Under the pieces are notes generated by a model. That model was given only the letters and a program-made list of their open reading frames with translations. It was not told the origin of the DNA and did not search any database. The position numbers were made by a program, and so were the translations under genes. A stretch of 64,000 nt of DNA from Actinokineospora inagensis DSM 44258 (GTDB lineage Bacteria; Actinomycetota; Actinomycetes; Mycobacteriales; Pseudonocardiaceae): contig NZ_AXWW01000014.1 in assembly GCF_000482865.1 (NCBI RefSeq), positions 62,001 to 126,000 on the forward strand, given 5' to 3'. Positions 1 to 64,000 of this stretch are shown piece after piece (position 1 is the stretch's first letter; each line of letters starts with the position of its first letter).

Positions 1-251
1 CAGCCCCCACCCGTCCCGGGGGGCGTCCCTGGTCCAGTCTACCGGCACCACCCGACGGGGCATAGGTGCCCGGCGGAGCAGGGGATGGCCGCGAGGGTTG
101 TGGACAACTCGACGGCAGGTGGTGGTGGTCAGGTGACAGGGACCGAGAGGCCGACAGGAGGGCGCGGGCAAGGGGCCGCAAGGCTGACAGGGGCGCCGAG
201 GCGGTCGAGGGGACCAGCGAGGCTGACGGGGGGCGGCGAGCCGGGCAGAGA

Positions 252-465
252 GGCCGCAAGGCGGGCAGGCAGACCGCAAGGCGGGCAGAAACCGCGAGGC
301 AGGCAGAAACCGCGAGGCAGGCGGGAACGGCGAGGCAGGCGGGAACGGCGAGGCAGGCAGACACCGCGGGGTGGGCAGACACCGCGGGGTGGGCGGGGAA
401 CGGCCAAGTCGGCGGGGAACGGTGAAGCGGACAGGGACACCGCGAAGTCGACGGGGAGACGGCGG
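252..465. repeat. 18-bp tandem repeat
   Basis: About ten tandem units end near 465. Six units between 288 and 395 are exactly 18 bp and form three near-identical pairs (cores gaaaccgcgaggcaggca, ggaacggcgaggcaggcg, gacaccgcggggtgggca). Units outside that block are 16-20 bp and more diverged. Because 18 is a multiple of 3, every frame stays open across the array, which explains several long open frames here that I do not call genes. It lies beyond the terminator of the secreted-protein gene. No function is evident. Confidence 0.85.
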
Positions 466-482
466 GGCGGGCCGAGGGCGCA

Positions 483-511
483 CCGGGGCGTGGGGAACTC
501 CCACGCCCCGG
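483..511 (-). terminator. Perfect 12-bp stem terminator
   Basis: Arms CCGGGGCGTGGG (483-494) and CCCACGCCCCGG (500-511) pair perfectly around a 5-nt loop. The hairpin lies 9 nt beyond the stop codon of the minus-strand secreted-protein gene. It has no T tract, as is common for actinobacterial terminators. Confidence 0.8.
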
Positions 512-520
512 GGTGTTCCG

Positions 521-1162
521 CTACTTGCAGGGTGGGCGGTAGCCGTCGATTTGGAGTTGGCGGAAGTCGAGGGTGTTCGGGGTTTTGCCGACGAACACGA
601 GGCCGCGGGCTTCGGCGAGGGCGGAGGGGAAGGTGTAGGACGGTTGGCCGAGTTCGGGCAGCCAGGTCCACTGGTCCGGGGCGAAGCTGAAGTAGTGCTG
701 CTCCACCGCCCCGCCGGTCGAGGGGATCTTGGTGAGCCACTTGTCGCCGCCGCTCCAGTGGGAGGCGGGGCGGAGCTGGACGTAGAGGTCGTCGGTCGCG
801 CTGTAGGTGAGCCAGAAGCCGCCGGAGGTGGAGAGGTTGGCCTGGGCCTCGAACTGGTTGCCCAGCCAGACCACCGCGACGTGCCATTCGGCGTTGACGA
901 AGGTGATCTTGGCTTCGTAGCCGCGGCCCCTGCGCACCAGCATGGTGCCGTTGGCGGGGATGGTCGTGCCCTCACCGGAGGCGATCCACTGCTGGTAGCC
1001 GTCGATCGACGCGTTCGGACAGGTCCAACTGAACGGGGACGAACCGCCCACCGCGGCATCGGCCGCCACACCGGGGACGACTGAGGACAACGCCACCACA
1101 CCCGCGGCCACAGCCAGCGTCTTGGTGACCAGAGCACGACGGAACCTCGAATCTGGGCGCAT
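521..1162 (-). CDS. Secreted protein of unknown function
   Basis: A 213-residue protein that I do not recognise. The N-terminus has basic residues (MRPDSRFRRALVTK), then a hydrophobic stretch (AVAAGVVALSSVVPGVAA) and a likely cleavage near ADAA, so it is probably exported by the Sec route. The mature part is rich in Trp and aromatic residues and has two cysteines that could form one disulfide: one near the start of the mature chain (FSWTCPNA) and one at the extreme C-terminus (PPCK). I chose the ATG at 1162 because the signal peptide begins there. A GTG at 1189 would add nine residues. The gene stands alone, points away from the biosynthetic operon, and ends at a strong hairpin. Confidence 0.75.
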   Translation of the reverse strand: MRPDSRFRRALVTKTLAVAAGVVALSSVVPGVAADAAVGGSSPFSWTCPNASIDGYQQWIASGEGTTIPANGTMLVRRGRGYEAKITFVNAEWHVAVVWLGNQFEAQANLSTSGGFWLTYSATDDLYVQLRPASHWSGGDKWLTKIPSTGGAVEQHYFSFAPDQWTWLPELGQPSYTFPSALAEARGLVFVGKTPNTLDFRQLQIDGYRPPCK

Positions 1163-1837
1163 TCCCGGGAAGCTAGCAGACACGCCCACGAGACGATCTC
1201 GTTCACACGGTGGAACCGTTGCGGCGCAAGAAATCTCGATGGACTAGACCACCCGGCCGGAGCTGCGGGTTCGCGCCGTTGCCGGCGGCCCGCCCGACCT
1301 GGGAACCGCGCACAGCTCGGGTTATTCCCATTGCGACGGTGGCATGGCGACGGTGCGCACCGCACAGGCTACCGCAACGCCGACAGTCCACACGCGAGCG
1401 ATCGACCCCTAGTACCCCCTGAAACGGACAGGGACAAGTCGCCATTCATTTCGTCACCAAAAGAGCACCCGCCGCCGAAAACCCCGACCCGCGAATGTGA
1501 TCGTTGAATATTTCGACCGTCGACCTGTTCGCCGGGCGCGGATATCCGCCATTCGAGCAGGGGGTGACCTGGGGTTGTGACGGATGGAGCACCCCGTTCC
1601 TCCTTTTGTGAGAGATCCTTGCCTGACGCACTAACCTCTGGTTAAGTGCCTGGTGGGTACAGTCACAGGGGGGTCCGTTGCGGAGCACTGTCCACTGAAG
1701 CGACCGCCGTGCGACCACTCGCCGACGCGGGTGGGCCGGTTCTTATTCGACATCTGACGCAGTCCGTGTGTTTCGTCCATGTCCGCTGTCGGCATCGACA
1801 GCGGAGGATTCCGGCTGTCCGGGTGCGGGAAAGGGGA
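1163..1837. other. Intergenic stretch; likely promoter of the operon
   Basis: No convincing gene on either strand. The stretch separates the divergent secreted-protein gene and the ACP gene, so it must hold both promoters. The part from about 1450 to 1640 is poorer in GC than its surroundings. A small dyad, TAACC-TCT-GGTTA, sits at 1632-1644, about 195 bp upstream of the ACP start, and could be an operator. I could not place a sure -35/-10 pair. Confidence 0.5.
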
Positions 1838-2107
1838 ATGATGATCGACCGGAATGACGTCCTCGGCGTGGTCAACGAGTGCATGAACATGCAGTCGGAC
1901 GTGGCGTTGGACTACGACACGCCGATCATGGTGGATTCGTTCGCGCTGGTGTGGTTGCGACACCTGTTGGAGGAGCGGCACGGGTTGGTGGTGGAGCCGG
2001 GGCGCGACGACGTCCTGGACTTCACCTCGGCGCGGGCCATCCACGAGTACCTGGCCAGGACCCACCCCGAGCAGGTCGCCGCGGCGGCGGAGAGCGGGCA
2101 GCGATGA
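1838..2107 (+). CDS. Acyl carrier protein
   Basis: An 89-residue stand-alone carrier protein. The phosphopantetheine site is Ser34 in the context VDSFALVWL, the usual Asp-Ser start of helix 2. Upstream helix 1 (residues 3-17) and the closing helix (SARAIHEYLARTHP) fit the four-helix ACP fold. The ribosome site gaaagggga lies directly upstream of two consecutive ATGs at 1838 and 1841, and either could be used. It is the first gene of the operon and overlaps the next gene by 4 nt (ATGA). With the AMP ligase and ketosynthase downstream it probably carries the starter acid and the growing acyl chain. It could equally carry an amino acid, since it resembles both type II PKS and NRPS carriers. Confidence 0.85.
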   Translation: MMIDRNDVLGVVNECMNMQSDVALDYDTPIMVDSFALVWLRHLLEERHGLVVEPGRDDVLDFTSARAIHEYLARTHPEQVAAAAESGQR

Positions 2108-3528
2108 GCGGCGCCGATGTGGTGGTCGCCGGGAACGGCGTGCTGGGATTGTCCCTCGGGCTGGTGCTGGCCCGGCAGGGGCTGCGGGTGACCGTGCTCG
2201 GCGAGCCGCACCGGCCGGGGGCGGCGTCGGTGGCGGCGGGCGCGATGCTCGGCGCGATCGGCGAGGTCACCGATGTCCTGCTGGGCAGCGCGCACGGCCG
2301 GTCGAAGCTGGAACTGGGCATCCGCGCCCTGGGCACCTGGGACGACTGGCTGGCCGGGCTCGCCGAGGACGCGGGCACCGACAACGACGTCCTGTCCGCC
2401 GACGGCACGGTCGTGCTGCTCAACGGGGTTGGCGTGGCCGCGATCGACGACGCGAACTTCGCCGCGATCCGCCGGGCCGCCGCCGAGTACGCGCAGCCGT
2501 GCCACGACGTCGACGTCACCGAGATCGAGTGGATCAACCCGGACAACGCGGGCAGGCCGTTCCGCGCGGTGCACCTGCCCGACGAGCACGCGGTCGACGC
2601 GCACCGGCTGCTCACCCGCCTGGAGCAGGCTTTCGTGGCCAGGGGCGGTGTTCTCGCCGGTGAGCAGGCCGCGAGCCTTGAGTACTCGAACGGCGCGGTC
2701 ACCGGGGTCGTGCTGACCTCGGGCACCCGCATCGAGGCCGGTCAGGTCGTGCTCGCCGCGGGCACCCGCACCCAGGACGTCCTGGACACCGCGGGCGGCG
2801 CGGCGGGTCGGATTCCGCGGCTGGTGGCCGGTTTCGGCGTGTCCGCGCTGTTGGACACCGACGGTACTGACGGACCGCGGTCCGTATTGCGCACCCCGAA
2901 CCGGGCGTTCGCCTGCGGTCTGCACCTGGTGCCGCGTTCGGGCGGTCAGGTCTACGTCGGCGCCACGAACATCATCTCCCCCACCGTGGTGGAGAAACCG
3001 GTGGTCCGCGACCTGCACTTCCTGCTGGACTGCGCGACCCGCCAACTGCACCGCGACCTGTGGACGTCGGGCATCCGCGCCGCGCAGGTGGGCAACCGTC
3101 CGGTGTCGCTGGACGGGTTCCCGCTGATCGGCCCGACCGAGCTGGACGGCCTGTGGCTGCTCACCGGCACCTACCGCGACGGCCTGCACCTGTCCCCGTT
3201 GCTGGCCCAGGAGTTGGCGGCGCGGATCACCGGCGGCGAGACCGGGGTGGACCTGTCCGGCTTCCACCCGGTGCGGCAGGCGATCCAGCCGTACCCGCGG
3301 CACGAGGTGATCGCGACGGCGGTGGCCCACCTGCTGGCGACCGGCTACGAGTATGACTGGCACCTGCCGGTCGACTGGCCGCGCACGATCGAGCACAGCC
3401 TGCGCATCGAGTTCGCCCGGTTCGCCGACGAGATCCACCCGGTCAAGGTGCCGCCTGCGGAGATCCTGGCGGCGGCCCGGTACTCGCCGATCCTGGTGAA
3501 GATGCTGCGCGAGCTGTACGCCGACTGA
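2104..3528 (+). CDS. FAD-dependent oxidoreductase, DAO family
   Basis: A 474-residue flavoprotein of the D-amino-acid oxidase/glycine oxidase superfamily. The dinucleotide-binding motif VVAGNGVLGLSLG starts at residue 7 (glycines 10, 12 and 15), and an AAGAML segment near residue 44 is typical of ThiO-like oxidases. A second FAD contact, LAAGTRT, lies near residue 218. The protein is about 100 residues longer than glycine oxidase; the extra C-terminal part (after the GTYRDGLHLSP FAD-binding stretch) has no match that I recognise. It is coupled to the ACP gene by ATGA, so an amine on an ACP-bound intermediate or a free amino acid are both plausible substrates. The substrate is unknown. Confidence 0.8.
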   Translation: MSGADVVVAGNGVLGLSLGLVLARQGLRVTVLGEPHRPGAASVAAGAMLGAIGEVTDVLLGSAHGRSKLELGIRALGTWDDWLAGLAEDAGTDNDVLSADGTVVLLNGVGVAAIDDANFAAIRRAAAEYAQPCHDVDVTEIEWINPDNAGRPFRAVHLPDEHAVDAHRLLTRLEQAFVARGGVLAGEQAASLEYSNGAVTGVVLTSGTRIEAGQVVLAAGTRTQDVLDTAGGAAGRIPRLVAGFGVSALLDTDGTDGPRSVLRTPNRAFACGLHLVPRSGGQVYVGATNIISPTVVEKPVVRDLHFLLDCATRQLHRDLWTSGIRAAQVGNRPVSLDGFPLIGPTELDGLWLLTGTYRDGLHLSPLLAQELAARITGGETGVDLSGFHPVRQAIQPYPRHEVIATAVAHLLATGYEYDWHLPVDWPRTIEHSLRIEFARFADEIHPVKVPPAEILAAARYSPILVKMLRELYAD

Positions 3529-3543
3529 GGGAGGACCTGGGGC

Positions 3544-4758
3544 ATGCTCAGCCCGTACCGCCGCATCTTCGCGACGCCGGGGGCGGTGGCGTTCACCGCC
3601 GCCGGGTTCGTCGCCCGGCTGCCGATGGCGATGTTCAGCGTGAGCACCGTGATCATGGTGGCCACCCGGTACCACTCGTTCGCCCTGGCGGGCGCGGTGT
3701 CGGCGGCCGGTCTCGTCGCGGTGGCGGCGGGTTCGCCGTTCATCGGCAGGCTGGTGGACCGGTTGGGGCAGGCCAGGGTGGCGTTGCCCGCGACGTTGAT
3801 CTCGGCGGCGTCGTCGACGGTCACCATCATCTGCGCGCACAACACGGCCCCCGTGTGGACGATCTTCGTGACCTACGTGGTCTCCGCCGGGGTGCCGTTC
3901 GTGAGCGCGATGGCCCGCGCGCGGTGGGCGCACGTGCTCGCCGACGACCCGGACGGGCTGCACGTGGCGAACTCGTTCGAGCGCGTGGTGGACGAGGTGT
4001 GCCTGGTCGGCGGCCCGATCTTGGCGACCCTGCTGTCCACGCTGGTGTTCCCGGAGGCAGGCCTGCTGGCGGCGACGGTGCTGATGGTCGTGGGAACGGT
4101 GTTGTTCGCCGCCCAGAAGCGCACCGAGCCCCCGGTCGAGCGGCACGAGTCCGGCGCGAAGCCGAAGCCGCCGGTGCGGGTGCCGGGGGTCCAGGTGATC
4201 CTGGTGACGTTCCTGGCGATCGGGGTGATCCTCGGGTCGCTGGAGGTCGTGACCATCGGGTTCGCGGATTCGTTGGGGCACAAGAGTTCCGCCGGGTTCG
4301 CGCTCGCCCTGCTGGCCGCCGGTTCCGCGGTGTCCGGGGTCGTTTTCGGTCTGCTGCGGCCGAACCGGGGCGCCGCGGTCCGCTACCTCGCGGGGGTCGC
4401 GGTGCTGGGTCTGGCGATGGTGCCGCTGCTGCTGGTCGACAACCTGGTGCTGCTCGGCGCGTGGCTCGCGGTGACCGGGGTCGTAGTGTCGCCGACGATG
4501 GTGACCAGCATGACGCTGCTGCAGGAGGTCGTGCCCGCGAAGCAGATCAACGAGGGCGTCACACTGACCGAGTCCGCGCTGATCGTCGGCATCTCGATCG
4601 GCGCGGCGAGCGGTGGCTGGGTGGTGCAGCACGTGGGCGCGGCCGCCGGGTACCGGGTGCCGGTGGTCGCGGGCCTGGTCGCGTTCGCGGTGGCGCTGGT
4701 CGGTGCCCGGAAGTTGTTGTCCGCCCCGGCTTTGCAGAGCACGGGAGGTGCCCGGTGA
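3544..4758 (+). CDS. MFS transporter, probable product exporter
   Basis: A 404-residue integral membrane protein with about twelve hydrophobic segments in two halves, separated by a charged central loop (QKRTEPPVERHESGAKPK, about residues 197-214). The loop between helices 2 and 3 carries GRLVDRLGQARVA, the major-facilitator signature with Asp and Arg. It starts 15 nt after the oxidase gene (ggagg ribosome site) and overlaps the AMP ligase by 4 nt, so it belongs to the operon. In clusters of this kind such a protein usually exports the product and gives self-resistance. No dedicated resistance gene such as an acetyltransferase is visible nearby, which makes export the likeliest protection. 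Confidence 0.85.
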   Translation: MLSPYRRIFATPGAVAFTAAGFVARLPMAMFSVSTVIMVATRYHSFALAGAVSAAGLVAVAAGSPFIGRLVDRLGQARVALPATLISAASSTVTIICAHNTAPVWTIFVTYVVSAGVPFVSAMARARWAHVLADDPDGLHVANSFERVVDEVCLVGGPILATLLSTLVFPEAGLLAATVLMVVGTVLFAAQKRTEPPVERHESGAKPKPPVRVPGVQVILVTFLAIGVILGSLEVVTIGFADSLGHKSSAGFALALLAAGSAVSGVVFGLLRPNRGAAVRYLAGVAVLGLAMVPLLLVDNLVLLGAWLAVTGVVVSPTMVTSMTLLQEVVPAKQINEGVTLTESALIVGISIGAASGGWVVQHVGAAAGYRVPVVAGLVAFAVALVGARKLLSAPALQSTGGAR

Positions 4759-6101
4759 CCTGGATCGACGAACTGCTCGCGCGGGGCGCGGACGCCGACC
4801 CGTGGCTGGTCGCAGACCGCGCGGAGACCCGGGCTGATCTGCGCCGCAACGTCACTGCACAGCAAGAATCGTTGACAGGCATCGGAACGGGCTCGGTTGT
4901 CGCAGTGCGACTGCCACCCGGGCCTGCCGCGCTGCACACGTTGTTCGCGCTCTGGCGGCTCGACGCCCAGGTCGTGCTCGTCGACATCCGCCTCCCACAA
5001 CCGGAGGTCGACCGCCTCTACGGCCTGCACCCGCCCACCCACGAGATCACCGACACCGGTCTGGACCACCTCGGCACGGGAGCCGACCCGGGCGACATCC
5101 GCCTGGTGCAGTTCAGTTCCGGCTCGACCGGCCGCCCCAAGGTCATCGGCCGCACCGCGGCCGACCTGCGCACCGAGATCGAGCGGTACGCGGTGCTCGA
5201 CGGAATGCCGCGGCACGGCGAGCGGATCTTGCTGCTCAACTCGCTGATCCACACCATGGGCTTGGTCGGTGGTGTCCTGCACGGTCTGGCCAGCGGCACC
5301 GGGCTCATCCTGCCCATCGGGACGCGCGCGGCGGGTTGGGTCGAGCAGGCCGCCGAGCACCGGGTCGCCGCGATCCTCGGTGTGCCACTGCATTTCGAGC
5401 TGCTGTCCCGGACGTCCCCGCCGCCGCTGCCGGACCTCCGGCTGGCCGTGTCGGCCGGGGAAATGCTGCCGCCCGCGGTGAACTCGGCGTTCGAAGCCAG
5501 GTTCGGCGTGCCGGTCAACCCGGTCTACGGCACCACGGAAACCGGGATTCTCACCGCGGAGCTGACGAAACCGTGTCCGCCGCCGCGGGTTGGTCGTCCG
5601 GTGTCGAACACGACCGTCCGGGTGACCGACGGCGAGCTGTACGTCCGCCTGGACCGGTCGCCGTACCTGCGCGCGGACGGGGTCGACCGGTTCGACGACG
5701 GCTGGTTGCGCACCTTCGACCGCGCCGAACTCGACGACGACGGCACGACCATCAGCATCCTGGGCCGCGCCGACTCCGTGGTCACCGTGGCCGGCCTCAA
5801 GATCGACCTGATGGAGGTCGAGTCCGTCCTGCGCGCGCACCCGGGGGTGACCGAGGCCGTCGTCGTGCACAGCGGTTCGGCCGTCGAGGCGTACGTCGGC
5901 GCTCCGGAGGACGTCACCGCGGCGGAGTTGCTGCGGTGGTGCCGGGAGCGGCTCAGCGACTTCAAGGTGCCGAAGCGGTTCGCGGTCGACCGGGCGGTCC
6001 CGCGCAACCCCACCGGCAAGCTCATCCGCAGCCACGAGCTGCTGCACGCCCACCGCGGAAAGGGGGACCCGCATGCGAACGCTGCTGATCGACAATTATG
6101 A
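4755..6101 (+). CDS. AMP-dependent acyl/aryl-ACP ligase
   Basis: A 448-residue ANL-superfamily adenylating enzyme, short for the family. Visible motifs are the P-loop SSGSTGRPK (121-129), YGTTETG (258-264), the hinge region with the sugar-binding Asp in LRTFDRAEL, and the C-terminal catalytic Lys422 in NPTGKLIRS. All core residues are therefore present. It should activate a carboxylic acid as an acyl-adenylate and load it on the ACP at 1838. The next gene makes aminodeoxychorismate, so a para-amino aromatic acid is a reasonable substrate guess, but the specificity pocket cannot be read with confidence. The GTG start at 4755 follows ggaggtg and overlaps the transporter stop. It overlaps the following gene by 29 nt. 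Confidence 0.85.
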   Translation: MTWIDELLARGADADPWLVADRAETRADLRRNVTAQQESLTGIGTGSVVAVRLPPGPAALHTLFALWRLDAQVVLVDIRLPQPEVDRLYGLHPPTHEITDTGLDHLGTGADPGDIRLVQFSSGSTGRPKVIGRTAADLRTEIERYAVLDGMPRHGERILLLNSLIHTMGLVGGVLHGLASGTGLILPIGTRAAGWVEQAAEHRVAAILGVPLHFELLSRTSPPPLPDLRLAVSAGEMLPPAVNSAFEARFGVPVNPVYGTTETGILTAELTKPCPPPRVGRPVSNTTVRVTDGELYVRLDRSPYLRADGVDRFDDGWLRTFDRAELDDDGTTISILGRADSVVTVAGLKIDLMEVESVLRAHPGVTEAVVVHSGSAVEAYVGAPEDVTAAELLRWCRERLSDFKVPKRFAVDRAVPRNPTGKLIRSHELLHAHRGKGDPHANAADRQL

Positions 6102-8118
6102 CTCGTTCACCTACAACCTCGCGCACGACGTGGCCAGGGCAACCGGCCGTTGGCCGACCGTGGTCCGCAACGACGACCCGGACTGGCGCCCGGCCGAGCT
6201 GGACCGCTTCGACCACGTGATCGTCTCGCCCGGCCCGGGGACACCGGAGCGGGCCGCCGACTTCGGCATCTGCGCCGAGGTCATCGCCACCGCCGACCTG
6301 CCGCTGCTCGGGGTTTGCCTGGGGCACCAGGGAATCGCGCACGTCTTCGGCGCGAACGTGGTCCCGGCGCCGGTGCCGCGCCACGGTGAGGAGTCGGTGG
6401 TCCGACACGGCGGCGACGAGCTGTTCGCGCACGTGCCGGAGTCGTTCCGGGCCATCCGGTACCACTCGCTGGCGGTCACCGGCCTGCCCGCGGAACTGCT
6501 GCCGATCGCGTGGACCGACGACGGGGTGCTGATGGGGTTGCGGCACCGGGACCGCCCGTTCTGGGGCGTGCAGTTCCACCCGGAGTCCATCGGGACCCGC
6601 GACGGCCCGCAGATCATGCGCAACTTCCTGGGGGTCGCGCCGCGCCGGTCGCCGGTCTCGGTCAAGGGGCCGGACCGGCCGGACAGGGTCGTCGTCCGCA
6701 AGCTGAGTGTCCCGGTGACCGCGGAGCAGGTGTTCGAGCGCTGTTTCGCCGACTCCGAGCACGCGGTGTGGCTGGACAGCAGCTCCGCGGGTCTCGGCCC
6801 GGACCGGTTCTCGTTCCTGGTCGACGCCAGTGGGCCTGCCGCCCGGGTGGCCACCGCGGATGTCTCAACGGGAACGATCACGGTCAGCTCGGCCACCGGC
6901 ACCCAGACAGTCCACAGTGGATTCTTCGATTGGCTCGACCGGGATTTGGCCGCACGCAACACAACCGTGCCGCCGCTCCCGTTCGACTTCGCCCTCGGCT
7001 GGGTCGGCTACCTCGGTTACGAGCTGAAGGCCGAGACCGGCGGCGACGCCGCGCACACCTCCCCGCACCCCGACGCCGCCATGATCTTCGCCGACCGGGC
7101 CGTCGCCGTCGACCACGAGACCGGTGACATCCACCTGATGGCCCTCGCCGAGGCGGGCGACCCGACCGCGGCCAACACCTGGCTCGACCAGACCGAGCGA
7201 CGGCTCACCGAGCCCGTGACCCCCGCGCCGGACAGGTCCGAGCCGATCGGGCCACTCACACTGCGGCACGACCGTGGCCGCTACCTCGACCTCATCGACG
7301 ACTGCCTCCGCCAGATCACCGCCGGTGAGAGCTACGAGATCTGCCTGACCAACATGATCACCGCCGACGGCCGCCTCGACCCGTGGCCCGCGTACCGGGC
7401 GCTGCGCGAGCGGAACCCGGTTCCGTTCGGCGCTTTCCTCCGGTTCGGCGACCTGTCCGTGCTCAGTTGCTCACCCGAGCGGTTCCTCCGCGTCGGCCGC
7501 GACCGCCGGGTGGAGAGCAAGCCGATCAAGGGCACCCGGCCGCGCGGCCGCACCCAGGACGAGGACGAGCGGCTGCGGCTGGACCTGCGGCACAGCAAGA
7601 AGGACCGGGCGGAGAACCTGATGATCGTCGACCTGGTCCGCAACGACCTCGGCCGGTCCGCGGTGCCGGGCACGGTGACCGTCGACCCGATCTTCGCCGT
7701 GGAGACCTTCAGCACGGTGCACCAACTGGTCAGCACGGTCAGCGCGGAACTGCGCCCGGACGTGTCCGCCGTGCGGTGCGTGCGGGCGGCGTTCCCCGGC
7801 GGGTCGATGACCGGGGCACCCAAGGTCCGCACGATGCAGATCGTCGACCGGCTGGAGCAGGGGGCGCGTGGGGTGTACTCGGGGGCCATCGGCTACTTCT
7901 CGCTGACCGGCGCGGCGGACCTGAGCATCGTGATCCGCACCGTGGTGGCCACGCCGGACCGGGTGGAGTTCGGGGTGGGCGGTGCGATCATCGCCCTGTC
8001 CGATCCCGCGGTCGAGTTCGAGGAGACGGCGGTCAAGGCGGCCGTGCTGCTCGGGTTGACCGGTCAGGAGTTCCCCGAGCGGGACCCGGCCACCGAGCCC
8101 GCCCGGAGCGCCCGATGA
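6073..8118 (+). CDS. pabAB: Aminodeoxychorismate synthase, fused PabA-PabB
   Basis: A 681-residue fusion. Residues 1-195 are a class I glutamine amidotransferase with the catalytic Cys82 in GVCLGHQG and the FHPES histidine/glutamate pair. Residues about 215-670 are the chorismate-binding synthase. The PIKGT motif (Lys486) is typical of aminodeoxychorismate synthases; anthranilate synthases have PIAGT. The GGSMTGAPK and GAIGYFS motifs are also present. The product should be 4-amino-4-deoxychorismate, the precursor of p-aminobenzoate and of p-aminophenylalanine-type units. No PabC lyase or PapB/PapC-like gene lies in the operon, so the next step must use a housekeeping lyase or an unrecognised enzyme. 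Fused PabAB proteins are common in antibiotic clusters. Ribosome site aaaggggg. Confidence 0.93.
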   Translation: MRTLLIDNYDSFTYNLAHDVARATGRWPTVVRNDDPDWRPAELDRFDHVIVSPGPGTPERAADFGICAEVIATADLPLLGVCLGHQGIAHVFGANVVPAPVPRHGEESVVRHGGDELFAHVPESFRAIRYHSLAVTGLPAELLPIAWTDDGVLMGLRHRDRPFWGVQFHPESIGTRDGPQIMRNFLGVAPRRSPVSVKGPDRPDRVVVRKLSVPVTAEQVFERCFADSEHAVWLDSSSAGLGPDRFSFLVDASGPAARVATADVSTGTITVSSATGTQTVHSGFFDWLDRDLAARNTTVPPLPFDFALGWVGYLGYELKAETGGDAAHTSPHPDAAMIFADRAVAVDHETGDIHLMALAEAGDPTAANTWLDQTERRLTEPVTPAPDRSEPIGPLTLRHDRGRYLDLIDDCLRQITAGESYEICLTNMITADGRLDPWPAYRALRERNPVPFGAFLRFGDLSVLSCSPERFLRVGRDRRVESKPIKGTRPRGRTQDEDERLRLDLRHSKKDRAENLMIVDLVRNDLGRSAVPGTVTVDPIFAVETFSTVHQLVSTVSAELRPDVSAVRCVRAAFPGGSMTGAPKVRTMQIVDRLEQGARGVYSGAIGYFSLTGAADLSIVIRTVVATPDRVEFGVGGAIIALSDPAVEFEETAVKAAVLLGLTGQEFPERDPATEPARSAR

Positions 8119-8777
8119 GCTACGACCGCGGCCTCCGGCTGCTCGCCTTCAACCAGGCCCGCCGACCGGACACGTTCACCCTGCTCGGCGACACGTGGGA
8201 CCTGCTGCCCGGGGTCTTCTCCCCGGTCTACGACGCGTCGACCCGGTTCTTCACCACCCACCTGCCGTACCCGCCGGGCGGGACGATGCTGGAGATCGGC
8301 TGCGGCGCCGGGATCACCGCCGTCACCGCGGCCCGGGTGTGCGCGCGGGTCACCGCGACCGACATCAGCGCGGCCGCCGTCGACAACACGCGGCGCAACG
8401 CCGAGCGGCACGGGGTGGCCGACCGGCTCGACGCGCGGCTGGGCGACCTGTTCGACCCGGTCCCCGCCGACGTCCGCTTCGACCTCGTGTTCTGGAACTC
8501 GCCGTTCATCGAGTCCCCCGCGGACCACGCGCCCGGGTCCGACCTGGACCTGGCGATCTTCGACCCCGGGTACGCCGCGCACCGCCGGTTCCTCGACCAG
8601 GCCCGCCGGTACACCGCGCCTGCCGGTCGGGTGCTGCTCGGCTTCGGCTCGCTGGGCAACCGGGACCGCCTGGACGGGCTGGCCGCCGAGGCCGGGCTGA
8701 CCGCGACCGGGTTCGCCACCAGTCCCCCCGATCAGGACGTCACCTACCAGTTGCTCGAGCTGACCCCTCGTCCCTGA
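8115..8777 (+). CDS. SAM methyltransferase, N-type (Pur5-like?)
   Basis: A 220-residue class I methyltransferase. The SAM-binding motif LEIGCGAGITAVTA lies near residues 58-71 and an acidic ATDIS segment follows the next strand. The motif IV region reads FWNSPF, the (N/D)PP(F/Y)-like form found in enzymes that methylate amide, amino or ring nitrogens (PrmC, N6-adenine and related families). This suits an N-methylation. Its neighbours encode the SDR, aminotransferase, Nudix and phosphatase expected for a puromycin-like aminonucleoside, where Pur5 dimethylates adenine N6, so that role is a good but unproven guess. An O- or other N-methylation is possible. It overlaps the synthase gene by 4 nt. 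Confidence 0.8.
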   Translation: MSYDRGLRLLAFNQARRPDTFTLLGDTWDLLPGVFSPVYDASTRFFTTHLPYPPGGTMLEIGCGAGITAVTAARVCARVTATDISAAAVDNTRRNAERHGVADRLDARLGDLFDPVPADVRFDLVFWNSPFIESPADHAPGSDLDLAIFDPGYAAHRRFLDQARRYTAPAGRVLLGFGSLGNRDRLDGLAAEAGLTATGFATSPPDQDVTYQLLELTPRP

Positions 8778-8791
8778 GAAATGAGGCTTTG

Positions 8792-9784
8792 ATGCGACCT
8801 CCCACCGTGCTGGTCACCGGCGGCCTGGGTTACCTGGGCTCGGTGCTGGCTCCGCTGCTGGCCGAACACGGCGCCAGCGTCATCGTCGTCGACGACGAGT
8901 CGATCACCCGGGAGCGCCAGGAGCGGCCCGGCATCACCTACATCACCGGGGACATCCGCGAGCCACGGGACTGGGCGTCCCAGTTGACCGGGATCGACGC
9001 GGTCGTGCACCTGGCCGCGATCGTCGGCGACCCGGCCTGCGACCTGGCCGGGGACCTGGCCCGGGACACGAACTACCTGGGCACGATCCGGCTGGCGGAG
9101 GCCAGCAAGCGGGCCGGGGTCGGGCAGTTCGTGTTCGCCTCCACCTGCAGCACCTACGGCGCGGCCGGGGACGCCCCGGTCGGGGTGGACTCGCCGGTCG
9201 AGCCGCGCTCGCTGTACGCGGAGACGAAGGTCTTCGCCGAGCACTACCTGCTCAGTCACGCGGGTGACGGCCCACGCCCGTCGATCCTGCGGTTCGCAAC
9301 CCTGCACGGGTTGTCGCCGCGGATGCGGTTCGACCTCGCGGTGAACACGATGACCGCGCGGGCCGCTGCCGACGGCCGGTTCATGGTGCACGGCGGCGAC
9401 CAGTGGCGGCCGTTCTTACACGTACGGGCCGCGGCGGACGCGGTGCGCGCGGTGCTCGGAGCCCAAGTGCCGTCGCTGGTCTACAACTGCGGTTCCAACG
9501 CGGAGAACTACCGGATCGCGACCCTGGGCGAGCTGATCCACGCCGAGGTCCCCGAGGCGGAGGTGGACGTGGTGGAAGCGGCCAGGGACCCGCGCAACTA
9601 CCGGGTCGACTTCGACCCGATCGCGACCGACCTCGGTTTCGCGCCCCGGCTGCGGGTGGTCGACACGATCCGGGACATCGCCGCGGCGGTGCGGTCCGGC
9701 CGGTACGCCGACCACGCGACCGCCCGGTACAACAACTACCTGCTCATGGTCGAGCGGACCGCGCGCCAGCCGGTGGCCCGGTGA
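8792..9784 (+). CDS. NAD-dependent epimerase/dehydratase (SDR)
   Basis: A 330-residue extended short-chain dehydrogenase. The N-terminal TGGLGYLG (residues 9-16) is the extended-SDR nucleotide motif. A Ser/Thr-rich strand (FASTCSTYG) and the catalytic YAETK follow, so Ser/Thr, Tyr and Lys are all present. Family members act on nucleotide-activated sugars. Together with the downstream aminotransferase it would oxidise a ring carbon to a ketone for amination. In puromycin biosynthesis a comparable NAD-dependent enzyme (Pur10) is thought to oxidise the 3-prime position of ATP. Either an NDP-sugar or a nucleotide could be the substrate. The ATG at 8792 was chosen because the Rossmann strand starts right after it. 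Confidence 0.83.
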   Translation: MRPPTVLVTGGLGYLGSVLAPLLAEHGASVIVVDDESITRERQERPGITYITGDIREPRDWASQLTGIDAVVHLAAIVGDPACDLAGDLARDTNYLGTIRLAEASKRAGVGQFVFASTCSTYGAAGDAPVGVDSPVEPRSLYAETKVFAEHYLLSHAGDGPRPSILRFATLHGLSPRMRFDLAVNTMTARAAADGRFMVHGGDQWRPFLHVRAAADAVRAVLGAQVPSLVYNCGSNAENYRIATLGELIHAEVPEAEVDVVEAARDPRNYRVDFDPIATDLGFAPRLRVVDTIRDIAAAVRSGRYADHATARYNNYLLMVERTARQPVAR

Positions 9785-10947
9785 GGCCCGCGGTGCTGGG
9801 CGGCACCCCCGCGTTCGACGAACCGCTGCCGCTGATCCGGCCCGCCCTGCCCGATGACGCCGACCTGCCTGCCAGGATCGGCGCGGTCCTCGACTCCGGG
9901 ATGATCACCAACGCGGTCGAGGTGCGCCGGTTCGAGCAGGTGACCGCCGAGTACCTGGGCGTGCCGAACGTGGTCGCGGTCAGCAACTGCACCACCGGGC
10001 TCATGCTGCTGCTGCGCTGTCTGGACGTGGGCGGACCGGTGGTGGTGCCGAGCTTCACGTTCATCGCCAGCGGGCACGCGGTGCGGTGGAACGGGTTGCC
10101 GGTGGTCTTCGCCGACAGCGACCCGCGCACCGCCACCATCGACCCTGCTTCGGTGCCGGACGGCGGTTTCTCGGCGATCCTGGCGACCCACACCTACGGC
10201 TCGCCGTGCGCGGTGGACGAATTGTCGGCGCGGGCAGAGCAGGCGGGGGCGGTGCTGCTGTTCGACGCGGCCCACGGGTTCGGCGCCCGCTACCCGGACG
10301 GGTCGATGGTGGGGTCGAAGGGGCTCGCCGAGGTGTTCAGCCTGAGCCCGACCAAGACGCTGACCACCGGCGAGGGCGGCCTGGTCACCACCGGCGACGA
10401 CGAACTCGCCCGTCAGCTCCGGGTGGCCCGCGACTACGGCAACCCCGGCAACTACGACTCCGTGCTGCTCGGGCTCAACGGCCGGATGACCGAGATCGCC
10501 GCGCTGCTCGGGACCGCCGCGCTGCCGCGGTTCCCCGGGTGGCTGGAGCAGCGGCACCACCTCGTCGAGCGGTACGTGAAGTCGCTGGCGGGCGTGCCGG
10601 GGCTGTCCTTCCAGGAGATCCCGGCGGGCGCGGTCAGCTCGTACAAGGACTTCACCGTCCGGGTCGGCGCCGACTTCGGCCTGACCCGGGACGAACTGGC
10701 GGATTGTCTGCGCGCGGAACGGATCTCGACCCGGGCCTACTTCGACCCGCCGCTGCACCGGCAGACCGTGTACGCCGATGTGCCCGCCGGGCCCCTGCCG
10801 GGTACCGAGGAGCTGGCCCGGACCATGATCACCCTGCCGTTGTCCACCCGCCTGGCGGCCGCCGCGGTCGACCGGGTCTGCGACGCGATCACCCGCGTCC
10901 ACGAGCACGGCACCGAGATCGCCCAGACCCTGCGGAGGACCGAATGA
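9781..10947 (+). CDS. DegT/DnrJ/EryC1 aminotransferase
   Basis: A 388-residue PLP enzyme of the sugar aminotransferase family. The cofactor-binding lysine is Lys192 in SLSPTKTLTTGEGG, which matches the family pattern, and LFDAAHGFGA upstream supplies the aspartate that contacts the PLP nitrogen. It would transfer an amino group, normally from glutamate or glutamine, to a ketone made by the preceding SDR. It starts with GTG at 9781, overlapping the SDR stop by 4 nt. In the puromycin pathway the equivalent is Pur4; in deoxysugar pathways related enzymes act on NDP-keto sugars. Its coupling to the Nudix and phosphatase genes favours an amino nucleoside or free amino sugar as the end product of this half. 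Confidence 0.9.
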   Translation: MRPAVLGGTPAFDEPLPLIRPALPDDADLPARIGAVLDSGMITNAVEVRRFEQVTAEYLGVPNVVAVSNCTTGLMLLLRCLDVGGPVVVPSFTFIASGHAVRWNGLPVVFADSDPRTATIDPASVPDGGFSAILATHTYGSPCAVDELSARAEQAGAVLLFDAAHGFGARYPDGSMVGSKGLAEVFSLSPTKTLTTGEGGLVTTGDDELARQLRVARDYGNPGNYDSVLLGLNGRMTEIAALLGTAALPRFPGWLEQRHHLVERYVKSLAGVPGLSFQEIPAGAVSSYKDFTVRVGADFGLTRDELADCLRAERISTRAYFDPPLHRQTVYADVPAGPLPGTEELARTMITLPLSTRLAAAAVDRVCDAITRVHEHGTEIAQTLRRTE

Positions 10948-11405
10948 ACGACTACCTGCGGCAACTGCGTGCGGCGGTCGGCACCGCGCCGCTCATCCTG
11001 ACCGGCGCGAACGTCGTCGTCGTCGACGAGACCGGGCGGGTGCTGCTGATCGAGCGCGCCGACACGAACGACTGGGGCCTGCCCGGCGGGCTGATGGACC
11101 CGGGCGAGTCGCTGGAGGACTGCGCGCGGCGCGAGGTGTTCGAGGAGACCGGGGTCAAGGTCGACGAGCTGGAGCTGCTCGGCGTGTTCTCCGGTCCGGA
11201 GTTCTACTACAAGTGCCCCAACGGCGACGAGATCCACAACGTCACCGCGGGCTACATCGCCCGGGTGCCGGACGGGGTGGCGGTCAGCGCGGACCTCGAA
11301 GAGGCGTTCAGCGCCCGGTTCTTCGCGCTGGACGAGCTGCCCGCGGCGATCCTGCCGCCGGAGGTCCCGATCATCGAGCGGTACCGGGAGCAGGTCGGTG
11401 GGTGA
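10944..11405 (+). CDS. Nudix hydrolase
   Basis: A 153-residue protein with a complete Nudix box starting at Gly49: glycine, five residues, Glu, seven residues, then REVFEETGV, exactly the GX5EX7REUXEEXGU pattern needed for magnesium-dependent cleavage of nucleoside diphosphates linked to another group. Upstream VLLIERADTNDWGLPGG is typical of the family. Next to an IMPase-like phosphatase, its likely task is to strip pyrophosphate or NMP from the aminated intermediate, as proposed for Pur7 on the puromycin triphosphate. It could alternatively be a house-cleaning enzyme carried with the cluster. It overlaps the aminotransferase gene by 4 nt. Confidence 0.9.
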   Translation: MNDYLRQLRAAVGTAPLILTGANVVVVDETGRVLLIERADTNDWGLPGGLMDPGESLEDCARREVFEETGVKVDELELLGVFSGPEFYYKCPNGDEIHNVTAGYIARVPDGVAVSADLEEAFSARFFALDELPAAILPPEVPIIERYREQVGG

Positions 11406-12195
11406 TCTTCGCGGGTTCATCGGGCACGCGCTGCGGGAGGCCACCCGCGGTGTCGCGGACCTGCCGCGGGGTGTGGTCGGGACGCACCCCGGCGACCGCA
11501 ACCAGGTGGTCACCGCGGCTGATCTGCAGGTCGACGCCGCGCTGACCGGGCTGATCCGGGCCGAGTTCCCGGGTTCCGCGATCGTCAGCGAGGAAGCCGA
11601 GCCGGTCGAGGGCGACGGGCTGACCTGGATCGTCGACCCGATCGACGGGACCAGCAACTTCGCCGCGGGCAGCCCGCTGTACGGGTCGATGCTGGCAGCT
11701 GTGCGCGACGGCGTGGTGGTCGCGGGTGGGATCGTGCTGCCCGCGTTCGACGAGCTCTACACGGCCGCCGTCGGCGAAGGCGCCTTCCTCGGCGACGAGC
11801 GGCTGCGGTTGACGCCGGGTGAGTCCCTTGTGGACGAACTGGTCGCCTACGGTATCGATGTCGGCAGCCCGGAGAGCATCGCGCCGGATCTGGCCCTGTT
11901 CACCGGTTTGGCCGGTTCATGCCGGGGAATCCGTTCCAGCAACAGCGTTTTCGACGCCGTCATGGTGGCTCGCGGGGCCTACGGGGCATTGCTGCACCGG
12001 GGCATGCGCATCTGGGACATCGCGCCGATCGCCGTCCTGGTCACCGAGGCGGGCGGGGAGTGCACCAACTTGGACGGCACCCCGCTGCGGTTCGACTCCC
12101 CCACCAAGCGGCACAACGACGTCTACGCGGTGCGGTGCGCTCGACCGGGCCTGTCGGGGGCGCTTGACAGCATCGTTCGGGAGGCGCGGCGATGA
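11398..12195 (+). CDS. Inositol-monophosphatase-family phosphatase
   Basis: A 265-residue member of the lithium-sensitive phosphatase family. Metal-binding motif 1 is WIVDPIDGTSNF (Asp80 onward) with the upstream SEEAE glutamates near 64-68, and motif 2 is WDIAPIAVLVTEAGGE near residues 205-220, so the three-metal active site looks intact. It should remove the last phosphate from a sugar or nucleoside monophosphate. In puromycin biosynthesis the analogous Pur3 dephosphorylates the amino-nucleotide before amide formation, and this gene sits in the same logical order after the Nudix enzyme. The GTG start at 11398 gives an 8-nt overlap with the Nudix gene. Confidence 0.88.
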   Translation: MGDLRGFIGHALREATRGVADLPRGVVGTHPGDRNQVVTAADLQVDAALTGLIRAEFPGSAIVSEEAEPVEGDGLTWIVDPIDGTSNFAAGSPLYGSMLAAVRDGVVVAGGIVLPAFDELYTAAVGEGAFLGDERLRLTPGESLVDELVAYGIDVGSPESIAPDLALFTGLAGSCRGIRSSNSVFDAVMVARGAYGALLHRGMRIWDIAPIAVLVTEAGGECTNLDGTPLRFDSPTKRHNDVYAVRCARPGLSGALDSIVREARR

Positions 12196-12899
12196 GCGGA
12201 CGATCGGTCGTGGTGACCGGCGGCAACCGGGGACTCGGGTTGGCCTGCGCGCGGGTCTTCGCGGCGGCCGGGGACAAGGTCGCGGTGACCCACCGGGGCA
12301 GCGGCGCCCCGGACGGGTTGTTCGGCGTCGTCTGCGACCTGCGCGATTCGGGTCAGACCGGGGAGGCGTTCGCCGAGGTCAAGCGGCAGCACGGCCCGGT
12401 CGAGGTGCTGGTGGCCAACGCGGGGGTGGCCGACGACGGGCTGCTGCTGGGGATGGGCCGCGAGCAGTTCATGTCGGTCGTGGAGATCAACCTGGGCAAC
12501 GCGTACGAAGCGGTCCGGCGGGTGGCGCCGGACATGATCCGGGCCCGGGGCGGCCGGATCGTGCTGATGTCGTCGGTCGCGGCGTTCCGCGGGTTCGCCG
12601 GTCAGGCCAACTACGCGGCCAGCAAGGCCGGCCTGGTGGGGATGGCCCGGTCGCTGGCCAGGGAGTTCGCGCCGTGGGGCATCACGGTGAACGTGGTGGC
12701 ACCGGGGCTGGTCGACGCGGGCATGACCGACACGTTGCCCGCGGCGACCGTCGAGCGGATCGTCGCCGAGGTGCCGCTGGGCCGAACGGCAACCGCCGAA
12801 GAGGTGGCCGACGCCGTGCTGTGGGTCGCCTCCCCGCGCGCCGGATACGTGACCGGCGCGGTGATCCCGGTAGACGGCGGCCTCGGGATGGGGCACTAG
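12192..12899 (+). CDS. Beta-ketoacyl-ACP reductase (FabG-like SDR)
   Basis: A 235-residue classical SDR. The cofactor motif TGGNRGLG starts at residue 9, NAG follows near residue 76, and the catalytic Ser127/Ser128, Tyr141 and Lys145 (YAASK) are present. The C-terminus ends in PVDGGLGMGH, typical of FabG. It should reduce the beta-keto group made by the adjacent ketosynthase on the ACP. No clear dehydratase gene is present, so the reduced product may stay as a 3-hydroxyacyl chain. It overlaps the phosphatase gene by 4 nt, and its stop codon directly abuts the ketosynthase start. Confidence 0.88.
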   Translation: MSGRSVVVTGGNRGLGLACARVFAAAGDKVAVTHRGSGAPDGLFGVVCDLRDSGQTGEAFAEVKRQHGPVEVLVANAGVADDGLLLGMGREQFMSVVEINLGNAYEAVRRVAPDMIRARGGRIVLMSSVAAFRGFAGQANYAASKAGLVGMARSLAREFAPWGITVNVVAPGLVDAGMTDTLPAATVERIVAEVPLGRTATAEEVADAVLWVASPRAGYVTGAVIPVDGGLGMGH

Positions 12900-14063
12900 A
12901 TGACCAACGATGTCGTGATCACCGGCTACGGCGTGCTGACCGCGTTCGGTTTCGGCGCGGACGCGGTCCGCACCGGCGTGTTCGGCGGCGGCAACCGGTT
13001 TCACCCCGTCGAACGGTTCAACCCGGCGCGGTACCGCACCGACCGCGCCGCCGTGTTCTCCGGCGACGGCATACCCGGGATGAAGGTAAGTCCACAAGAG
13101 ACACCCGCACAGGCGCCAGTACTACGCGCCTGCGTGGTGGCCGCGTTGGAGATGGCGGGCCACAACGGCGCAGGAGCGCCACTGTTGCTCGGCAGCGCAG
13201 GCGATCGGCGCGCGGACCCGGGTTTCTGGCGAACACCGGGCGCCGAGCCACCCCTGGACAGCCTGCCCGGCCACCTGGCGCACCGGGTCGGCGCAGACCT
13301 GGGGCTGGACACCCCGCGACTGGCATTCGTCAACGCCTGCGTCGCATCAACCACGGCGATCATCACCGCCGCACAACTGATACGCGGCGGTCACACCCGG
13401 GCAGCGGTGTGCGCCGGGGTACACCTGGTCAGCGAGGACATCTTCGCCAAGTTCGACTCCGGCCAGGCAATGAGCACCGATGGCACCGTCCGCCCGTTCT
13501 CACTGGGCCGCACCGGCCTCCTCCACGGAGACGGCGCCGCCGCCCTGCTCCTCGAATCAGCCGCGTCCGCCGCCGACCGAGGCGCGACGGTGTTGGGACG
13601 CTTGACCGGCTGGGGAATGGCAGCCGACGCACACCACGTGGTCCAACCACACCCGGACGGCGCCGGACTCGCCACGGCGGCACGGGCCGCACTGCTGATG
13701 GCCGGGCGCGACCCCAACTCAGTCGGCTACGTGAACGCACACGGAACCGGCACCCCCCTCAACGACGCGGCAGAGACCCGAGGGTTACGGGAGGTGTTCG
13801 GCCCCGGAGTCCCGGTGAGTTCAACCAAGAGCACGACCGGACACCTGCTTGAGGCGACAGGAGCGGTCGAGGCCGTGATCACCTTGCTGGCACTGACCGA
13901 CGGAGCACTACCGCCGACGATGGGCTACCTGGCCCCAGACCCGAAGTGCGAAGTGGACTGCGTCCCGAACGCGGCCCGGCAGGCGGACATCGAGGTGGCG
14001 GTATCACTGAACGCCGCCTTCGGCGGAGCCAATGCCGCACTGGTACTGGAGCGCGCATCATGA
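12900..14063 (+). CDS. Beta-ketoacyl-ACP synthase (KAS II type)
   Basis: A 387-residue condensing enzyme of the FabF/type II PKS class, about 25 residues shorter than FabF. The complete catalytic triad is visible: Cys147 in FVNACVAST, His281 in NAHGTGTPLND and His315 in KSTTGHLLEATG. It should extend the ACP-bound acyl chain with malonyl-ACP. It starts at the base after the ketoreductase stop. The next gene encodes a KS-like N-terminal domain without the active cysteine, so the two may pair like a ketosynthase and chain-length factor. The number of extension cycles cannot be read from sequence. Confidence 0.9.
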   Translation: MTNDVVITGYGVLTAFGFGADAVRTGVFGGGNRFHPVERFNPARYRTDRAAVFSGDGIPGMKVSPQETPAQAPVLRACVVAALEMAGHNGAGAPLLLGSAGDRRADPGFWRTPGAEPPLDSLPGHLAHRVGADLGLDTPRLAFVNACVASTTAIITAAQLIRGGHTRAAVCAGVHLVSEDIFAKFDSGQAMSTDGTVRPFSLGRTGLLHGDGAAALLLESAASAADRGATVLGRLTGWGMAADAHHVVQPHPDGAGLATAARAALLMAGRDPNSVGYVNAHGTGTPLNDAAETRGLREVFGPGVPVSSTKSTTGHLLEATGAVEAVITLLALTDGALPPTMGYLAPDPKCEVDCVPNAARQADIEVAVSLNAAFGGANAALVLERAS

Positions 14064-15070
14064 CCGTCGGAGCAGCGCTGACCCCCTGGGGCGACGCGGC
14101 CGCGGGCCTGCCCGGTATGGCCCCGGTCGAGCTCGAACCGGTGCGCGGGTATGCCCGGTCCCGCTTCGGCCCGCTGGTGTTCGACATCGCCCGGCGCTGC
14201 CTGAGTGCCACTGTGGACGGTCCTCGGACGGGGATCGTGCTGGCGACCCTGTTCGGTGACACGGTCACCGCCGACGAGGCAACCAGGGGGTTGGCCAACG
14301 GTGGAACTCCCAACCCGGTGTTCTTCTTCCAGTCCGCCAACAGTTCCATCCTCGGCCACATCAGCCGCCGGTACGGGATCACCGGGCCGATGGTCTGCGT
14401 GTCCGGCATCGCGGATCTGGCGGTCGAAGCGCTGCGGTCGGCCCAACTGCTGCTGGACACCGACGCCGCCGACACGGTGTTGCTGATCGGCGCCGACCTG
14501 GCGCCCAACGCACGGGCTACCGCGATCGCCTCGACGCTGGGGCTTCCGGGCGTCCCCCACGGTGATGTCGCAGCGGGTTTGTTGCTACAGCGTGGATCCA
14601 GTGTGGTCGACGTGGCTCCTTTCGACACCGTCACCGGTCCGTTGGGCTGGCTCGAAGGTCTGGCCGCCGCCGTTGATGCCGTCGACGAAGAGCACGACGG
14701 CCTGCTCACCGACCGCCTGGGCATCAGGATCGTCGAGCGACGCCCGGACCGGGTCGTCGGCACCATGCCGGTCGCCGGGAACCGCCAGGACGCCGGATTC
14801 CTCGCGGGTGGCGCCACCGCCGCGTTCGCCGAGACCCTGGGGTCCGTCGCCGCCTGCCTGCTCGCCGACCAGATCCTCGGCCAGGAACTGTCCGTCACCC
14901 ATCACCGGGTCGCCACCGGCGGCCGGGTGACCGGTGTGTGCGTGCCGCTGTTCACCGGGATCGACGTCGCCACCTTCGAGATCGCCGTCCTGGACCGCCC
15001 CGGCCGCCGGATCGCCACCGCCCGCCTGACGTGCCGCCTGCGCCGCACCGACCGAAGGAGCACGAAGTGA
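14060..15070 (+). CDS. KS-like (CLF-type) / hotdog thioesterase fusion
   Basis: A 336-residue fusion of two halves. Residues 1 to about 185 resemble the N-terminal half of a ketosynthase or chain-length factor: GITGPMVCVSGIADLAVEAL aligns with the nucleophile elbow but lacks the catalytic Cys, and the C-terminal half with both histidines is absent. Residues about 206-328 look like a hotdog thioesterase of the PaaI/EntH type, with GGATAAFAETLGSVAA where the catalytic helix lies, though the usual His before the double glycine is replaced (FLAGG). It may act as a ketosynthase partner plus release or proofreading thioesterase. A dehydratase role for the hotdog is less likely but open. The gene overlaps both neighbours by 4 nt. 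Confidence 0.7.
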   Translation: MTVGAALTPWGDAAAGLPGMAPVELEPVRGYARSRFGPLVFDIARRCLSATVDGPRTGIVLATLFGDTVTADEATRGLANGGTPNPVFFFQSANSSILGHISRRYGITGPMVCVSGIADLAVEALRSAQLLLDTDAADTVLLIGADLAPNARATAIASTLGLPGVPHGDVAAGLLLQRGSSVVDVAPFDTVTGPLGWLEGLAAAVDAVDEEHDGLLTDRLGIRIVERRPDRVVGTMPVAGNRQDAGFLAGGATAAFAETLGSVAACLLADQILGQELSVTHHRVATGGRVTGVCVPLFTGIDVATFEIAVLDRPGRRIATARLTCRLRRTDRRSTK

Positions 15071-16332
15071 CCAGTGTGCCCATCCCGGTGTCCACGGGCG
15101 AGGACGTCGAGGCCCCGCTCACCTGGGGCCAACGCAAGATCCAACGTGAACTGGTCGCCTACCCCGACGACCTCTACCTGGCATTCCTCCCGGTGACCAT
15201 CCCCGCTCGCGACTCCACTGTAGACGGTGTGGTCTCCGCACTCTCGTTGGTCCTGACCGAATCCGAGTCCCTGCGCACGATCTACCCGAGCGCCGACGTA
15301 CAACGGGTACTCGGTTCGCCGGGCTATCTGCTGGAACTGATAGAAGGCGGGACCGCGGAATCCGTGCACGCCACCATGATGACGTCTCGTTTTCGCCCCA
15401 CCGACCTGCCCGTACGCCTGGCCTTGACCCTGCGTGACGGCGAACCCGACCTGATCGTGGCTGTTTTGACGCACATGTCCGTGGACGGTATCGCGTTGGA
15501 GTTCTTCACCTCTCGCGTCGCGGACGCCCTCGCCGGGGAGGTAGCCCCCTGGCAGGCATGGCAACCGCGTCAACTCGCCCAGGCCCAGCGAAGCCCCGAG
15601 GGCCTGGCCCGCAACGCCCGCACACTCTCCTGGTGGGAAGCGAAATACCGATCCGCCCCCGCCGCCGCCCTCCCCTCCCCGGTCGGCTCCCCCAGCGACC
15701 CCCGCTATATCGACGGCCGAATGACGTCTTTCGCCGCCGCCGCCGCACTGCAGGCACTCTCCCGGCGCACCCGGGTAAGCCCTTCCATGCTCGCCCTCGC
15801 AGGCTTGTGCGCTATTCTTGGTGAGCACTCCGGTCAAGACCGAATCGCGGTAAGTTCCCTGTCCGCCAACCGATCCAGCGCCCAGACACTGCGAATGATG
15901 GGCACCCTCTCCCAAGACGCCCTCATCGTCGTCGACACCGCACGCCCATTCGACGACCTCGCCACCCAAATCTGGGAATCAGCGACGTCTGCGTATACCC
16001 ACAGCACAGTGGACCCCGACGAACAGCAACTGGTTCGCGAGAAGGTCGACACTGAACGGGGTGCGCTATTTGCTCGGGATGTTGTCTACAATGATGTGAG
16101 CTCGCCGAGCATCTTTGGCCAGCCGGTCACGCCAATCGCGCCTGGCACGGGGACGACGACAGTTGCGGTGGAACCGAGCGAGTTCATGTTCGTCAGCGCG
16201 TATGCGACGGTGTATCGGATGGATAGTGTGTTTGAGGTGTCGTTGTGGGCCGATACGGCGTATCTGCCGGAGGCGGCTGTGGTTGCTTTACTTGGAGCTT
16301 GGGAGCGGGTGCTGGTCACCGCTTCGGGGTGA
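15067..16332 (+). CDS. Stand-alone condensation-domain acyltransferase
   Basis: A 421-residue protein of the NRPS condensation/acyltransferase superfamily, the right length for one free C domain. The active-site motif reads THMSVDG (His136, Asp140, Gly141): the second, catalytic His of HHxxxDG is kept and the first is Thr. Such free enzymes transfer an ACP-bound acyl group to an amine or alcohol acceptor. As the last gene of the operon it is the best candidate to join the ACP-bound acid to the amine made by the aminotransferase branch. The GTG start at 15067 follows a full aaggag site and overlaps the previous stop. Codon GC falls somewhat in the last 250 bp. Confidence 0.75.
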   Translation: MTSVPIPVSTGEDVEAPLTWGQRKIQRELVAYPDDLYLAFLPVTIPARDSTVDGVVSALSLVLTESESLRTIYPSADVQRVLGSPGYLLELIEGGTAESVHATMMTSRFRPTDLPVRLALTLRDGEPDLIVAVLTHMSVDGIALEFFTSRVADALAGEVAPWQAWQPRQLAQAQRSPEGLARNARTLSWWEAKYRSAPAAALPSPVGSPSDPRYIDGRMTSFAAAAALQALSRRTRVSPSMLALAGLCAILGEHSGQDRIAVSSLSANRSSAQTLRMMGTLSQDALIVVDTARPFDDLATQIWESATSAYTHSTVDPDEQQLVREKVDTERGALFARDVVYNDVSSPSIFGQPVTPIAPGTGTTTVAVEPSEFMFVSAYATVYRMDSVFEVSLWADTAYLPEAAVVALLGAWERVLVTASG

Positions 16333-16742
16333 GGCTTGAGCGTTTTTGCCCAAGCCGACCGCCGTGTCTGGGGCGCACTTCGCCCGGACGTTGGGTCTGC
16401 CTTTTGTGCCGTTGTACCGCTCGGAGAAGATCGCCCCGATCGAGCGGATGACCTCATTGGTGGCGACCTTACTGGGGTAATCCTGCCTGGTCATGGCGGC
16501 GATGTCGTTCTGCTGGAGCACGCTGTCCTGGTCGACGTCGAACCGCTTGAACGCCTGGTAGTGATCTTGTTGGGGTGATCTTGTTGGGTGATCTTGTCGG
16601 GGGTGCGGGCTAGGGTGTGTATTCGGGGGCTTCGTTCTCGGTTGATCTTGATGTGAGGGGTCTCTGGGCCTCGCTGCGCTCGGGGTTCGGCCTGGTCGCC
16701 TTCGGCGACGCCGGCCTCGGGCGCCGGATTTTTCGGGCTGTG
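16333..16742. other. Gene-poor stretch with a minus-strand remnant frame
   Basis: No intact gene. On the minus strand, about 16330-16575, an open frame without a good start reads DHYQAFKRFDVDQDSVLQQN and continues with a well-mixed, protein-like composition to GLGKNA. It looks like the decayed end of a real gene, but I cannot name the family. From about 16560 to 16650 there is a short cluster of gatcttgttggggt-like direct repeats. Segment 16670-16740 has several short self-complementary runs and leads into the inverted-repeat element. Confidence 0.4.
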
Positions 16743-16890
16743 CCCGCTGGGGTGAAGTTGTTTTGTTCGGGGCCCCTGTGCGGTGGCCTGGGTAAGGCTA
16801 AAAGGCGGGGCCACTGGAAAGACGTGGCCTTACCCGCCGGCCGGCTTAGGCCACCGCCTCCCCCAAACAAAACAACTTCACCCCAGCGGG
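16743..16890. repeat. 25-bp inverted-repeat element (MITE/REP-like)
   Basis: Two perfect 25-bp arms, 16743-16767 (cccgctggggtgaagttgtt onward) and 16866-16890, face each other across 98 bp. Inside them a second pair (gcggtggcct and aggccaccgc) and a third (gtaaggc and gccttac) are nested, so the whole 148 bp can fold into one long hairpin. There is no coding capacity. It could be a miniature inverted-repeat transposable element, a REP-like repeat or a structured transcript terminator. Confidence 0.8.
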
Positions 16891-16908
16891 CGGTTGGGAT
16901 CGGCGGGT

Positions 16909-17585
16909 TTCGAGGCGCGCGGGGCGGGGGTGGCGCTTCGTCGATGGGAGGCGGGCTCTGAGGGGCGCGGTGCCGAAGGTGGCGCTTCGTCGATGCGGGG
17001 TGGCTTCCCAGGCGCGAGGTGCGGGGGTGGCGCATTGTCGATGTGGGGAGTTCGAGGCGCACGGTGCAAGGTGGCCGTCCTTACTGATGAGGGGCAGGGT
17101 CAAGAGGCGCCGGGAGAGTCGGCAGGCCCTGCCGATGTGAAGGGGAAGTCCGAGGCGCGGTGTGGGAGGCCATGTTTACTGATGAAGGGTGGTTCAAGGG
17201 GCGCGGGGCGGGTTGGCGATCTCTACTGATGTGAGGGGAAGTTTGAGGCACGCGGCGCGAGGTGGCCACCTTACTGATGAGGGGTGGTTCAAAGGAACCG
17301 CCGGGTGGGTTGGCGCCTCCACTGATGCGAGGGACGTCCGAGGCGTGGTGCGAGGTGGCCATCCTTACTGATGAGGGGCAGGTTTCAAGGGGTGCTGGGC
17401 GGGTGGCGACTCTGCACATGAGAGGGGAGTCGAGGCGCGCGGCGTGGGGAGGCCGCCTCTCAGCAGGTTTTGAGCGCCCGGGGTGAGGGGGCGACCTCTA
17501 GCGGGTTTCAAGGACGCGGTGCATGTGTGTGCGCCTTGTCGATGACGGGCGGGGTTCGAGGGGCGCGGTGCAACCTGGAGCGTGG
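16909..17585. repeat. Array of about 15 degenerate 46-49-bp repeats
   Basis: Each unit begins near ttcgaggcgcg or ttcaaggggcgcgg, passes through a ggtggc-like block, and ends with a cttactgatgagggg-like block. The actgatg core recurs near 17083, 17176, 17223, 17272, 17320 and 17366, steps of 46-49 bp, with a weaker copy (ccgatg) near 17128. The outermost units are the most diverged. The unit length is not a multiple of 3 and no frame is conserved, so it is not a coding repeat. It fills the space between the biosynthetic operon and the ABC exporter genes. Confidence 0.75.
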
Positions 17586-18108
17586 CGCACTGGCACACGG
17601 TGTTGTTGCACTCAGGTTGGCAGGGCAAGTTCCTGAGCCTCCGACTGATGGACGCAGTAGTCGGGGTTGGCAGAGCAGTCTTCGCGGCACCCCACGGTTC
17701 GTACAGGTGCGAGCATCGCATCAAGGTGTCGGCTTGGTTCTTCGCTCTTGACTGTTCCCCACCCGGCGGCTACGCAGGGGCCCGCCCACCCGGGGGCCGG
17801 GGGCCCATTCCTGAACATACCGCGAAAGCCGACCTGTCAAGAGGAAGGCGACTACCCCTGTGGACAGCACCCAACATTGTGGACAACTCAGCGACCAAGG
17901 ACCAACGGGCACAGGGTGCGTGCGTTGATCTGTGCAGGGGACCGAGCTCCCGCTCCACCCTTGCCAACCGCGTCATCACCACCGCCGGGGTTGGCGAGGG
18001 TGGAGTGGGGATCAACCGATCGGTTGATTGGGGGGTCGGTCGAGGTCGGGGGGCGAGGGGGCTGGGCGGTCGATCCGGGGGGGGGGGGTGGGGCGGCAGG
18101 CTTGGGGC
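17586..18108. other. Leader region with a 12-G homopolymer
   Basis: No gene is supported. A run of twelve G at 18077-18088 ends 20 nt before the ATG of the ABC ATPase gene, near the ribosome-binding region. The palindrome-rich segment around 17775-17810 (cacccgggggccgggggccc) could form a terminator. A sequence matching the actinobacterial DnaA box (TGTGGACAA, 17878-17886) also occurs. Confidence 0.5.
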
Positions 18109-19017
18109 ATGGCAATCATCGAGGTGGAGAACCTCGTCAAAAAGTACGGCGGGCACACCGCGGTTGACGGGGTGGGGTTCGCTGTTGAGCCGGGGGAGAT
18201 CTTCGGGATTTTGGGGCCCAATGGGGCCGGGAAGACCACGACCGTCGAGTGTGTTGAGGGGTTGCGCTCGCCGAACAGTGGTCGCATTCGGGTGTGTGGG
18301 ATTGACCCGCAGAGCGGGGATGGCGAGCTGCGGCAGGTGCTCGGCGCCCAACTGCAGGAGAGCGAGTTGCCGGACAAGTTGCGGGTTGGCGAGGCGTTGG
18401 AGTTGTACAGCTCCTTCTACCGGCAGCCCGCTGACTGGCGCGAGCTGGTCGAGGTGTTGAGCCTGGGTGACAAGGTGCGCACCAGGTTCAAGGCGCTCTC
18501 CGGTGGGCAGAAGCAGCGCCTGTCGATCGCGTTGGCGTTGATCGGGTCGCCGCGGGTTGCGGTGCTCGATGAGTTGACCACCGGGTTGGACCCGCAGGCC
18601 CGGCGGGATGTGTGGGAGTTGATCGAGCAGATCCGTGACCGGGGCGTGACCATTTTGCTGGTCACCCACTTCATGGCGGAAGCAGAACGGCTGTGTGACC
18701 GGTTGGCCGTCATCGACGCCGGGAAGGTGGTGGCGATCGACACCCCGGCGGGGTTGGTGTCGCGGGTCGACGACCGGCAGCGGATCCGGTTCCGGCCGTC
18801 CGGGCCGCTTGACCACGCCGTGTTGACCGCGTTGCCCGAGGTCGACTCGGTGGAGCGGGCGGGTAGCCAGTTGGTGGTGACCGGCACCGGTGACCTGTTG
18901 CTCGCCGTGACCACCGTGTTGGCCAGGGAGCGGGTCACCGCGGCCGACCTGCGGGTCGAGCAGACCACCCTCGACGACGCGTTCGTCGCCCTGACCGGCC
19001 GTCGCATCGAATCCTGA
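18109..19017 (+). CDS. ABC transporter ATP-binding protein
   Basis: A 302-residue ATPase of the DrrA/daunorubicin-resistance type. Walker A is GPNGAGKTT (36-44), the signature is LSGGQKQRLS near residue 126, and Walker B lies in RVAVLDELTTGLDP with a downstream switch histidine (VTHFM). The last 80 residues form the extra C-terminal domain seen in exporters of this type (TTLDDAFVALTGRRIE). It should pair with the permease that starts 13 nt later. It is followed by a histidine kinase and response regulator, a common arrangement in which the two-component system controls the exporter. Confidence 0.93.
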   Translation: MAIIEVENLVKKYGGHTAVDGVGFAVEPGEIFGILGPNGAGKTTTVECVEGLRSPNSGRIRVCGIDPQSGDGELRQVLGAQLQESELPDKLRVGEALELYSSFYRQPADWRELVEVLSLGDKVRTRFKALSGGQKQRLSIALALIGSPRVAVLDELTTGLDPQARRDVWELIEQIRDRGVTILLVTHFMAEAERLCDRLAVIDAGKVVAIDTPAGLVSRVDDRQRIRFRPSGPLDHAVLTALPEVDSVERAGSQLVVTGTGDLLLAVTTVLARERVTAADLRVEQTTLDDAFVALTGRRIES

Positions 19018-19030
19018 AGGAGAACCACGA

Positions 19031-19771
19031 ATGTCCGCACTGTTCCGGCTCACCGTCACCGAGACCAAGCTGTTCTTCCGCGAGCCGATGGGCGTGTTCT
19101 TCGCGCTCGCGTTCCCGCCGATCCTGCTCGTCATCCTGGGTTCGGTCCCGTCGATGCGCCACGCCGACCCGGCGTTGGGTGGGCTGCGGGTGATCGACCT
19201 GTACGCGCCGATCGTGGTCGTGATGGCCATCGCGATGTTCGCGGTCAACGGGCTGCCGCAGTTACTGGGCACTTACCGCGAAAAGGGAATCCTCCGTCGC
19301 ATGCGGACAACTCCGGTTAAACCGGGCTTGGTGCTCGCCGCGCAGTTGTTGATGGCCACGGCACTTTCCGTCTCCACCATGGTCGTGATCCTTGCCATCG
19401 GCAGGCTCGCGTTCCAGGTACATCTACCGTCGCAACTAGCCGGTTACGTCATCGCGTACGTGCTGGCCGCGCTGGCCATGTTCGCGATCGGGCTACTGGT
19501 GGCCTCGGTCGCTTCTAGTGGCAAGGCCGCGGGCGCCATCGGCACCGTGCTGTTCTTCCCCACCATGTTCTTCGCGGGCCTGTGGGTGCCTCGCGCCTCT
19601 ATGCCCGACGTCCTGCGTCGGATCAGCGACTTCACGCCGTTGGGCGCGGGCGTGCAATCATTGCAAGACGCCGCAGGTGGGCACTGGCCGCAGTTGCTGC
19701 ACGTGGCCGTCATGCTGGGGTGGGTAGTCGTGGCAGGTGGACTTGCCGCGCGGTACTTCCGCTGGGAGTAA
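19031..19771 (+). CDS. ABC transporter permease (ABC-2 type)
   Basis: A 246-residue membrane protein with six predicted hydrophobic segments, the first after FFREPMGVFF. The central part (GLPQLLGTYREKGILRRMRT, residues 74-93) is the conserved cytoplasmic loop of ABC-2 permeases that contacts the ATPase. An aaggag site precedes the ATG. One copy paired with the upstream ATPase would form a 2+2 half-exporter for a drug or lipid substrate. The substrate cannot be told. It is the second of four closely spaced genes (18109-21662). Confidence 0.92.
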   Translation: MSALFRLTVTETKLFFREPMGVFFALAFPPILLVILGSVPSMRHADPALGGLRVIDLYAPIVVVMAIAMFAVNGLPQLLGTYREKGILRRMRTTPVKPGLVLAAQLLMATALSVSTMVVILAIGRLAFQVHLPSQLAGYVIAYVLAALAMFAIGLLVASVASSGKAAGAIGTVLFFPTMFFAGLWVPRASMPDVLRRISDFTPLGAGVQSLQDAAGGHWPQLLHVAVMLGWVVVAGGLAARYFRWE

Positions 19772-19776
19772 GCACG

Positions 19777-21042
19777 ATGGTGGGACCACACGCGGAGTTC
19801 GACCGGTTGGAGCGGCGGGAGACGCTGGCCTTCAAGGTCCTGCCCTACTTCCTGCTCGCGGTCAGCCTCGCGGTAACGCTGCTACAGCCGCTGTGGGACG
19901 TGTCGGCCAACCTCCCGGCTGTGCTCGGGCTCACCGCGGTCACCGTGGCCTGGGTGTTCTCTTACCACAGGGCGCCGCCGCGGTGGCTCGACAACGCACC
20001 GCTCATGGCCGTGTACTACGCGGGCCTGATTGTGCTGGCCGCGGCCCTCGTCGCGGTCGCGCCTTGGTACGGCTTCTTCACCATCGTCGGCTACGGCAAG
20101 GCGTTCCAGTGCCTGCGCGGCCGCTGGCGGTACGTGGGGGTCACGGCCACGGCGCTGGTCGCGGCGGAGTCATACCTGGGCGGGAAGATCAACGCGGACA
20201 ACTGGTGGGCGTGGTTGGCGCTCGGCGCGATCACCGCGGTGCTGGCCGGGTCGATCTCGTACTTCGCCGACATGGCCGACGTGCGCAACGACCGGCAGCG
20301 GCAGTCGCTCGACGAGCTGCACGAGGCGAACGCCAAGCTGGAGGCGGCGCTGGAGGAGAACGCGGGCCTGCACGCCCAACTGCTGGTGCAGGCCCGCGAG
20401 GCGGGGGTGCTCGACGAGCGGCAGCGGATGGCCCGGGAGATCCACGACACCCTCGCCCAGGGCCTGGCGGGCATCCTCACCCAGTTGCAGGCCGCCGAAC
20501 AGCACCTCGACGACCCGGCCACGTCCAGCAGGCACGTGGCGAACGCGATGAACCTGGCCAGGGAAAGCCTCACCGAGGCCCGGCGCACCGTGCACGCGGT
20601 GGAACCGGCCGCGCTCGCCGAGGCCAGACTGCCGGAGGCGATCGGCGACGTGGCGCGGCGGTGGTCGGAGGTCAACCAGGTCACCGCCATCCTGACCACG
20701 ACCGGCGACGCCCGCCCGATGCACGCCGACGTGGAGGTCGCCCTGCTGCGGACCGCCCAGGAGGCGCTGGCCAACGTCGCCAAGCACGCCCGAGCGGGCC
20801 GGGTCGGCCTGACCCTGTCCTACATGGAGGACCTGGTGACCCTGGACGTCCGCGACGACGGGGTGGGGTTCGACCCGAACGCCAAGCGCGCCAACGGGTC
20901 CACCCAGGGCGGCTTCGGCCTGACCGGCATGCGGCAGCGGGTGCAGCGGCTGGCGGGCAGGCTGGAGATCGAGTCCGAACCGGGCGGTGGCACCGCGATC
21001 TCGGCCGCCGTCCCCGCCATCCCCGCCGGAGGCGCCCAGTGA
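19777..21042 (+). CDS. Sensor histidine kinase, NarL-type partner
   Basis: A 421-residue kinase. Five or six hydrophobic segments fill residues 20-155. A short coiled coil (DELHEANAKLEAALEENAGL) leads to the HisKA_3 dimerisation domain with the phospho-accepting His in MAREIHDTLAQGLAG, and the HATPase domain has NVAKHA (N box), DDGVGFDP (G1) and GGFGLTGMRQR (G2). This fold phosphorylates NarL-type regulators, and exactly such a regulator overlaps its 3-prime end by 4 nt. The short periplasmic loops suggest it senses a membrane signal or drug, as in exporter-linked sensors. It starts 5 nt after the permease stop. Confidence 0.92.
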   Translation: MVGPHAEFDRLERRETLAFKVLPYFLLAVSLAVTLLQPLWDVSANLPAVLGLTAVTVAWVFSYHRAPPRWLDNAPLMAVYYAGLIVLAAALVAVAPWYGFFTIVGYGKAFQCLRGRWRYVGVTATALVAAESYLGGKINADNWWAWLALGAITAVLAGSISYFADMADVRNDRQRQSLDELHEANAKLEAALEENAGLHAQLLVQAREAGVLDERQRMAREIHDTLAQGLAGILTQLQAAEQHLDDPATSSRHVANAMNLARESLTEARRTVHAVEPAALAEARLPEAIGDVARRWSEVNQVTAILTTTGDARPMHADVEVALLRTAQEALANVAKHARAGRVGLTLSYMEDLVTLDVRDDGVGFDPNAKRANGSTQGGFGLTGMRQRVQRLAGRLEIESEPGGGTAISAAVPAIPAGGAQ

Positions 21043-21662
21043 TCTCGCTGCTCATCGTCGACGACCACCCGGTGGTGCGCGACGGCCTGCGCGGCATGTT
21101 CACCGCCGACCCGAGGTTCGAGGTGCTCGGCGAGGCGGGCGACGGCGCGGAGGCCATCGCGGCGGGCGAACGACTGCGCCCGGACGTGATCCTGATGGAC
21201 TTGCGGATGCCGCGCACCGACGGGGTCACCGCGATCAAGGAGCTGACCAGGCGCGGCGTGCGGTCCCGGGTGCTGGTGCTGACCACCTACGACACCGACA
21301 GCGACGTCCTGCCCGCCATCGAGGCCGGCGCGACGGGGTACCTGCTCAAGGACGCGCCCCGGGAGGAGCTGTTCCGCGCGGTGGAGGCGGCGGCCCAGGG
21401 GCAGGCGGTCCTCTCCCCCGCCGTGGCGAGCCGGTTGATGCACCAGATCCGGCAACCGGCGTCCGAACCGCTGTCCCAGCGCGAGCTGGAGGTCTTGGCG
21501 CTGATCGCCAAGGGCTCCACCAACCGCGAGGCCGCCCGGCAGTTGTTCATCAGCGAAGCCACGGTCAAAACGCACCTGCTGCACGTGTACGCGAAACTCG
21601 GCGTCACCGACCGCGCCTCCGCCGTCGCCACCGCCTTCTCGCGCGGCTACCTGACCCCCTGA
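21039..21662 (+). CDS. Response regulator, NarL/LuxR family
   Basis: A 207-residue regulator. The receiver domain (1-120) has the acidic pair in IVDDHP, the phosphorylation site Asp54 in ILMDLRMP, and Lys in YLLKDAP. The C-terminal LuxR-type helix-turn-helix (LSQRELEVLALIAKGSTNRE, then ISEATVKTHLLHVYAKLGV) starts near residue 143. The GTG start overlaps the kinase stop. It most likely controls the ABC exporter genes immediately upstream. A weak GTGGCC-CT-GGCCAC hairpin lies about 10 nt after the stop. Confidence 0.93.
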   Translation: MISLLIVDDHPVVRDGLRGMFTADPRFEVLGEAGDGAEAIAAGERLRPDVILMDLRMPRTDGVTAIKELTRRGVRSRVLVLTTYDTDSDVLPAIEAGATGYLLKDAPREELFRAVEAAAQGQAVLSPAVASRLMHQIRQPASEPLSQRELEVLALIAKGSTNREAARQLFISEATVKTHLLHVYAKLGVTDRASAVATAFSRGYLTP

Positions 21663-21776
21663 AATGGGCGTGGCCCTGGCCACAGGAATGCGCCGCCGGT
21701 TTCGCCACCCGCCCGGGGATAAGGCACGATTGGCCCCTGATCAGCGGGAATCCCCGCACCGGGAAGGGGATGGGAA

Positions 21777-23450
21777 GTGGGTGGTTGGGCCACGGTGCGG
21801 GCGGAGCGGCGCGTGCTGGGGGTCGTGCACAACATCACCGCCGCGACCCGGTTGTTGGACGTGATCGGCCTGGTCGCGGGGGATGCCCGGGTGCTGGTCG
21901 AGTTCACCGTGCCGGGGTCGTCGGCGTTCACCGAGGGGACCGAGGCGTTTCTCGCCACCCGCGGAATCCGGGTCCGCCCGTGGACGTCGGCACGGTCGGA
22001 CGGTTACCACCTGGCGATCATCGCGAGCCTCGGCGGTGATCTGGGCACCATTTCCGCCAATCGGCTGATTTTGCCCCATGGAATGGGATATAATAAGTAC
22101 CTTCCCAGGGAAACAGGGAAACAGGGAAACAGGGAAACAGGGAAACAGGGAAACAGGGAAACAGGGAAACAGGGAAACAGGGAAACAGGGGCGGAGTTCG
22201 GGTTCGAGCCGCGCTGGCTGGTGGCGGGCGGCGAGCTGATCCCGCACGCCCTGGTGCTGTCCCACGTGGAGCAGCGGACCCGGCTGGCGGCGGCGTGCCC
22301 GGAGGCGGTCGGGGTCAGCGTGGTGGGCGGCGACCCGGTCCTGGACCGGCTGCGCGCGAGCGTCCCGCTGCGTCCGGTGTACCGGCGCGCGCTGGGCGTG
22401 GAGGACGGGCAACGGTTGGTTGTGCTGTCGTCGACCTGGGGATCTGCCTCACTGCTCGGCACCGGGATCGACCTGGTCCGCCGGTTCGCGCGGCTGCCGC
22501 TGGACGAGTACCGGGTCGTGACCGCCCTGCACCCCAACATCGCGGCCTGGCACGGCGAGTGGCAGTTGCGGAACTGGCTGCGTGAGTGCTCCCGCGCCGG
22601 GATCACCTTGCTACCGCAGCCAGACGACTGGCAAGCCGCTGTGGTCGCCGCGGATGTCGTAGTCGGCGACCAAGGTTCGGTCACGTTCTACAGCGCCGCA
22701 CTGGACCGTCCAGTCCTGCTTGCCGTAGCACCCCTTCACACCGTGACGCCCGCGTCCCCCATCGGCCGTTTCCTACGACGCGCTCCTCTACTCGACGACG
22801 CCAAGGACCTCGCCAAGCAGTTGGACGACGTAATCACCACCTACGACCCCACCGATCTGGCCGACCTCACCGCGCTGGCGACCTCAGCACCCGACGAGTC
22901 CGCCGCTCTACTGCGGTCGTGCTTCTACAACCTGATGGACCTATCCGAGCCTCCTTACCCCGCAGAAGTCCGCGCCGTGTCGTGCCCGGACAGACTCACC
23001 CGTGACGTCGAGGCACAACTGGTCCAGACGGAACTGACCGGCCTAACCGTTGCGGTAACCCGATTTCCTGCGTTGCTGGATGCGCACAAGGGCCTGCCGC
23101 CGAACACCCATCTCGTAGTCAGCACCCGCGAACCACTGCGCCGCTACCTCGAACTGGCCGAAATCATCCTCGTACCCGACGCCGCAGACGCCACTGAAGT
23201 GCTCCGCGGACTCCCCGGCTGCGCGCTGGCCGCAGGACCGGTGTCCGAACACGAGTGGCTGGTCGTCACCCGCGATGGCAACGAGGTCTACGTAACCGGC
23301 CTCGACGACGCAAGCGCTTCCGTCGTCCACGCCTGGCTAACCGCGCACGGTAGCCTCGTCGACCTACCGTGCCGGTTGTCGGTAAGACACGGAAACCGCC
23401 TCGTGACGGCCGAGTTCAAGACGCCAACAAGTTCCGCAGCTCGCGGATAA
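21777..23450 (+). CDS. GT-B-like protein with internal 8-bp repeat
   Basis: A 557-residue cytoplasmic protein of a family common in actinomycetes and usually left unnamed. The overall pattern (LILPHGMGYNKY, then GDPVLDRL, LVVLSSTWG, VTALHPN and a VVGDQGSVTFYSA loop) resembles CDP-glycerol glycerophosphotransferase and UDP-GlcNAc 2-epimerase GT-B folds, so a sugar or polyol-phosphate transfer is possible but not shown. The GTG start at 21777 follows gggaagggga. Residues 111-138 consist of ETGKQGNR repeats, encoded by 10.5 copies of an 8-bp unit, which separate the PHG motif from the rest of the N-domain. The 3-prime end overlaps the convergent STAND gene by 35 nt. Confidence 0.75.
   Translation: MGGWATVRAERRVLGVVHNITAATRLLDVIGLVAGDARVLVEFTVPGSSAFTEGTEAFLATRGIRVRPWTSARSDGYHLAIIASLGGDLGTISANRLILPHGMGYNKYLPRETGKQGNRETGKQGNRETGKQGNRETGAEFGFEPRWLVAGGELIPHALVLSHVEQRTRLAAACPEAVGVSVVGGDPVLDRLRASVPLRPVYRRALGVEDGQRLVVLSSTWGSASLLGTGIDLVRRFARLPLDEYRVVTALHPNIAAWHGEWQLRNWLRECSRAGITLLPQPDDWQAAVVAADVVVGDQGSVTFYSAALDRPVLLAVAPLHTVTPASPIGRFLRRAPLLDDAKDLAKQLDDVITTYDPTDLADLTALATSAPDESAALLRSCFYNLMDLSEPPYPAEVRAVSCPDRLTRDVEAQLVQTELTGLTVAVTRFPALLDAHKGLPPNTHLVVSTREPLRRYLELAEIILVPDAADATEVLRGLPGCALAAGPVSEHEWLVVTRDGNEVYVTGLDDASASVVHAWLTAHGSLVDLPCRLSVRHGNRLVTAEFKTPTSSAARG
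22107..22190 (+). repeat. Perfect 8-bp x 10.5 tandem repeat in coding frame
   Basis: The unit agggaaac is repeated ten times plus four bases with no mismatch, in DNA far richer in A than the genome average. Three units make one eight-residue peptide repeat. Since 8 is not a multiple of 3, gain or loss of one or two units would shift the frame of the host gene, and only changes of three units are neutral. At the present copy number the frame is open on both sides. Confidence 0.97.
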
Positions 23451-25461
23451 GCGGCTCATACCCAAAGGTCTCAGCAATCTGCAGCGCCTGCCGGTAGCCG
23501 TCGGCAGCGGTATCGTCGTTCCCCTGCGCCGCGGCGACGCGTCCGAGCAGGGTCAGGATCTGGGCCTCGTCGAACGGCCTGCCCAGCATCCGCATGGCGG
23601 TCAACGCGTCTGAGCACCGGGACACGGCGTCCTCGTACCGCCCGGCCTGGAACAGCGCGGTGCCCAGGAGCAGGTCGCACTTGGCGACGTTCATCGTCTC
23701 CGCACCGAACTCCGCGCGTGCCGCACTGAGCAACTCGATCGCCTCGTCCGGCGCGCAGCACTTGGCCAAGTGCATCTTCGCCACAGCCACCCGGCGACCG
23801 ATGCCGATACCCTCCGCGAACTCCAGGTTCTCGCGCAGCAGCACGCCGGCGCGTTCGCGATCATCTGATCCGAGGAAGGCCAGGCCCAAGGTCTCCACGG
23901 CGGTGGCGATGAGGTCGCGATTGCCCGTGCCGCGCGCGACGTCCAGCGATTCCCGGCCCAGCGGTACGGCTGCTTCCGGTCGGCCACCGTGCATCTCGGC
24001 GAACGCCTGCTGAGTCAGCAAGATCGCCACGAGGTCGTCGCGTCCGGCGGCCCGCGCGGCCTCGGCGCCGATACGACCCGCTGCGGCGAGGTCAGCGTGG
24101 TACTTGCCCCACTCGTGCAGCGGCCACAGCAACAGCGCGAGTTCCCAGGCGTAGTCGGGGTGGCCTGCTTCGACCGCGCGCTCCACCACGCTCAACAGGT
24201 TCGACCGCTCAGCCACCAACCAGTTCCTCGGCTTGGCCGGCGCCAGAGCATCAAATCGCGCCAGTTCCGGGACGAACATGTCCCGCCACGGGCGTTGCGG
24301 CATCATCGCGTGGCCCGCTGCCACACCGACGTGGTGGTAGTGCGCGAGAACGCGGGCGAGCAAATCAGGATCATCCGTGCGCTGTGACGCGTGCAGGCGA
24401 ACGAGCGTGTGCATACTCAACCTGCCTTTCGCGGACTCTTGCACCAACTTGGCGCTGATGAGCTCATCGACGCCGTCCCCGGCCGCGTTGGCGCCCACGA
24501 CAGCCGCGATGGTGTCCGGGTGCACGTCACCGCTCCCGGGATGCACGCCCAGCAGGTGGTAACAGATGCGCGCGGACTCACCGAGTCGTTCATAGGCCGC
24601 GTCGAACACGGCCGACACCGACAGGCCCGCTTCCTTTGACAGCACGGCCAGTCTGCGCTTCTGGTCTTCGAGTTCCCGCACGTACCGGCCGATGCGCCGA
24701 TGTGGGAAGTGCTTGATCGTCGACCCGGCCACGCAGAGCGCGATCGGCAGTCCGGCGCAGAAACCGGCCAGCGCCGCAACCGCCTCCGGCTCGGCAGAAG
24801 TCCTTTCCTGACCGATGATCTCGGTCAAAAGCATCCAGGATGCCGCGTCCTCCAAGGGAGCCAGGTTGACCACCACGGCCTGCTCGCTGATCCCCAGCCC
24901 GCTGAGCCCACCCGTCGCGGTCACCACCACCACCGACCGACCGCCGCCGGGCGTGAACATGCGCACCTGCGGCGGCGACAACGCCTTGTCGACGATCACC
25001 GCGATCCGCTTGTCCGCCGACCAGGACCGGAACGCGCTGGCCCGCCCGCTCGCGGTGGCCGGGATCGTGCCCGGCTCATATCCCGCTTCCAGCAGGAACT
25101 CCCCCAGCACGGTGCCTTCCAACCCGTCCCGCTCCACCGCGGCCAGGTCGGCCGCGAAGTGCCCGTCCGGGAACTCGTCGGCGTGTTCCCCCAGCCACTT
25201 CCGCGCGACCTCGGTCTTCCCCACGCCGGGCAGACCGGAGAACACCATGACCAGCGGCCGCCTCGGATCAGCCCGCTGCCAAGCCTGATCAGCCTCCGCC
25301 AACACCCGCGACTGGTTCGTGAAGTAGGGCGACTCCGGGGGAACCATCCGCGGCACCCGCACCGACCGAACTCCGTGGAAGTGCAGGTCGCCATTGATCT
25401 GGTTGGCCTGCACCGCGTTGGTGGCGTACCCCGACAACACGTTCCGGACGCCGTCGACCAT
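23416..25461 (-). CDS. STAND (NB-ARC) ATPase with TPR repeats
   Basis: A 681-residue regulator-like ATPase. The N-terminal segment GYATNAVQANQINGDLHFHG is a short linker found at the start of many actinobacterial STAND proteins. Walker A is SGLPGVGKTEVAR near residue 75, and an NB-ARC core, winged helix and helical repeats follow. From about residue 470 TPR-like helices (GRPEAAVPLGRESLDVARG, then AGRYEDAVSRCSDAL) run to the end. No DNA-binding or effector domain is obvious, so it may act as a signalling switch. I chose the ATG at 25461 because the conserved linker begins there; an upstream open frame is repeat-like. Its end overlaps the convergent gene. Confidence 0.82.
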   Translation of the reverse strand: MVDGVRNVLSGYATNAVQANQINGDLHFHGVRSVRVPRMVPPESPYFTNQSRVLAEADQAWQRADPRRPLVMVFSGLPGVGKTEVARKWLGEHADEFPDGHFAADLAAVERDGLEGTVLGEFLLEAGYEPGTIPATASGRASAFRSWSADKRIAVIVDKALSPPQVRMFTPGGGRSVVVVTATGGLSGLGISEQAVVVNLAPLEDAASWMLLTEIIGQERTSAEPEAVAALAGFCAGLPIALCVAGSTIKHFPHRRIGRYVRELEDQKRRLAVLSKEAGLSVSAVFDAAYERLGESARICYHLLGVHPGSGDVHPDTIAAVVGANAAGDGVDELISAKLVQESAKGRLSMHTLVRLHASQRTDDPDLLARVLAHYHHVGVAAGHAMMPQRPWRDMFVPELARFDALAPAKPRNWLVAERSNLLSVVERAVEAGHPDYAWELALLLWPLHEWGKYHADLAAAGRIGAEAARAAGRDDLVAILLTQQAFAEMHGGRPEAAVPLGRESLDVARGTGNRDLIATAVETLGLAFLGSDDRERAGVLLRENLEFAEGIGIGRRVAVAKMHLAKCCAPDEAIELLSAARAEFGAETMNVAKCDLLLGTALFQAGRYEDAVSRCSDALTAMRMLGRPFDEAQILTLLGRVAAAQGNDDTAADGYRQALQIAETFGYEPLIRELRNLLAS

Positions 25462-26053
25462 CAATCCCCTCCGCGACTCGACCCGGGGCCCAGCGTACCG
25501 ATCTCGCGGCCAGCCGTAGCCCCGATCACCCGGATCGCCACAAGGTCCACTCAGGACGCGGGTGTGCGCCACTTTCGGGTACGGAGCGTACTCGTTGCCC
25601 GGCAAGGCATTCCGGTTCTCGTGAACCCCGCTTATCGAACGGGTGATCGAACGCCGGAACGCTCCCCTTCGCCGCCGAACCTGCGGATACTCGACACCAG
25701 CACCTTCGAACCACAGGGGAAACACCATGATCACGGCTCTGACAACACCCTCGCGCCCGGTCCGTGCACACTCGGACCGGGGCCTCGTCCGCCCCGGTCT
25801 CCGCGTGAACGCGGGCGTCCCCTCGCACGCACCGCCGAGCCGGACACCCAGCGGCCCCGCGCCTGCCGCAAGGCCACACCCGCCTCCGCCTCGACCACCC
25901 GCCGACCGCAGCCTGCCCGACCGACCACGCCACACCCGCCCTGTCACTCCGCACCGCCAGGTTCGGCGATCACCTCGCCGAACGCACGAGTGGGGACGTC
26001 GTCACCCGGATTGGTCTAGGTCGTGGCCGCGCGGCCCGGCCAGACTCCGGGGA
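25462..26053. other. Divergent intergenic region
   Basis: This region lies between the STAND gene (minus) and the propeller gene (plus). A plus-strand frame from an ATG at 25727 (with a fair aggggaa site) runs in phase into the propeller gene, but encodes an Arg/Pro-rich stretch in front of a clear signal peptide. I do not count it. No operator, repeat or RNA gene was seen. Confidence 0.45.
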
Positions 26054-26980
26054 ATGACAAGGAAAACAGTGTTGCTGGTCGGGTTGCTGGCCGTGCTGCT
26101 CGGCCTGGTCGGGGCACCCGCCACCGCGGCGGCGCCCGGTTTCCCGAGTGAGCTCCGGCTGCCCGACGGGTTTCGCCCGGAGGGCATCGCGATCGGGTCC
26201 TGGCCGGTGGCGTACTTCGGTTCACTGGCCGATGGGCGCATCCAGCAGATCGACCTGCGCACCGGTGCGAGCACCCAGTTGAGCCCGGGGGTCGGGGCGC
26301 CCTCGGTCGGGCTCAAGGTCGACTCCGAGCACCACCGGTTGTTCGTCGCGGGCGGCACCTCGGGCGAGGTCCGGGTGGTCGACACGCGCGACGGCAAGCT
26401 GATCGCCCGGTTCCCGGTCGGCGCCACCGGCGCCTTCCTCAACGACCTGGTGATCGCCCGGGACGCCGTGTGGGTGACCGACTCGACCCTTCCCCAGCTC
26501 TACAAACTCCCCCTCGGCCGCGACGGTTCACTCCCACCCGCCGCCGTGACCGTGCCGCTCACCGGCGACTGGCCGAACGACCCGAAGTCCTTCAACGGCA
26601 ACGGCATCGTCACCACCCCGGACGGCCGCGCGCTGATCGTCGGCAACACCGGCACCGGCAAGCTGTTCCGGGTCGACCCCGCCACCGGCGCCGCGAAGGC
26701 CGTCGACCTCGGCACCGACAGCCTCCTCGGCAACGACGGCGAACTCCGCCTCGGCACCGACCTCTACGTCGTCGAGAACGGGTTCAACCGAATCGCCAAG
26801 CTCACCCTCCGCCCCGACGGCACCGCCGCCACCCTGGAGCGCCGCCTCACCGACCGCCACTTCGACACGACCACCGCCATCGCCGCCTTCACCGACCGCC
26901 TCTACGCCGTCAACGCCCGCTTCAGCACCCCGCCCACCCCCACCACCACCTACACGGCCACCGCCATCCCCCGCTTCTAA
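26054..26980 (+). CDS. Secreted SMP-30/NHL-like beta-propeller protein
   Basis: A 308-residue exported protein. A short signal peptide (MTRKTVLLVGLLAVLLGLVG, cleavage near TAAA) is followed by strand-turn repeats with the spacing of a six-bladed beta-propeller: IGSWPVAYFGSLADGRIQQI, SEHHRLFVAGGTSGEVRVVD, PDGRALIVGNTGTGKLFRVD and DLYVVENGFNRIAKL. Proteins of this class include gluconolactonase-like hydrolases and binding-only propellers. Metal ligands cannot be confirmed, so no reaction is assigned. The start at 26054 has a ccgggga site 3 nt upstream. It appears to be a single-gene unit. Confidence 0.78.
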   Translation: MTRKTVLLVGLLAVLLGLVGAPATAAAPGFPSELRLPDGFRPEGIAIGSWPVAYFGSLADGRIQQIDLRTGASTQLSPGVGAPSVGLKVDSEHHRLFVAGGTSGEVRVVDTRDGKLIARFPVGATGAFLNDLVIARDAVWVTDSTLPQLYKLPLGRDGSLPPAAVTVPLTGDWPNDPKSFNGNGIVTTPDGRALIVGNTGTGKLFRVDPATGAAKAVDLGTDSLLGNDGELRLGTDLYVVENGFNRIAKLTLRPDGTAATLERRLTDRHFDTTTAIAAFTDRLYAVNARFSTPPTPTTTYTATAIPRF

Positions 26981-27119
26981 CCCCCGCCCACTCGATCCGC
27001 GGCCCGGCCCCGCGGTCACCACCACACCGCGACACACCACCACCCGCAGCACCCACCCGCCTCCTCAGCCCGAACCACAACCCGATCCCACAACCCGATC
27101 CCACAACCACCACCCACGG

Positions 27120-27520
27120 CTGCTCTGCCACCAACCACTTCACGAACAACCAAGGCACATCCACGACGATCATGACCGGCCGCTACGCCCGCAACTCCAC
27201 CCACAGCCCCAACGGCCACCTCACCACCAACCACGTCACCACCGGTCACCTCGCCACGACCAGCAACTGCGCGAACAACAACACTCCCAACCAATACGCC
27301 ACCGGCACGACCCCATCGCCACGAACCGCAGCACATCCACGACGATCATGACCGGCCGCTACGCCCGCAACTCCACCCACAGCCCCAACGGCCACCTCAC
27401 CACAAACACTTCACCGCCAACCACGTCACCACCGGCCACCTCACCGCCAACCACGTCACCGCCTACCCCTCACCACCGGCCACCTCACCACCGCCACTCC
27501 ACCACCAACCACCCCTCCGC
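27120..27520 (-). pseudogene. Inverted decayed copies of the MFS gene
   Basis: Read on the minus strand, 27255-27391 matches 28247-28384 of the intact MFS gene on the plus strand, with about nine substitutions and one deleted base. One substitution turns an AAG codon into TAG. A second, shorter copy, 27155-27228, repeats the first part of the same segment and is identical to copy one there. Flanking bases (27408-27520) are degenerate ccacctcaccaccggcc-like repeats. These are remnants, not genes. Confidence 0.8.
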
Positions 27521-28060
27521 AGGCATGCTCAGAGACCGAGGTGAGCCCGGCCGGTGCGCGAGTCAGCGGCTCAGCCGATCAGCGGCGGACCTGCAGGCGG
27601 CCCGCCCACCCCGACTCGACCGCCGCCGCTTCCGGGCACCAAGTCGACCGGGACCTCGGCCCGGCCTGCGGTCGCCAGTACGCGGCGGCAGGCCGGCACT
27701 TGCCGCACTGTCCGCCCACGTGCGCCGGCAGCCATGCGGCCGTCGCGATGTCGCTTCCCAACCAGCCTTGCCGAGTCAGACCGGCCGCAGGGCACCACGC
27801 CATGACACACCGACGACCGCTCGCTCCCGACCACTACCCGCGCGGTCGTCATCGCCCCGCTGCGACCACCCGCTCGACCCGAGCCGCAGTGGCCTCAGGG
27901 TCACGTGTCAGCGCACGTCAACGCCACATACCATCCCGCCTCGAACACTGGCTACGCGGCCATCACCATCGCCGCGGTTGACCGAACGGGATGGGTCGGT
28001 CCCGTGGTTGTCGGTGCGTCGTGGCACGCTCGGGTGGCGCGGGACTGGGGGTGCGAAGCA
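27521..28060. other. Intergenic stretch before the MFS gene
   Basis: No gene is supported. Several frames are open on both strands, but their composition is Arg/Pro-rich and none has a good ribosome site or a recognisable motif. The promoter of the MFS gene should lie in the last 150 bp, and I could not define it. Confidence 0.4.
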
Positions 28061-29329
28061 GTGCGGAAGGTCGGGCTGGGGCGGTCGTTCCGGTGGTTGT
28101 GGGCCGCGTACGCGGTGAGCGCTTATGGGACGGGGCTGGGGTTCGGGGCGTTCTCGATCGTCGCGATTGTGGGGTTGGGGGCGGGGGCCGTCGAGGTGGC
28201 GGTGCTGTCGTCGGCGGGGTTGGCGTTGGGGGCGGTGCTGTCGGTGCCGTTGGGGCCGTGGATGGAGTTCCGGGCGAAGCGGCCAGTCATGATCGTCATG
28301 GATGTGCTGCGGTTCGTGGCGATGGGGTCGGTGCCGGTGGCGTACTGGTTGGGGGTGTTGTCGTTCGCGCAGTTGCTGGTCGTGTCGATTGTGGCGGCGG
28401 GGGCGAAGATCGCGTTCACGGCGGCCAGTGGGGCGTATCTGAAGACCATCGTGCCGGGGGACGGCCTTTTGCCTGCGTCCAGCCGGTTCGAGTCGACGAC
28501 GTGGTCGGCGACGGTTGTCGGGCCGCCGTTGGGTGGGGCGGCGATCGGGGTGTTCGGGCCGGTGGCGACGGTCGCGATCGACGCGGTGAGCTACCTGCTG
28601 TCGGCATTGGGGATCGCCGCGATCCGGGAGCGGGAGCAGGCGCCGCCCGCGAGGCCGAGCGCTGTTCGGCGGTGGGGTGACCTGGTCGAGGGGTGGCGGT
28701 ACATCCTGAGCCACTCGACGTTGCGGCCGTTCTTCGTGAACGTGCTGCTGGTCAACGGGTTGATCATGGCGGCGGAGCCGGTGCTGTCCGTGTTGATGCT
28801 CGCCCACCTGGGGTTCCCGGTCTGGGAGTACGGGTTGGCGTTCGCGGTCCCGTGTGTCGGCGGGTTGATCGGGTCCCGGCTGGCCCGGCGGGTCGTGTCG
28901 CGGCTCGGTGAGTGGCGGGTGTTGCGGGTCTTCGGGGTGCTGCGCGCCTGCTGGCCGCTGGGGTTGGCGTTCGTCCAACCGGGGACGGTGGGGTTGGTGG
29001 TCGTGATGGTCACCGAGTTCGGGTTGATCGTCTGCGCGAGCATCTTCAACCCGGTGCTCTCCACCTACCGGCTGAACAACACCACCGCCGACCGGCAGGC
29101 CCGGGTGCTCGCCGCCTGGTCGACCTCGACCACGCTCAGCATCGCCGCCCTCACCGTGCTGTGGGGTGTGTTGGCGCAGGTCACCGGCCCGCGCACGGCC
29201 ATCGCCCTGGCTGGTCTGCTGCTGCTCGGGACCCCGTTCCTGTTACCGCGACAACCCGCCGTCGGGCGGGAAAAGCAGGTGGCGGCCGGTTCTGGCCAGG
29301 GCTCCCGCGATGTGGAACACGCGGAATAG
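28061..29329 (+). CDS. MFS transporter
   Basis: A 422-residue membrane protein with about twelve hydrophobic segments, of the MFS_3 type that includes macrolide exporters and enterobactin exporter-like proteins. The first helices follow LWAAYAVSAYGTG, and the loop between helices 2 and 3 carries GPWMEFRAKRPVM, a variant of the family signature with Glu and Arg. I chose the GTG at 28061, just before the first helix; an upstream open frame has no support. Part of this gene exists as inverted, decayed copies 0.9 kb upstream. The substrate is unknown and the next gene is a separate unit 60 bp on. Confidence 0.82.
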   Translation: MRKVGLGRSFRWLWAAYAVSAYGTGLGFGAFSIVAIVGLGAGAVEVAVLSSAGLALGAVLSVPLGPWMEFRAKRPVMIVMDVLRFVAMGSVPVAYWLGVLSFAQLLVVSIVAAGAKIAFTAASGAYLKTIVPGDGLLPASSRFESTTWSATVVGPPLGGAAIGVFGPVATVAIDAVSYLLSALGIAAIREREQAPPARPSAVRRWGDLVEGWRYILSHSTLRPFFVNVLLVNGLIMAAEPVLSVLMLAHLGFPVWEYGLAFAVPCVGGLIGSRLARRVVSRLGEWRVLRVFGVLRACWPLGLAFVQPGTVGLVVVMVTEFGLIVCASIFNPVLSTYRLNNTTADRQARVLAAWSTSTTLSIAALTVLWGVLAQVTGPRTAIALAGLLLLGTPFLLPRQPAVGREKQVAAGSGQGSRDVEHAE

Positions 29330-29389
29330 TCGGCCTGCCCGCCGGTTTGTGCTGGGGACAGGCGAACCGGCGGCGGGAGAGGGACAGCG

Positions 29390-30184
29390 ATGGCGGACTT
29401 CGCGGAGCAGTGGCAGGAGTGGAAGGCGCAGCGGGAGCGGGACCTGGCCGACCCGTACGGCTGGCTGGCGCTGGTGTCGCTCGACTGGCTGACCGACCAG
29501 CCGACGGCGTACCAGGGGCTGCCGGGCCTGTGGTGGCAGGACGCCGAGGCGGCCTACGTCGACCCGAACGGCGGTGAGCTCAGCCACGACGGCGAGGCCA
29601 TCACCGGGGTGAAGCGGATCGAGCTGGTCAACAGCGGCGCCGGGACCCGGGTGCGGGCGGGCGACGTCGAGGTGGAGATCGCCCGGCGGCGGGACTACCT
29701 GATCCGGGTGCACGACCCGAAGGCGGACGCGGTCGGCGGGTTCCGCGGGGTGCCCGCGTACGACCCGAAGTCGGAGTGGGTGCTCAGCGGGGTCTACGAG
29801 CCGTTCGACGAGGCCCGACCGACGACGGTGGGCGCCGTGGTGGCCGGGTTGACCCACGTCTACACCTCACCCGGCATCGTGCGGTTCACCTACAACGGGG
29901 CCGAACACACGCTGACCGCGTTCAACGGCAAGCAGGGCGGGTTCAGCATCCTGTTCACCGACGCCACCAGCGGAGTGACGACCTACGCGGCGAACCGGTC
30001 ACTGGCCGTGGCCGAGCCGGACGAGAACGGCACCGTGGTGCTGGACTTCAACCGCGCGGTGAACCTGCCATGCGCGTTCACCGCGTTCGCAACCTGCCCA
30101 TTGCCGCCCGCGGGGAACAACCTCCCGTTCGCCGTCGAGGCGGGCGAGCTGATCCCGTTCGAGCAGGAAGCTCTCGCGCACTAG
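29390..30184 (+). CDS. DUF1684 family protein
   Basis: A 264-residue cytoplasmic protein. The hallmarks of the DUF1684 family are all visible: GWLALVSLDWL near the N-terminus, the beta-rich middle, and the strongly conserved end NLPCAFTAFATCPLPPAGN followed by LPFAVEAGE. The function of the family is not established. The well-spaced [14 protein letters not shown] before the ATG supports the start. It is transcribed alone and ends at a GC-rich hairpin. Confidence 0.85.
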   Translation: MADFAEQWQEWKAQRERDLADPYGWLALVSLDWLTDQPTAYQGLPGLWWQDAEAAYVDPNGGELSHDGEAITGVKRIELVNSGAGTRVRAGDVEVEIARRRDYLIRVHDPKADAVGGFRGVPAYDPKSEWVLSGVYEPFDEARPTTVGAVVAGLTHVYTSPGIVRFTYNGAEHTLTAFNGKQGGFSILFTDATSGVTTYAANRSLAVAEPDENGTVVLDFNRAVNLPCAFTAFATCPLPPAGNNLPFAVEAGELIPFEQEALAH

Positions 30185-30209
30185 CGGCCCGACCCGGAAC
30201 GTCGGCCGC
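30184..30209 (+). terminator. Putative terminator hairpin
   Basis: GCGGCC (30184-30189) pairs with GGCCGC (30204-30209) and the stem extends by GAC/GTC with one bulged base. It starts at the stop codon of the DUF1684 gene. Confidence 0.5.
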
Positions 30210-30213
30210 GTAT

Positions 30214-30432
30214 CGGCCTGTCCACGGCGTTCCTGACAAGGCGCCGGAACGGCCTCGTCCTTGGACGTGCCAGTGGCGCAGCCAGGGACATCGTGGGCAG
30301 GTCGAGACGCGACTACACGAATTCCCGGGTCAACCCACTAAAGCGCTAGCTGTGCATCTGCCTGTTCACGGCGTTGCAGGCAAGGACGCCAGAACGTGCG
30401 CTGGGCGCGTTCGGGGGCGTGGCCAGGTCGAG
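30214..30432. repeat. Two degenerate copies of a 70-90-bp direct repeat
   Basis: Segments 30214-30306 and 30361-30432 both begin cctgtycacggcgtt, pass through aaggmcgccrgaacg, and end with gtggscaggtcgag. The copies differ by several indels. They lie between the convergent DUF1684 and WD40-like genes and encode nothing that I recognise. Confidence 0.55.
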
Positions 30433-30435
30433 CCG

Positions 30436-31302
30436 CTAGTCCACATCGGACCGGGGTTCGGGGAGCGCGGCCTGACCGGGCCGCGCTTCCACCGGGTCGG
30501 CGGGGACGGCGGGGATGTGGCGGACCGTGCCGTCGGCGGCCAGGAAGCTGCCGTCGGCGTAGTGCAGGGCGGTGACGGGGGCGGTGGTCTCGACGGTGGA
30601 CCAGCGTCGGGTGGGCAGGTCGTAGAGGGCGACCTGGGCCGTGGCCGAGCCCGCCGCGATGACCATGCCGTCGGTGGTGACGGCGGCGCAGGTCAGTGGG
30701 TGTGGTGCGGGGATCGCGACCACTTCGGACTCCGACCACAGGCGCAGGTCCGCCCCGACGGTTGCGAATCGGTTGTCCGGTAGCGCTATGCAGGCGTGGG
30801 CACCTGTGTCGGTTATCCGGTCGAACAGTTCCAGGGTCGTGAGGTCGTACCGGGCGATCGCGCCGTCGGTGGCGAGCGCGATGAGGACGCCGCCCGCCAC
30901 AGTCAGATCGGCGATGGCGGTGTCGTGCGCGCGGACGGTATCCACGGCTCTTACCTGGTCGACATCCACTGCGAATATGACAGCCTCGCCCGCCTCGGTA
31001 CCGACGACGGCGTGACCGGGAAATGCCGCCGCGCTGGTCAGCGCTACCGGGAGGCGGTGCAGCGGTTCCGCGGTGAGGGCGTTGAGCAGCACGCCGCCCG
31101 CTCCCCCGGTCAGCACGATCGGGCCCGACGAACACAGGAACGCGCACTCACCGGCCAGGGTTGCCCGGACGTCACCTTTTCGGCGGATCACCCCGGCGTG
31201 GTCGAGGGTGAGCACAGCGCCGTCGTGGCTGGTGATGGCGCATTCGCGGCGGGGTGCGGTGCCGGTAGTCCGGCGGGGTCGGTGGAGCGTGCTGTTGTTC
31301 AT
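30436..31302 (-). CDS. WD40/quinoprotein-like propeller protein
   Basis: A 288-residue cytoplasmic protein of about seven short strand-rich repeats (for example CAITSHDGAVLTLDHAGVIR, LIALATDGAIARYDL, TAQVALYDLPTRRWSTV), as in WD40-like propellers. No enzymatic motif is visible and it probably acts as a binding scaffold. The ATG at 31302 with an acggaaga site is preferred over an upstream start at 31371. It is divergent from the MASE1 histidine kinase, with only 96 bp between starts, so shared control is possible. Confidence 0.7.
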   Translation of the reverse strand: MNNSTLHRPRRTTGTAPRRECAITSHDGAVLTLDHAGVIRRKGDVRATLAGECAFLCSSGPIVLTGGAGGVLLNALTAEPLHRLPVALTSAAAFPGHAVVGTEAGEAVIFAVDVDQVRAVDTVRAHDTAIADLTVAGGVLIALATDGAIARYDLTTLELFDRITDTGAHACIALPDNRFATVGADLRLWSESEVVAIPAPHPLTCAAVTTDGMVIAAGSATAQVALYDLPTRRWSTVETTAPVTALHYADGSFLAADGTVRHIPAVPADPVEARPGQAALPEPRSDVD

Positions 31303-31398
31303 TCTTCCGTCCGTCTCACCTGGGGAACCTGTTTCCGATAGCGCCCTTCGTCCTTTTCCGGTAACCGGCACAATGGCGTTTGCCTGACTTTACCGAGG

Positions 31399-33591
<2,193 letters not shown>

Positions 33592-33615
<24 letters not shown>

Positions 33616-35142
33616 CCCCGCGTCGGCGGCGGGTGGCAGTGGCTTGGCGGTGTCCTTGATCATGGCCATCAGCATGTCCTTGGCCTGGGCGAGCGGCATG
33701 ATCTGGGCCAGCGCCTCGGCCATGCCGCCGTCGGCGCCGCTGATCATGGTGGGCACGTTGGCCTTGACCAGCTCGGCGACGGCGCGGGTGAGGCCGACGT
33801 GGTCTGGCCCGAGGAGTTCGACGAGGACCTGGATCTCGACGTGCTTGAGGCGTTCGCGGTGTTCCTGGACGCGGATGCGCTGGTGTTCGATCTCGGAGAC
33901 CACGGCCTCGTTGGTGTTGCGGGCGCGGAGTTCGGCCAGGCTCGCCTCTTCGAGCCGGACCTCTTCCTGCTTGACGGCGATGCGGCGGCGCATCTCGTTG
34001 ATGGCGGGTTCGTCGCAGTGGAACTGTTCGAGGGTGGTGGTCATGGCGATGATGCCGGTGGTCGCGAGGGCCTGGCGGACTTCCCCGGCGAGTTCGACGC
34101 ACACCTCGTCGTAGCGGGTGATGAACTCCTGGATGCGGTAGTGCCCACCGATGCGGCGGAAGTACCCGGCCACCGTCGCGGCGAGTTCCTTCTCCACGAA
34201 CTGGCGGACGAGCGCGCGACCCGACTGCTTGTTGTGCCCGAACCGCCGCACCAGCAGCGGCGCGATCTCCGCCGGGATCCGCACCGTCTGCGTCATGTTC
34301 AGCCGCACCGTGTGCCCCTGCACGTCGAGCACCACCTCGTCGAGCGAGGCGTCGAGGTTGTCCGCCGACTTCGGGTCGCTGGTCCACTCCAGGATCAGGT
34401 GGCGGGTCGGGATCGGGACGACGGAGGCGAACCACGGGTTGAGCACGTACCAGCCGCCCTCGGGCAGCGTCTCGGACTGGACGCCGATCTCGCCGCCGTT
34501 CGCCAGGAACACCCACGACAACCGGAACCGGTCGTGTCCCGGTACCACCCTGCCCGCGTCTGTGGGGGCGGTCGACGGCGCCAGGCCCGCGTGCGCGATG
34601 ACGACGCCGGTCTCACCGATGGGGATGTTGGTGCCACGCAGGTCGTCGACGGTCAGGTCCTCCACGGCGGCCTTGTCCGGGGTGTTCACGGTGATCACGT
34701 CGAACACCTGGGGGTTGATGTTGTAGTAGCCGCTCATCAGGACCTGCTGCTGACGGCCCTGCTCACCGCCGGACCACAGGAACCGGTGCGCGTCCTGGAA
34801 GTGGTTGCACTCCACGTGCTTGGCCAACTGGTTGCCCGCGGGCCGGATCGCGCCGACCCGGGCGACGACCAACCCGAACGTCCCGTTGGGTACGTGCACC
34901 TGCGGGGCCACGACCAGCCGCTCGAACGGGCGCGGCCAGTACACGGTGAACGTGGGCACCGTTCCCGCCTGCCACCCCGGGCCGCCGGTCACGCTGACCC
35001 ACCCGGTGTCGCCGACGCCGCGCTTGCCCCGCGACCGGTGGACCAGTCCGACGTGCCCCAGCGGAATCCGGCGCGGCCGCAGCGGCAGCAGGGCGATCAC
35101 CAGCACCACCGCCACCAGGCCGATCACCAACAACACCGGCAT
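33592..35142 (-). CDS. SPFH/Band 7 (flotillin-like) protein
   Basis: A 516-residue protein anchored by one N-terminal membrane helix (MPVLLVIGLVAVVLVIALLP). The middle part has the pattern of an SPFH domain (GETGVVIAHAG, then DVQGHTVRLNMTQTVRIPAE), and residues about 390-460 form a charged helical region (VKQEEVRLEEASLAELRARN and on) as in flotillins. Such proteins scaffold membrane microdomains and oligomerise. It starts 5 nt after the cyclase-like/GUN4-like gene, with a gaaggtg site, so the two form an operon and probably work together. Confidence 0.82.
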
Positions 35143-35147
35143 CACCT

Positions 35148-36401
35148 TCACCACCTCGATGGGGCGCGTAGCGCACAGTCGATCAGTCTCTTGTGGACGG
35201 CGATCACGGTCTTGGCCCAGTCGTCGTGCCAGCGCTCGTGGTGTTCGCGGTCCGGGTTGCGCAGGGTCGGGTAGAACGGCCCGTCCGGGGCGCCGCCGGT
35301 GAAGGCGGGGTACGGGGGCACCGGGTCGTCCGGGTTGGCCCGCCAACCGAGCAGGACGCACAGAGCCCGGAACTGGCGCGGGCTGGTGACGGCCAGGTCC
35401 GCGCACCGGGCGCGTTGGGCGCGCAGTCCCCACGCCCCACTGGACGCGGCCGACCACGCCGCGTCGATGGAGGCGAGCAGGTCGAGGGGCAGCAGGGCGC
35501 CGTCGTCAATGCGCAACCAGCCCGCCCGGGTGCGACCGGTGTGTTCGAGCAACGCCCGGGTGGTCAACTCGTCGGCGGCGGCGACCTCGCCCGCCGCGAG
35601 CGCGTGCTGCATATCGGCGACCAGGTCGAGGACCGCGCGGCTCGGCGGCTCGGGCACCGGCTCCGGGGTCGGCGGTGCCGCCGGTATCTCCGGGGGCCGT
35701 CGCGGTTGGTGCCCGTTGACCCCGTGCAGGTGCCGCAGGTCGATCGGGTCCGGGGTGACCCGCGCCCGCGCCCGCGCGTGGTTGCCCGGGATGCGCAGGT
35801 ACGCGGTCTCGTGGAAGTTCTTGCGCGGCAGGTCGATCCGCAGTTCGGCGAACTGGTCCGGCCGGAGGCCACCCAACTCGTTGCGCACGGCCCGGTCGTA
35901 GAGCCGGTCGGAGATGACCAGTGCCAGGTTCGCGGTCGGGTGGTCGCGCAACGCGCCGCGCACCGGGTCCGCGTTGAGCAACCGGTTGAGGGTGATCAGC
36001 GCCGGACCGGCGTAACCGAGCATGCCCGGGGTCAGCACGTCGAGCACCATCGCCACGCGCAACCGGATGGTCAGGTCGGGCGAGCTGTCGGAGCGGTCGC
36101 TGACGAGCAGGTCGTCCAGCCGCTCCACCAGGGTGCGCAGGACGACGAGCAGGTCGACGTCACCGGGCAGGACAGCCGTCTCGCCATCCCCCTCGGCCCG
36201 CCGGTCCCACTCGGTCCGGCTCAACCCGGACGCCTGCGCGGCCGCGTCCAACATGAGGTCGAGCCGCTGCTGCACAACCTGCTGGCGACGGGTGATCAGC
36301 CTGCTGAACCCCTCGACGTCGACCCCGAGCACCAACCGTTCGACGAGGATCGGCGGCTGCCCCGGGCTCCCGGCGACCCCGAACGACGTGATACGGGTCA
36401 T
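35148..36401 (-). CDS. Class III cyclase-like / GUN4-like fusion protein
   Basis: A 417-residue soluble protein with two parts. Residues about 22-190 resemble a class III nucleotide cyclase: DVEGFSRL holds the first metal Asp (Asp28) and AEGDGE the second. Whether purine-recognition residues are kept I cannot tell. A Pro-rich linker (about 225-255) leads to a C-terminal part very like GUN4: ADELTTRALLEHTG, then LLPLDLLASIDAAWSAASSG, AWGLRAQ, LCVLLGWR and a closing GAPDGPFYP, parallel to the GUN4 pattern of DLxxIDxLW, FGFSVQ, VGW and APxGHLP. GUN4 binds tetrapyrroles in phototrophs; in a non-phototroph it may be a signalling domain. It is co-transcribed with the SPFH gene. Confidence 0.65.
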   Translation of the reverse strand: MTRITSFGVAGSPGQPPILVERLVLGVDVEGFSRLITRRQQVVQQRLDLMLDAAAQASGLSRTEWDRRAEGDGETAVLPGDVDLLVVLRTLVERLDDLLVSDRSDSSPDLTIRLRVAMVLDVLTPGMLGYAGPALITLNRLLNADPVRGALRDHPTANLALVISDRLYDRAVRNELGGLRPDQFAELRIDLPRKNFHETAYLRIPGNHARARARVTPDPIDLRHLHGVNGHQPRRPPEIPAAPPTPEPVPEPPSRAVLDLVADMQHALAAGEVAAADELTTRALLEHTGRTRAGWLRIDDGALLPLDLLASIDAAWSAASSGAWGLRAQRARCADLAVTSPRQFRALCVLLGWRANPDDPVPPYPAFTGGAPDGPFYPTLRNPDREHHERWHDDWAKTVIAVHKRLIDCALRAPSRW

Positions 36402-36736
36402 GCCCCCAGTGTCCCGACGGACTCCGGCGAAGTGCGGGCCGCACTCGGTAATGTCCAGGAACTGTCAACCCACCCGGGAGGCCCGGCGATCGAGCCCGCC
36501 GTCACCACCGCGCACGCCCTGTCCCGAGTAGACCACCTGGACCGCCATCTACACGCCTTCCGGCGCGTCAATCCGGATTCAGCCTTGGCAACAGCACGAA
36601 ATGTGGACCGACAGGTCGCAAATGGCGTGCCGCTCCCTCGCGGGTGTCCTGATAGTCGTCAAGGTGGGTAATCACCTGCGAGACACCCTGACCGCCCGCT
36701 ACAGCCTGCCGAGACTTTCCGGGAGTCGACCTCATC
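36402..36736. other. Intergenic stretch, nothing recognised
   Basis: This lies between two minus-strand genes. Short overlapping open frames exist on both strands without ribosome sites or motifs. The promoter of the cyclase-like/SPFH operon should be near 36402-36500. Confidence 0.4.
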
Positions 36737-37963
36737 TCATCGGACACCCCGCCGCAGGCGCCCCGGCCGGGGCTGATCTGCTCGGACCTCTGGTAGCAGC
36801 AGCAACGCACAGACCACTGTGGACACGACAACCACACCCCCCAGCAGCGTGGCCGTGACTCCGAACGCCGACACGCCGAGTGGGGTCAGCAGGTAGCCGA
36901 GTGGTCCGACGGCGTAGTAGCCGAGCCAGTCGAAAGAGGACACTCGGCTGAGGAGGTCGGTGGGGATGCGTTGCTGGAGGGTGGTTTGCCACAGGGTCCA
37001 ATAGGCCGACTGTTCGACGCCCATCGCGAGAGCGCCGCACCACAGTGCGGGGAGTGGGGCGCCGACGGCGAGTAGTAGCGGCAAGGGCAACAGCAGCAGG
37101 GCACCGCTGACCACCCACACGAGCGGGCGGCGGGGGGTGCGGCGGGTGATCAGGATCCCGCCTGCCACCGCGCCGACGCCGAGGGCGGACAGCACTGAGG
37201 CCCAGGCGCCTGCGCCGCCCGGGGTGGACAGGGCGATGACGGGGCCGAGGACCATCAGCGGGGCGAAGACGAGCATGCCGCACAGAGCGGCGAGGGTGGT
37301 CACCGTCCACAGCCAGCGGCGGGAGCGGAACTCGCGCCAGCCCGCGCGGACTTGGGCGACGACGTGTTGCCGGTCTCCTCCTGGTCGCCTGCCGACCCGC
37401 AGGGCGGACACCACGGCCGCGCTGACCGCGAACGTTCCCGCGTCGACGACCAAGGCCTGACCGGGGCCGACGGCGACCGCCAACAGGCCGCCCAGGGCGG
37501 GGCCCAAGATCGCGGTCACGGCGTTCACCAGGCTGCGCAGGGCGTTGGCCGCACCGCGGTACTCGGCGGAGCTCGCCTCGGCTCCGATCGCGGTGACAGC
37601 GGGTAGGTAGACACCGGCAGCGGCGCCGGACACGACCTGCAGGGCGACGACCTGCCACAACCGCGCGCACCCGAACACCACCAAGGCCGCCGTCAGCCCC
37701 TGGGACGCGAACCGGACCAGGTCAGCGGCCATCATCAGACGGCGACGCGGGTGGCGGTCGCCGAGTACGCCGCCGACGACCAGGAAGGCGGCCAAGGCCA
37801 GGGACTCGGCGGCGAGGACCAGGCCGACGTCGGTCGCGTCGCCGAAGGTGAGGACGGCGAGTCCGGTGACGGTGGTCGCCGCCTGGTTGCCGAGTTGGGA
37901 GACCAGTCGGGCGGTGATGAGCAGCCGGAACTCCCGCTCGGCCATGGCGCGCAAGGTGGTCAC
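36737..37963 (-). CDS. MFS transporter
   Basis: A 408-residue protein with about twelve hydrophobic segments. The signature loop GVLGDRHPRRRLMMAADLVR follows helix 2, and the family looks like the MFS_3 or macrolide-exporter type (RLVSQLGNQAATTVTGLAVL at helix 1). A charged loop after helix 6 (GRRPGGDRQHVVAQVRAG) separates the halves. It is divergent from a split-barrel enzyme gene, with 72 bp between the starts. The substrate is unknown. Three MFS exporters in this window are of the same broad type, but they are not close copies. Confidence 0.87.
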   Translation of the reverse strand: MTTLRAMAEREFRLLITARLVSQLGNQAATTVTGLAVLTFGDATDVGLVLAAESLALAAFLVVGGVLGDRHPRRRLMMAADLVRFASQGLTAALVVFGCARLWQVVALQVVSGAAAGVYLPAVTAIGAEASSAEYRGAANALRSLVNAVTAILGPALGGLLAVAVGPGQALVVDAGTFAVSAAVVSALRVGRRPGGDRQHVVAQVRAGWREFRSRRWLWTVTTLAALCGMLVFAPLMVLGPVIALSTPGGAGAWASVLSALGVGAVAGGILITRRTPRRPLVWVVSGALLLLPLPLLLAVGAPLPALWCGALAMGVEQSAYWTLWQTTLQQRIPTDLLSRVSSFDWLGYYAVGPLGYLLTPLGVSAFGVTATLLGGVVVVSTVVCALLLLPEVRADQPRPGRLRRGVR

Positions 37964-38035
37964 CGGCCCAGGACGTTAGCGCCACCGAGTGCTCTGGGGC
38001 GCCTGGTTTTTCACCGACGGCGATAGGGTGATCGC

Positions 38036-38506
38036 ATGGGGTATGACACGGTGAGCGGACTGGCCAAGGTCGCCGAGCTGGCGGCGACGGAGCACTGGCT
38101 GGCCGTTTTGACAACCATCCGCGCCGATGGGGACCCGGCTCCGGCCGTGGTCAACGTGGGCATCATCGATCACCCGAGCACCGGCGAACGTGTTCTCGCG
38201 TTGGTGTCCCGGGGTGGGACGGCGAAGCTGCGCAACCTGCGCCGCGCGCCGAGGGCGAACCTGGTGTTCCGGGCGGGCTGGGACTGGATCGCGGTCTCCG
38301 GCCCGACCGAGATCTTCGGGCCGGACGACCCGCATCCCGACATCGCGGGCGACCAACTGCCCGGTCTGCTGCGCACCATCTTCACCGCGGCCGGTGGCAA
38401 GCACGACGACTTCGACGCGTACGACCGCGAGATGGTCGCCACTCGCCGCGCGGCCGTTTTCGTCCGACCGGCCCGGTTCATCGCGAACGCGCCGCAGGCC
38501 GACTGA
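38036..38506 (+). CDS. PPOX-class split-barrel oxidoreductase
   Basis: A 156-residue protein of the pyridoxamine-phosphate-oxidase-like superfamily, in the subgroup often annotated as F420-dependent. Visible elements are HWLAVLTTIRADGDPAPAVV near residue 20, the strand-loop SRGGTAKLRNLRRAPRANLV that usually contacts cofactor phosphate, and the IAVSGPTEI strand. Such enzymes bind FMN, F420 or heme and reduce diverse small molecules. The cofactor cannot be decided here. It has its own promoter region, shared divergently with the MFS gene, and ends 6 nt before the convergent sigma-factor gene. Confidence 0.83.
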   Translation: MGYDTVSGLAKVAELAATEHWLAVLTTIRADGDPAPAVVNVGIIDHPSTGERVLALVSRGGTAKLRNLRRAPRANLVFRAGWDWIAVSGPTEIFGPDDPHPDIAGDQLPGLLRTIFTAAGGKHDDFDAYDREMVATRRAAVFVRPARFIANAPQAD

Positions 38507-38512
38507 ACCCGG

Positions 38513-40369
38513 TCACCGGCGGCGCAGCACCCCCAGGGTGTACCCCACCCCTTCGGGGTCGACGTCCTTGGTGGCGCGCTTGAACAGGTACTCGGCCCGC
38601 TCGTAGGAGAGCCGTCCCCGGCCGGTGACCGGGCACAGGTCCCCCTCTCGCGGGGGCCGTCCCGGTCCTGGGCGCCGGTCGGCCAGGAACAGTGGACCGC
38701 GCGTGCGGCCGTCGAGTACCTGCGACAGCAGCCGTGCGGTCTCCCCCTGCCAGCGAATCCCGTCCGCGCGCCGCCGCGTGAGGTCCAACTGCTCCACGTC
38801 GAGGTCGAGCACCGCTCGCACCGCCGCCCGTGACTCGCGCAACAAAGTCCACAGTAGACGTTCTCGCGCCGGGACCTGCTTCTGCCACAGCATTGTCAGG
38901 TCGACAGCGACACGAGCCTGGACGCTTTCCGCACGGCGGTCGATACCAGCGGCAAGATCGTCGACCTCGGCCCAGGCGGCGAACGACCGCACCGCCGCCC
39001 GGTGCCGGTTCCACGTTCGAGCCGACGCAGTGTCCCATGTGCTCGTGAACATCGCCGATACCCCTTGCGGCGTAAGGGATTCCACCGGCGTCCGATCACC
39101 GAAGGTCTTCCGGAGCCGGTTCAGGGTCTGGGTATAGGAATGCGCCGTGGCGCGGTCGAACCGGTCGAGGAATTCGGTGGCGGCCTCGGCCAGCGGACGA
39201 CCGTGGACCGTCGTGACCTCGTCCGCGCGACGGTGCAGGAACGCCCGTTCGGCGGCGTTCTCGGTGAGCGCGGCCGCGCGCTCGAACTCGACCCTGGCCT
39301 CCGCGCCGCGCCCGAGGCGGACCAGCAGGTCACCCCGGATGCTGGGGAGCAGGTGGTAGTCACGCAGGTCGTCCACCAGCGCGTCCACCATGGCGAGCCC
39401 GGCCTCGGGTCCGTCCGCCATGCCCACGGCGACGGCGCGGTTCAGCCGGACGACGGGAGTTGGCAGCAGGTGTTCCAGGGCCGCGTACAGCGACGCGATC
39501 TGCCGCCAGTCGGTGTCCTCGGCCGACCGCGCCTGGGCGTGACAGGCGGCGATGGCCGCCTGCAGCACGTACGGCCCCGGCGGCCCACCCCTCGCCCTCA
39601 GCAGAGACGCGAAGCCGCGCCGGATGAGCAGCAGGTCCCACCGGCCCCGGTTCTGCTCGTGCAGCCGAATCGGTTCGCCGTTGGGGCCGGTCCGCGCCGC
39701 CGAGCGGGACGCCTGCAACTCCATGAGCGCGACCAGCCCGTGCACCTCCGGGTTGTCCGGGGTCAACTCGGCCAGCATCCGCCCCAACCGCAGGGCCTCC
39801 AGGCACAACCCGGGGCGGAGCAGGTCGTCACCGGAGGTCGCCGAGTAGCCCTCGTTGAAGACCAGGTAGATGACCTCCAGCACCGACGCCAGGTCGCCGC
39901 GGGCCCGCGGTGGGCGCTCGGCCAACGCCCGCTTGGCCTCGGTGACCCGGTTCGCGATGGTCCTGGTGTCGACCAGGAAGGCGCGGGCGATCTCGTCGGT
40001 CGTCAGCCCGCAGACCAGCTTGAGCGTCAACGCCACCCGGTGCGGGGTCGGCAACACGGGGTGGCAGGCGAGGAAGACCAGCTCCAGGACGTCGTCCGCG
40101 GGCTGGTCTTCCCGCACCTGCCGGTACTCACGTTCGCGTGTGGACCGCCGGATGTGGTCCACCGCGCGCCGCTTGGCCACCGTCGTCAGCCACGCGGCCG
40201 GGTTGTCCGGGACGCCGTCGCGTGGCCACTGCTTCAGCGCCGCCACCATGGCGTCCTGGGCCAACTCCTCGGCCGCCCCCACGTCGCCGACCAGCTTGGT
40301 CAGCGCGCCCACCACCCGCGCCGCCTCCAGCTTCCAGACGGCGTCGAGCGTGCGGTGGACGTCGGACAC
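38513..40369 (-). CDS. SigJ-type sigma factor fused to a truncated tyrosine recombinase-like domain
   Basis: A 618-residue protein, about 210 longer than its sigma relatives. Residues 1-95 form sigma region 2 (ELAQDAMVAALKQWPRDGVP), about 105-160 form region 4 (LTLKLVCGLTTDEIARAFLV), and a DUF6596/TPR-like part runs to about 405. From about 410 on it looks like a tyrosine recombinase: a core-binding helix bundle (SYTQTLNRLRKTFGDRTPVE) and the start of a catalytic domain (LLRESRAAVRAVLDLDVEQL). The chain stops at GYTLGVLRRR, about where the HxLR box would be, so the box II Arg and the nucleophilic Tyr are lacking. The sigma half should direct transcription; the recombinase half can be at most a DNA-binding relic. 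It follows the YCII gene after 3 nt. Confidence 0.78.
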   Translation of the reverse strand: MSDVHRTLDAVWKLEAARVVGALTKLVGDVGAAEELAQDAMVAALKQWPRDGVPDNPAAWLTTVAKRRAVDHIRRSTREREYRQVREDQPADDVLELVFLACHPVLPTPHRVALTLKLVCGLTTDEIARAFLVDTRTIANRVTEAKRALAERPPRARGDLASVLEVIYLVFNEGYSATSGDDLLRPGLCLEALRLGRMLAELTPDNPEVHGLVALMELQASRSAARTGPNGEPIRLHEQNRGRWDLLLIRRGFASLLRARGGPPGPYVLQAAIAACHAQARSAEDTDWRQIASLYAALEHLLPTPVVRLNRAVAVGMADGPEAGLAMVDALVDDLRDYHLLPSIRGDLLVRLGRGAEARVEFERAAALTENAAERAFLHRRADEVTTVHGRPLAEAATEFLDRFDRATAHSYTQTLNRLRKTFGDRTPVESLTPQGVSAMFTSTWDTASARTWNRHRAAVRSFAAWAEVDDLAAGIDRRAESVQARVAVDLTMLWQKQVPARERLLWTLLRESRAAVRAVLDLDVEQLDLTRRRADGIRWQGETARLLSQVLDGRTRGPLFLADRRPGPGRPPREGDLCPVTGRGRLSYERAEYLFKRATKDVDPEGVGYTLGVLRRR

Positions 40370-40372
40370 GGG

Positions 40373-40696
40373 TCAGAACACCTGCTGGATGACGCTGATC
40401 CCGTCGCCGACGATCCGCCGGAACCGCCGGGTCAGCTCCACCGCCTCCTCCGCCGAGTGCACCTCGACCAGGGCGAACCCGGCCACCGCCTCCTTGGCCT
40501 CCGCGAACGGGCCGTCGGTGACGGTGATCTCGTCCCCCACCGAGGTCACCCGGATCCCCTCCGGCGCCAGGCCCCCGGCCGCCAACAACACCCCCGCCGC
40601 CGTCAACTCCTCGACGAACCGCCCCATCTCCTGGAACAGCTTCTCGTCCGGCGCGGGGGTCGTCTCGATCGCTTTCGACATCAGCAGGTAACGCAT
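40373..40696 (-). CDS. YCII-related protein (sigma-factor partner)
   Basis: A 107-residue protein of the YCII/DGPF family. The motif VTDGPFAEAKEAVAGFALVE is the family hallmark and RYLLMS is the usual first strand. Proteins of this family are habitually encoded just upstream of SigJ-type (sigma-24-like) factors, as here, and may modulate them; their molecular role is not established. I prefer the second ATG (40696): the ggagga site is 7 nt before it but only 1 nt before the ATG at 40702. Confidence 0.87.
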   Translation of the reverse strand: MRYLLMSKAIETTPAPDEKLFQEMGRFVEELTAAGVLLAAGGLAPEGIRVTSVGDEITVTDGPFAEAKEAVAGFALVEVHSAEEAVELTRRFRRIVGDGISVIQQVF

Positions 40697-40783
40697 GTCC
40701 ATCTCCTCCAGGTCCAGGCTCTCTGCCTACACCCCCACGTCGCCGTCGTCGATGTGACAGGGAACGCTGGCAGGCTTCGCAGG

Positions 40784-43700
40784 CTAGAGCTGGTCGCTTT
40801 CCCGGCGGGGTCGGGGTGCGCTCGGCATCGCGTTGCGGCGCAGGACGGCCTCCAACTGGTCGCGCCGCAGCGGTTTGGTCAGGAAGTCGTCCATGCCGAC
40901 GTCTCGACACCGCTTCTCGTCGGAGGCCAGCGCCGATGCCGTCAGGGCGATGACCGGGATCTGGTTGCGCGGCGCGGGGAGCTGGCGGATGCGGGTGGTG
41001 GCCTGGTAGCCGTCCAGGACCGGCATCTGGCAGTCCATCAGCACCACGTCGTAGTCGCGGGAGCGGAGCATCGACACGGCCTGTTCGCCGTTTTCGGCGA
41101 TGTCCGCGCTGTAGCCGAGGGTGCTGAGCATGTGCACGACGACCTGCTGGTTGATGTCGTTGTCCTCGGCGACCAGGACGCGGCCAGCGGTGGGGCGGTC
41201 GTCGGGTTCCGGGGTGGGGGCGGTGCGTTCCTGCACGGGGACGGCCGCGGTCTCGTCCTCGACCAGCAGCCGGGCGAGGCCGTCGCGGAGGGCGGCGGCG
41301 CGGATGGGTTTGGACAGGTAGACCTCGATGCCGAGGCGGCGGACGCGGCGGGCCTCCTCGGCGTCGTTGGTGGACGACAGGATGCCCAGGTTGGGGGCGC
41401 CGGTGGACGGGTCGGCCTGGATGCGGGCGACCAGTTGGGCCCCGTCCAGGTCGGGCATGCGCATGTCGAGCAGGGCGACGTCGAACGGCTCGCCCGCCTC
41501 GGCGGCGGCGCGCAGCACGGCGATGGCCTCGGTGCCGGACGCGGCGGTGGCGCAGCGGGCGCCCCAGGTCTCCAGGAACTGCGACACGACCTGCAGGTTG
41601 GTGGCGTTGTCGTCGACCACCAGCACCGACGCGCCCTCGATCGCGCCGGACGGGCGGCTCGGCGGCAGCGGCGACTTGGCGGCGGGCAGCGGCAGGGTGA
41701 AGTAGAAGGCGCTGCCCTCGTCCGGGTTGCTGCGCAGGCCGATGCTGCCGTGCATCAGCTCCACCAGTTGCCTGCAGATCGCCAGGCCGAGGCCGGTGCC
41801 GCCGTACTGGCGGGTGGTGGACGCGTCGACCTGGGTGAACGCGTCGAACAGGTGGGCCTGCCGGTCGGCCGGGACGCCGATGCCGGTGTCGGTCACGGTG
41901 AAGGTCACCTGGTCGCCGTCGGCGCTGACCCAGAGCACGACCTCGCCGGACGGGGTGAACTTGATCGCGTTGGACACCAGGTTGATCAGCACCTGCCGGA
42001 TCCGGTGCGCGTCGCCGTGGAAGGCGGGCGGCACGGCCGGGTGGACGACGGCGGCGATCTCCAGGCCGGGTTTGCGCGCGGTCGGGGCGAGCAGGCTGAC
42101 CACGTCCTCGACCAGGGCGCGCGGGTCGAAGTCGACCGGGTCGATCTCCAGCTTGCCCGCCTCCATCTTGGAGAAGTCCAGGATGTCGCTGATGACCTCG
42201 AGCAGCGCGTCGGCCGAGCGGCGCAGGGTGGCCACGTAGTCGCGCTGGCGGGGGTCGAGGTCCGTGTCGAGCAGCAGGGTGGCCAGGCCGAGGACGCCGT
42301 TCATCGGGGTGCGGATCTCGTGGCTCATGTTCGCCACGAACGCGGACTTCATCTTCGACGCGGTCAGCGCCTGGTCGCGGGCGGCGGCCAGTTCCAGCTC
42401 CCACTCCTTGCGGTCGGTGATGTCCCGGACGAACGCGCTGAACACCAGCTCCGCGCCGCTGCCGGACCGCCACATAGTCATCTCGGCGGGGAAGGTGGAC
42501 CCGTCCTTGCGCAGCGCGAGGACCTCGCTGGTGCGGCCGAGCAGGTGCGGTTCACCGCCCGAGACGACCCGCCGGATGCCGTCGACGTGCGGTGTGCGGA
42601 GCTCCGCCGGGATGACCAGCTCGGCGAGCGGCACGTGCAGCGCCTCGATCGCGGTCCAGCCGAAGATCGCCTCGGCGCGGGCGTTCCAGGAGGACACCCG
42701 GCCGTCGGGTCGCATCGAGATGAACGCGTCGCCCGCGGCGTGCAGGATCTCCCGCACCTGCTCGCCCCGGGCGGCCAGCCTGGCCTCGGCCAGCCGCCTG
42801 CCGCGTTCGATCCGGGCGGCGAGCACCATGGCGGCCAGCAGCACCTGGACGATGAGCGTGGTGATCGCGACGATCCGACCGGTGAGCACCGCCGCGCCCG
42901 CGTACGCCTGCACCTTGTCGACCCGGGCGACCACGGCCCAGCCGAGGGCGGGCACGGCCCGGTAGGTGGTCTGGTAGTCGGTGCCGCTCTCGTTGGTGCT
43001 GACGGTGCCGGAGTCGCCGTTGAGCGCGAGCCCGACACCGGTGATGTCCAGCCCGGACTCCAGCCGCGGCATCGCGGTGTTGCGGGACACGATCGTGCCC
43101 TGCGCGTCGGCCACGACGAGGGCGACGTCCTGGGCGCCCGCCACCCGGTCGACCATGTCGGTGAGCGGCCCGACCGGGGCGCTGACCGCGAGCACGCCGA
43201 GCAGCGTGCCGTCCGGGGTGGTCACCGGGGCGGCGACCGACACGACCTCCGGGTTGCCGGGCAGCGCGGCCTCGAAAGCGTTCGACACGTACGGGCCGCC
43301 CTTGCGCAGGGCGCCCTGGAAGTAGTCGCGGTCGGCGAAGTCGCGGCCGTGCACCACGGTGCCCGCCGGGGCGATGGTGACCAGGTGGCCGCGCACGTCG
43401 AGGATCCAGGCGGCGAGGAACGGTTGCCGCTGTTCTTGCAGCGAACGCACCACGTCGAGCACGGCCGGGTCGGACGCGGTCAGCGCGGACGTCCGCAACG
43501 ACGGCCGCTGGGCGTAGGCGTTGACCAGGGACCCGATGCCGTTGAGCCGGTCGGCCAGTTCGGTGGCGACGGCGTCGGCGCTGTGCGTGAGCCGCCGGTC
43601 CACCTCGTCGGACGCCATCCGGGACGCGACGCTGATCGACAGGTACGCGAGCAGCACGACCGGGAGCAGCGCGAGCAGCACGAACAACGCGCACAACCGG

Positions 43701-44593
43701 GCCATCCGCCTGCGCAGCTCCGCCAACTGCCGCGGGTCGACCCTGGTCTCCCGGTGCGTCACCACGAGCCGGAGCAGCAGCAGCGCGGTGACGACGAGCG
43801 ACCCCGCCGCGATCACCACGATGTCCCGCCCGGTGGCGTGCGCGGCGCGGAGCAGCAGGAGCACCGGCAACATCAACACGCACACGGTGAGGACGACCTG
43901 CGCCGCCCACTTCGGTCGCCTCAGCAATGCCCGCCGCTGCGCGGACAGCCGCCCGGCGACCAGCAGCCCACCGGCCATCACCGCGAACACCGGCGTGTCC
44001 CCCGACGTGCGCAGGGCGGCCGCGTACCCCAACCAGGCCGCCGCCCACGCCAACAACCACGCCGCCCCGCGCCACCCGGTGTGCACGAACCCGGCCGCCA
44101 TCCCGGCGAACGCGGGCACCCACACCCAGAGCGACACCACGGTCCCGTGGCCGGGCAACGCCCACATCAACACCCCGACCGCCACCGCCACGACACACGC
44201 GTCGAGCACCGGCACGATCTTCAACCGCCGCGCCGTCAAGGTCACCACGGCCGCGAGCGCCAGCACACCCCCCATCACCAGCAGCCGGACGTCCACCGCC
44301 CAGCCCAGCACCCCCGCCACCTGCGCGGCCACCAACAACAACCACGACACCGGCAGCCGCCGAACCAGCAGCACGGCCGCGTCCACCGCCGCCACCCCCA
44401 CCACGAGCGGCACCTGCCCAACCGACGGCAACAGGCACAGCACGGCCGCGAGCGCATGCAGCAGGACCCAGGCCCACTGCACCCCGCGCACCCGCTTGAT
44501 CGGTGAGGAGGCAGTCACCACCCGAGAGTGCGCCCCCGGCCCGCCCCACCGATCCTCGACCAGCGGGGGCACTACCTGACCGAGTGAAACCAT
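40784..44593 (-). CDS. Hybrid sensor histidine kinase with two receivers
   Basis: A 1269-residue multidomain kinase. Residues 40-300 hold about ten hydrophobic segments, a further helix (about 310-330) leads to a dCache-like extracellular sensor (about 340-590), and another helix follows. Next are a PAS domain (about 640-755, GRVSSWNARAEAIFGW), HisKA with His in NMSHEIRTPMNGVL, HATPase with NLVSNAIKF and GGTGLGLAICRQL, and two receiver domains: the first has LLDMRMPDLDG and the second VLMDCQMPVLDGYQA. A GGAG site stands 5 nt before the ATG. No output gene is adjacent, and no terminal Hpt domain is visible, so it must pass phosphate to an unlinked Hpt or regulator. Such architecture is more common in proteobacteria than in actinomycetes. 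Confidence 0.9.
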   Translation of the reverse strand: MVSLGQVVPPLVEDRWGGPGAHSRVVTASSPIKRVRGVQWAWVLLHALAAVLCLLPSVGQVPLVVGVAAVDAAVLLVRRLPVSWLLLVAAQVAGVLGWAVDVRLLVMGGVLALAAVVTLTARRLKIVPVLDACVVAVAVGVLMWALPGHGTVVSLWVWVPAFAGMAAGFVHTGWRGAAWLLAWAAAWLGYAAALRTSGDTPVFAVMAGGLLVAGRLSAQRRALLRRPKWAAQVVLTVCVLMLPVLLLLRAAHATGRDIVVIAAGSLVVTALLLLRLVVTHRETRVDPRQLAELRRRMARLCALFVLLALLPVVLLAYLSISVASRMASDEVDRRLTHSADAVATELADRLNGIGSLVNAYAQRPSLRTSALTASDPAVLDVVRSLQEQRQPFLAAWILDVRGHLVTIAPAGTVVHGRDFADRDYFQGALRKGGPYVSNAFEAALPGNPEVVSVAAPVTTPDGTLLGVLAVSAPVGPLTDMVDRVAGAQDVALVVADAQGTIVSRNTAMPRLESGLDITGVGLALNGDSGTVSTNESGTDYQTTYRAVPALGWAVVARVDKVQAYAGAAVLTGRIVAITTLIVQVLLAAMVLAARIERGRRLAEARLAARGEQVREILHAAGDAFISMRPDGRVSSWNARAEAIFGWTAIEALHVPLAELVIPAELRTPHVDGIRRVVSGGEPHLLGRTSEVLALRKDGSTFPAEMTMWRSGSGAELVFSAFVRDITDRKEWELELAAARDQALTASKMKSAFVANMSHEIRTPMNGVLGLATLLLDTDLDPRQRDYVATLRRSADALLEVISDILDFSKMEAGKLEIDPVDFDPRALVEDVVSLLAPTARKPGLEIAAVVHPAVPPAFHGDAHRIRQVLINLVSNAIKFTPSGEVVLWVSADGDQVTFTVTDTGIGVPADRQAHLFDAFTQVDASTTRQYGGTGLGLAICRQLVELMHGSIGLRSNPDEGSAFYFTLPLPAAKSPLPPSRPSGAIEGASVLVVDDNATNLQVVSQFLETWGARCATAASGTEAIAVLRAAAEAGEPFDVALLDMRMPDLDGAQLVARIQADPSTGAPNLGILSSTNDAEEARRVRRLGIEVYLSKPIRAAALRDGLARLLVEDETAAVPVQERTAPTPEPDDRPTAGRVLVAEDNDINQQVVVHMLSTLGYSADIAENGEQAVSMLRSRDYDVVLMDCQMPVLDGYQATTRIRQLPAPRNQIPVIALTASALASDEKRCRDVGMDDFLTKPLRRDQLEAVLRRNAMPSAPRPRRESDQL

Positions 44594-44919
44594 TCACTCC
44601 ACGGTGCCGGAAGCGCGTGTCACCCAGGTGACCGTGTCACCGCCACAGCCGCCACCCCCACTCCACCACGCCCCACCGCCCCCGAACGCGAGATGACCGG
44701 GACTCCACCCGACCAGGTGACCGCTCCCCCGACCGTCGGTCCGGTCTCCCGGGCTCGCGCCCCTGCCACGATCAACGGCCACGGTGACGACATGTCGATC
44801 ACCGGGCCGTTCGCAGCAGCCCCCGATTCCAGCCTAGTGCGGAGGATTGAGGCGGAGGCAGGGTGAAAGTGCCGGTTGGGGAGCGGTGGGATGGGTGTGG
44901 ACAACTCGACGAAAGGTGG
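44594..44919. other. Intergenic stretch between two minus-strand units
   Basis: No gene. It should contain the promoter of the hybrid kinase and any terminator of the nitroimidazole-type operon. A DnaA-box-like TGTGGACAA lies at 44896-44904, within a sequence (tgtggacaactcgacg) that also occurs at 99-114. Confidence 0.45.
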
Positions 44920-47900
44920 TCAGTCCTTGACGCGGATCAGGCCCCACCAGCCCTCGCTGACGCCCCAGTGCAGGTTCGGGGTCCGGTACACGTAGTCGCC
45001 GGGGTGGCGGACCGTGAAGCGGACGGTGCGGGCCGTGCCGCTGGCGAGGGCGGCCAACGTGGAGACGAAGGGGCCTCGGCCGCGTTCGGAGGCGTCCCAC
45101 ACCTGGCCGTGGACGGTGAAGCCCTGGTTGCGGATTCGGGAGCCCGCGATCACCAGGTGGAGCACCACCTCGTCCCCCACCTCTGCCCGGATCACCGGGG
45201 TCGGCGGTTCGGGATCGGCCAGGGAAGGGTTGACCGGGTGCAGATGGGCTGACCGGTAGTTGTACGCCTTCTGGCCGAGGTCGTCCTTGGCTTCGGACAC
45301 CAAATCCCGCACCGGCTGGGTCAGGTCGCCGTCGTGGTAGAGGCGGAGACCGTCTTGGATTATCAGGACCTGTTCGACCGTTTTCGGTTTGTGCGGGCGG
45401 CGGATCAACGCGGAGGCACCGGTCCAGGATTCGTGGCGGTCGTGCGGGTCGAACGGGATGGCGTCGGTGTCCTCGACCACCAGGGCTCCGGCCAGGCCCC
45501 GGCGCATATGCGTGATGGGGTCGGCGTAGTCGCGGAGGGGGATGACGCCGGGGGTGTCGGCGTGCCAGAGGTATGTGTGGGAGCCGCCGGGTTTTACCGT
45601 GCTGTCGGGGTTGTTGCCGATGCGGGACCCGTCCGAGGTCAGGACGTCGTAGCGCAGGCCGATGGGGTGGAGCGACACCCGGCCGGACACGATGCGTGAG
45701 GCGGGGTCGTCGACGGCGAGCAGGACGGGGTCGAACTCGCTGGCGGGTGGCGGGCCGTCGAGTTCGTTGACCAACGTCACCGAGACCCATTCACCAGCCT
45801 TGGCGCGCAAAACCAAGGGGCCGTCGAAGGACATACCGTCCACTTCATACACAAGGCCGTACGGGTCGAATCGCTCCGGGCTGTATTCCAGGACTCGCGA
45901 CCGGACTCGAACGGTGTACCGACGGGTTCGGGCGTGCACGGGCAACGAAACTTCCGTACGCGGCAACGCGGGCAGGTCGGGCTGTTCCGAGTCGTGCAAG
46001 CGAATCAGGCCCCAGCAGCCGAGCCACACGTCGTCGCCCGCGGCGAAGGTCCAGAGGTGGTCGCCCGCGCCCGCGGCGGGTTCGACGTGCAAATCGGCGG
46101 CGTTGGAGATGCCGATGGTTTGCTGCGAGCGCCACGGGGTGTCGGTGCGGTCGCGCCATTCGCGCCAACGCAGGCCGTGCGCGACGAAGCTGTGTTGCTT
46201 GTCGAACGCCCCGTCGACCAGGCGGAGGCGGATGGGTTCGCCCGGGTAACCGCGCAGGACAGGGGTTCCCGGGTCGCCGTGGACGGCGGAGGAGAACCAG
46301 TCGGCCGGGTCGCCGCCGCGCAGGACCAGGGGTTCGTTGCGGTAGTTGACCGTCATGACGCCGTGTTCGTCCATGCTGCCCGGGACGGCGGGCGGGTTGA
46401 TCGCGCCGCTGCCGTGTTCCTCGTGTTCCTCGTGTTCCGGGCTGTGTTCGAACGCCGGGACGAAGTCGGCGACGGCCAGGACGAGTTCGCGGAAGGCGGT
46501 CCCGTCGGGCAGTCGGACGACGGCCTGGCTGCCCGACCGCAGTTCGACACCGTGATCGGCCGGGTCGACCCAGGTGGCACCCTCGGGTTCGGCGACCAGC
46601 ACGCCGTAGAGGCCGTGTCGTTGCCGGTAGTTGGGCAGCACGTGGTCGTGGAACAGGACGGTGCCGAAGTCCTGGTCGACATACCAGCGGTAGATCCAGG
46701 TGTGGTATTCGGCGGCGTGCTCGTCGTGCAGGTCGTCGGTGGTGGTGGCGGACAGGTAGTTCCAGCCGATGCAGGCGCCGTCGGACACCAGGGGGTCGTA
46801 CTTGACCAGGTGGGAGTGCAGGCCGCACTCGGGCTGGAAGGGCAGCACCGGGTCGAACTCGTTGCCCTTCTGCTCCCCGGTCGGCAGGCCGTTGGTCAGC
46901 GCCAGCTCCAGGACCTCACCCTGGCGACCCCGGATCACCAGCGGTTCGACCCGCCGCTCGCCCGCGTTGACCTGGCGGCGGAACTCGGCGAGCCCACCGG
47001 CCGCGCGAACGTCCTCTTGCGACGCGTAGAAGTGTCCGTTGTGGTCGTGCCACATCGGCTTGTCGTGGTCGTGCGGGTCGCCGGTCTGGACCAGCGTGCC
47101 GGTGGTGACGACCAGGTCGTACCGGCGGACCGGCGCGTCGTCCGGGCCGATCTTGGTGAACGCCTCACCGGGCCGGGCGTTCGGCACGAAAGCGGCCCGC
47201 TCCAACGGGGTCGGCTCGCGGCCCATCCCCGCGGGCATACCGGACGTGCGCGGCGGCCGGGGCGACTTCTGCGGGTACGCCGCGGCCTCGCGCATGAACG
47301 CGGGCCAGCCGGGGCGTTCGGCGCTGGGCAGCGGGGGTTGCTTGCCGGGCAACGGGATCAGCGGCTCGATCGTGCTGCCGTCCGGGTACCGGCCGGAACC
47401 GTCCTGCAGGACGTCGAACGCGCGCAGCAGGCCCCACATACCCATGTGGAAGTGCGGGTACAGGTGGCAGTGCCACACCGCGTCGCCGACCGCGTGCTGG
47501 CTGGACCCGGCGCCGCCGATCAGGTCGAGGGTGAGGCCCTGCTGCGGCCCGAGGCTCACCGAGTCGATGATCGGCGACCGGGGGTCGGCCGGGTCGGCGT
47601 GCCACTGGTGCAGGTGGGTGTGGAAGACGTGCGTGTCGCGCATTCCGCCGTGCACCAACCGGATCACCACGTCGTCACCGCGGTAGCCGAAGAACACCGG
47701 GGTGCACGGGTCGCCGAACATCCAGGAGCTGTGGTGCAGTTCCTCGCCGGTCTGGGCGTCGCGAACCGGGTCGAGCTTCTTCTGCCGCAGCATCTGCGCG
47801 TACAGGTACTGCCGCCAGCTCAGCGGTTCGATGCGGAGGTTGACCGGCAGCATCGCGTTGCTGACCGGTTCCAGGTCGCGGATGTCGTCCGGTCGCTCAC

Positions 47901-48648
47901 CCGTGGGCCTGGCGTACGTGGTTTGCCCGTACAGCTTGGGTTGCCCGCCGGTGGCGGCGGCCACCAGCATCGGCATGTCACCGTGCTCGTGGCCGTGTTC
48001 GTGGCCGGACGGCGGTGTGACCGGGTTGTCGTTGCTGGGGTATTCCATCATGACGATCACGTGTTCCCGGAAGCTGCGCCCCGGGGTGTGCACGTCGGCG
48101 GAGATCCCGGCGGGGAGTGGGCGGCCGGTGCGCGGGTCGGTCCAGGTCGCGTCCTCGGGTTCGACCACCAGGGCGCCGTTGAGACCGTGACTCTGCGCGC
48201 CCTCACCGCGGACGTCGGCCATGTCACCGAAGTGGAAGACGCCTTCGTGTTCGCACACCCACTCGTAGAGCCTGCTGGTTCCCGGGGCGACCGAGGTGTC
48301 CGGGTTCGCACCCGCCGCCAGTCCATCTTGGACTCGGGCGTCGTAGCGAACGCCCTGCATGGTCATGCCCACCGGGCGTGGGAGTTCGTTGCGCAGCCGG
48401 ACCTTCAGCCGCTCGCCCCGCCGGACGCGGAGGACCAGCGGGACCGCGAGGGGGTGCGGCTTGGGCACGGCATCGGGGTCGGTCAGGTAGCTGGGAAACG
48501 GGTCCGGCCACGTCGCGGCGACCTCACGCAGAACCGGCGCGTCCTCGGCGAGCACGAACAACGCGCCGCGCTTGTCGTGGTCACCGAAACCGTTGTAGGC
48601 GATGGGAACCTGCAGGGCGACGACCTCGTATTCGCGGACCTGGGTCAT
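44920..48648 (-). CDS. MnxG-like giant multicopper oxidase
   Basis: A 1242-residue cytoplasmic-looking protein (no signal peptide) made of about six cupredoxin units, the size and layout of MnxG-type multicopper oxidases. Copper ligand clusters are visible: VFHTHLHQWHAD near residue 365, WHCHLYPHFHMGMWG near 410 (the HCHxxxHxxxxM type 1/3 pattern), GLHSHLVKYDP near 625 and VLFHDHVLPNYRQRHG near 675. His-rich loops (SGHEHGHEHGDMPML, SPEHEEHEEHGS) may carry metal. Known relatives oxidise metals or organics with oxygen as acceptor. Its ATG overlaps the methyltransferase stop (ATGA), so it is the last gene of the azomycin-like operon, and a role on that product or in copper handling is inference. 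Confidence 0.85.
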   Translation of the reverse strand: MTQVREYEVVALQVPIAYNGFGDHDKRGALFVLAEDAPVLREVAATWPDPFPSYLTDPDAVPKPHPLAVPLVLRVRRGERLKVRLRNELPRPVGMTMQGVRYDARVQDGLAAGANPDTSVAPGTSRLYEWVCEHEGVFHFGDMADVRGEGAQSHGLNGALVVEPEDATWTDPRTGRPLPAGISADVHTPGRSFREHVIVMMEYPSNDNPVTPPSGHEHGHEHGDMPMLVAAATGGQPKLYGQTTYARPTGERPDDIRDLEPVSNAMLPVNLRIEPLSWRQYLYAQMLRQKKLDPVRDAQTGEELHHSSWMFGDPCTPVFFGYRGDDVVIRLVHGGMRDTHVFHTHLHQWHADPADPRSPIIDSVSLGPQQGLTLDLIGGAGSSQHAVGDAVWHCHLYPHFHMGMWGLLRAFDVLQDGSGRYPDGSTIEPLIPLPGKQPPLPSAERPGWPAFMREAAAYPQKSPRPPRTSGMPAGMGREPTPLERAAFVPNARPGEAFTKIGPDDAPVRRYDLVVTTGTLVQTGDPHDHDKPMWHDHNGHFYASQEDVRAAGGLAEFRRQVNAGERRVEPLVIRGRQGEVLELALTNGLPTGEQKGNEFDPVLPFQPECGLHSHLVKYDPLVSDGACIGWNYLSATTTDDLHDEHAAEYHTWIYRWYVDQDFGTVLFHDHVLPNYRQRHGLYGVLVAEPEGATWVDPADHGVELRSGSQAVVRLPDGTAFRELVLAVADFVPAFEHSPEHEEHEEHGSGAINPPAVPGSMDEHGVMTVNYRNEPLVLRGGDPADWFSSAVHGDPGTPVLRGYPGEPIRLRLVDGAFDKQHSFVAHGLRWREWRDRTDTPWRSQQTIGISNAADLHVEPAAGAGDHLWTFAAGDDVWLGCWGLIRLHDSEQPDLPALPRTEVSLPVHARTRRYTVRVRSRVLEYSPERFDPYGLVYEVDGMSFDGPLVLRAKAGEWVSVTLVNELDGPPPASEFDPVLLAVDDPASRIVSGRVSLHPIGLRYDVLTSDGSRIGNNPDSTVKPGGSHTYLWHADTPGVIPLRDYADPITHMRRGLAGALVVEDTDAIPFDPHDRHESWTGASALIRRPHKPKTVEQVLIIQDGLRLYHDGDLTQPVRDLVSEAKDDLGQKAYNYRSAHLHPVNPSLADPEPPTPVIRAEVGDEVVLHLVIAGSRIRNQGFTVHGQVWDASERGRGPFVSTLAALASGTARTVRFTVRHPGDYVYRTPNLHWGVSEGWWGLIRVKD

Positions 48649-49664
48649 GCGGCACCGCCCACGAGGTCGGCGACCGTGCCGTGGTCGTAGGTGGCGATCA
48701 CCGAGCCGGAGCGGAGAACCCGGCCGCGCCAACGGTAGTCGTTGCCGAGGCTACCCCGGGGCGACCAACTGAAGTCGAGGGTGACGCGGTCGCCCTGCCG
48801 GACCGGGATGGGCTCGCGGATCGGCAGGTAGGCGTGCTTCCAACTGTCCGATGTGGAACCAGCCGCGATGTCGTCGCCGGAGAGGTCGAGAGCGACCGAG
48901 GGTGCGAGCGTGGACACGAAGTACCCCTTGAAGCCGGTGAAAACCCCGTCGCGGCGGATGGTGTGCGGAAGGGACACCGAGGTCGCGGGGCTGGGGTCGG
49001 CACCGAAGACGTGTGTGGTGGCGACGCGCGGGGACGCCAGGTGGGCGGCGATCGGGATGATGGCGTCGTAGTAGAGCGAGAACGGGTCGCGAACCAGCAG
49101 ACCGCCGTCATCGTCGGCTATGGACTCGGCACCGTGTACACGTCCATTGAGGACATTGCTGTGCGCGACGGCGGCCGAGACCGGGGTCAGGTAGCACTGG
49201 GCGTCGACCGGGAGCATGGTGCCGCCGTCGGCGAGGAAGCGGCGGCGGGCGTCGGTCAGGATGGCGACGCAGCCCTCGTTGTCGACCAGGTTGCCCAGCG
49301 TCTCCGACACGATCACGTCGACCCGTTCCGGCAGCGTGACGTCGAACGACAGGCCCGCGACGGGGATGAACCGGTCGCCGAACCCGGCCAGCTCGCGCGC
49401 GGCCCGCGCCAGGACCGGTTCGGCGAAGTCGAGCCCGTAGACCCGGTCGGCGCCCGCCTCCAGCGCCCACCTGGCCAGGATTCCGGTGCCGGTGCCCAGG
49501 TCCAGCACGGTGCTGCCGGGCCGGACCACCTCGCGAATCGCCTCGGCGTAGGCGGCCATCCGGATCCGGTCGCCGAGCAGCAGCTCGTGGAACCCGTCGT
49601 CCCAGGCCGTGATCAGCTCGGACGCGGGCAGCCACACCTCCTCGGCGGAGTATGTCTGGCTCAT
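48645..49664 (-). CDS. PRMT-like class I methyltransferase
   Basis: A 339-residue SAM-dependent methyltransferase. The SAM motif VLDLGTGTGILARWALEAGA lies near residue 53, followed by an acidic GLDFAE. The loop SETLGNLVDNEG (Glu near 120 and 130) has the double-Glu spacing of protein arginine methyltransferases, and a long beta-rich C-terminal half resembles their barrel domain. Double-Glu enzymes methylate guanidine nitrogens. In an operon that starts from arginine, a guanidino, aminoimidazole or imidazole nitrogen is an attractive target, but this is inference. It overlaps the Rieske and oxidase genes by 4 nt each. Confidence 0.78.
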   Translation of the reverse strand: MSQTYSAEEVWLPASELITAWDDGFHELLLGDRIRMAAYAEAIREVVRPGSTVLDLGTGTGILARWALEAGADRVYGLDFAEPVLARAARELAGFGDRFIPVAGLSFDVTLPERVDVIVSETLGNLVDNEGCVAILTDARRRFLADGGTMLPVDAQCYLTPVSAAVAHSNVLNGRVHGAESIADDDGGLLVRDPFSLYYDAIIPIAAHLASPRVATTHVFGADPSPATSVSLPHTIRRDGVFTGFKGYFVSTLAPSVALDLSGDDIAAGSTSDSWKHAYLPIREPIPVRQGDRVTLDFSWSPRGSLGNDYRWRGRVLRSGSVIATYDHGTVADLVGGAA

Positions 49665-50002
49665 CGTCGGGTGTCTCCCCCTTCTGGTCGAACCTGTTCT
49701 GATCGAGACTCGGTGACCGGGAGATCCCCGGTCACCGGACCCGCGACCCGGCACCCCGTGGCCAGGTCGAACGCCGACCGGTGCAGCGGGCAGGTGACCC
49801 GCAGCGTGCGCGCGTTGAGGTGCGCGTGCACCAGTCGGCCCTTCCGGTGTGGACACTCGGCCGGGATGCGGAACTCGCGGTCCCCCACCGTGATCGCGAC
49901 CTCGTCGTCCGACACCTGCCGGATGACCGGCTCGACCGGCTCGTCGGTCACCAACTCCGCCGCTGCGGTGACGGCCTTGTGCCACGCGTCCGCGCTGGTC
50001 AT
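49661..50002 (-). CDS. Rieske [2Fe-2S] protein
   Basis: A 113-residue single-domain Rieske protein. The two cluster-binding motifs are CPHRKG (Cys-x-His) and CPLHRSAFDLATG (Cys-x-x-His), spaced as in ferredoxin-type Rieske proteins. It would pass electrons one at a time, most simply to the diiron oxygenase encoded by the overlapping upstream gene. The last 20 residues are charged and probably disordered. Its position between the N-oxygenase and the methyltransferase supports a redox-partner role. Confidence 0.9.
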   Translation of the reverse strand: MTSADAWHKAVTAAAELVTDEPVEPVIRQVSDDEVAITVGDREFRIPAECPHRKGRLVHAHLNARTLRVTCPLHRSAFDLATGCRVAGPVTGDLPVTESRSEQVRPEGGDTRR

Positions 50003-50829
50003 CGCCCGCTCCGGGCGACCGCCTTCGCCACGGCCGCGTCGACCGCCGAACCCAGCAACGACGACAGCAACCTGGCACCCACCACCAACTTCGTCGGGTT
50101 GATGCCGTGCACCGCCTCGTACTCCTTGATGGCGGTCTGCATCTCCTTCATGTGGAAGTCGTCGATGTGGATGTGTTCGGTGTAGTACCGGCCGTGCGCC
50201 AGGCCGAGGCGTTCGCAGGCGCGGGCCTGGAAGGCGAACGCATCCGGGATGGCGGCTTCGAGGTAGGCCAACGCGCCCAGGAAGTACTCGACGTCCACCG
50301 CGCGGGAAGCCATCCAGTAGAAGGAGTTCAGGAACGCGAAGGTCTCGTCGTTCGTGTCGGCCAGGACGTCGGGCAACTCGGTCGGCAGGCCCAACTCGGC
50401 CAGCAGGTCGCGGTAGAGCTGGGAGTGCGCCTGGGCGATGTTGCCGCAGCCGAACTCGTCGATCATCACCCGCATCACGGCCATCTGCGCGCGGATCGGC
50501 AGCCGGGCGACGGCGGGGAAGAAGTTCTGCGCCTCGGTCAACCCGTCCGGCGCGAACTCCAGGACCACGGTGGTGAACTCGGCCAGCGTGGCCTCCTCGG
50601 CGATGAACCGGCTGCTCGGCGCCCCGCCCTTCTCACTGTCCAGCAACGACTTCAGCTCGGCAAGCCAGTCGGCGCGGGTGGCCAGGACCGGGGCCGCCGC
50701 TTCGAGTTCCGCGACCAGCGGGACGATCCACCCGGCCTCGGCGGCCTCGATCCGGGCGTAGCGCTCGGCGTCGGGGACGCTTCTGTTGTCCAGGAACAAG
50801 TTTCGCAAGGACAAGAGAGTGGTGGTCAT
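49999..50829 (-). CDS. rohS: Heme-oxygenase-like diiron N-oxygenase (RohS-like)
   Basis: A 276-residue all-helical iron-containing redox enzyme. The metal-ligand pattern of heme-oxygenase-like diiron oxidases can be seen: Glu in MIDEFGCGN, Glu in VEYFLGALAYLEAAIP and His/Asp/His in YTEHIHIDDFHMKEM. In azomycin biosynthesis RohS, of this fold, oxidises the amine of 2-aminoimidazole to a nitro group. The assignment rests on the fold plus neighbours that match the other three Roh steps; SznF- or UndA-type reactions would be the alternatives. It overlaps both neighbours by 4 nt. Confidence 0.82.
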   Translation of the reverse strand: MTTTLLSLRNLFLDNRSVPDAERYARIEAAEAGWIVPLVAELEAAAPVLATRADWLAELKSLLDSEKGGAPSSRFIAEEATLAEFTTVVLEFAPDGLTEAQNFFPAVARLPIRAQMAVMRVMIDEFGCGNIAQAHSQLYRDLLAELGLPTELPDVLADTNDETFAFLNSFYWMASRAVDVEYFLGALAYLEAAIPDAFAFQARACERLGLAHGRYYTEHIHIDDFHMKEMQTAIKEYEAVHGINPTKLVVGARLLSSLLGSAVDAAVAKAVARSGR

Positions 50830-51614
50830 CGTTCCCCGCAGGGGTTCACGGTCGCCGGGGTCGAGATGACGCCACGGCGGCACAGGTCGGTTTTCACGTG
50901 GCGGTACCAGTCGGGCTCGGCGAGCCGGTAGCGGGTGCACGCTTCGTCCAGTTCGGCTGGTCCGGCGTCCCCGGCGTAGTACCGGGAGCACAGTTCCGGC
51001 TCCACATTGGCCAGTGCGAAGACGTAGCCGTCCACGCCCGGCGTGTGGACGACCAGGTCCTCATACCCCTGCCACACCACCACATCCGGTCGCGCTTCGA
51101 GGAGGGCGTTGGTGGCCGCCGGGTCGCCGCCGGAGTCCTTCACGGCGACGACCCCGTCCAGCTCGCACACCCGCAGCAAGGTCTCCCGGTCGAGCAGGTT
51201 CCGCGACACCGCCGACTCGTGGTAGACGACGACGGGCACGGGCACCGCGGCGACCAGGTCCGCGTAGTGCCGGAACATCTCCTCCTGCGACACGTCCGGC
51301 CCGGTCGGTGTCGGCGAGACGACCCCGGAGACCCCGAGGTCGACCGCCGCGCGCGCTCGGGTGGCGATCTCCGCGCTGGTCCGGCACTGGACACCGGCGA
51401 GGACCGGGAGCCCACCCGCGTGGGTGACCGAGTGGCGGACCATCGCGGCCCACCGCTCGTCGTCGAGGGCCCAGCCCTCGCCGGTGCTCAGCCCGGGAAC
51501 CAGCGCGACGACGTACCCGCCGACCGCGCCGACCAGCCTCGCCACGTCCGCCTCGGACACGTGACCGGCCGCGGTGACCGGCGTGACCAGCGGGACGAGC
51601 ACGCCCGACCGCAT
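50826..51614 (-). CDS. rohR: Dihydrodipicolinate-synthase-family lyase (RohR-like)
   Basis: A 262-residue aldolase of the DapA family, about 30 residues shorter than DapA. The Schiff-base lysine is Lys159 in VVAVKDSGGD and the catalytic Tyr131 is in VVVYHES. The family makes or breaks C-C bonds next to a pyruvate-like keto acid. In the azomycin pathway RohR cleaves 4-hydroxy-2-ketoarginine to guanidinoacetaldehyde and pyruvate by retro-aldol reaction, and the gene here lies among the same partners. A lysine-biosynthetic role is unlikely from context. It starts 4 nt after the preceding stop. Confidence 0.84.
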   Translation of the reverse strand: MRSGVLVPLVTPVTAAGHVSEADVARLVGAVGGYVVALVPGLSTGEGWALDDERWAAMVRHSVTHAGGLPVLAGVQCRTSAEIATRARAAVDLGVSGVVSPTPTGPDVSQEEMFRHYADLVAAVPVPVVVYHESAVSRNLLDRETLLRVCELDGVVAVKDSGGDPAATNALLEARPDVVVWQGYEDLVVHTPGVDGYVFALANVEPELCSRYYAGDAGPAELDEACTRYRLAEPDWYRHVKTDLCRRGVISTPATVNPCGER

Positions 51615-51618
51615 CGGC

Positions 51619-52158
51619 TCACCACCCCCCGACGTCGACCCGCAGCACCAGCGACGCCTGGTAGAGCGCCTCCAGTCCCGCCGGGAACTCCGGTTCGGCG
51701 CCGACCGGGTCCGGTCCGCGCACCGGCAGCCCGGCCCCGGTCGGGTACCGCTGGTCGACGGAGAACAGGGTGCCGCCGCGACCGATGGCCTGGCTGACGG
51801 TCAGCCGCTCGGTCAGCGGCAGGTCCGTGAGCAGCAGGGCCCGGGAGACGTCGTCGACCGTGTAACCCACCCGGTTCACGGCCATGTCGGTGTGCAGGTT
51901 GTCCATGAACGGGTAGTAGCCGTCCTGGACTTCCCGCGGGTGCGACCACACGATGTCGTCGCAGAGCCCCACCTGTTCCAGGCTCATCGTCACACCGGTG
52001 GCCAGCCTGCACACGAAGAACGCCTTGCAGGACCGGCGGACGCGCTCGTCGGTGCTGTGCATGCCCATGAACAGGGTCGCGTCGACGAACTCGGTGACCC
52101 GGATGCCCTGCTCGGGTATCCCAGCGGCCCTGGCGGTCCCAGCGGTCCCGGTCGTCAC
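51619..52158 (-). CDS. rohQ: DUF6190-like small protein (RohQ position)
   Basis: A 179-residue soluble protein with no motif that I can assign to a reaction. Conserved-looking elements are [20 protein letters not shown] near residue 24, the mid-part [20 protein letters not shown], and a His-free C-terminus. By place and size it corresponds to RohQ, the enzyme that closes guanidinoacetaldehyde to 2-aminoimidazole in azomycin formation. That match rests mainly on gene context. The GTG start at 52158 overlaps the aminotransferase-like gene stop by 4 nt. Confidence 0.65.
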
Positions 52159-53357
52159 GGCGCGGCCCAGCCGGTGACCTGGGTGTCGAGCAGTGCGCGC
52201 AGCCGGGTCATCGCCTCGGCGAACATCCGCGGGTCGCGGGCCAGCGCCAACCGCACGTACTCCTCACCGCGGCTCGGCTCGCTCCAGTGGAAGTAACGGC
52301 CGGGCAACAGGTACAGCTCGTCCGCCGCGAGCAGTCCCTGCAACCGGGTGGCCGAGAACAGCGGCGGGCACACCCGGAACCACGCCACGCTCACCTTCGC
52401 CACGGGTTCCTGGTAGACCAGCGGCGACCCGGCCAGCGCGCGGACCGCGGCGGACCGGTTCGTGTCCAGCACGGACCGCACCGACGTCATCCGGTCGGCG
52501 GCCGAGTCCTCGATGTACTCGGTGAGCATGTTCAGCACGAACGGCGACACGTTCAGCAGCACGCTGGTGTGGATGTTGTACAGCTCCGGCCAGATGTCCC
52601 GGCTGCAGGTCAGCAGCGCGGCCTTGGCGTCCTGCACCGGCCAGGTCTTGCCGGTGTCCTCCAGGGCGACGTAGGACACCCCGGACTCCTCCAGCAGCGC
52701 GTAGACGTCGAACCGGTCCAGGCTGTCGTCGAAGAGGGTGAACGCGGCGAAGCAGAAGTCGACCAGCAGCAGTTTGTCGTGGTCGCGGCAGAACCGGACC
52801 ACCTCCTCGAAGCCGCGCCGCCCGTGCCGCAGCAGCGTGGCGCCGGTGGGGTTGTTCGGGTCCACCAGGAACAACGCGTCGGTGCGGACGGTGGCGGCGA
52901 GGTTGTCGTACAGCGTGGCCGGGTCGTCCAGCAGGGACTCGGCGAACGGGTAGAGCGGCACGCCGACGTTGCTGAGCACGTCGTGCAGGTTGTCGAAGCA
53001 GGGTTCCACCAGCGACACCGACATCCGGCGGCGCTTGAGGTACATGGCGGCGACCAGGGTGGAGATCGACGCGGCGTAGGAGAGCAGCGTCCGCCGCAGC
53101 GGTGGGGCGGTGGGCTGGCCGTGCAGCCGGAAGAACGCCTCGATGAAGCGGTTCTCGTAGTCGGCCTGCTTGCCGTCCTCCGCCTCGTACCACAACTGCG
53201 GCAGCCGGGCCACGATCGCCCGCTGGCTCGGCGACTGGCGCTGGTGGGTGTGCGCGTCGGCGAGATTGAACTCGGTCTTGAGCGCCTGGATCTCGTGCTG
53301 GGTCAGGTCGACCAACTCGGTGCCGAACACTCCCGGCGCGGTCTGCACGGTGTTCAC
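52155..53357 (-). CDS. rohP: PLP-dependent arginine oxidase (RohP/MppP-like)
   Basis: A 400-residue fold-type I PLP enzyme of the aminotransferase I/II class. LVDPNNPTG holds the conserved Asn-Pro pair, VDFCFAAF the Asp that contacts the ring nitrogen, and Lys237 in EDTGKTWP binds PLP. The DTGKTWP context is like the oxygen-using arginine oxidases MppP and RohP rather than ordinary transaminases. In azomycin synthesis RohP turns L-arginine with O2 into 4-hydroxy-2-ketoarginine. It is the first gene of the seven-gene operon. The GTG at 53357 follows a gggagga site; the frame is open upstream but is not protein-like there. Confidence 0.83.
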
Positions 53358-54098
53358 GCGATTATTCCTCCCCCGGTGGCCGGTGCTGACCGCGAAGGCG
53401 CGACGACGATTCACCGGTGCGCGGAAAACCACGGTCGACGGGCTCGCGTGAAACCACGCGACCGCGTTCATCGGCCGCGCGGCGCGATTCCCCCGCGACC
53501 GCACCCGCACCAGCGGTGTCGCAAAACCCCCTCGGCCCCCACCGCACCACGCCTCGTCCACCCGCGACCGGACCCTGCGCCCGGCCTGCGGCGTCCCGCG
53601 ATGTTGGAACTGACTGCGTTACCCGCCCCCGACCGGCACCCGCGAGCGCGCCCACCCCACCGGTGGCCGTGACCCGTTCGCGGGATATCGAACCGGAGAC
53701 CCCCAATTAATCGAATCGAAACCGACGGACCCGACCCTGCCACAAGCGACCGGAACGGGCAACCCGACTGTCCGGAATTCACTCGATAAGGAGGCCACCA
53801 ACTGACTCTGGGTAAGGCCGCAACGGTGCGGTAATCACGCATCGTCGATCACCCATCGCTTTCCGGAAATGATCCGACGCGCACCTCCTCCCGATACCGA
53901 ACAACCCAAACCGGCGAATTGCCGTACCGATCAGGGCGCCGCCCGTCACGTTCCCGGTCCGGCCACCGACAACGACCCGCGACCCCCACGACCGCGGGTC
54001 GGCCGGTGACCGCACGGGCAGGGCGCCCCACCGGTGGGCGGGGCGCCCCGGACTGCCCAAGCGACCGGGCAGGCCCGACCACGTCCGATCGGGACGGG
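53358..54098. other. Promoter region of the azomycin-like operon
   Basis: No supported gene in 740 bp. The part 53695-53830 is AT-richer than its surroundings (for example ccccaattaatcgaatcgaa) and probably holds promoter elements. An isolated strong ribosome site (aaggagg, 53789-53795) on the plus strand is followed by no usable start codon. Confidence 0.45.
54016..54058 (-). terminator. Strong hairpin after the YceI gene
   Basis: GGGCGCCCC (54021-54029) pairs with GGGGCGCCC (54040-54048), extended outward by gggcag/ctgccc and inward by CCACC/GGTGG-like bases. It lies 41 nt beyond the stop of the minus-strand YceI gene and fits a terminator of the rhodanese-YceI operon. Confidence 0.7.
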
Positions 54099-54686
54099 TC
54101 AGGCGGTCTCGTGGACGAGCTCGACCTCCAGCTCCAAGTCGATCTCCTTGGACACCAGGATGCCGCCTGCCTCCAGCGCCATGTTCCAGGTCAGGCCCCA
54201 GTCCTCGCGGTTGATCCGGCCCTTGGCGGAGAACACCGCGCGGTTGTTGCCCCACGGGTCGGCCACCACGCCGAGGTGCTCGACCTTGAGCGACACCGAC
54301 CGGGACACGCCCTTGATGGTGAGGTCACCCTCCAGCACACCGCCCGCGCCGATCCAGGAGACCGACGTCGACGTGAAGGTGGCGGTGGGGTGGTTGGCGA
54401 CGTCGAAGAAGTCGTCCGAGCGCAGGTGGTCGTCGCGGGTCTTGTCGCCGCTGCTGACGGTGGTCATGTCGATGGTCACCTCGACACTGCTCTCCTCCGG
54501 CTGCTCGGCGACGGTGACCACGCCGTCCACCCCGGTGAACCGGCCGCGCACCTTGGTGATCATGAAGTGCCTGCCGACGAAGCCGACCTCGGCGTGGCCC
54601 GGGTCGACCTTCCAGGTCCCCGCGACCGGCAGTTCGACGCCGCCGAGGACCCGGGCGGAGCTGTTCTTGGACTCGGTGTTGGTCAT
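54099..54686 (-). CDS. YceI family protein
   Basis: A 195-residue protein of the YceI lipocalin-like family. The family pattern is clear: GTWKVDPGHAEVGFVGRHFM at the start, VRGRFTGVDGVV, then LRSDDFFDVANHPTATFTST and LTIKGVSRSVSLKVE. Family members bind isoprenoid or amphiphilic ligands in an antiparallel barrel. No signal peptide is seen, so it is cytoplasmic here. It follows the rhodanese gene after 22 nt and is likely co-transcribed from the MarR-controlled promoter region. Confidence 0.92.
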   Translation of the reverse strand: MTNTESKNSSARVLGGVELPVAGTWKVDPGHAEVGFVGRHFMITKVRGRFTGVDGVVTVAEQPEESSVEVTIDMTTVSSGDKTRDDHLRSDDFFDVANHPTATFTSTSVSWIGAGGVLEGDLTIKGVSRSVSLKVEHLGVVADPWGNNRAVFSAKGRINREDWGLTWNMALEAGGILVSKEIDLELEVELVHETA

Positions 54687-54708
54687 CGCAGTTCTCCCCG
54701 ATCGGTGG

Positions 54709-55041
54709 TCACTTGGCCGCGGACTCGGTGGGCAGGCCCGCGCCGACCCAGTCCTGCTTGCCCGCGGCGTACTTGAAGACGTTGGTGTAGCCCAGCTCGA
54801 TGAGCCGGTCGGCGGCGATGCCGGAGTTGGAGCAGGCCTCGTTCGAGCAGTAGACGATCACCTCGGCGTCCTTGCTCGGGATGAGGCCGCCCGCGCGGTC
54901 GTCGACCTCGTCCAGCGGCAGGTTGAGCGCGCCGGGCAGGTGCGCCTCGTCGTAGTACGACGGCGGCAACGCCTCCAGGACGACCGCGGAACCGGCGTCG
55001 ATCTTCTGCTTGACCTCGTCCGTGCTGATGACGCGAGCCAT
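54709..55041 (-). CDS. Single-domain rhodanese
   Basis: A 110-residue rhodanese-like sulfurtransferase. The active-site Cys lies in VIVYCSNEACSNSG near residue 65, and the CDC25-like strand HLPGALNLPLDEV precedes it. It may move sulfane sulfur or act as a redox sensor. Divergent transcription from a MarR/DsbA-like pair around one palindrome suggests response to an electrophile, oxidant or sulfide stress. The ATG at 55041 follows a gggccggg stretch, a weak ribosome site. Confidence 0.9.
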   Translation of the reverse strand: MARVISTDEVKQKIDAGSAVVLEALPPSYYDEAHLPGALNLPLDEVDDRAGGLIPSKDAEVIVYCSNEACSNSGIAADRLIELGYTNVFKYAAGKQDWVGAGLPTESAAK

Positions 55042-55087
55042 GGCCCGGCCCCCTGTCTCTCGTGTCCGTCTCTCGGCGGTCTTGAAT

Positions 55088-55127
55088 GTGCGTCCGCACG
55101 CACTTTAACAGATATGTGCGGACGCAC
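55088..55127. promoter_or_regulatory. Palindromic MarR operator
   Basis: GTGCGTCCGCAC (55088-55099) and GTGCGGACGCAC (55116-55127) form a perfect 12-bp inverted repeat with a 16-bp spacer (gcactttaacagatat); the centres are 28 bp apart. Each arm also recurs with a 3-prime GCA. It lies in the divergent region between the rhodanese gene and marR and is the obvious binding site for the encoded MarR protein. Confidence 0.85.
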
Positions 55128-55149
55128 GCAATCGCCTACACTGGGCGGC

Positions 55150-55629
55150 ATGCGACTCCCCCTGCGCACCGACCAACTCGGCATCGAGGCGTGGCGCTCG
55201 GTGCTGCTGGCCTACAACGCGGCCCTGCGCGCCATCGAGACCGAACTCGACCGGGCGGGCACCGTCCCGCTCACCTGGTACGACGTGCTGCTCGAACTGC
55301 AGGCCGCCGAGGCACCCGGCCTGCGCATGCGCGACCTGGCCGACCGGGTCGTGCTCAGCCGCACCCGGGTCAGCCGCCTGGTCGACGAGATGGCCGCCGC
55401 GGGCCTCGTGCGCAAGGAGACCGACACCGCCGACCGCCGCGTCGTGTGGGCGGTGCTCACCGACGAGGGCAGGACCGCGTTCCGCAAGACTGTCCCCGTG
55501 TACCTCGGCGGCATCGAGAAGCACTTCGCGCACTGGCTCACCGAGGAAGAGAAACAGGTCTGCGCCACCGCCCTGCTCAAAGTCGCCACCGCCCACGCGG
55601 CCTGCGACCCGGCCAAGGAGAAGCCATGA
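55150..55629 (+). CDS. MarR family transcriptional regulator
   Basis: A 159-residue winged-helix regulator. The recognition helix region LRMRDLADRVVLSRTRVSRL and the wing ETDTADRRVVWAVLTDEGR are typical of MarR. No cysteine lies in the sensor positions of OhrR, so it probably senses a ligand rather than a peroxide. It starts 23 nt after a perfect palindrome, indicating autoregulation, and overlaps the DsbA-like gene by 4 nt. Confidence 0.92.
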   Translation: MRLPLRTDQLGIEAWRSVLLAYNAALRAIETELDRAGTVPLTWYDVLLELQAAEAPGLRMRDLADRVVLSRTRVSRLVDEMAAAGLVRKETDTADRRVVWAVLTDEGRTAFRKTVPVYLGGIEKHFAHWLTEEEKQVCATALLKVATAHAACDPAKEKP

Positions 55630-56333
55630 CCACCGACCCCAGGCTCCCCACGACCCCGGACACGGTCGTCGTGTTCAGCGACCTCAACTGCTCGTTCGCC
55701 CACCTGGGCGTGTACCGCCTGCACAAGGCCCGCCGCGAACTCGGCCTGGACGGCAGGCTGTGGTTCGACCACCGGGCGTTCCCGCTGGAACTGTTCAACC
55801 GGTCGGTCAACGCCCGCACCGGCGTCGACTCGGAGATCGCCGTCCTCGGCGGCATCGAGCCCGAGGCGGGCTGGCGGATGTGGCAGGGCCCGGACTGGAC
55901 GTACCCCGTGACCACGCTGCCCGCCCTGGAAGCCGTCCAAGCCGCCAAAGCCCAGAGCTGGGCCGCGAGCGAAGCCCTCGACCTCGCCCTCCGCGTCGCC
56001 TTCTGGTCCGCGGGCCGCACAATCTCCATGCGCCACGTCATCCTGGACGTCGCCGCCGAGACGGGTGTGGTCGACGTCCCCGCCCTCGCCACAGCCCTCG
56101 ACGACGGCCGCGCCCGCCGACACGTGATGACCCAGTTCGCGGTGGCGTCGGAGGGACGGGTCAACTGCAGCCCCCACGTGTTCCTGTACGACGGGACGAA
56201 TGAGGCGAATCCGGGCGTTACGGCGCACTGGGCGAACGGGGAGTTCGGATCTGGCTTCCCGGTGATCGACTCTGACGATCCCGGGATCTACGAACGCCTC
56301 CTGAAGCACGCGGCGGGGTTGCTGCCTGGTTGA
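55626..56333 (+). CDS. DsbA-family (thioredoxin-fold) protein without CxxC
   Basis: A 235-residue protein of the DsbA/2-hydroxychromene-2-carboxylate isomerase family. The first strand and active-site loop read VVFSDLNCSFAHLG: the first Cys (residue 22) is kept and the CxxC second Cys is missing (CSFA), as in isomerase or glutathione-transferase kappa-like members. The conserved cis-Pro follows a Cys (NCSPHVF). It may bind a thiol cofactor such as mycothiol, but that is a guess. It forms an operon with the MarR gene and has no export signal. Confidence 0.83.
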   Translation: MTTDPRLPTTPDTVVVFSDLNCSFAHLGVYRLHKARRELGLDGRLWFDHRAFPLELFNRSVNARTGVDSEIAVLGGIEPEAGWRMWQGPDWTYPVTTLPALEAVQAAKAQSWAASEALDLALRVAFWSAGRTISMRHVILDVAAETGVVDVPALATALDDGRARRHVMTQFAVASEGRVNCSPHVFLYDGTNEANPGVTAHWANGEFGSGFPVIDSDDPGIYERLLKHAAGLLPG

Positions 56334-56890
56334 GTCATCCACAGTGGACTCGTCCGTCCACGGGATTTCCGCGCACCCCGTGACAGGCCGCCGAGGTTGA
56401 TGGTGCGCCCGCATTCGTGTCGGGTTGCCCGACCGCGTTTCGCGAGCAGGACTCAAGCAACGTGCGTTCAGTGGCATGTCTCCGCTGCTGGTGTTCAGCG
56501 GTGCGCCTCGGCAGGCCGCCGCCTTCTCAAACCCATCTCAGTGGGCCGCACGCCCGGCAGCCGGTTCGCAGGCATGTCTCAGCAGGTCGCGTTCGTGGTT
56601 GTTCACAGCAGAACCGTGAGGCTCTTGACAAGCCGTCGAACTCGACAGGCTCAGAAATGAACCCGGGTGGGCGAGCTCCTGCTTGGGCCGAGACGGCTTG
56701 CGTGTCAAGGGGTGTGACCGCCGGTCACCGCGTTGGCCAGGCGGGACGAACTGGGGCACGAGGCGAGGTGGGGTGGCGGGGGCAGCGGGGAAGCCATCGG
56801 GGGAGCAAGGGGTGGGCCGGGCGGAGCCTTGATCGAGTGCGGGTCCTGGTATTGGATCGGGCGGTCGACGAGTGGATATTGGGTGGCGCG
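56334..56890. other. Intergenic stretch, nothing recognised
   Basis: Between two plus-strand units. A plus-strand frame from about 56417 runs into the ATPase gene, but its upstream part has no protein-like character. One near-palindrome tccacagtgga lies near 56338; a similar one (tccacagtggac) follows the ATPase gene. Confidence 0.4.
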
Positions 56891-57592
56891 ATGGCGGACA
56901 GCCCGTTTGCGGGGGGTGGGCCGCTGGTTGACGTGGGGGGATTCGGGGCGGCGGTCGCGCGGTTTCGGGGGGTTGACCCGGTGGGGCGGGTCGTGTTGGT
57001 GGTGGGGCCCGCGGGGGGTGGGAAGTCGGCGGTGGTGGGGTGGTGTGTGGAGTGGTTGCGGGGCGGTCACGACACGGTGGTGGTCGATCTCAGCGGGTTG
57101 GCGCTCCCGTTGGCGGTGCGGGAGCGGATTGACGCGGTTTGTGTGCGGTTGGCCGAGCTGACGGGGGTGCGGCCAGCCGAGCCGCGGGGGGTGTTCGACG
57201 AGATCGAGGTGGGGTGGCCGGAGGACCGGCTGTTGGTGGTGCTGTTGCCGCCGATCGAGTTGCCCGCGGAGTTGGCGTGGTACGTGGGGGCGGTGCGGGA
57301 GCGGGTGGTGGTGTTCGCCGAGTCCGCGCACCTGGACGGCGGGGCGGCGGTGACGTTGCGGGTGCGGGCGTTGGAGCCGGGCGAGGTGGGGCGGTACGTG
57401 GCGAGCCGCGGGGTGCGGGTGGCGGACGCGGCGGTGGCCGGGATCGAGCGGGTGTATGCCCCGATCGGGTTAACGGTGGGGGTGCTGCGGCGGTTGTTGC
57501 ACGAGGTGTGGGCGCGGCGGGACCGGGACGGCACCGCGATCGGGTTGGACGAGATCGCGGCTGTCCAGCGCAAACGGCTGCTCGAACCATAG
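56891..57592 (+). CDS. Small P-loop ATPase, function unknown
   Basis: A 233-residue protein. Walker A is [15 protein letters not shown] near residue 45, a following strand ends in TVVVDLSG, and [10 protein letters not shown] may take the place of Walker B without the usual acidic pair. The second half resembles the lid part of AAA/STAND ATPases ([19 protein letters not shown] and [19 protein letters not shown]). There is no sensor, repeat or DNA-binding domain. I chose the ATG at 56891; an upstream start in the same frame is possible. The G-rich third positions are stronger than in its neighbours. Context gives no clue. Confidence 0.6.
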
Positions 57593-57669
57593 TCCACAGT
57601 GGACAGGGGGTCCGGACCGGCCGGTACGCGGTACCCTGGCGGTCTGGGTACCCACTTCAGGGGGACGCG

Positions 57670-58809
57670 ATGTCTCAGGCGACGGTGCCGAGCACGGGTG
57701 GTAGTCGACTGCCGCTGGCGGTTCTCGCGATCGCGGTCACGTGTTGGTTCCTCGCCGAGGTGGCTCGGGTACCGGGTGTGCACAGCGCTCCCGGGTATCA
57801 CGTTTTCGTCTTGGCGTTGCTCGCCGTCGGGCTCTACGGGAGCACGCGCGGGATAGCGCTGTCCGAACTGCGCGGCAACATCGGCGTCGTCGTGACCGCG
57901 GTGACGGTGGGCGTGTTGGCCAAGACCGCGCTGATCGCCGGGGTGATGTACGCGGTTGACCAGCGGCCGGTGAGCCTGGTGCTCGGGGTCGCGGTCGCCC
58001 AGATCGATCCGCTGTCGGTGACGGCGACGATGAACCGGCGGATGTCGGACCGGGCGAAAACGATCCTGTCCGCGTGGGCGGCGTTCGACGACCCGGTCAC
58101 GGTCTTGTTGACCGTGTACCTGTCCGCGTTCACCCTTGGCACACCGGGCTTGCTGTCGGCCGGTCTGGCGGGCTTCGGCGCGAGCCTGCTCGGCAACGCG
58201 GTCTTCGTGGTGGCGGCCGCAGTGCTGTGGTTGCTGTACGTGCGCTACGCCCGCCCCCGGCTCAACCGGGTGGTGACAGTGCTCTCGGCGCTCGTCGTCG
58301 CGGCCTTCGTCGTCGTCGCCGTCGCGCGGGGCCTGATGCTGGGGGTCGCGATCGCGGGCTTGTTCGTGCGGCCGTTCGCGGGTCACCCGAAGGCGGACTG
58401 GACGGTGGACAAGGCGGTCACCGGGGCGCTGCTGCTCGCCGGTGTCGCGCTCGGTGTCGTGTTGGCCGGATCGGTCGGCCCCGAAACGGTGGGATTGCTG
58501 CTCAAAGGCGTTGTCCTCGGTGTCGCAGCGTACGCGGCGCAGATGCTCGTCGGCTCGTTGATCGCCGCCCGAATGCCCCGCTACGACCGCTGGTGCCTGG
58601 CGTTGAGCCAGCAGAACGGGCTGACCGCGATCGTGCTGGCCCTGCTGCTGGAAACCAGCTTCCCCGGCACCGTGGCCGTCGTCGCCCCCGCGATCGTCAT
58701 GACGAACCTGCTGTTCACCCTGAGCAGGCCCATCCTGGACCGGATGAGCGCCCCGCCTCCCACCATCGTCATCACCCTGACCGACCAGGCGATCGACCGA
58801 GCCGCTTAG
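57670..58809 (+). CDS. Cation/proton antiporter
   Basis: A 379-residue membrane protein with about eleven to twelve hydrophobic segments. [14 protein letters not shown] (about residues 114-127) matches the Asp-Pro motif of NhaP/KefB-type CPA antiporters, and [11 protein letters not shown] supplies the second conserved acidic site. The cytoplasmic end carries no TrkA domain, so it is a minimal Na+/H+ or K+/H+ exchanger. It starts 77 bp after the ATPase gene with a ggggac site. Its stop codon overlaps that of the convergent HExxH gene by 4 nt. Confidence 0.87.
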
Positions 58810-59981
58810 GTCCAGCGGCTCAGCCAGGTGCGGTGGTGCTCGGCCAACAACCGCCGGGCGACGCGTTGTTCGTCGGCCGGGACGGGTTCGGCGAGCCAGC
58901 CCAGCACGCGGTCGCCGATGGCGTCGACGAAACGGCTGCCGAGTGGGGTAAGAGCGTCGCTGTCGAGGAGGGTTTGGGTGGCGAGCCAGGTCGCCGCGCG
59001 CCAACGGGCGAACTCGCGGTGCGCGCGGGGGCTGACGGCGACTCGACGGCGGTCACGCCAGAACGAGGCGATGGCCAGATGCGCGTAAGCGCCGTGCAGG
59101 AGTCCTGCGATGGGGCGGGGGTCGGTGCGCCAGGGCGCGTAGTAGCGCGTGTCGTCGTCGGTGTCGAACAAGGGGAAGAGGTCCATCAGGACGGTCAGCT
59201 TGGCGTGGTGCAGTTCGTGCGCGAGCGTGACGGCCATAGATTCGGCGTCGGTGCCAAGAGACAGGAACACGCACCCGAGCGCGTCTCCAACGGTCGCGCT
59301 TGTCTCCCCCACGTCAGACGGCGCCAGCGGGGTAAGAGCGCTGACCATCACGGCGAGTTCTTCAGCCAGGACAGGGTGATCTGTCGTCAGCAGCTCCCAC
59401 GCCTGGGCTACTCGTTCGGCCCACGCTGCTGTGTCCACGAAACGCGCCAGGCCGAGTCCGTCGGGCAGCAGTCCGGCAGGCCAACCACCGAACGTCCAGC
59501 GCAGTCCTGGGGCTGGGGCGAGCATCGGGAACGGCTGCCAGAAAAGGTGATCCGTACGCACCCGCCCTCGGACCGGCCCGACCAAGGTGCCCAACGTCGG
59601 TAAGACCGATGAGACGAGCCCCGGGAACTTCAGGTCGACAGCGACATCAGCACGAACAGCCGCGGCGGCCGCCACGTGCGCGAGCCCCGCCCCACCAACA
59701 GGTTCTCCGCGTTCATGGCGTAAGAGGGCCGCAGTCACCCACAGGCCCACCATCGGATCGTCCAACACACGGTTGACCGCGACAGGGTGGTGCTGCCGCA
59801 GCTCACCCAAAACCGAGTAGGGCTCTGACGCGTCCGGGTCAGCCGCAGCGAGCAACCGGATGAAGGCGACCGTTCGGCTTCTCCGTGCTGACACGAGTAA
59901 CCGCGCGGCTTCGGCCCCACCGCCGCCGGTGGCGAGAGCGTCGAACAGGTCGAGCGACATGGTGTGCTGCGCGACGGTCAT
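58806..59981 (-). CDS. HExxH-motif protein of an FxSxx locus
   Basis: A 391-residue protein with the zinc-protease-like motif HELHH (His255 to His259) in [12 protein letters not shown]. This family is found next to radical SAM peptide-modifying enzymes in actinobacteria; whether it cleaves peptides or binds metal in another role is not settled. The N-terminal 240 residues are helical and without known motif. The ATG at 59981 overlaps the stop of fxsB by 4 nt (ATGA), so the two are translated together. It most likely acts on the modified precursor peptide, for example as its protease. Confidence 0.85.
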
Positions 59982-61084
59982 CGCAGTGCCGCGAGGTCGT
60001 GGGCGAGCCGCGCCCGTACATGACTGGTCAACCGGTACAGATCGGCGCAGTACACCGAGGGGTGCGCAAACCCTTGCCCCGCACGGTAGCGGTGCGCGGG
60101 ATGCCCACCTCCACAAGCCTCTAGCACCGGGCAAGCCACACACAACGGCGACAGCACCTGCTCCGGTAGCACTACCGCGTCAAACGGGTCAGTAGCGACG
60201 TTGAGCCCGGTGTCCACGGCCGAAGGATCAACAGCCGCCACGATGTCCGACAACTCGATGGCGCCGTCCGTGCCCACCACCACCGGCGGCGACGTGAGCG
60301 GCCCCAGCCCCTCAACCCCAGAGGCCCCACCGAGCCACAGCGTGACCATCTCGCTGAACTGGCGGACCGACGTGGTCGGCGCGCCGGAGCCGTACCACTC
60401 GTCGAACACCGGTATCAACCAATCCGCGTAGGGCGTGGACGAATCCGGGCGGCGGCCCGGCGGGGGCTGCGACCAGGTGCCGTGCGGCAGCAGGAAGTCG
60501 ACCTCCGGCGGCCCGAACCGGAGCAATTCGCGATACGTGGCCAGCGGGTCGGCGGCCAGGTCGACCACGCAGAGCAGCCCGGCGAAGATGTGCCGGAAAT
60601 CCGGCCCGGCCAGTTTTCGCACCGCCGCCGCGACCGCGTCGTGACTACCGGCGCCGTTGTGCCGTTTCCGATGTCTATCGTGTCCAGCTTTTGTCCCGTC
60701 GAGGCTCACGCCCACCCGGACATTCAGCTCGGCGAACAAGCGAAGGAATCGTTCGTCCAACCGCACGCCATTGGTCTGCACGGTGAATCCGACCGCGGCG
60801 GGCACCACGGCGCGGGCGGCGCGCACCAGCGCCTCGATCCTGGCCGGTCCGGCCAGCAGCGGCTCACCGCCGTGCAGCACCACCTCGACCCGCTCGATCC
60901 CGTGCGCCACCACGTGTTCGGCGATGCGCGCGACCAGGTCCGCCGCGGTCCGCTCGGACATCAGCGCAGGCCGCGAGCGCCACCGCCGGTCGGCCATCTC
61001 GTAGACGTAGCAGTAGTCGCAGGCCAGGTCGCAGCGACCGTGCACCTTCACCACGAACTGGCGGAACGGCGGCGCTGACCGCAT
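59978..61084 (-). CDS. fxsB: Radical SAM/SPASM maturase FxsB
   Basis: A 368-residue radical SAM enzyme. The cluster motif is Cys18-Asp-Leu-Ala-Cys22-Asp-Tyr-Cys25 followed by YVYEM, and LHGGEPLL and SLDGTKAGHDRHRKRHNG are conserved radical SAM strands. The C-terminal SPASM-like region has CVACPVLEACGGGHPAHRY and a final Cys in VYCADLYR. FxsB enzymes modify short precursor peptides that end in FxSxx. I chose the ATG at 61084 because a strong gggggaggga lies right before it; the upstream ATG at 61126 has none. It is divergent from the precursor gene, with 203 bp between. Confidence 0.93.
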   Translation of the reverse strand: MRSAPPFRQFVVKVHGRCDLACDYCYVYEMADRRWRSRPALMSERTAADLVARIAEHVVAHGIERVEVVLHGGEPLLAGPARIEALVRAARAVVPAAVGFTVQTNGVRLDERFLRLFAELNVRVGVSLDGTKAGHDRHRKRHNGAGSHDAVAAAVRKLAGPDFRHIFAGLLCVVDLAADPLATYRELLRFGPPEVDFLLPHGTWSQPPPGRRPDSSTPYADWLIPVFDEWYGSGAPTTSVRQFSEMVTLWLGGASGVEGLGPLTSPPVVVGTDGAIELSDIVAAVDPSAVDTGLNVATDPFDAVVLPEQVLSPLCVACPVLEACGGGHPAHRYRAGQGFAHPSVYCADLYRLTSHVRARLAHDLAALR

Positions 61085-61287
61085 GTCCCTCCCCCGCGCT
61101 GGACCGTTTGTCGTTTCGCGTTCCATGTAACACGGGTATGGCGATGTGGTGTGTCCGCTGATCGGTGTATCTTCGCCTTACGCGTCCGCCGAAGAAGGGG
61201 CTCCGCCGGTCGCGGGACCGATAGGGTCCGGTAAGTCGTTCCGGGAAGCGGCCGGCCGGGCGGGCGAGCGGGTTCGAAGGGGGCGCG

Positions 61288-61530
61288 ATGGAGGGCACCG
61301 GGTCGGCGCCGCCGATCACCGAATCGGGGCTGGTGCGTTCGCGGCTGCTGGACGTTTCCGATATCGATTTCGACCGGCTGGCCGCGCTGCCGGACTGCGT
61401 GCTGCGCGACTCGCTGGCCAGGGTGCTCGGCCAGCTCGCCGCCGTGCCGGACCGCTACCAGGCGCACCAGAGCTCGCTGTCCGGGCAGTCGGAGCCGGTG
61501 CAGGCCAGACCGGTGCGGCCGTTCGAGTGA
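61288..61530 (+). CDS. fxsA: Variant FxsA-like precursor peptide
   Basis: An 80-residue protein with the leader pattern of FxSxx-COOH precursors (LLDVSDIDFDRLAALPDCVL, residues 20-39, and SLARVLGQL). Typical members end in Phe-x-Ser-x-x. Here the aligned site reads His60-Gln-Ser-Ser-Leu64, with Phe replaced by His, and 16 more residues (SGQSEPVQARPVRPFE) follow. The gene has a gaaggggg site and sits divergently from fxsB, as expected for the substrate. Either a new core with a longer tail or a decayed precursor is possible. Confidence 0.78.
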   Translation: MEGTGSAPPITESGLVRSRLLDVSDIDFDRLAALPDCVLRDSLARVLGQLAAVPDRYQAHQSSLSGQSEPVQARPVRPFE

Positions 61531-61707
61531 AGTTCACCCCGGTGGCGGCCGACGGGTGCCGGGCGCGGTGATCCTCGGTGGTACCGCCGCTGGTGCTGGT
61601 TCCAGTGCGGTGCCGCGCACGCGAGCGGTACGGTCGGGCAACTCGGATGACCAGGTAGGGCTGTCGCGGGTCGGTAAAGACCACGCAGGGGTGCGGATAG
61701 GAGCGCG

Positions 61708-64000
61708 ATGAGTCGGCCGACGAGCGGACAGGCCGTCGTGACCGTTTTCGTGTCCGTTGTGGACAACGCGGGCCGGGTCGACGCGGCGGCGAACCTGTGC
61801 GGTGTGCTGGCCGGGGCGGGCCGCCGGGTGCTGGTGCTGGACTGGTCGGCCGAGCTGACGTCGGTGCGCGACTACCTGCGCGTCTTCCACACCGGCACGC
61901 GGGCCTGCCCGGACCGGGTGTGGGCGGCCGCGCAGGGGCTGACCGGCGGCGCGGGTGGGCGGCTGCGCGACCACCGGGAGCTGGCCGGGCACGTGGTCCC
62001 CAGCCTGCCCGGGTCGGTCGACGTGCTCTCGGTCGCCGACGGCCTGCCGCACCTGCGGTACGCCGCGCTGGACGAGCACGCCCTGGGCGACCTGCGGGCC
62101 GCGTTGATCGACTCCGGGTACGACGACGTGCTCGTGTCGTTGCCGTCGCGGCGGGACAGCGGGGTGCTGCGGGCCGCGAGCGTGCTGGGCGACACGGTGG
62201 TGGTGTGCTTCGAGCCGGTGATCCCGACGCTGGGCGCGGCCGTGGACACCGTGGAGGGGGTGCGCCGGAGCGCGCCGCTGCGGGTGGACGTCGTGGTGGC
62301 GGCGACCCGGTTCCGGTTGGACGACGCGGAGCACCGGGTCAACGCGCTGCGCACCGCCATCCGGCAGGCGATCGGGCCGGTGCTGCCGCAGCGGGCCCGG
62401 CTGGCCGACCCGTTCGTCGAGCTGCCCGAGCCCAGTTACCTGACCGCGGCGCCGCTGCTGTCCGTGGTCGCCGAGGAGGCGGGTTCGGACCGGTTGTGGA
62501 CGCAGTACGTGCGGCTGGCGACGCTGGTCGACGCGGACCGGGGGGTGCAGCCGCGGCGGGTGGACGAGCGGGCGCGCGGGCGGTACCGGCGGGTGGCCGG
62601 GATCGACGTGGACGAGCAGCGGGTCGTGGTGGCCGCCGAGCGCCCGCTGCGGCCGTGGGCGGACTGGGTGGCGGCGCAGTTGGCCGAGGTGAACGTGGCG
62701 GTAAGGGCGCCGGGCGACAACACCGATGGGCTGCCGCTGGTGCGGATCGCCGAGCGGGACGCGGAGCCGGACGGCCGCGCGGACGTCACGCTGCACCCGA
62801 TCACGGTGCCCGGTGGCCGTATCAGCGACTCGATGCTCAAGACCGTGCGGGAACGGGTGGAGGACACCCGGGAGCGCTTGTTCTCCCGTTTGGGCTACCC
62901 GACGCCCCCGCTGCCCACGGAGTTCGCGCCGAGGGTGCCGGGACTGCCATCGCCGGTGTTCGGGCTACCGGCTCTGAGCACCCGTTTCCGCCACCGTGAA
63001 TCCGAGCTCGACAAGCTCCGCGACGCGTTTACCCCGACCGCGGGGGTGAACACGGTGGCGTTGACGGGTCAGCATGGAGCGGGCAAGTCCGAGTTGGCGT
63101 TGGCCTACGCGCACAAGTACGCGTTCGCGTACGACGTCGTGTACTGGCTGCCCTCGCATGAAGACCAGGCCATCTTGGTGCAGCTCGCGGAGTTGGCCGG
63201 GAAGCTGCGCGCGGAACCCGAGCAGTACGGCAGCAAGGCCGCGCTCGACAAGCTCGCCACCACGCCCGAGCTGCGGTTCCTGCTGGTCTACGACGGCGCC
63301 CCGGACATCGCGGCGGTCGCCGACCTGCTGCCCAAGGGCGGGCGCGGTGACGTCATCGTCACGACCGACACGGTCGGACCGGACTTCGGGGGCACCGTCC
63401 TGGCGGTCGCGGGCCTGGGTGTCAAGCACAGCGCCGAGTTGGTGTGCGCCGGGGTGGCGGGTCTGAGCCGGTCCACCGCCGAGGAGATCGCCGCCGAGCT
63501 GGGTCGCTGGCCGCTGGCGCTGAACCTGGCCGCCTGCTGGTTGACCGAGCGGGTGCGGGTGCTGACCAGCGGCGTTGACGGCACATACCCGGACATCTAC
63601 GAGGCCGCCGAGGTCGCCGCCCGGGACCTGCTGGCCCGGCTGCGCGCGGACCCGACCGGGCAGAGCGGCATCCACCGGATGGCCCGGCTGACCCTGGCCA
63701 CCGTGCGGGCGGGCGCGGACGAGCGGCGGCTGGGCGCGGTGGCGGCGTTGATCGCCGAGTTCGGCGCGTTCCTCTCGCCGCTGGGTGCCGCGCTGGAGCT
63801 GGTGCGGTCGCCGGGGTGGCGCGCCGAGCTGGTCGGTGAGGGCGGCGACGAGCTGCTGGTGTACCCGCCGCTGGTCGACCAGGCGCTGTGGCTGGGTGAG
63901 CGGTACGGGCTGTTCGAGGTCGACTGGGGTCGGTCCCGGGTCCGGGTCGGCGACGTGCTGCGGTCCACCATCGGGGAGCTGATCGACCCGGCGAGCCGGT
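61708..64000 (+). CDS. fxsT: FxsT-like NB-ARC/TPR protein, truncated by the window end
   Basis: At least 764 codons, open to the window edge. The N-terminal 260 residues resemble the ParA/MinD-like part of FxSxx-system TPR proteins (RRVLVLDWSAELTSVRDYL), but the P-loop region reads SVVDNAGRVDAAANL, without the GK(S/T) box. A middle domain (about 300-410) has a TIR-like or SEFIR-like alternation that I cannot settle. From about 430 an NB-ARC ATPase follows: TRFRHRESELDKLRDAF, Walker A ALTGQHGAGKSELALAY and FLLVYDGAPD. TPR repeats are expected beyond the edge. It lies 177 bp after the fxsA-like gene in the same direction. Confidence 0.87.
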   Translation, partial: MSRPTSGQAVVTVFVSVVDNAGRVDAAANLCGVLAGAGRRVLVLDWSAELTSVRDYLRVFHTGTRACPDRVWAAAQGLTGGAGGRLRDHRELAGHVVPSLPGSVDVLSVADGLPHLRYAALDEHALGDLRAALIDSGYDDVLVSLPSRRDSGVLRAASVLGDTVVVCFEPVIPTLGAAVDTVEGVRRSAPLRVDVVVAATRFRLDDAEHRVNALRTAIRQAIGPVLPQRARLADPFVELPEPSYLTAAPLLSVVAEEAGSDRLWTQYVRLATLVDADRGVQPRRVDERARGRYRRVAGIDVDEQRVVVAAERPLRPWADWVAAQLAEVNVAVRAPGDNTDGLPLVRIAERDAEPDGRADVTLHPITVPGGRISDSMLKTVRERVEDTRERLFSRLGYPTPPLPTEFAPRVPGLPSPVFGLPALSTRFRHRESELDKLRDAFTPTAGVNTVALTGQHGAGKSELALAYAHKYAFAYDVVYWLPSHEDQAILVQLAELAGKLRAEPEQYGSKAALDKLATTPELRFLLVYDGAPDIAAVADLLPKGGRGDVIVTTDTVGPDFGGTVLAVAGLGVKHSAELVCAGVAGLSRSTAEEIAAELGRWPLALNLAACWLTERVRVLTSGVDGTYPDIYEAAEVAARDLLARLRADPTGQSGIHRMARLTLATVRAGADERRLGAVAALIAEFGAFLSPLGAALELVRSPGWRAELVGEGGDELLVYPPLVDQALWLGERYGLFEVDWGRSRVRVGDVLRSTIGELIDPASR

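Follow-up and report, generated by a model that had tools for sequence, protein, structure and literature searches.

A 14-gene Actinokineospora operon combining an acyl core with an aminonucleoside-type cassette, a candidate acyl-aminonucleoside pathway

The operon at 1838–16332 of the window (the whole 64,000-nucleotide stretch of DNA analyzed) combines two modules, an acyl core and an aminonucleoside-type cassette. On balance, we favor the view that it directs biosynthesis of an acyl-aminonucleoside, in which a short p-aminoaryl acyl-ACP would be amidated onto an aminonucleoside by a condensation (C) domain. Gene content, order, conservation and modular arrangement are read directly, and we infer every substrate. 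If correct, the product would be new yet related to the antibiotics puromycin and A201A, and would belong to an aminonucleoside class whose acyl part derives from p-aminobenzoate (PABA) via a minimal type II polyketide synthase (PKS), and the C domain, free-standing and using an ACP substrate, would be a tractable condensation enzyme for aminonucleoside acylation. Among the matches listed in mostly non-subscription literature, we found no paper on this cluster or on a PABA-derived aminonucleoside, and no described product for the cluster.

The 14 genes all lie on the + strand and span the stated coordinates, with neighbor spacings of -29 to +15 nt:

1497..1837, + strand: putative upstream (promoter) region, 79-82% identical in two congeners and the sole shared flank beside g1
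1838..2107, + strand: g1, acyl carrier protein (ACP); homologs with a DSF serine motif in related loci
2104..3528, + strand: g2, FAD amine/amino-acid oxidase (DAO, ThiO-like); PF01266 3e-39, 64% identical to the G409 and G681 cores
3544..4758, + strand: g3, predicted MFS exporter; PF07690 2e-23
4755..6101, + strand: g4, AMP ligase, probably p-aminobenzoate:ACP ligase; PF00501/PF13193, in a clade with the G409/G681 ligases
6073..8118, + strand: g5, PabA-PabB aminodeoxychorismate synthase (PabAB); PF00117+PF00425, TIGR00553 374.9 bits (cut-off 328.4)
8115..8777, + strand: g6, SAM methyltransferase (HemK-like), putative substrate adenine N6 or an arylamine; PF05175 and family contexts
8792..9784, + strand: g7, epimerase-type SDR, proposed 3'-dehydrogenase (Pur10/AdgB-type); PF01370 and SDR-tree clade
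9781..10947, + strand: g8, DegT aminotransferase (Pur4/AdgC-type); PF01041 2e-86 and DegT-tree clade
10944..11405, + strand: g9, Nudix hydrolase (Pur7/AdgD-type); PF00293, 55-61% identical to 10 cassette Nudix proteins, Nudix box intact
11398..12195, + strand: g10, IMPase-like monophosphatase (Pur3/AdgE-type); PF00459 8e-43, 45-51% identical to cassette phosphatases
12192..12899, + strand: g11, FabG-type ketoreductase (KR); PF13561, 61-64% identical to the KR adjoining PabAB in G409/G681
12900..14063, + strand: g12, ketosynthase (KS) with Cys147, His281 and His315; PF00109/PF02801, 54-59% identical to the G409/G681 KS
14060..15070, + strand: g13, fusion of a half-length CLF-like domain (about 1-190) and an EntH-type hotdog thioesterase (about 205-330; PF03061/TIGR00369)
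15067..16332, + strand: g14, free-standing condensation domain; PF00668 39.7 bits (cut-off 30.6)

The g1-g14 block recurs gene for gene and in the same order in three Actinokineospora genomes, out of 16 genus members (own plus 15) searched with g13 as probe. Because two congeners keep this order, with proteins 80-96% identical, the block is more than a chance assembly. The sequence-only reading had described a coupled 14-gene operon, which the coordinates, common strand, spacing and conserved block bear out. It had also listed enzyme families, and Pfam/NCBIfam matches support an AMP-binding enzyme, PabAB, a SAM methyltransferase, SDR, DegT, Nudix, IMPase, KR, KS, hotdog and Condensation proteins; they likewise support two genes that its list lacked, the FAD amine oxidase (2104-3528, DAO/ThiO-like) and the MFS exporter (3544-4758). 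Motifs located by script include NAC145/HGTGT281/TKS309 in the KS, the Nudix box, DPIDGT/WDIA in the IMPase, SPTKT in the DegT protein, YxxxK in both the SDR and the KR, and THMSVDG in the C domain. Solved-structure searches returned generic relatives only. Within the conserved upstream region lies an inverted repeat (CTAACC-TCT-GGTTAAG, 1631-1646); a DNA search found no second copy in the window, which has no bearing on function.

Two other loci carry the acyl core only. A C domain more than 40% identical to g14 was found in just two of 392 Streptomyces-genus genomes, G409 and G681, and both encode DAO, AMP ligase, PabAB, KR, KS, CLF and C domain in the same order as the operon, at 40-64% identity. 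There g6-g10 are absent and PabAB directly precedes the KR; no aminonucleoside genes were detected in either at E <= 1e-3. The two loci thus differ from the operon in having neither methyltransferase nor cassette, and in a CLF that is not fused to a hotdog domain. An ACP was found in one of them, G409, which also has a PabC-like class IV enzyme alongside the core.

These relatives bear on the identity of the starter unit. The g4 ligase falls in one clade with those of G409 and G681 (100/98). An aminobenzoate pathway, either PabAB or 3,4-AHBA, adjoins 10 of the 14 AMP-ligase relatives with at least 37% identity: the best five plasmid matches (H70-H74, five of five), G409, G681, L079, L083 and L084. 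Three ligase relatives without aminobenzoate genes were contributed by the CLF-like matches G004, G073 and G085, and the 14 include two near-identical copies, L237 and L246. Relatives below 37% identity (L082, L234, L044, L048 and others) fall outside this count, as does L080, which has KS, CLF and KR but no AMP-ligase match. Since PabAB is present in the operon and its two nearest relatives and 10 of the 14 ligase relatives lie beside an aminobenzoate pathway, the starter is likely p-aminobenzoate; the proposal that the acyl branch is aminobenzoate-primed is thus probably right. We consider it quite unlikely that the starter is some other acid and PabAB serves another purpose. Four of the 14 relatives (L058, L247, L248, L249) have no PabAB or 3,4-AHBA genes within the 57-60 kb examined, which shows that this family of ligases is not restricted to aminobenzoates, and these four also have KS and CLF-like neighbors; against this, the window block and the G409 and G681 cores all retain PabAB next to a ligase, and these ligases share the clade noted above.

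The remaining core genes are consistent with chain extension. The operon holds a dedicated aminobenzoate pathway, AMP ligase, ACP, KS and CLF together, the gene content predicted for an aminobenzoate-primed type II PKS. Neither Pfam nor NCBIfam models match the ACP, whose assignment rests on homologs with a conserved DSF serine motif; g11 has FabG-type NCBIfam matches, all under their cut-offs. The fusion of a KS-like and a hotdog domain proposed for g13 holds for the hotdog part and the fusion itself, but the KS-like part is only about half a KS long, matches just the N-terminal half of KS models and has Ala at the alignment column of KS Cys147. A structure prediction for g13 (mean pLDDT 35.6) was set aside. 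The two parts of g13 are separate, adjoining genes in L235, which we take to be manumycin-like. The lower chain of manumycin is itself a type II PKS product. Both L235 and L079, which are 3,4-AHBA-type loci, contain relatives of the KS, CLF, ACP and hotdog proteins and AMP ligases with 45-47% identity to g4. Manumycins start from 3,4-AHBA (PMC8000086), whereas profile matches among the 14 genes reveal PabAB and no 3,4-AHBA synthesis genes. The operon further differs from this manumycin/asukamycin type in its fused CLF-hotdog protein, its free C domain and the lack of a dedicated dehydratase among the 14 genes.

The cispentacin Amc system also combines an ACP, an acyl-AMP ligase, a KS and a shortened CLF-like partner. 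If g12 and g13 were a KS-CYF pair of the cispentacin/coronafacate type, they would build a cyclopentenone from 2-oxoglutarate. In its favor, the NCBIfam AmcF model matches g12 with 210 bits (cut-off 325), and the shortened partner resembles AmcG by description (PMC10698177). The AmcF model, however, scores equally high on three other KSs of the same genome, and the AmcF link was dropped for this reason; PabAB stands beside the ligase, and no class III aminotransferase occurs among the 14 genes. We thus give this reading hardly any weight and retain an aminobenzoate-primed chain.

In such a chain, PabAB would supply aminodeoxychorismate, and a host class IV lyase would convert it to PABA; no ADC lyase is encoded among the 14 genes, and four class IV aminotransferases are found elsewhere in the genome. 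PABA would be loaded onto the g1 ACP by g4, g12 and the half-CLF of g13 would add one or a few malonyl units, and g11 would reduce the ketone. Any dehydration may fall to the hotdog part of g13 or to the host FAS, or the hotdog part may proofread instead. After one round of extension, the ACP would carry a C6-C3 p-aminophenylpropanoid acyl group, an amino analog of the A201A acid, which also has a C6-C3 form. By description, A201A likewise joins an aminonucleoside to an acid from a chorismate-derived precursor, as we propose here, yet its starter is 4-HBA made from chorismate by the lyase MtdV (PMC8706298), where the operon has PabAB. The FAD amine oxidase g2 has no step in this scheme, which we count against our favored explanation.

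The second module, g7-g10, has the order SDR-DegT-Nudix-IMPase, which is that of adgB-E in the Photorhabdus ADG operon (adgA-E). The adgB-E genes, homologous to pur10, pur4, pur7 and pur3, respectively, are described as making 3'-amino-3'-deoxyguanosine in E. coli (PMC9239236), so that the operon has four enzyme types in common with both systems. Unlike them, it embeds the cassette among aminoaryl polyketide genes, together with a methyltransferase and a C domain; the likeness is drawn from order and description, with cassette loci and ADG-like plasmid sets as sequence comparators. The same cassette, in the same order, was found in 10 other actinomycete loci (eight of 79 non-window DegT loci plus two further genomes), with identities to the operon of 52-58, 54-59, 55-61 and 45-51% for SDR, DegT, Nudix and IMPase. 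Judged by length, the contigs of L212, L213, L214, L217, L218 and L221 duplicate those of L123, L118, L120, L124, L122 and L125, respectively. Outside it stand L117, a window-type block, and the incomplete sets L126 and L193-L195 (no IMPase match), L222 (no SDR or IMPase) and L219 and L220 (no Nudix). Proteins of ~780 aa beside the cassette, suspected by size to be Pur6, were identified by hmmscan as HypF/HypE. The A201A nucleoside genes are described as pur homologs (PMC11641026), and no pur/A201A locus was recognized among the retrieved loci (382 and 317 genomes, E <= 1e-95, a threshold that a more distant pur4 would escape).

Phylogenies point the same way. In the DegT tree (59 rows, many without known function, from 39 of the 80 loci of the DegT search and others; matches under 250 residues dropped), g8 lies in a 17-row clade (100/98) apart from DesI-type enzymes; the named NDP-hexose comparators in the tree were two proteins. 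DegT proteins of ADG-like sets, our label for SDR-DegT-Nudix sets, do not group with g8 and sit at a fork that the tree leaves undecided, which counts against our favored explanation; in Pantoea the fourth gene of such a set is an EamA transporter. In the SDR tree (31 rows with no named NDP-sugar SDR, the other rows without known function; matches under 200 residues dropped), g7 clusters with cassette and ADG-like SDRs, forming one deep clade with those of the ADG-like plasmid sets from Pantoea and Klebsiella. Identity to these sets is 34-42%. The aminonucleoside character earlier ascribed to this module is thus supported by gene order and both trees. It is very improbable that the branch makes an amino sugar of the NDP-hexose type instead of a 3'-amino nucleoside: NDP-sugar family models do match, at levels far under their curated cut-offs (SDR, GalE, 82.5 of 262.3 bits; DegT, DesI, 282 of 650 bits), but the DegT tree and the Nudix and IMPase genes in adgB-E order speak against it, and no nucleotidylyltransferase or glycosyltransferase occurs among the 14 genes. 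By order and homology, a purine nucleoside triphosphate would be oxidized at its 3'-OH by g7 and trimmed to the monophosphate by g9; g8 would aminate C3', and g10 would remove the last phosphate.

The methyltransferase g6 is less easily placed. It directly precedes g7 in the inserted five-gene block and is absent from the G409/G681 cores, yet a search at 1e-6 of the ~20 kb surrounding each of the 10 other cassettes detected no homolog, which leaves a Pur5 role unproven. Its relatives adjoin PabAB in L046 and L047, lie at most 4 kb from PabAB in L044, adjoin, on a plasmid of Streptomyces finlayi, a relative of the DAO, or occur near distant DegT genes. The claim that the operon has the same five activities as puromycin finds no support at this gene. 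Its N-type motif, NSPF, is not conserved in the g6 family and was rejected as proof of N-methylation. Whether g6 instead acts on the PABA-derived acyl half, at its p-amino group or some other amine, leaving the nucleobase unmethylated and the rest of the pathway standing, is close to evenly balanced, tipping slightly toward the negative. The missing homologs at other cassettes and the PabAB and DAO neighbors argue for it. Its position before g7 and its absence from the insert-free cores argue against it, as do 12 methyltransferase regions (20 kb each, from 12 of 16 non-own genomes), 10 of which lack a clear PabAB and none of which has a DAO match; in L051 the PabAB match is just 31% over 193 residues. 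In the acyl-aminonucleoside pathway, g6 would carry out N-methylation and g3 export.

The two halves would be joined by g14, forming the amide between acyl-ACP and 3'-amine, which we regard as plausible. Its motif THMSVDG, compared with HHxxxDG, keeps the second His and has Thr for the first, and xHxxxDG is kept in the G409/G681 relatives. C-domain proteins likewise occur near other cassettes, complete in L121 and L123, partial in L126 and L222. The corresponding puromycin step is called enigmatic in PMC11641026, which describes Pur6 as an 84 kDa protein with no known domains; the 14 genes include no Pur6-like gene, i.e., no large protein without known domains. Because the acyl core of G409 and G681 comes without aminonucleoside genes, its C domain there must have a different acceptor, which counts against our favored explanation.

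This raises an alternative that we judge unlikely, namely two independent products: an acyl chain joined to a common cell amine, presumably as in G409/G681, and a free aminonucleoside like ADG from the cassette. It would account for the co-occurrence of C domain, DAO, AMP ligase, PabAB, KR, KS and CLF without the cassette, and adgB-E alone are described as sufficient for a free aminonucleoside (PMC9239236). However, the acyl operon surrounds the cassette, which occupies the PabAB/KR interval with genes close or overlapping, and both congeners preserve this placement; the C-domain proteins near other cassettes also weigh against separate products. For the joined product, we suggest, tentatively and with some doubt, a new antibiotic scaffold in which a type II PKS primed with PABA provides a C6-C3 p-aminophenylpropanoid that acylates a 3'-amino-3'-deoxypurine nucleoside, with a free C domain making the amide as an ACP-based counterpart of the Pur6 step. 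It would have arisen by insertion of the five-gene block into an older aminoaryl operon, in the interval separating PabAB from KR. Since G409 and G681 provide a natural insert-free comparison, this logic of cluster hybridization is directly testable. Our literature search found no published description of either cluster; both have luciferase-like and glycosyltransferase genes nearby, and G409 alone adds an allantoicase-like gene to its PabC-like one.

Fourteen genes (g1-g14), all on the + strand, occupy 1838-16332 of the window with neighbours spaced by -29 to +15 nt. We predict that this operon combines a type II PKS, primed by an aminobenzoate, with an aminonucleoside cassette of the ADG/puromycin type. 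The genes encode, in order:

g1-g5, + strand: ACP; FAD amine oxidase (DAO/ThiO-like); MFS exporter; AMP ligase; PabA-PabB
g6-g10, + strand: SAM methyltransferase; epimerase-type SDR; DegT aminotransferase; Nudix; IMPase-type phosphatase
g11-g14, + strand: FabG-type KR; KS; half-CLF/hotdog fusion; free condensation domain

The ACP g1 had no match in the family models and was named from homologues sharing a conserved DSF serine motif. Expected motifs were found in KS, Nudix, IMPase, DegT, SDR and KR, while the CLF-like half of g13 carries Ala at the position of the KS Cys and the C domain g14 retains only the second of the HHxxxDG histidines. The coupled operon described in the sequence-only reading is confirmed by this spacing and by two further Actinokineospora genomes, which keep all 14 genes in the same order (protein identity 80-96%); the g13 fusion is present in three of 16 genus genomes (its own and 15 others). 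The flanks compared have nothing in common beyond about 340 bp immediately 5' of g1 (1497-1837, 79-82% identity) and a small gene at 521-1189, upstream in the window but at the opposite end of the block in A. diospyrosa. Because gene order is kept in the congeners and the flanks share only these two small stretches, we consider the 14-gene block a unit. The conserved upstream region contains an inverted repeat, CTAACC-TCT-GGTTAAG (1631-1646), a possible operator. In one congener copy (L023 11589-12257, 14121-14720), parts of the KR start and of the region following KS are duplicated in tandem.

The predicted amine branch comprises g7-g10. Photorhabdus adgB-E, homologous to pur10, pur4, pur7 and pur3, respectively, are reported to yield 3'-amino-3'-deoxyguanosine in E. 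coli (PMC9239236), and g7-g10 match them in all four enzyme types and in order. Using the best 80 of 87 loci from a DegT-alignment scan of genomes, we found the full cassette in the same order in eight of the 79 non-window loci (Saccharothrix, Streptomyces, Amycolatopsis); two additional genomes bring the other cassette loci to ten. Relative to the window proteins, they are 52-58% identical in SDR, 54-59% in DegT, 55-61% in Nudix and 45-51% in the phosphatase. A DegT tree of 59 rows places g8 in a clade of 17 rows made up of cassette and near-cassette enzymes (100/98), with two named sugar aminotransferases, one DesI-type and one from an enediyne cluster, outside it; the DegTs of SDR-DegT-Nudix sets that we call ADG-like, and many rows without assigned function, are not firmly placed relative to this clade. 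A 31-row SDR tree sets g7 among the cassette SDRs (14 rows, 99/96), which join ADG-like, streptococcal and one deltaproteobacterial row on a long branch (19 rows, 100/99), the other rows being SDRs without assigned function and not named NDP-sugar enzymes. Both trees hold cassette and ADG-like rows but not puromycin or A201A proteins, and none of the loci examined could be recognised as pur or A201A, although the 1e-95 threshold of two of the scans may conceal one. By order, and for g7 and g8 also by tree position, g7-g10 appear to belong to a cassette of this type.

The sequence-only reading had equated five genes with Pur activities. For g7-g10 this is supported by their order, and for g7 and g8 also by the trees; for the METHYLTRANSFERASE g6 as the equivalent of Pur5 there is evidence on both sides. 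In favour, g6 is part of the g6-g10 block and lies directly 5' of g7; against, no homologue at 1e-6 occurs within about 20 kb around any of the ten other cassettes. Relatives of g6 instead adjoin PabAB (L046, L047) or lie at most 4 kb from it (L044), or adjoin a DAO relative (L224) or distant DegT genes (25-32% identity). The NSPF motif of g6 is not kept across its family, and its methylation target may be the base or the arylamine.

The main clue to the starter unit is the AMP ligase g4. All five of its best plasmid relatives (37-47% identity; two near-identical copies) lie beside an aminobenzoate pathway: PabAB and a class IV aminotransferase in one, and in four a 2-amino-3,7-dideoxy-hept-6-ulosonate synthase and dehydroquinate synthase II pair, which we take to be 3,4-AHBA synthesis of the GriI/GriH type. 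Of nine genome loci with g4 relatives, reached through KS, CLF and C-domain searches, five carry aminobenzoate genes (PabAB in G409, G681, L083 and L084; 3,4-AHBA type in L079), making 10 of 14 relatives overall; L058, L247, L248 and L249 have none within 57-60 kb. L083 and L084 also encode an AurF-type p-aminobenzoate N-oxygenase. An 18-row ligase tree joins g4 to the ligases of G409 and G681, two genomes probably of Streptomyces (100/98). All four 3,4-AHBA rows cluster together (91/97), and L247, L248 and L249 stand beside the PabAB rows L083/L084/L236 (100/100). Since some relatives lack such genes, the ligase family is broader than aminobenzoates; every member examined of the g4 branch has PabAB, and p-aminobenzoate is the likely starter in the window. 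L247, L248 and L249 combine KS, a CLF-like half and an AMP ligase (39-40% identical to g4), with a starter perhaps of another kind.

The DAO g2 may act on a chorismate-derived amine. Its plasmid relatives (L224, L225; 52-53% and 42% identical) lie beside a g6-like methyltransferase and RidA in Streptomyces finlayi, and near an anthranilate-synthase-family gene in Agrobacterium.

Queries with the CLF-like half of g13 and with the C domain pointed to G409 and G681; among 392 genomes of their genus, probably Streptomyces, only these two encode a C domain above 40% identity. Both have the order DAO-AMP ligase-PabAB-KR-KS-CLF-C, with identities to the window of 64% (DAO), 50-52% (AMP ligase), 60-63% (PabAB), 61-64% (KR), 54-59% (KS), 41-47% (CLF) and 40-43% (C domain). 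PabAB directly precedes KR in both, and g6-g10 occupy exactly this junction in the window; no g6-g10 relative at E 1e-3 or better was found in the stretches examined, the strongest match being an IMPase in G681 (78 residues, E 0.012). The simplest history would be that these five genes were inserted as a block into a pre-existing aminoaryl operon. In G409 a PabC-like class IV aminotransferase is encoded as well, and an ACP gene lies about 3.7 kb 5' of DAO; the 15.5 kb examined of G681 yielded no ACP. The G409 core (L081, L116) has a pair of allantoicase-like genes and a luciferase-like monooxygenase on its flanks, and glycosyltransferase and PabC-like genes close by.

The g13 fusion can be explained by separate CLF and hotdog genes of relatives (42-52% and 54-58% identical to its halves): the hotdog thioesterase gene lies directly 3' of CLF in L235, about 0.8 kb downstream in L234 and about 4 kb away in L079. 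The hotdog part may serve in proofreading, release or dehydration. AsuC15, the type II thioesterase of asukamycin, is described as editing starter units, but the same review (PMC4147253) assigns the enzymes it treats to an alpha/beta-hydrolase family rather than to the hotdog fold. As none of the 14 genes is a dedicated dehydratase, we infer one or few extensions; manumycin lower chains are reported with 4-8 carbons on aminobenzoate (PMC8000086).

For joining the two branches, g14 is the sole amide-forming candidate recognised in the block. Being common to G409 and G681, the C domain belongs to the acyl core, presumably with another acceptor there. C-domain proteins also occur near complete cassettes (L121, L123) and partial sets (L126, L222, L219, L220), so C domains and cassette-type genes meet repeatedly. 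Overall, the interpretation given in the sequence-only reading is sharpened and partly supported. A201A likewise couples an aminonucleoside to an acid from a chorismate-derived precursor, 4-HBA made by MtdV (PMC8706298), whereas puromycin is reported to use Pur6 (PMC11641026), a type absent from the 14 genes. The ACP/AMP ligase/KS/short-CLF plan is shared with cispentacin, as described (PMC10698177); a cispentacin-type assignment through the AmcF model was rejected, as that model is not specific.

HypF-, HypE- and isochorismatase-like genes lie beside the cassette in seven of the ten other loci (L118, L119, L120, L122, L124, L215, L216). A CPSase large-subunit-like gene is next in L118, a full-length relative occurs in L119, and L122 and L124 have partial relatives; these cassettes perhaps form a carbamoyl- or cyano-modified aminonucleoside family. 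In Streptococcus (S. parasanguinis, S. australis, Streptococcus sp.; L193, L194, L195), an SDR match, partial in L193, lies directly 5' of DegT-Nudix, a putative aminonucleoside-like set 28-42% identical to g7-g9. SDR-DegT-Nudix sets are also found near transposase or plasmid-maintenance genes on plasmids of Klebsiella variicola (L223) and Pantoea agglomerans (L043).
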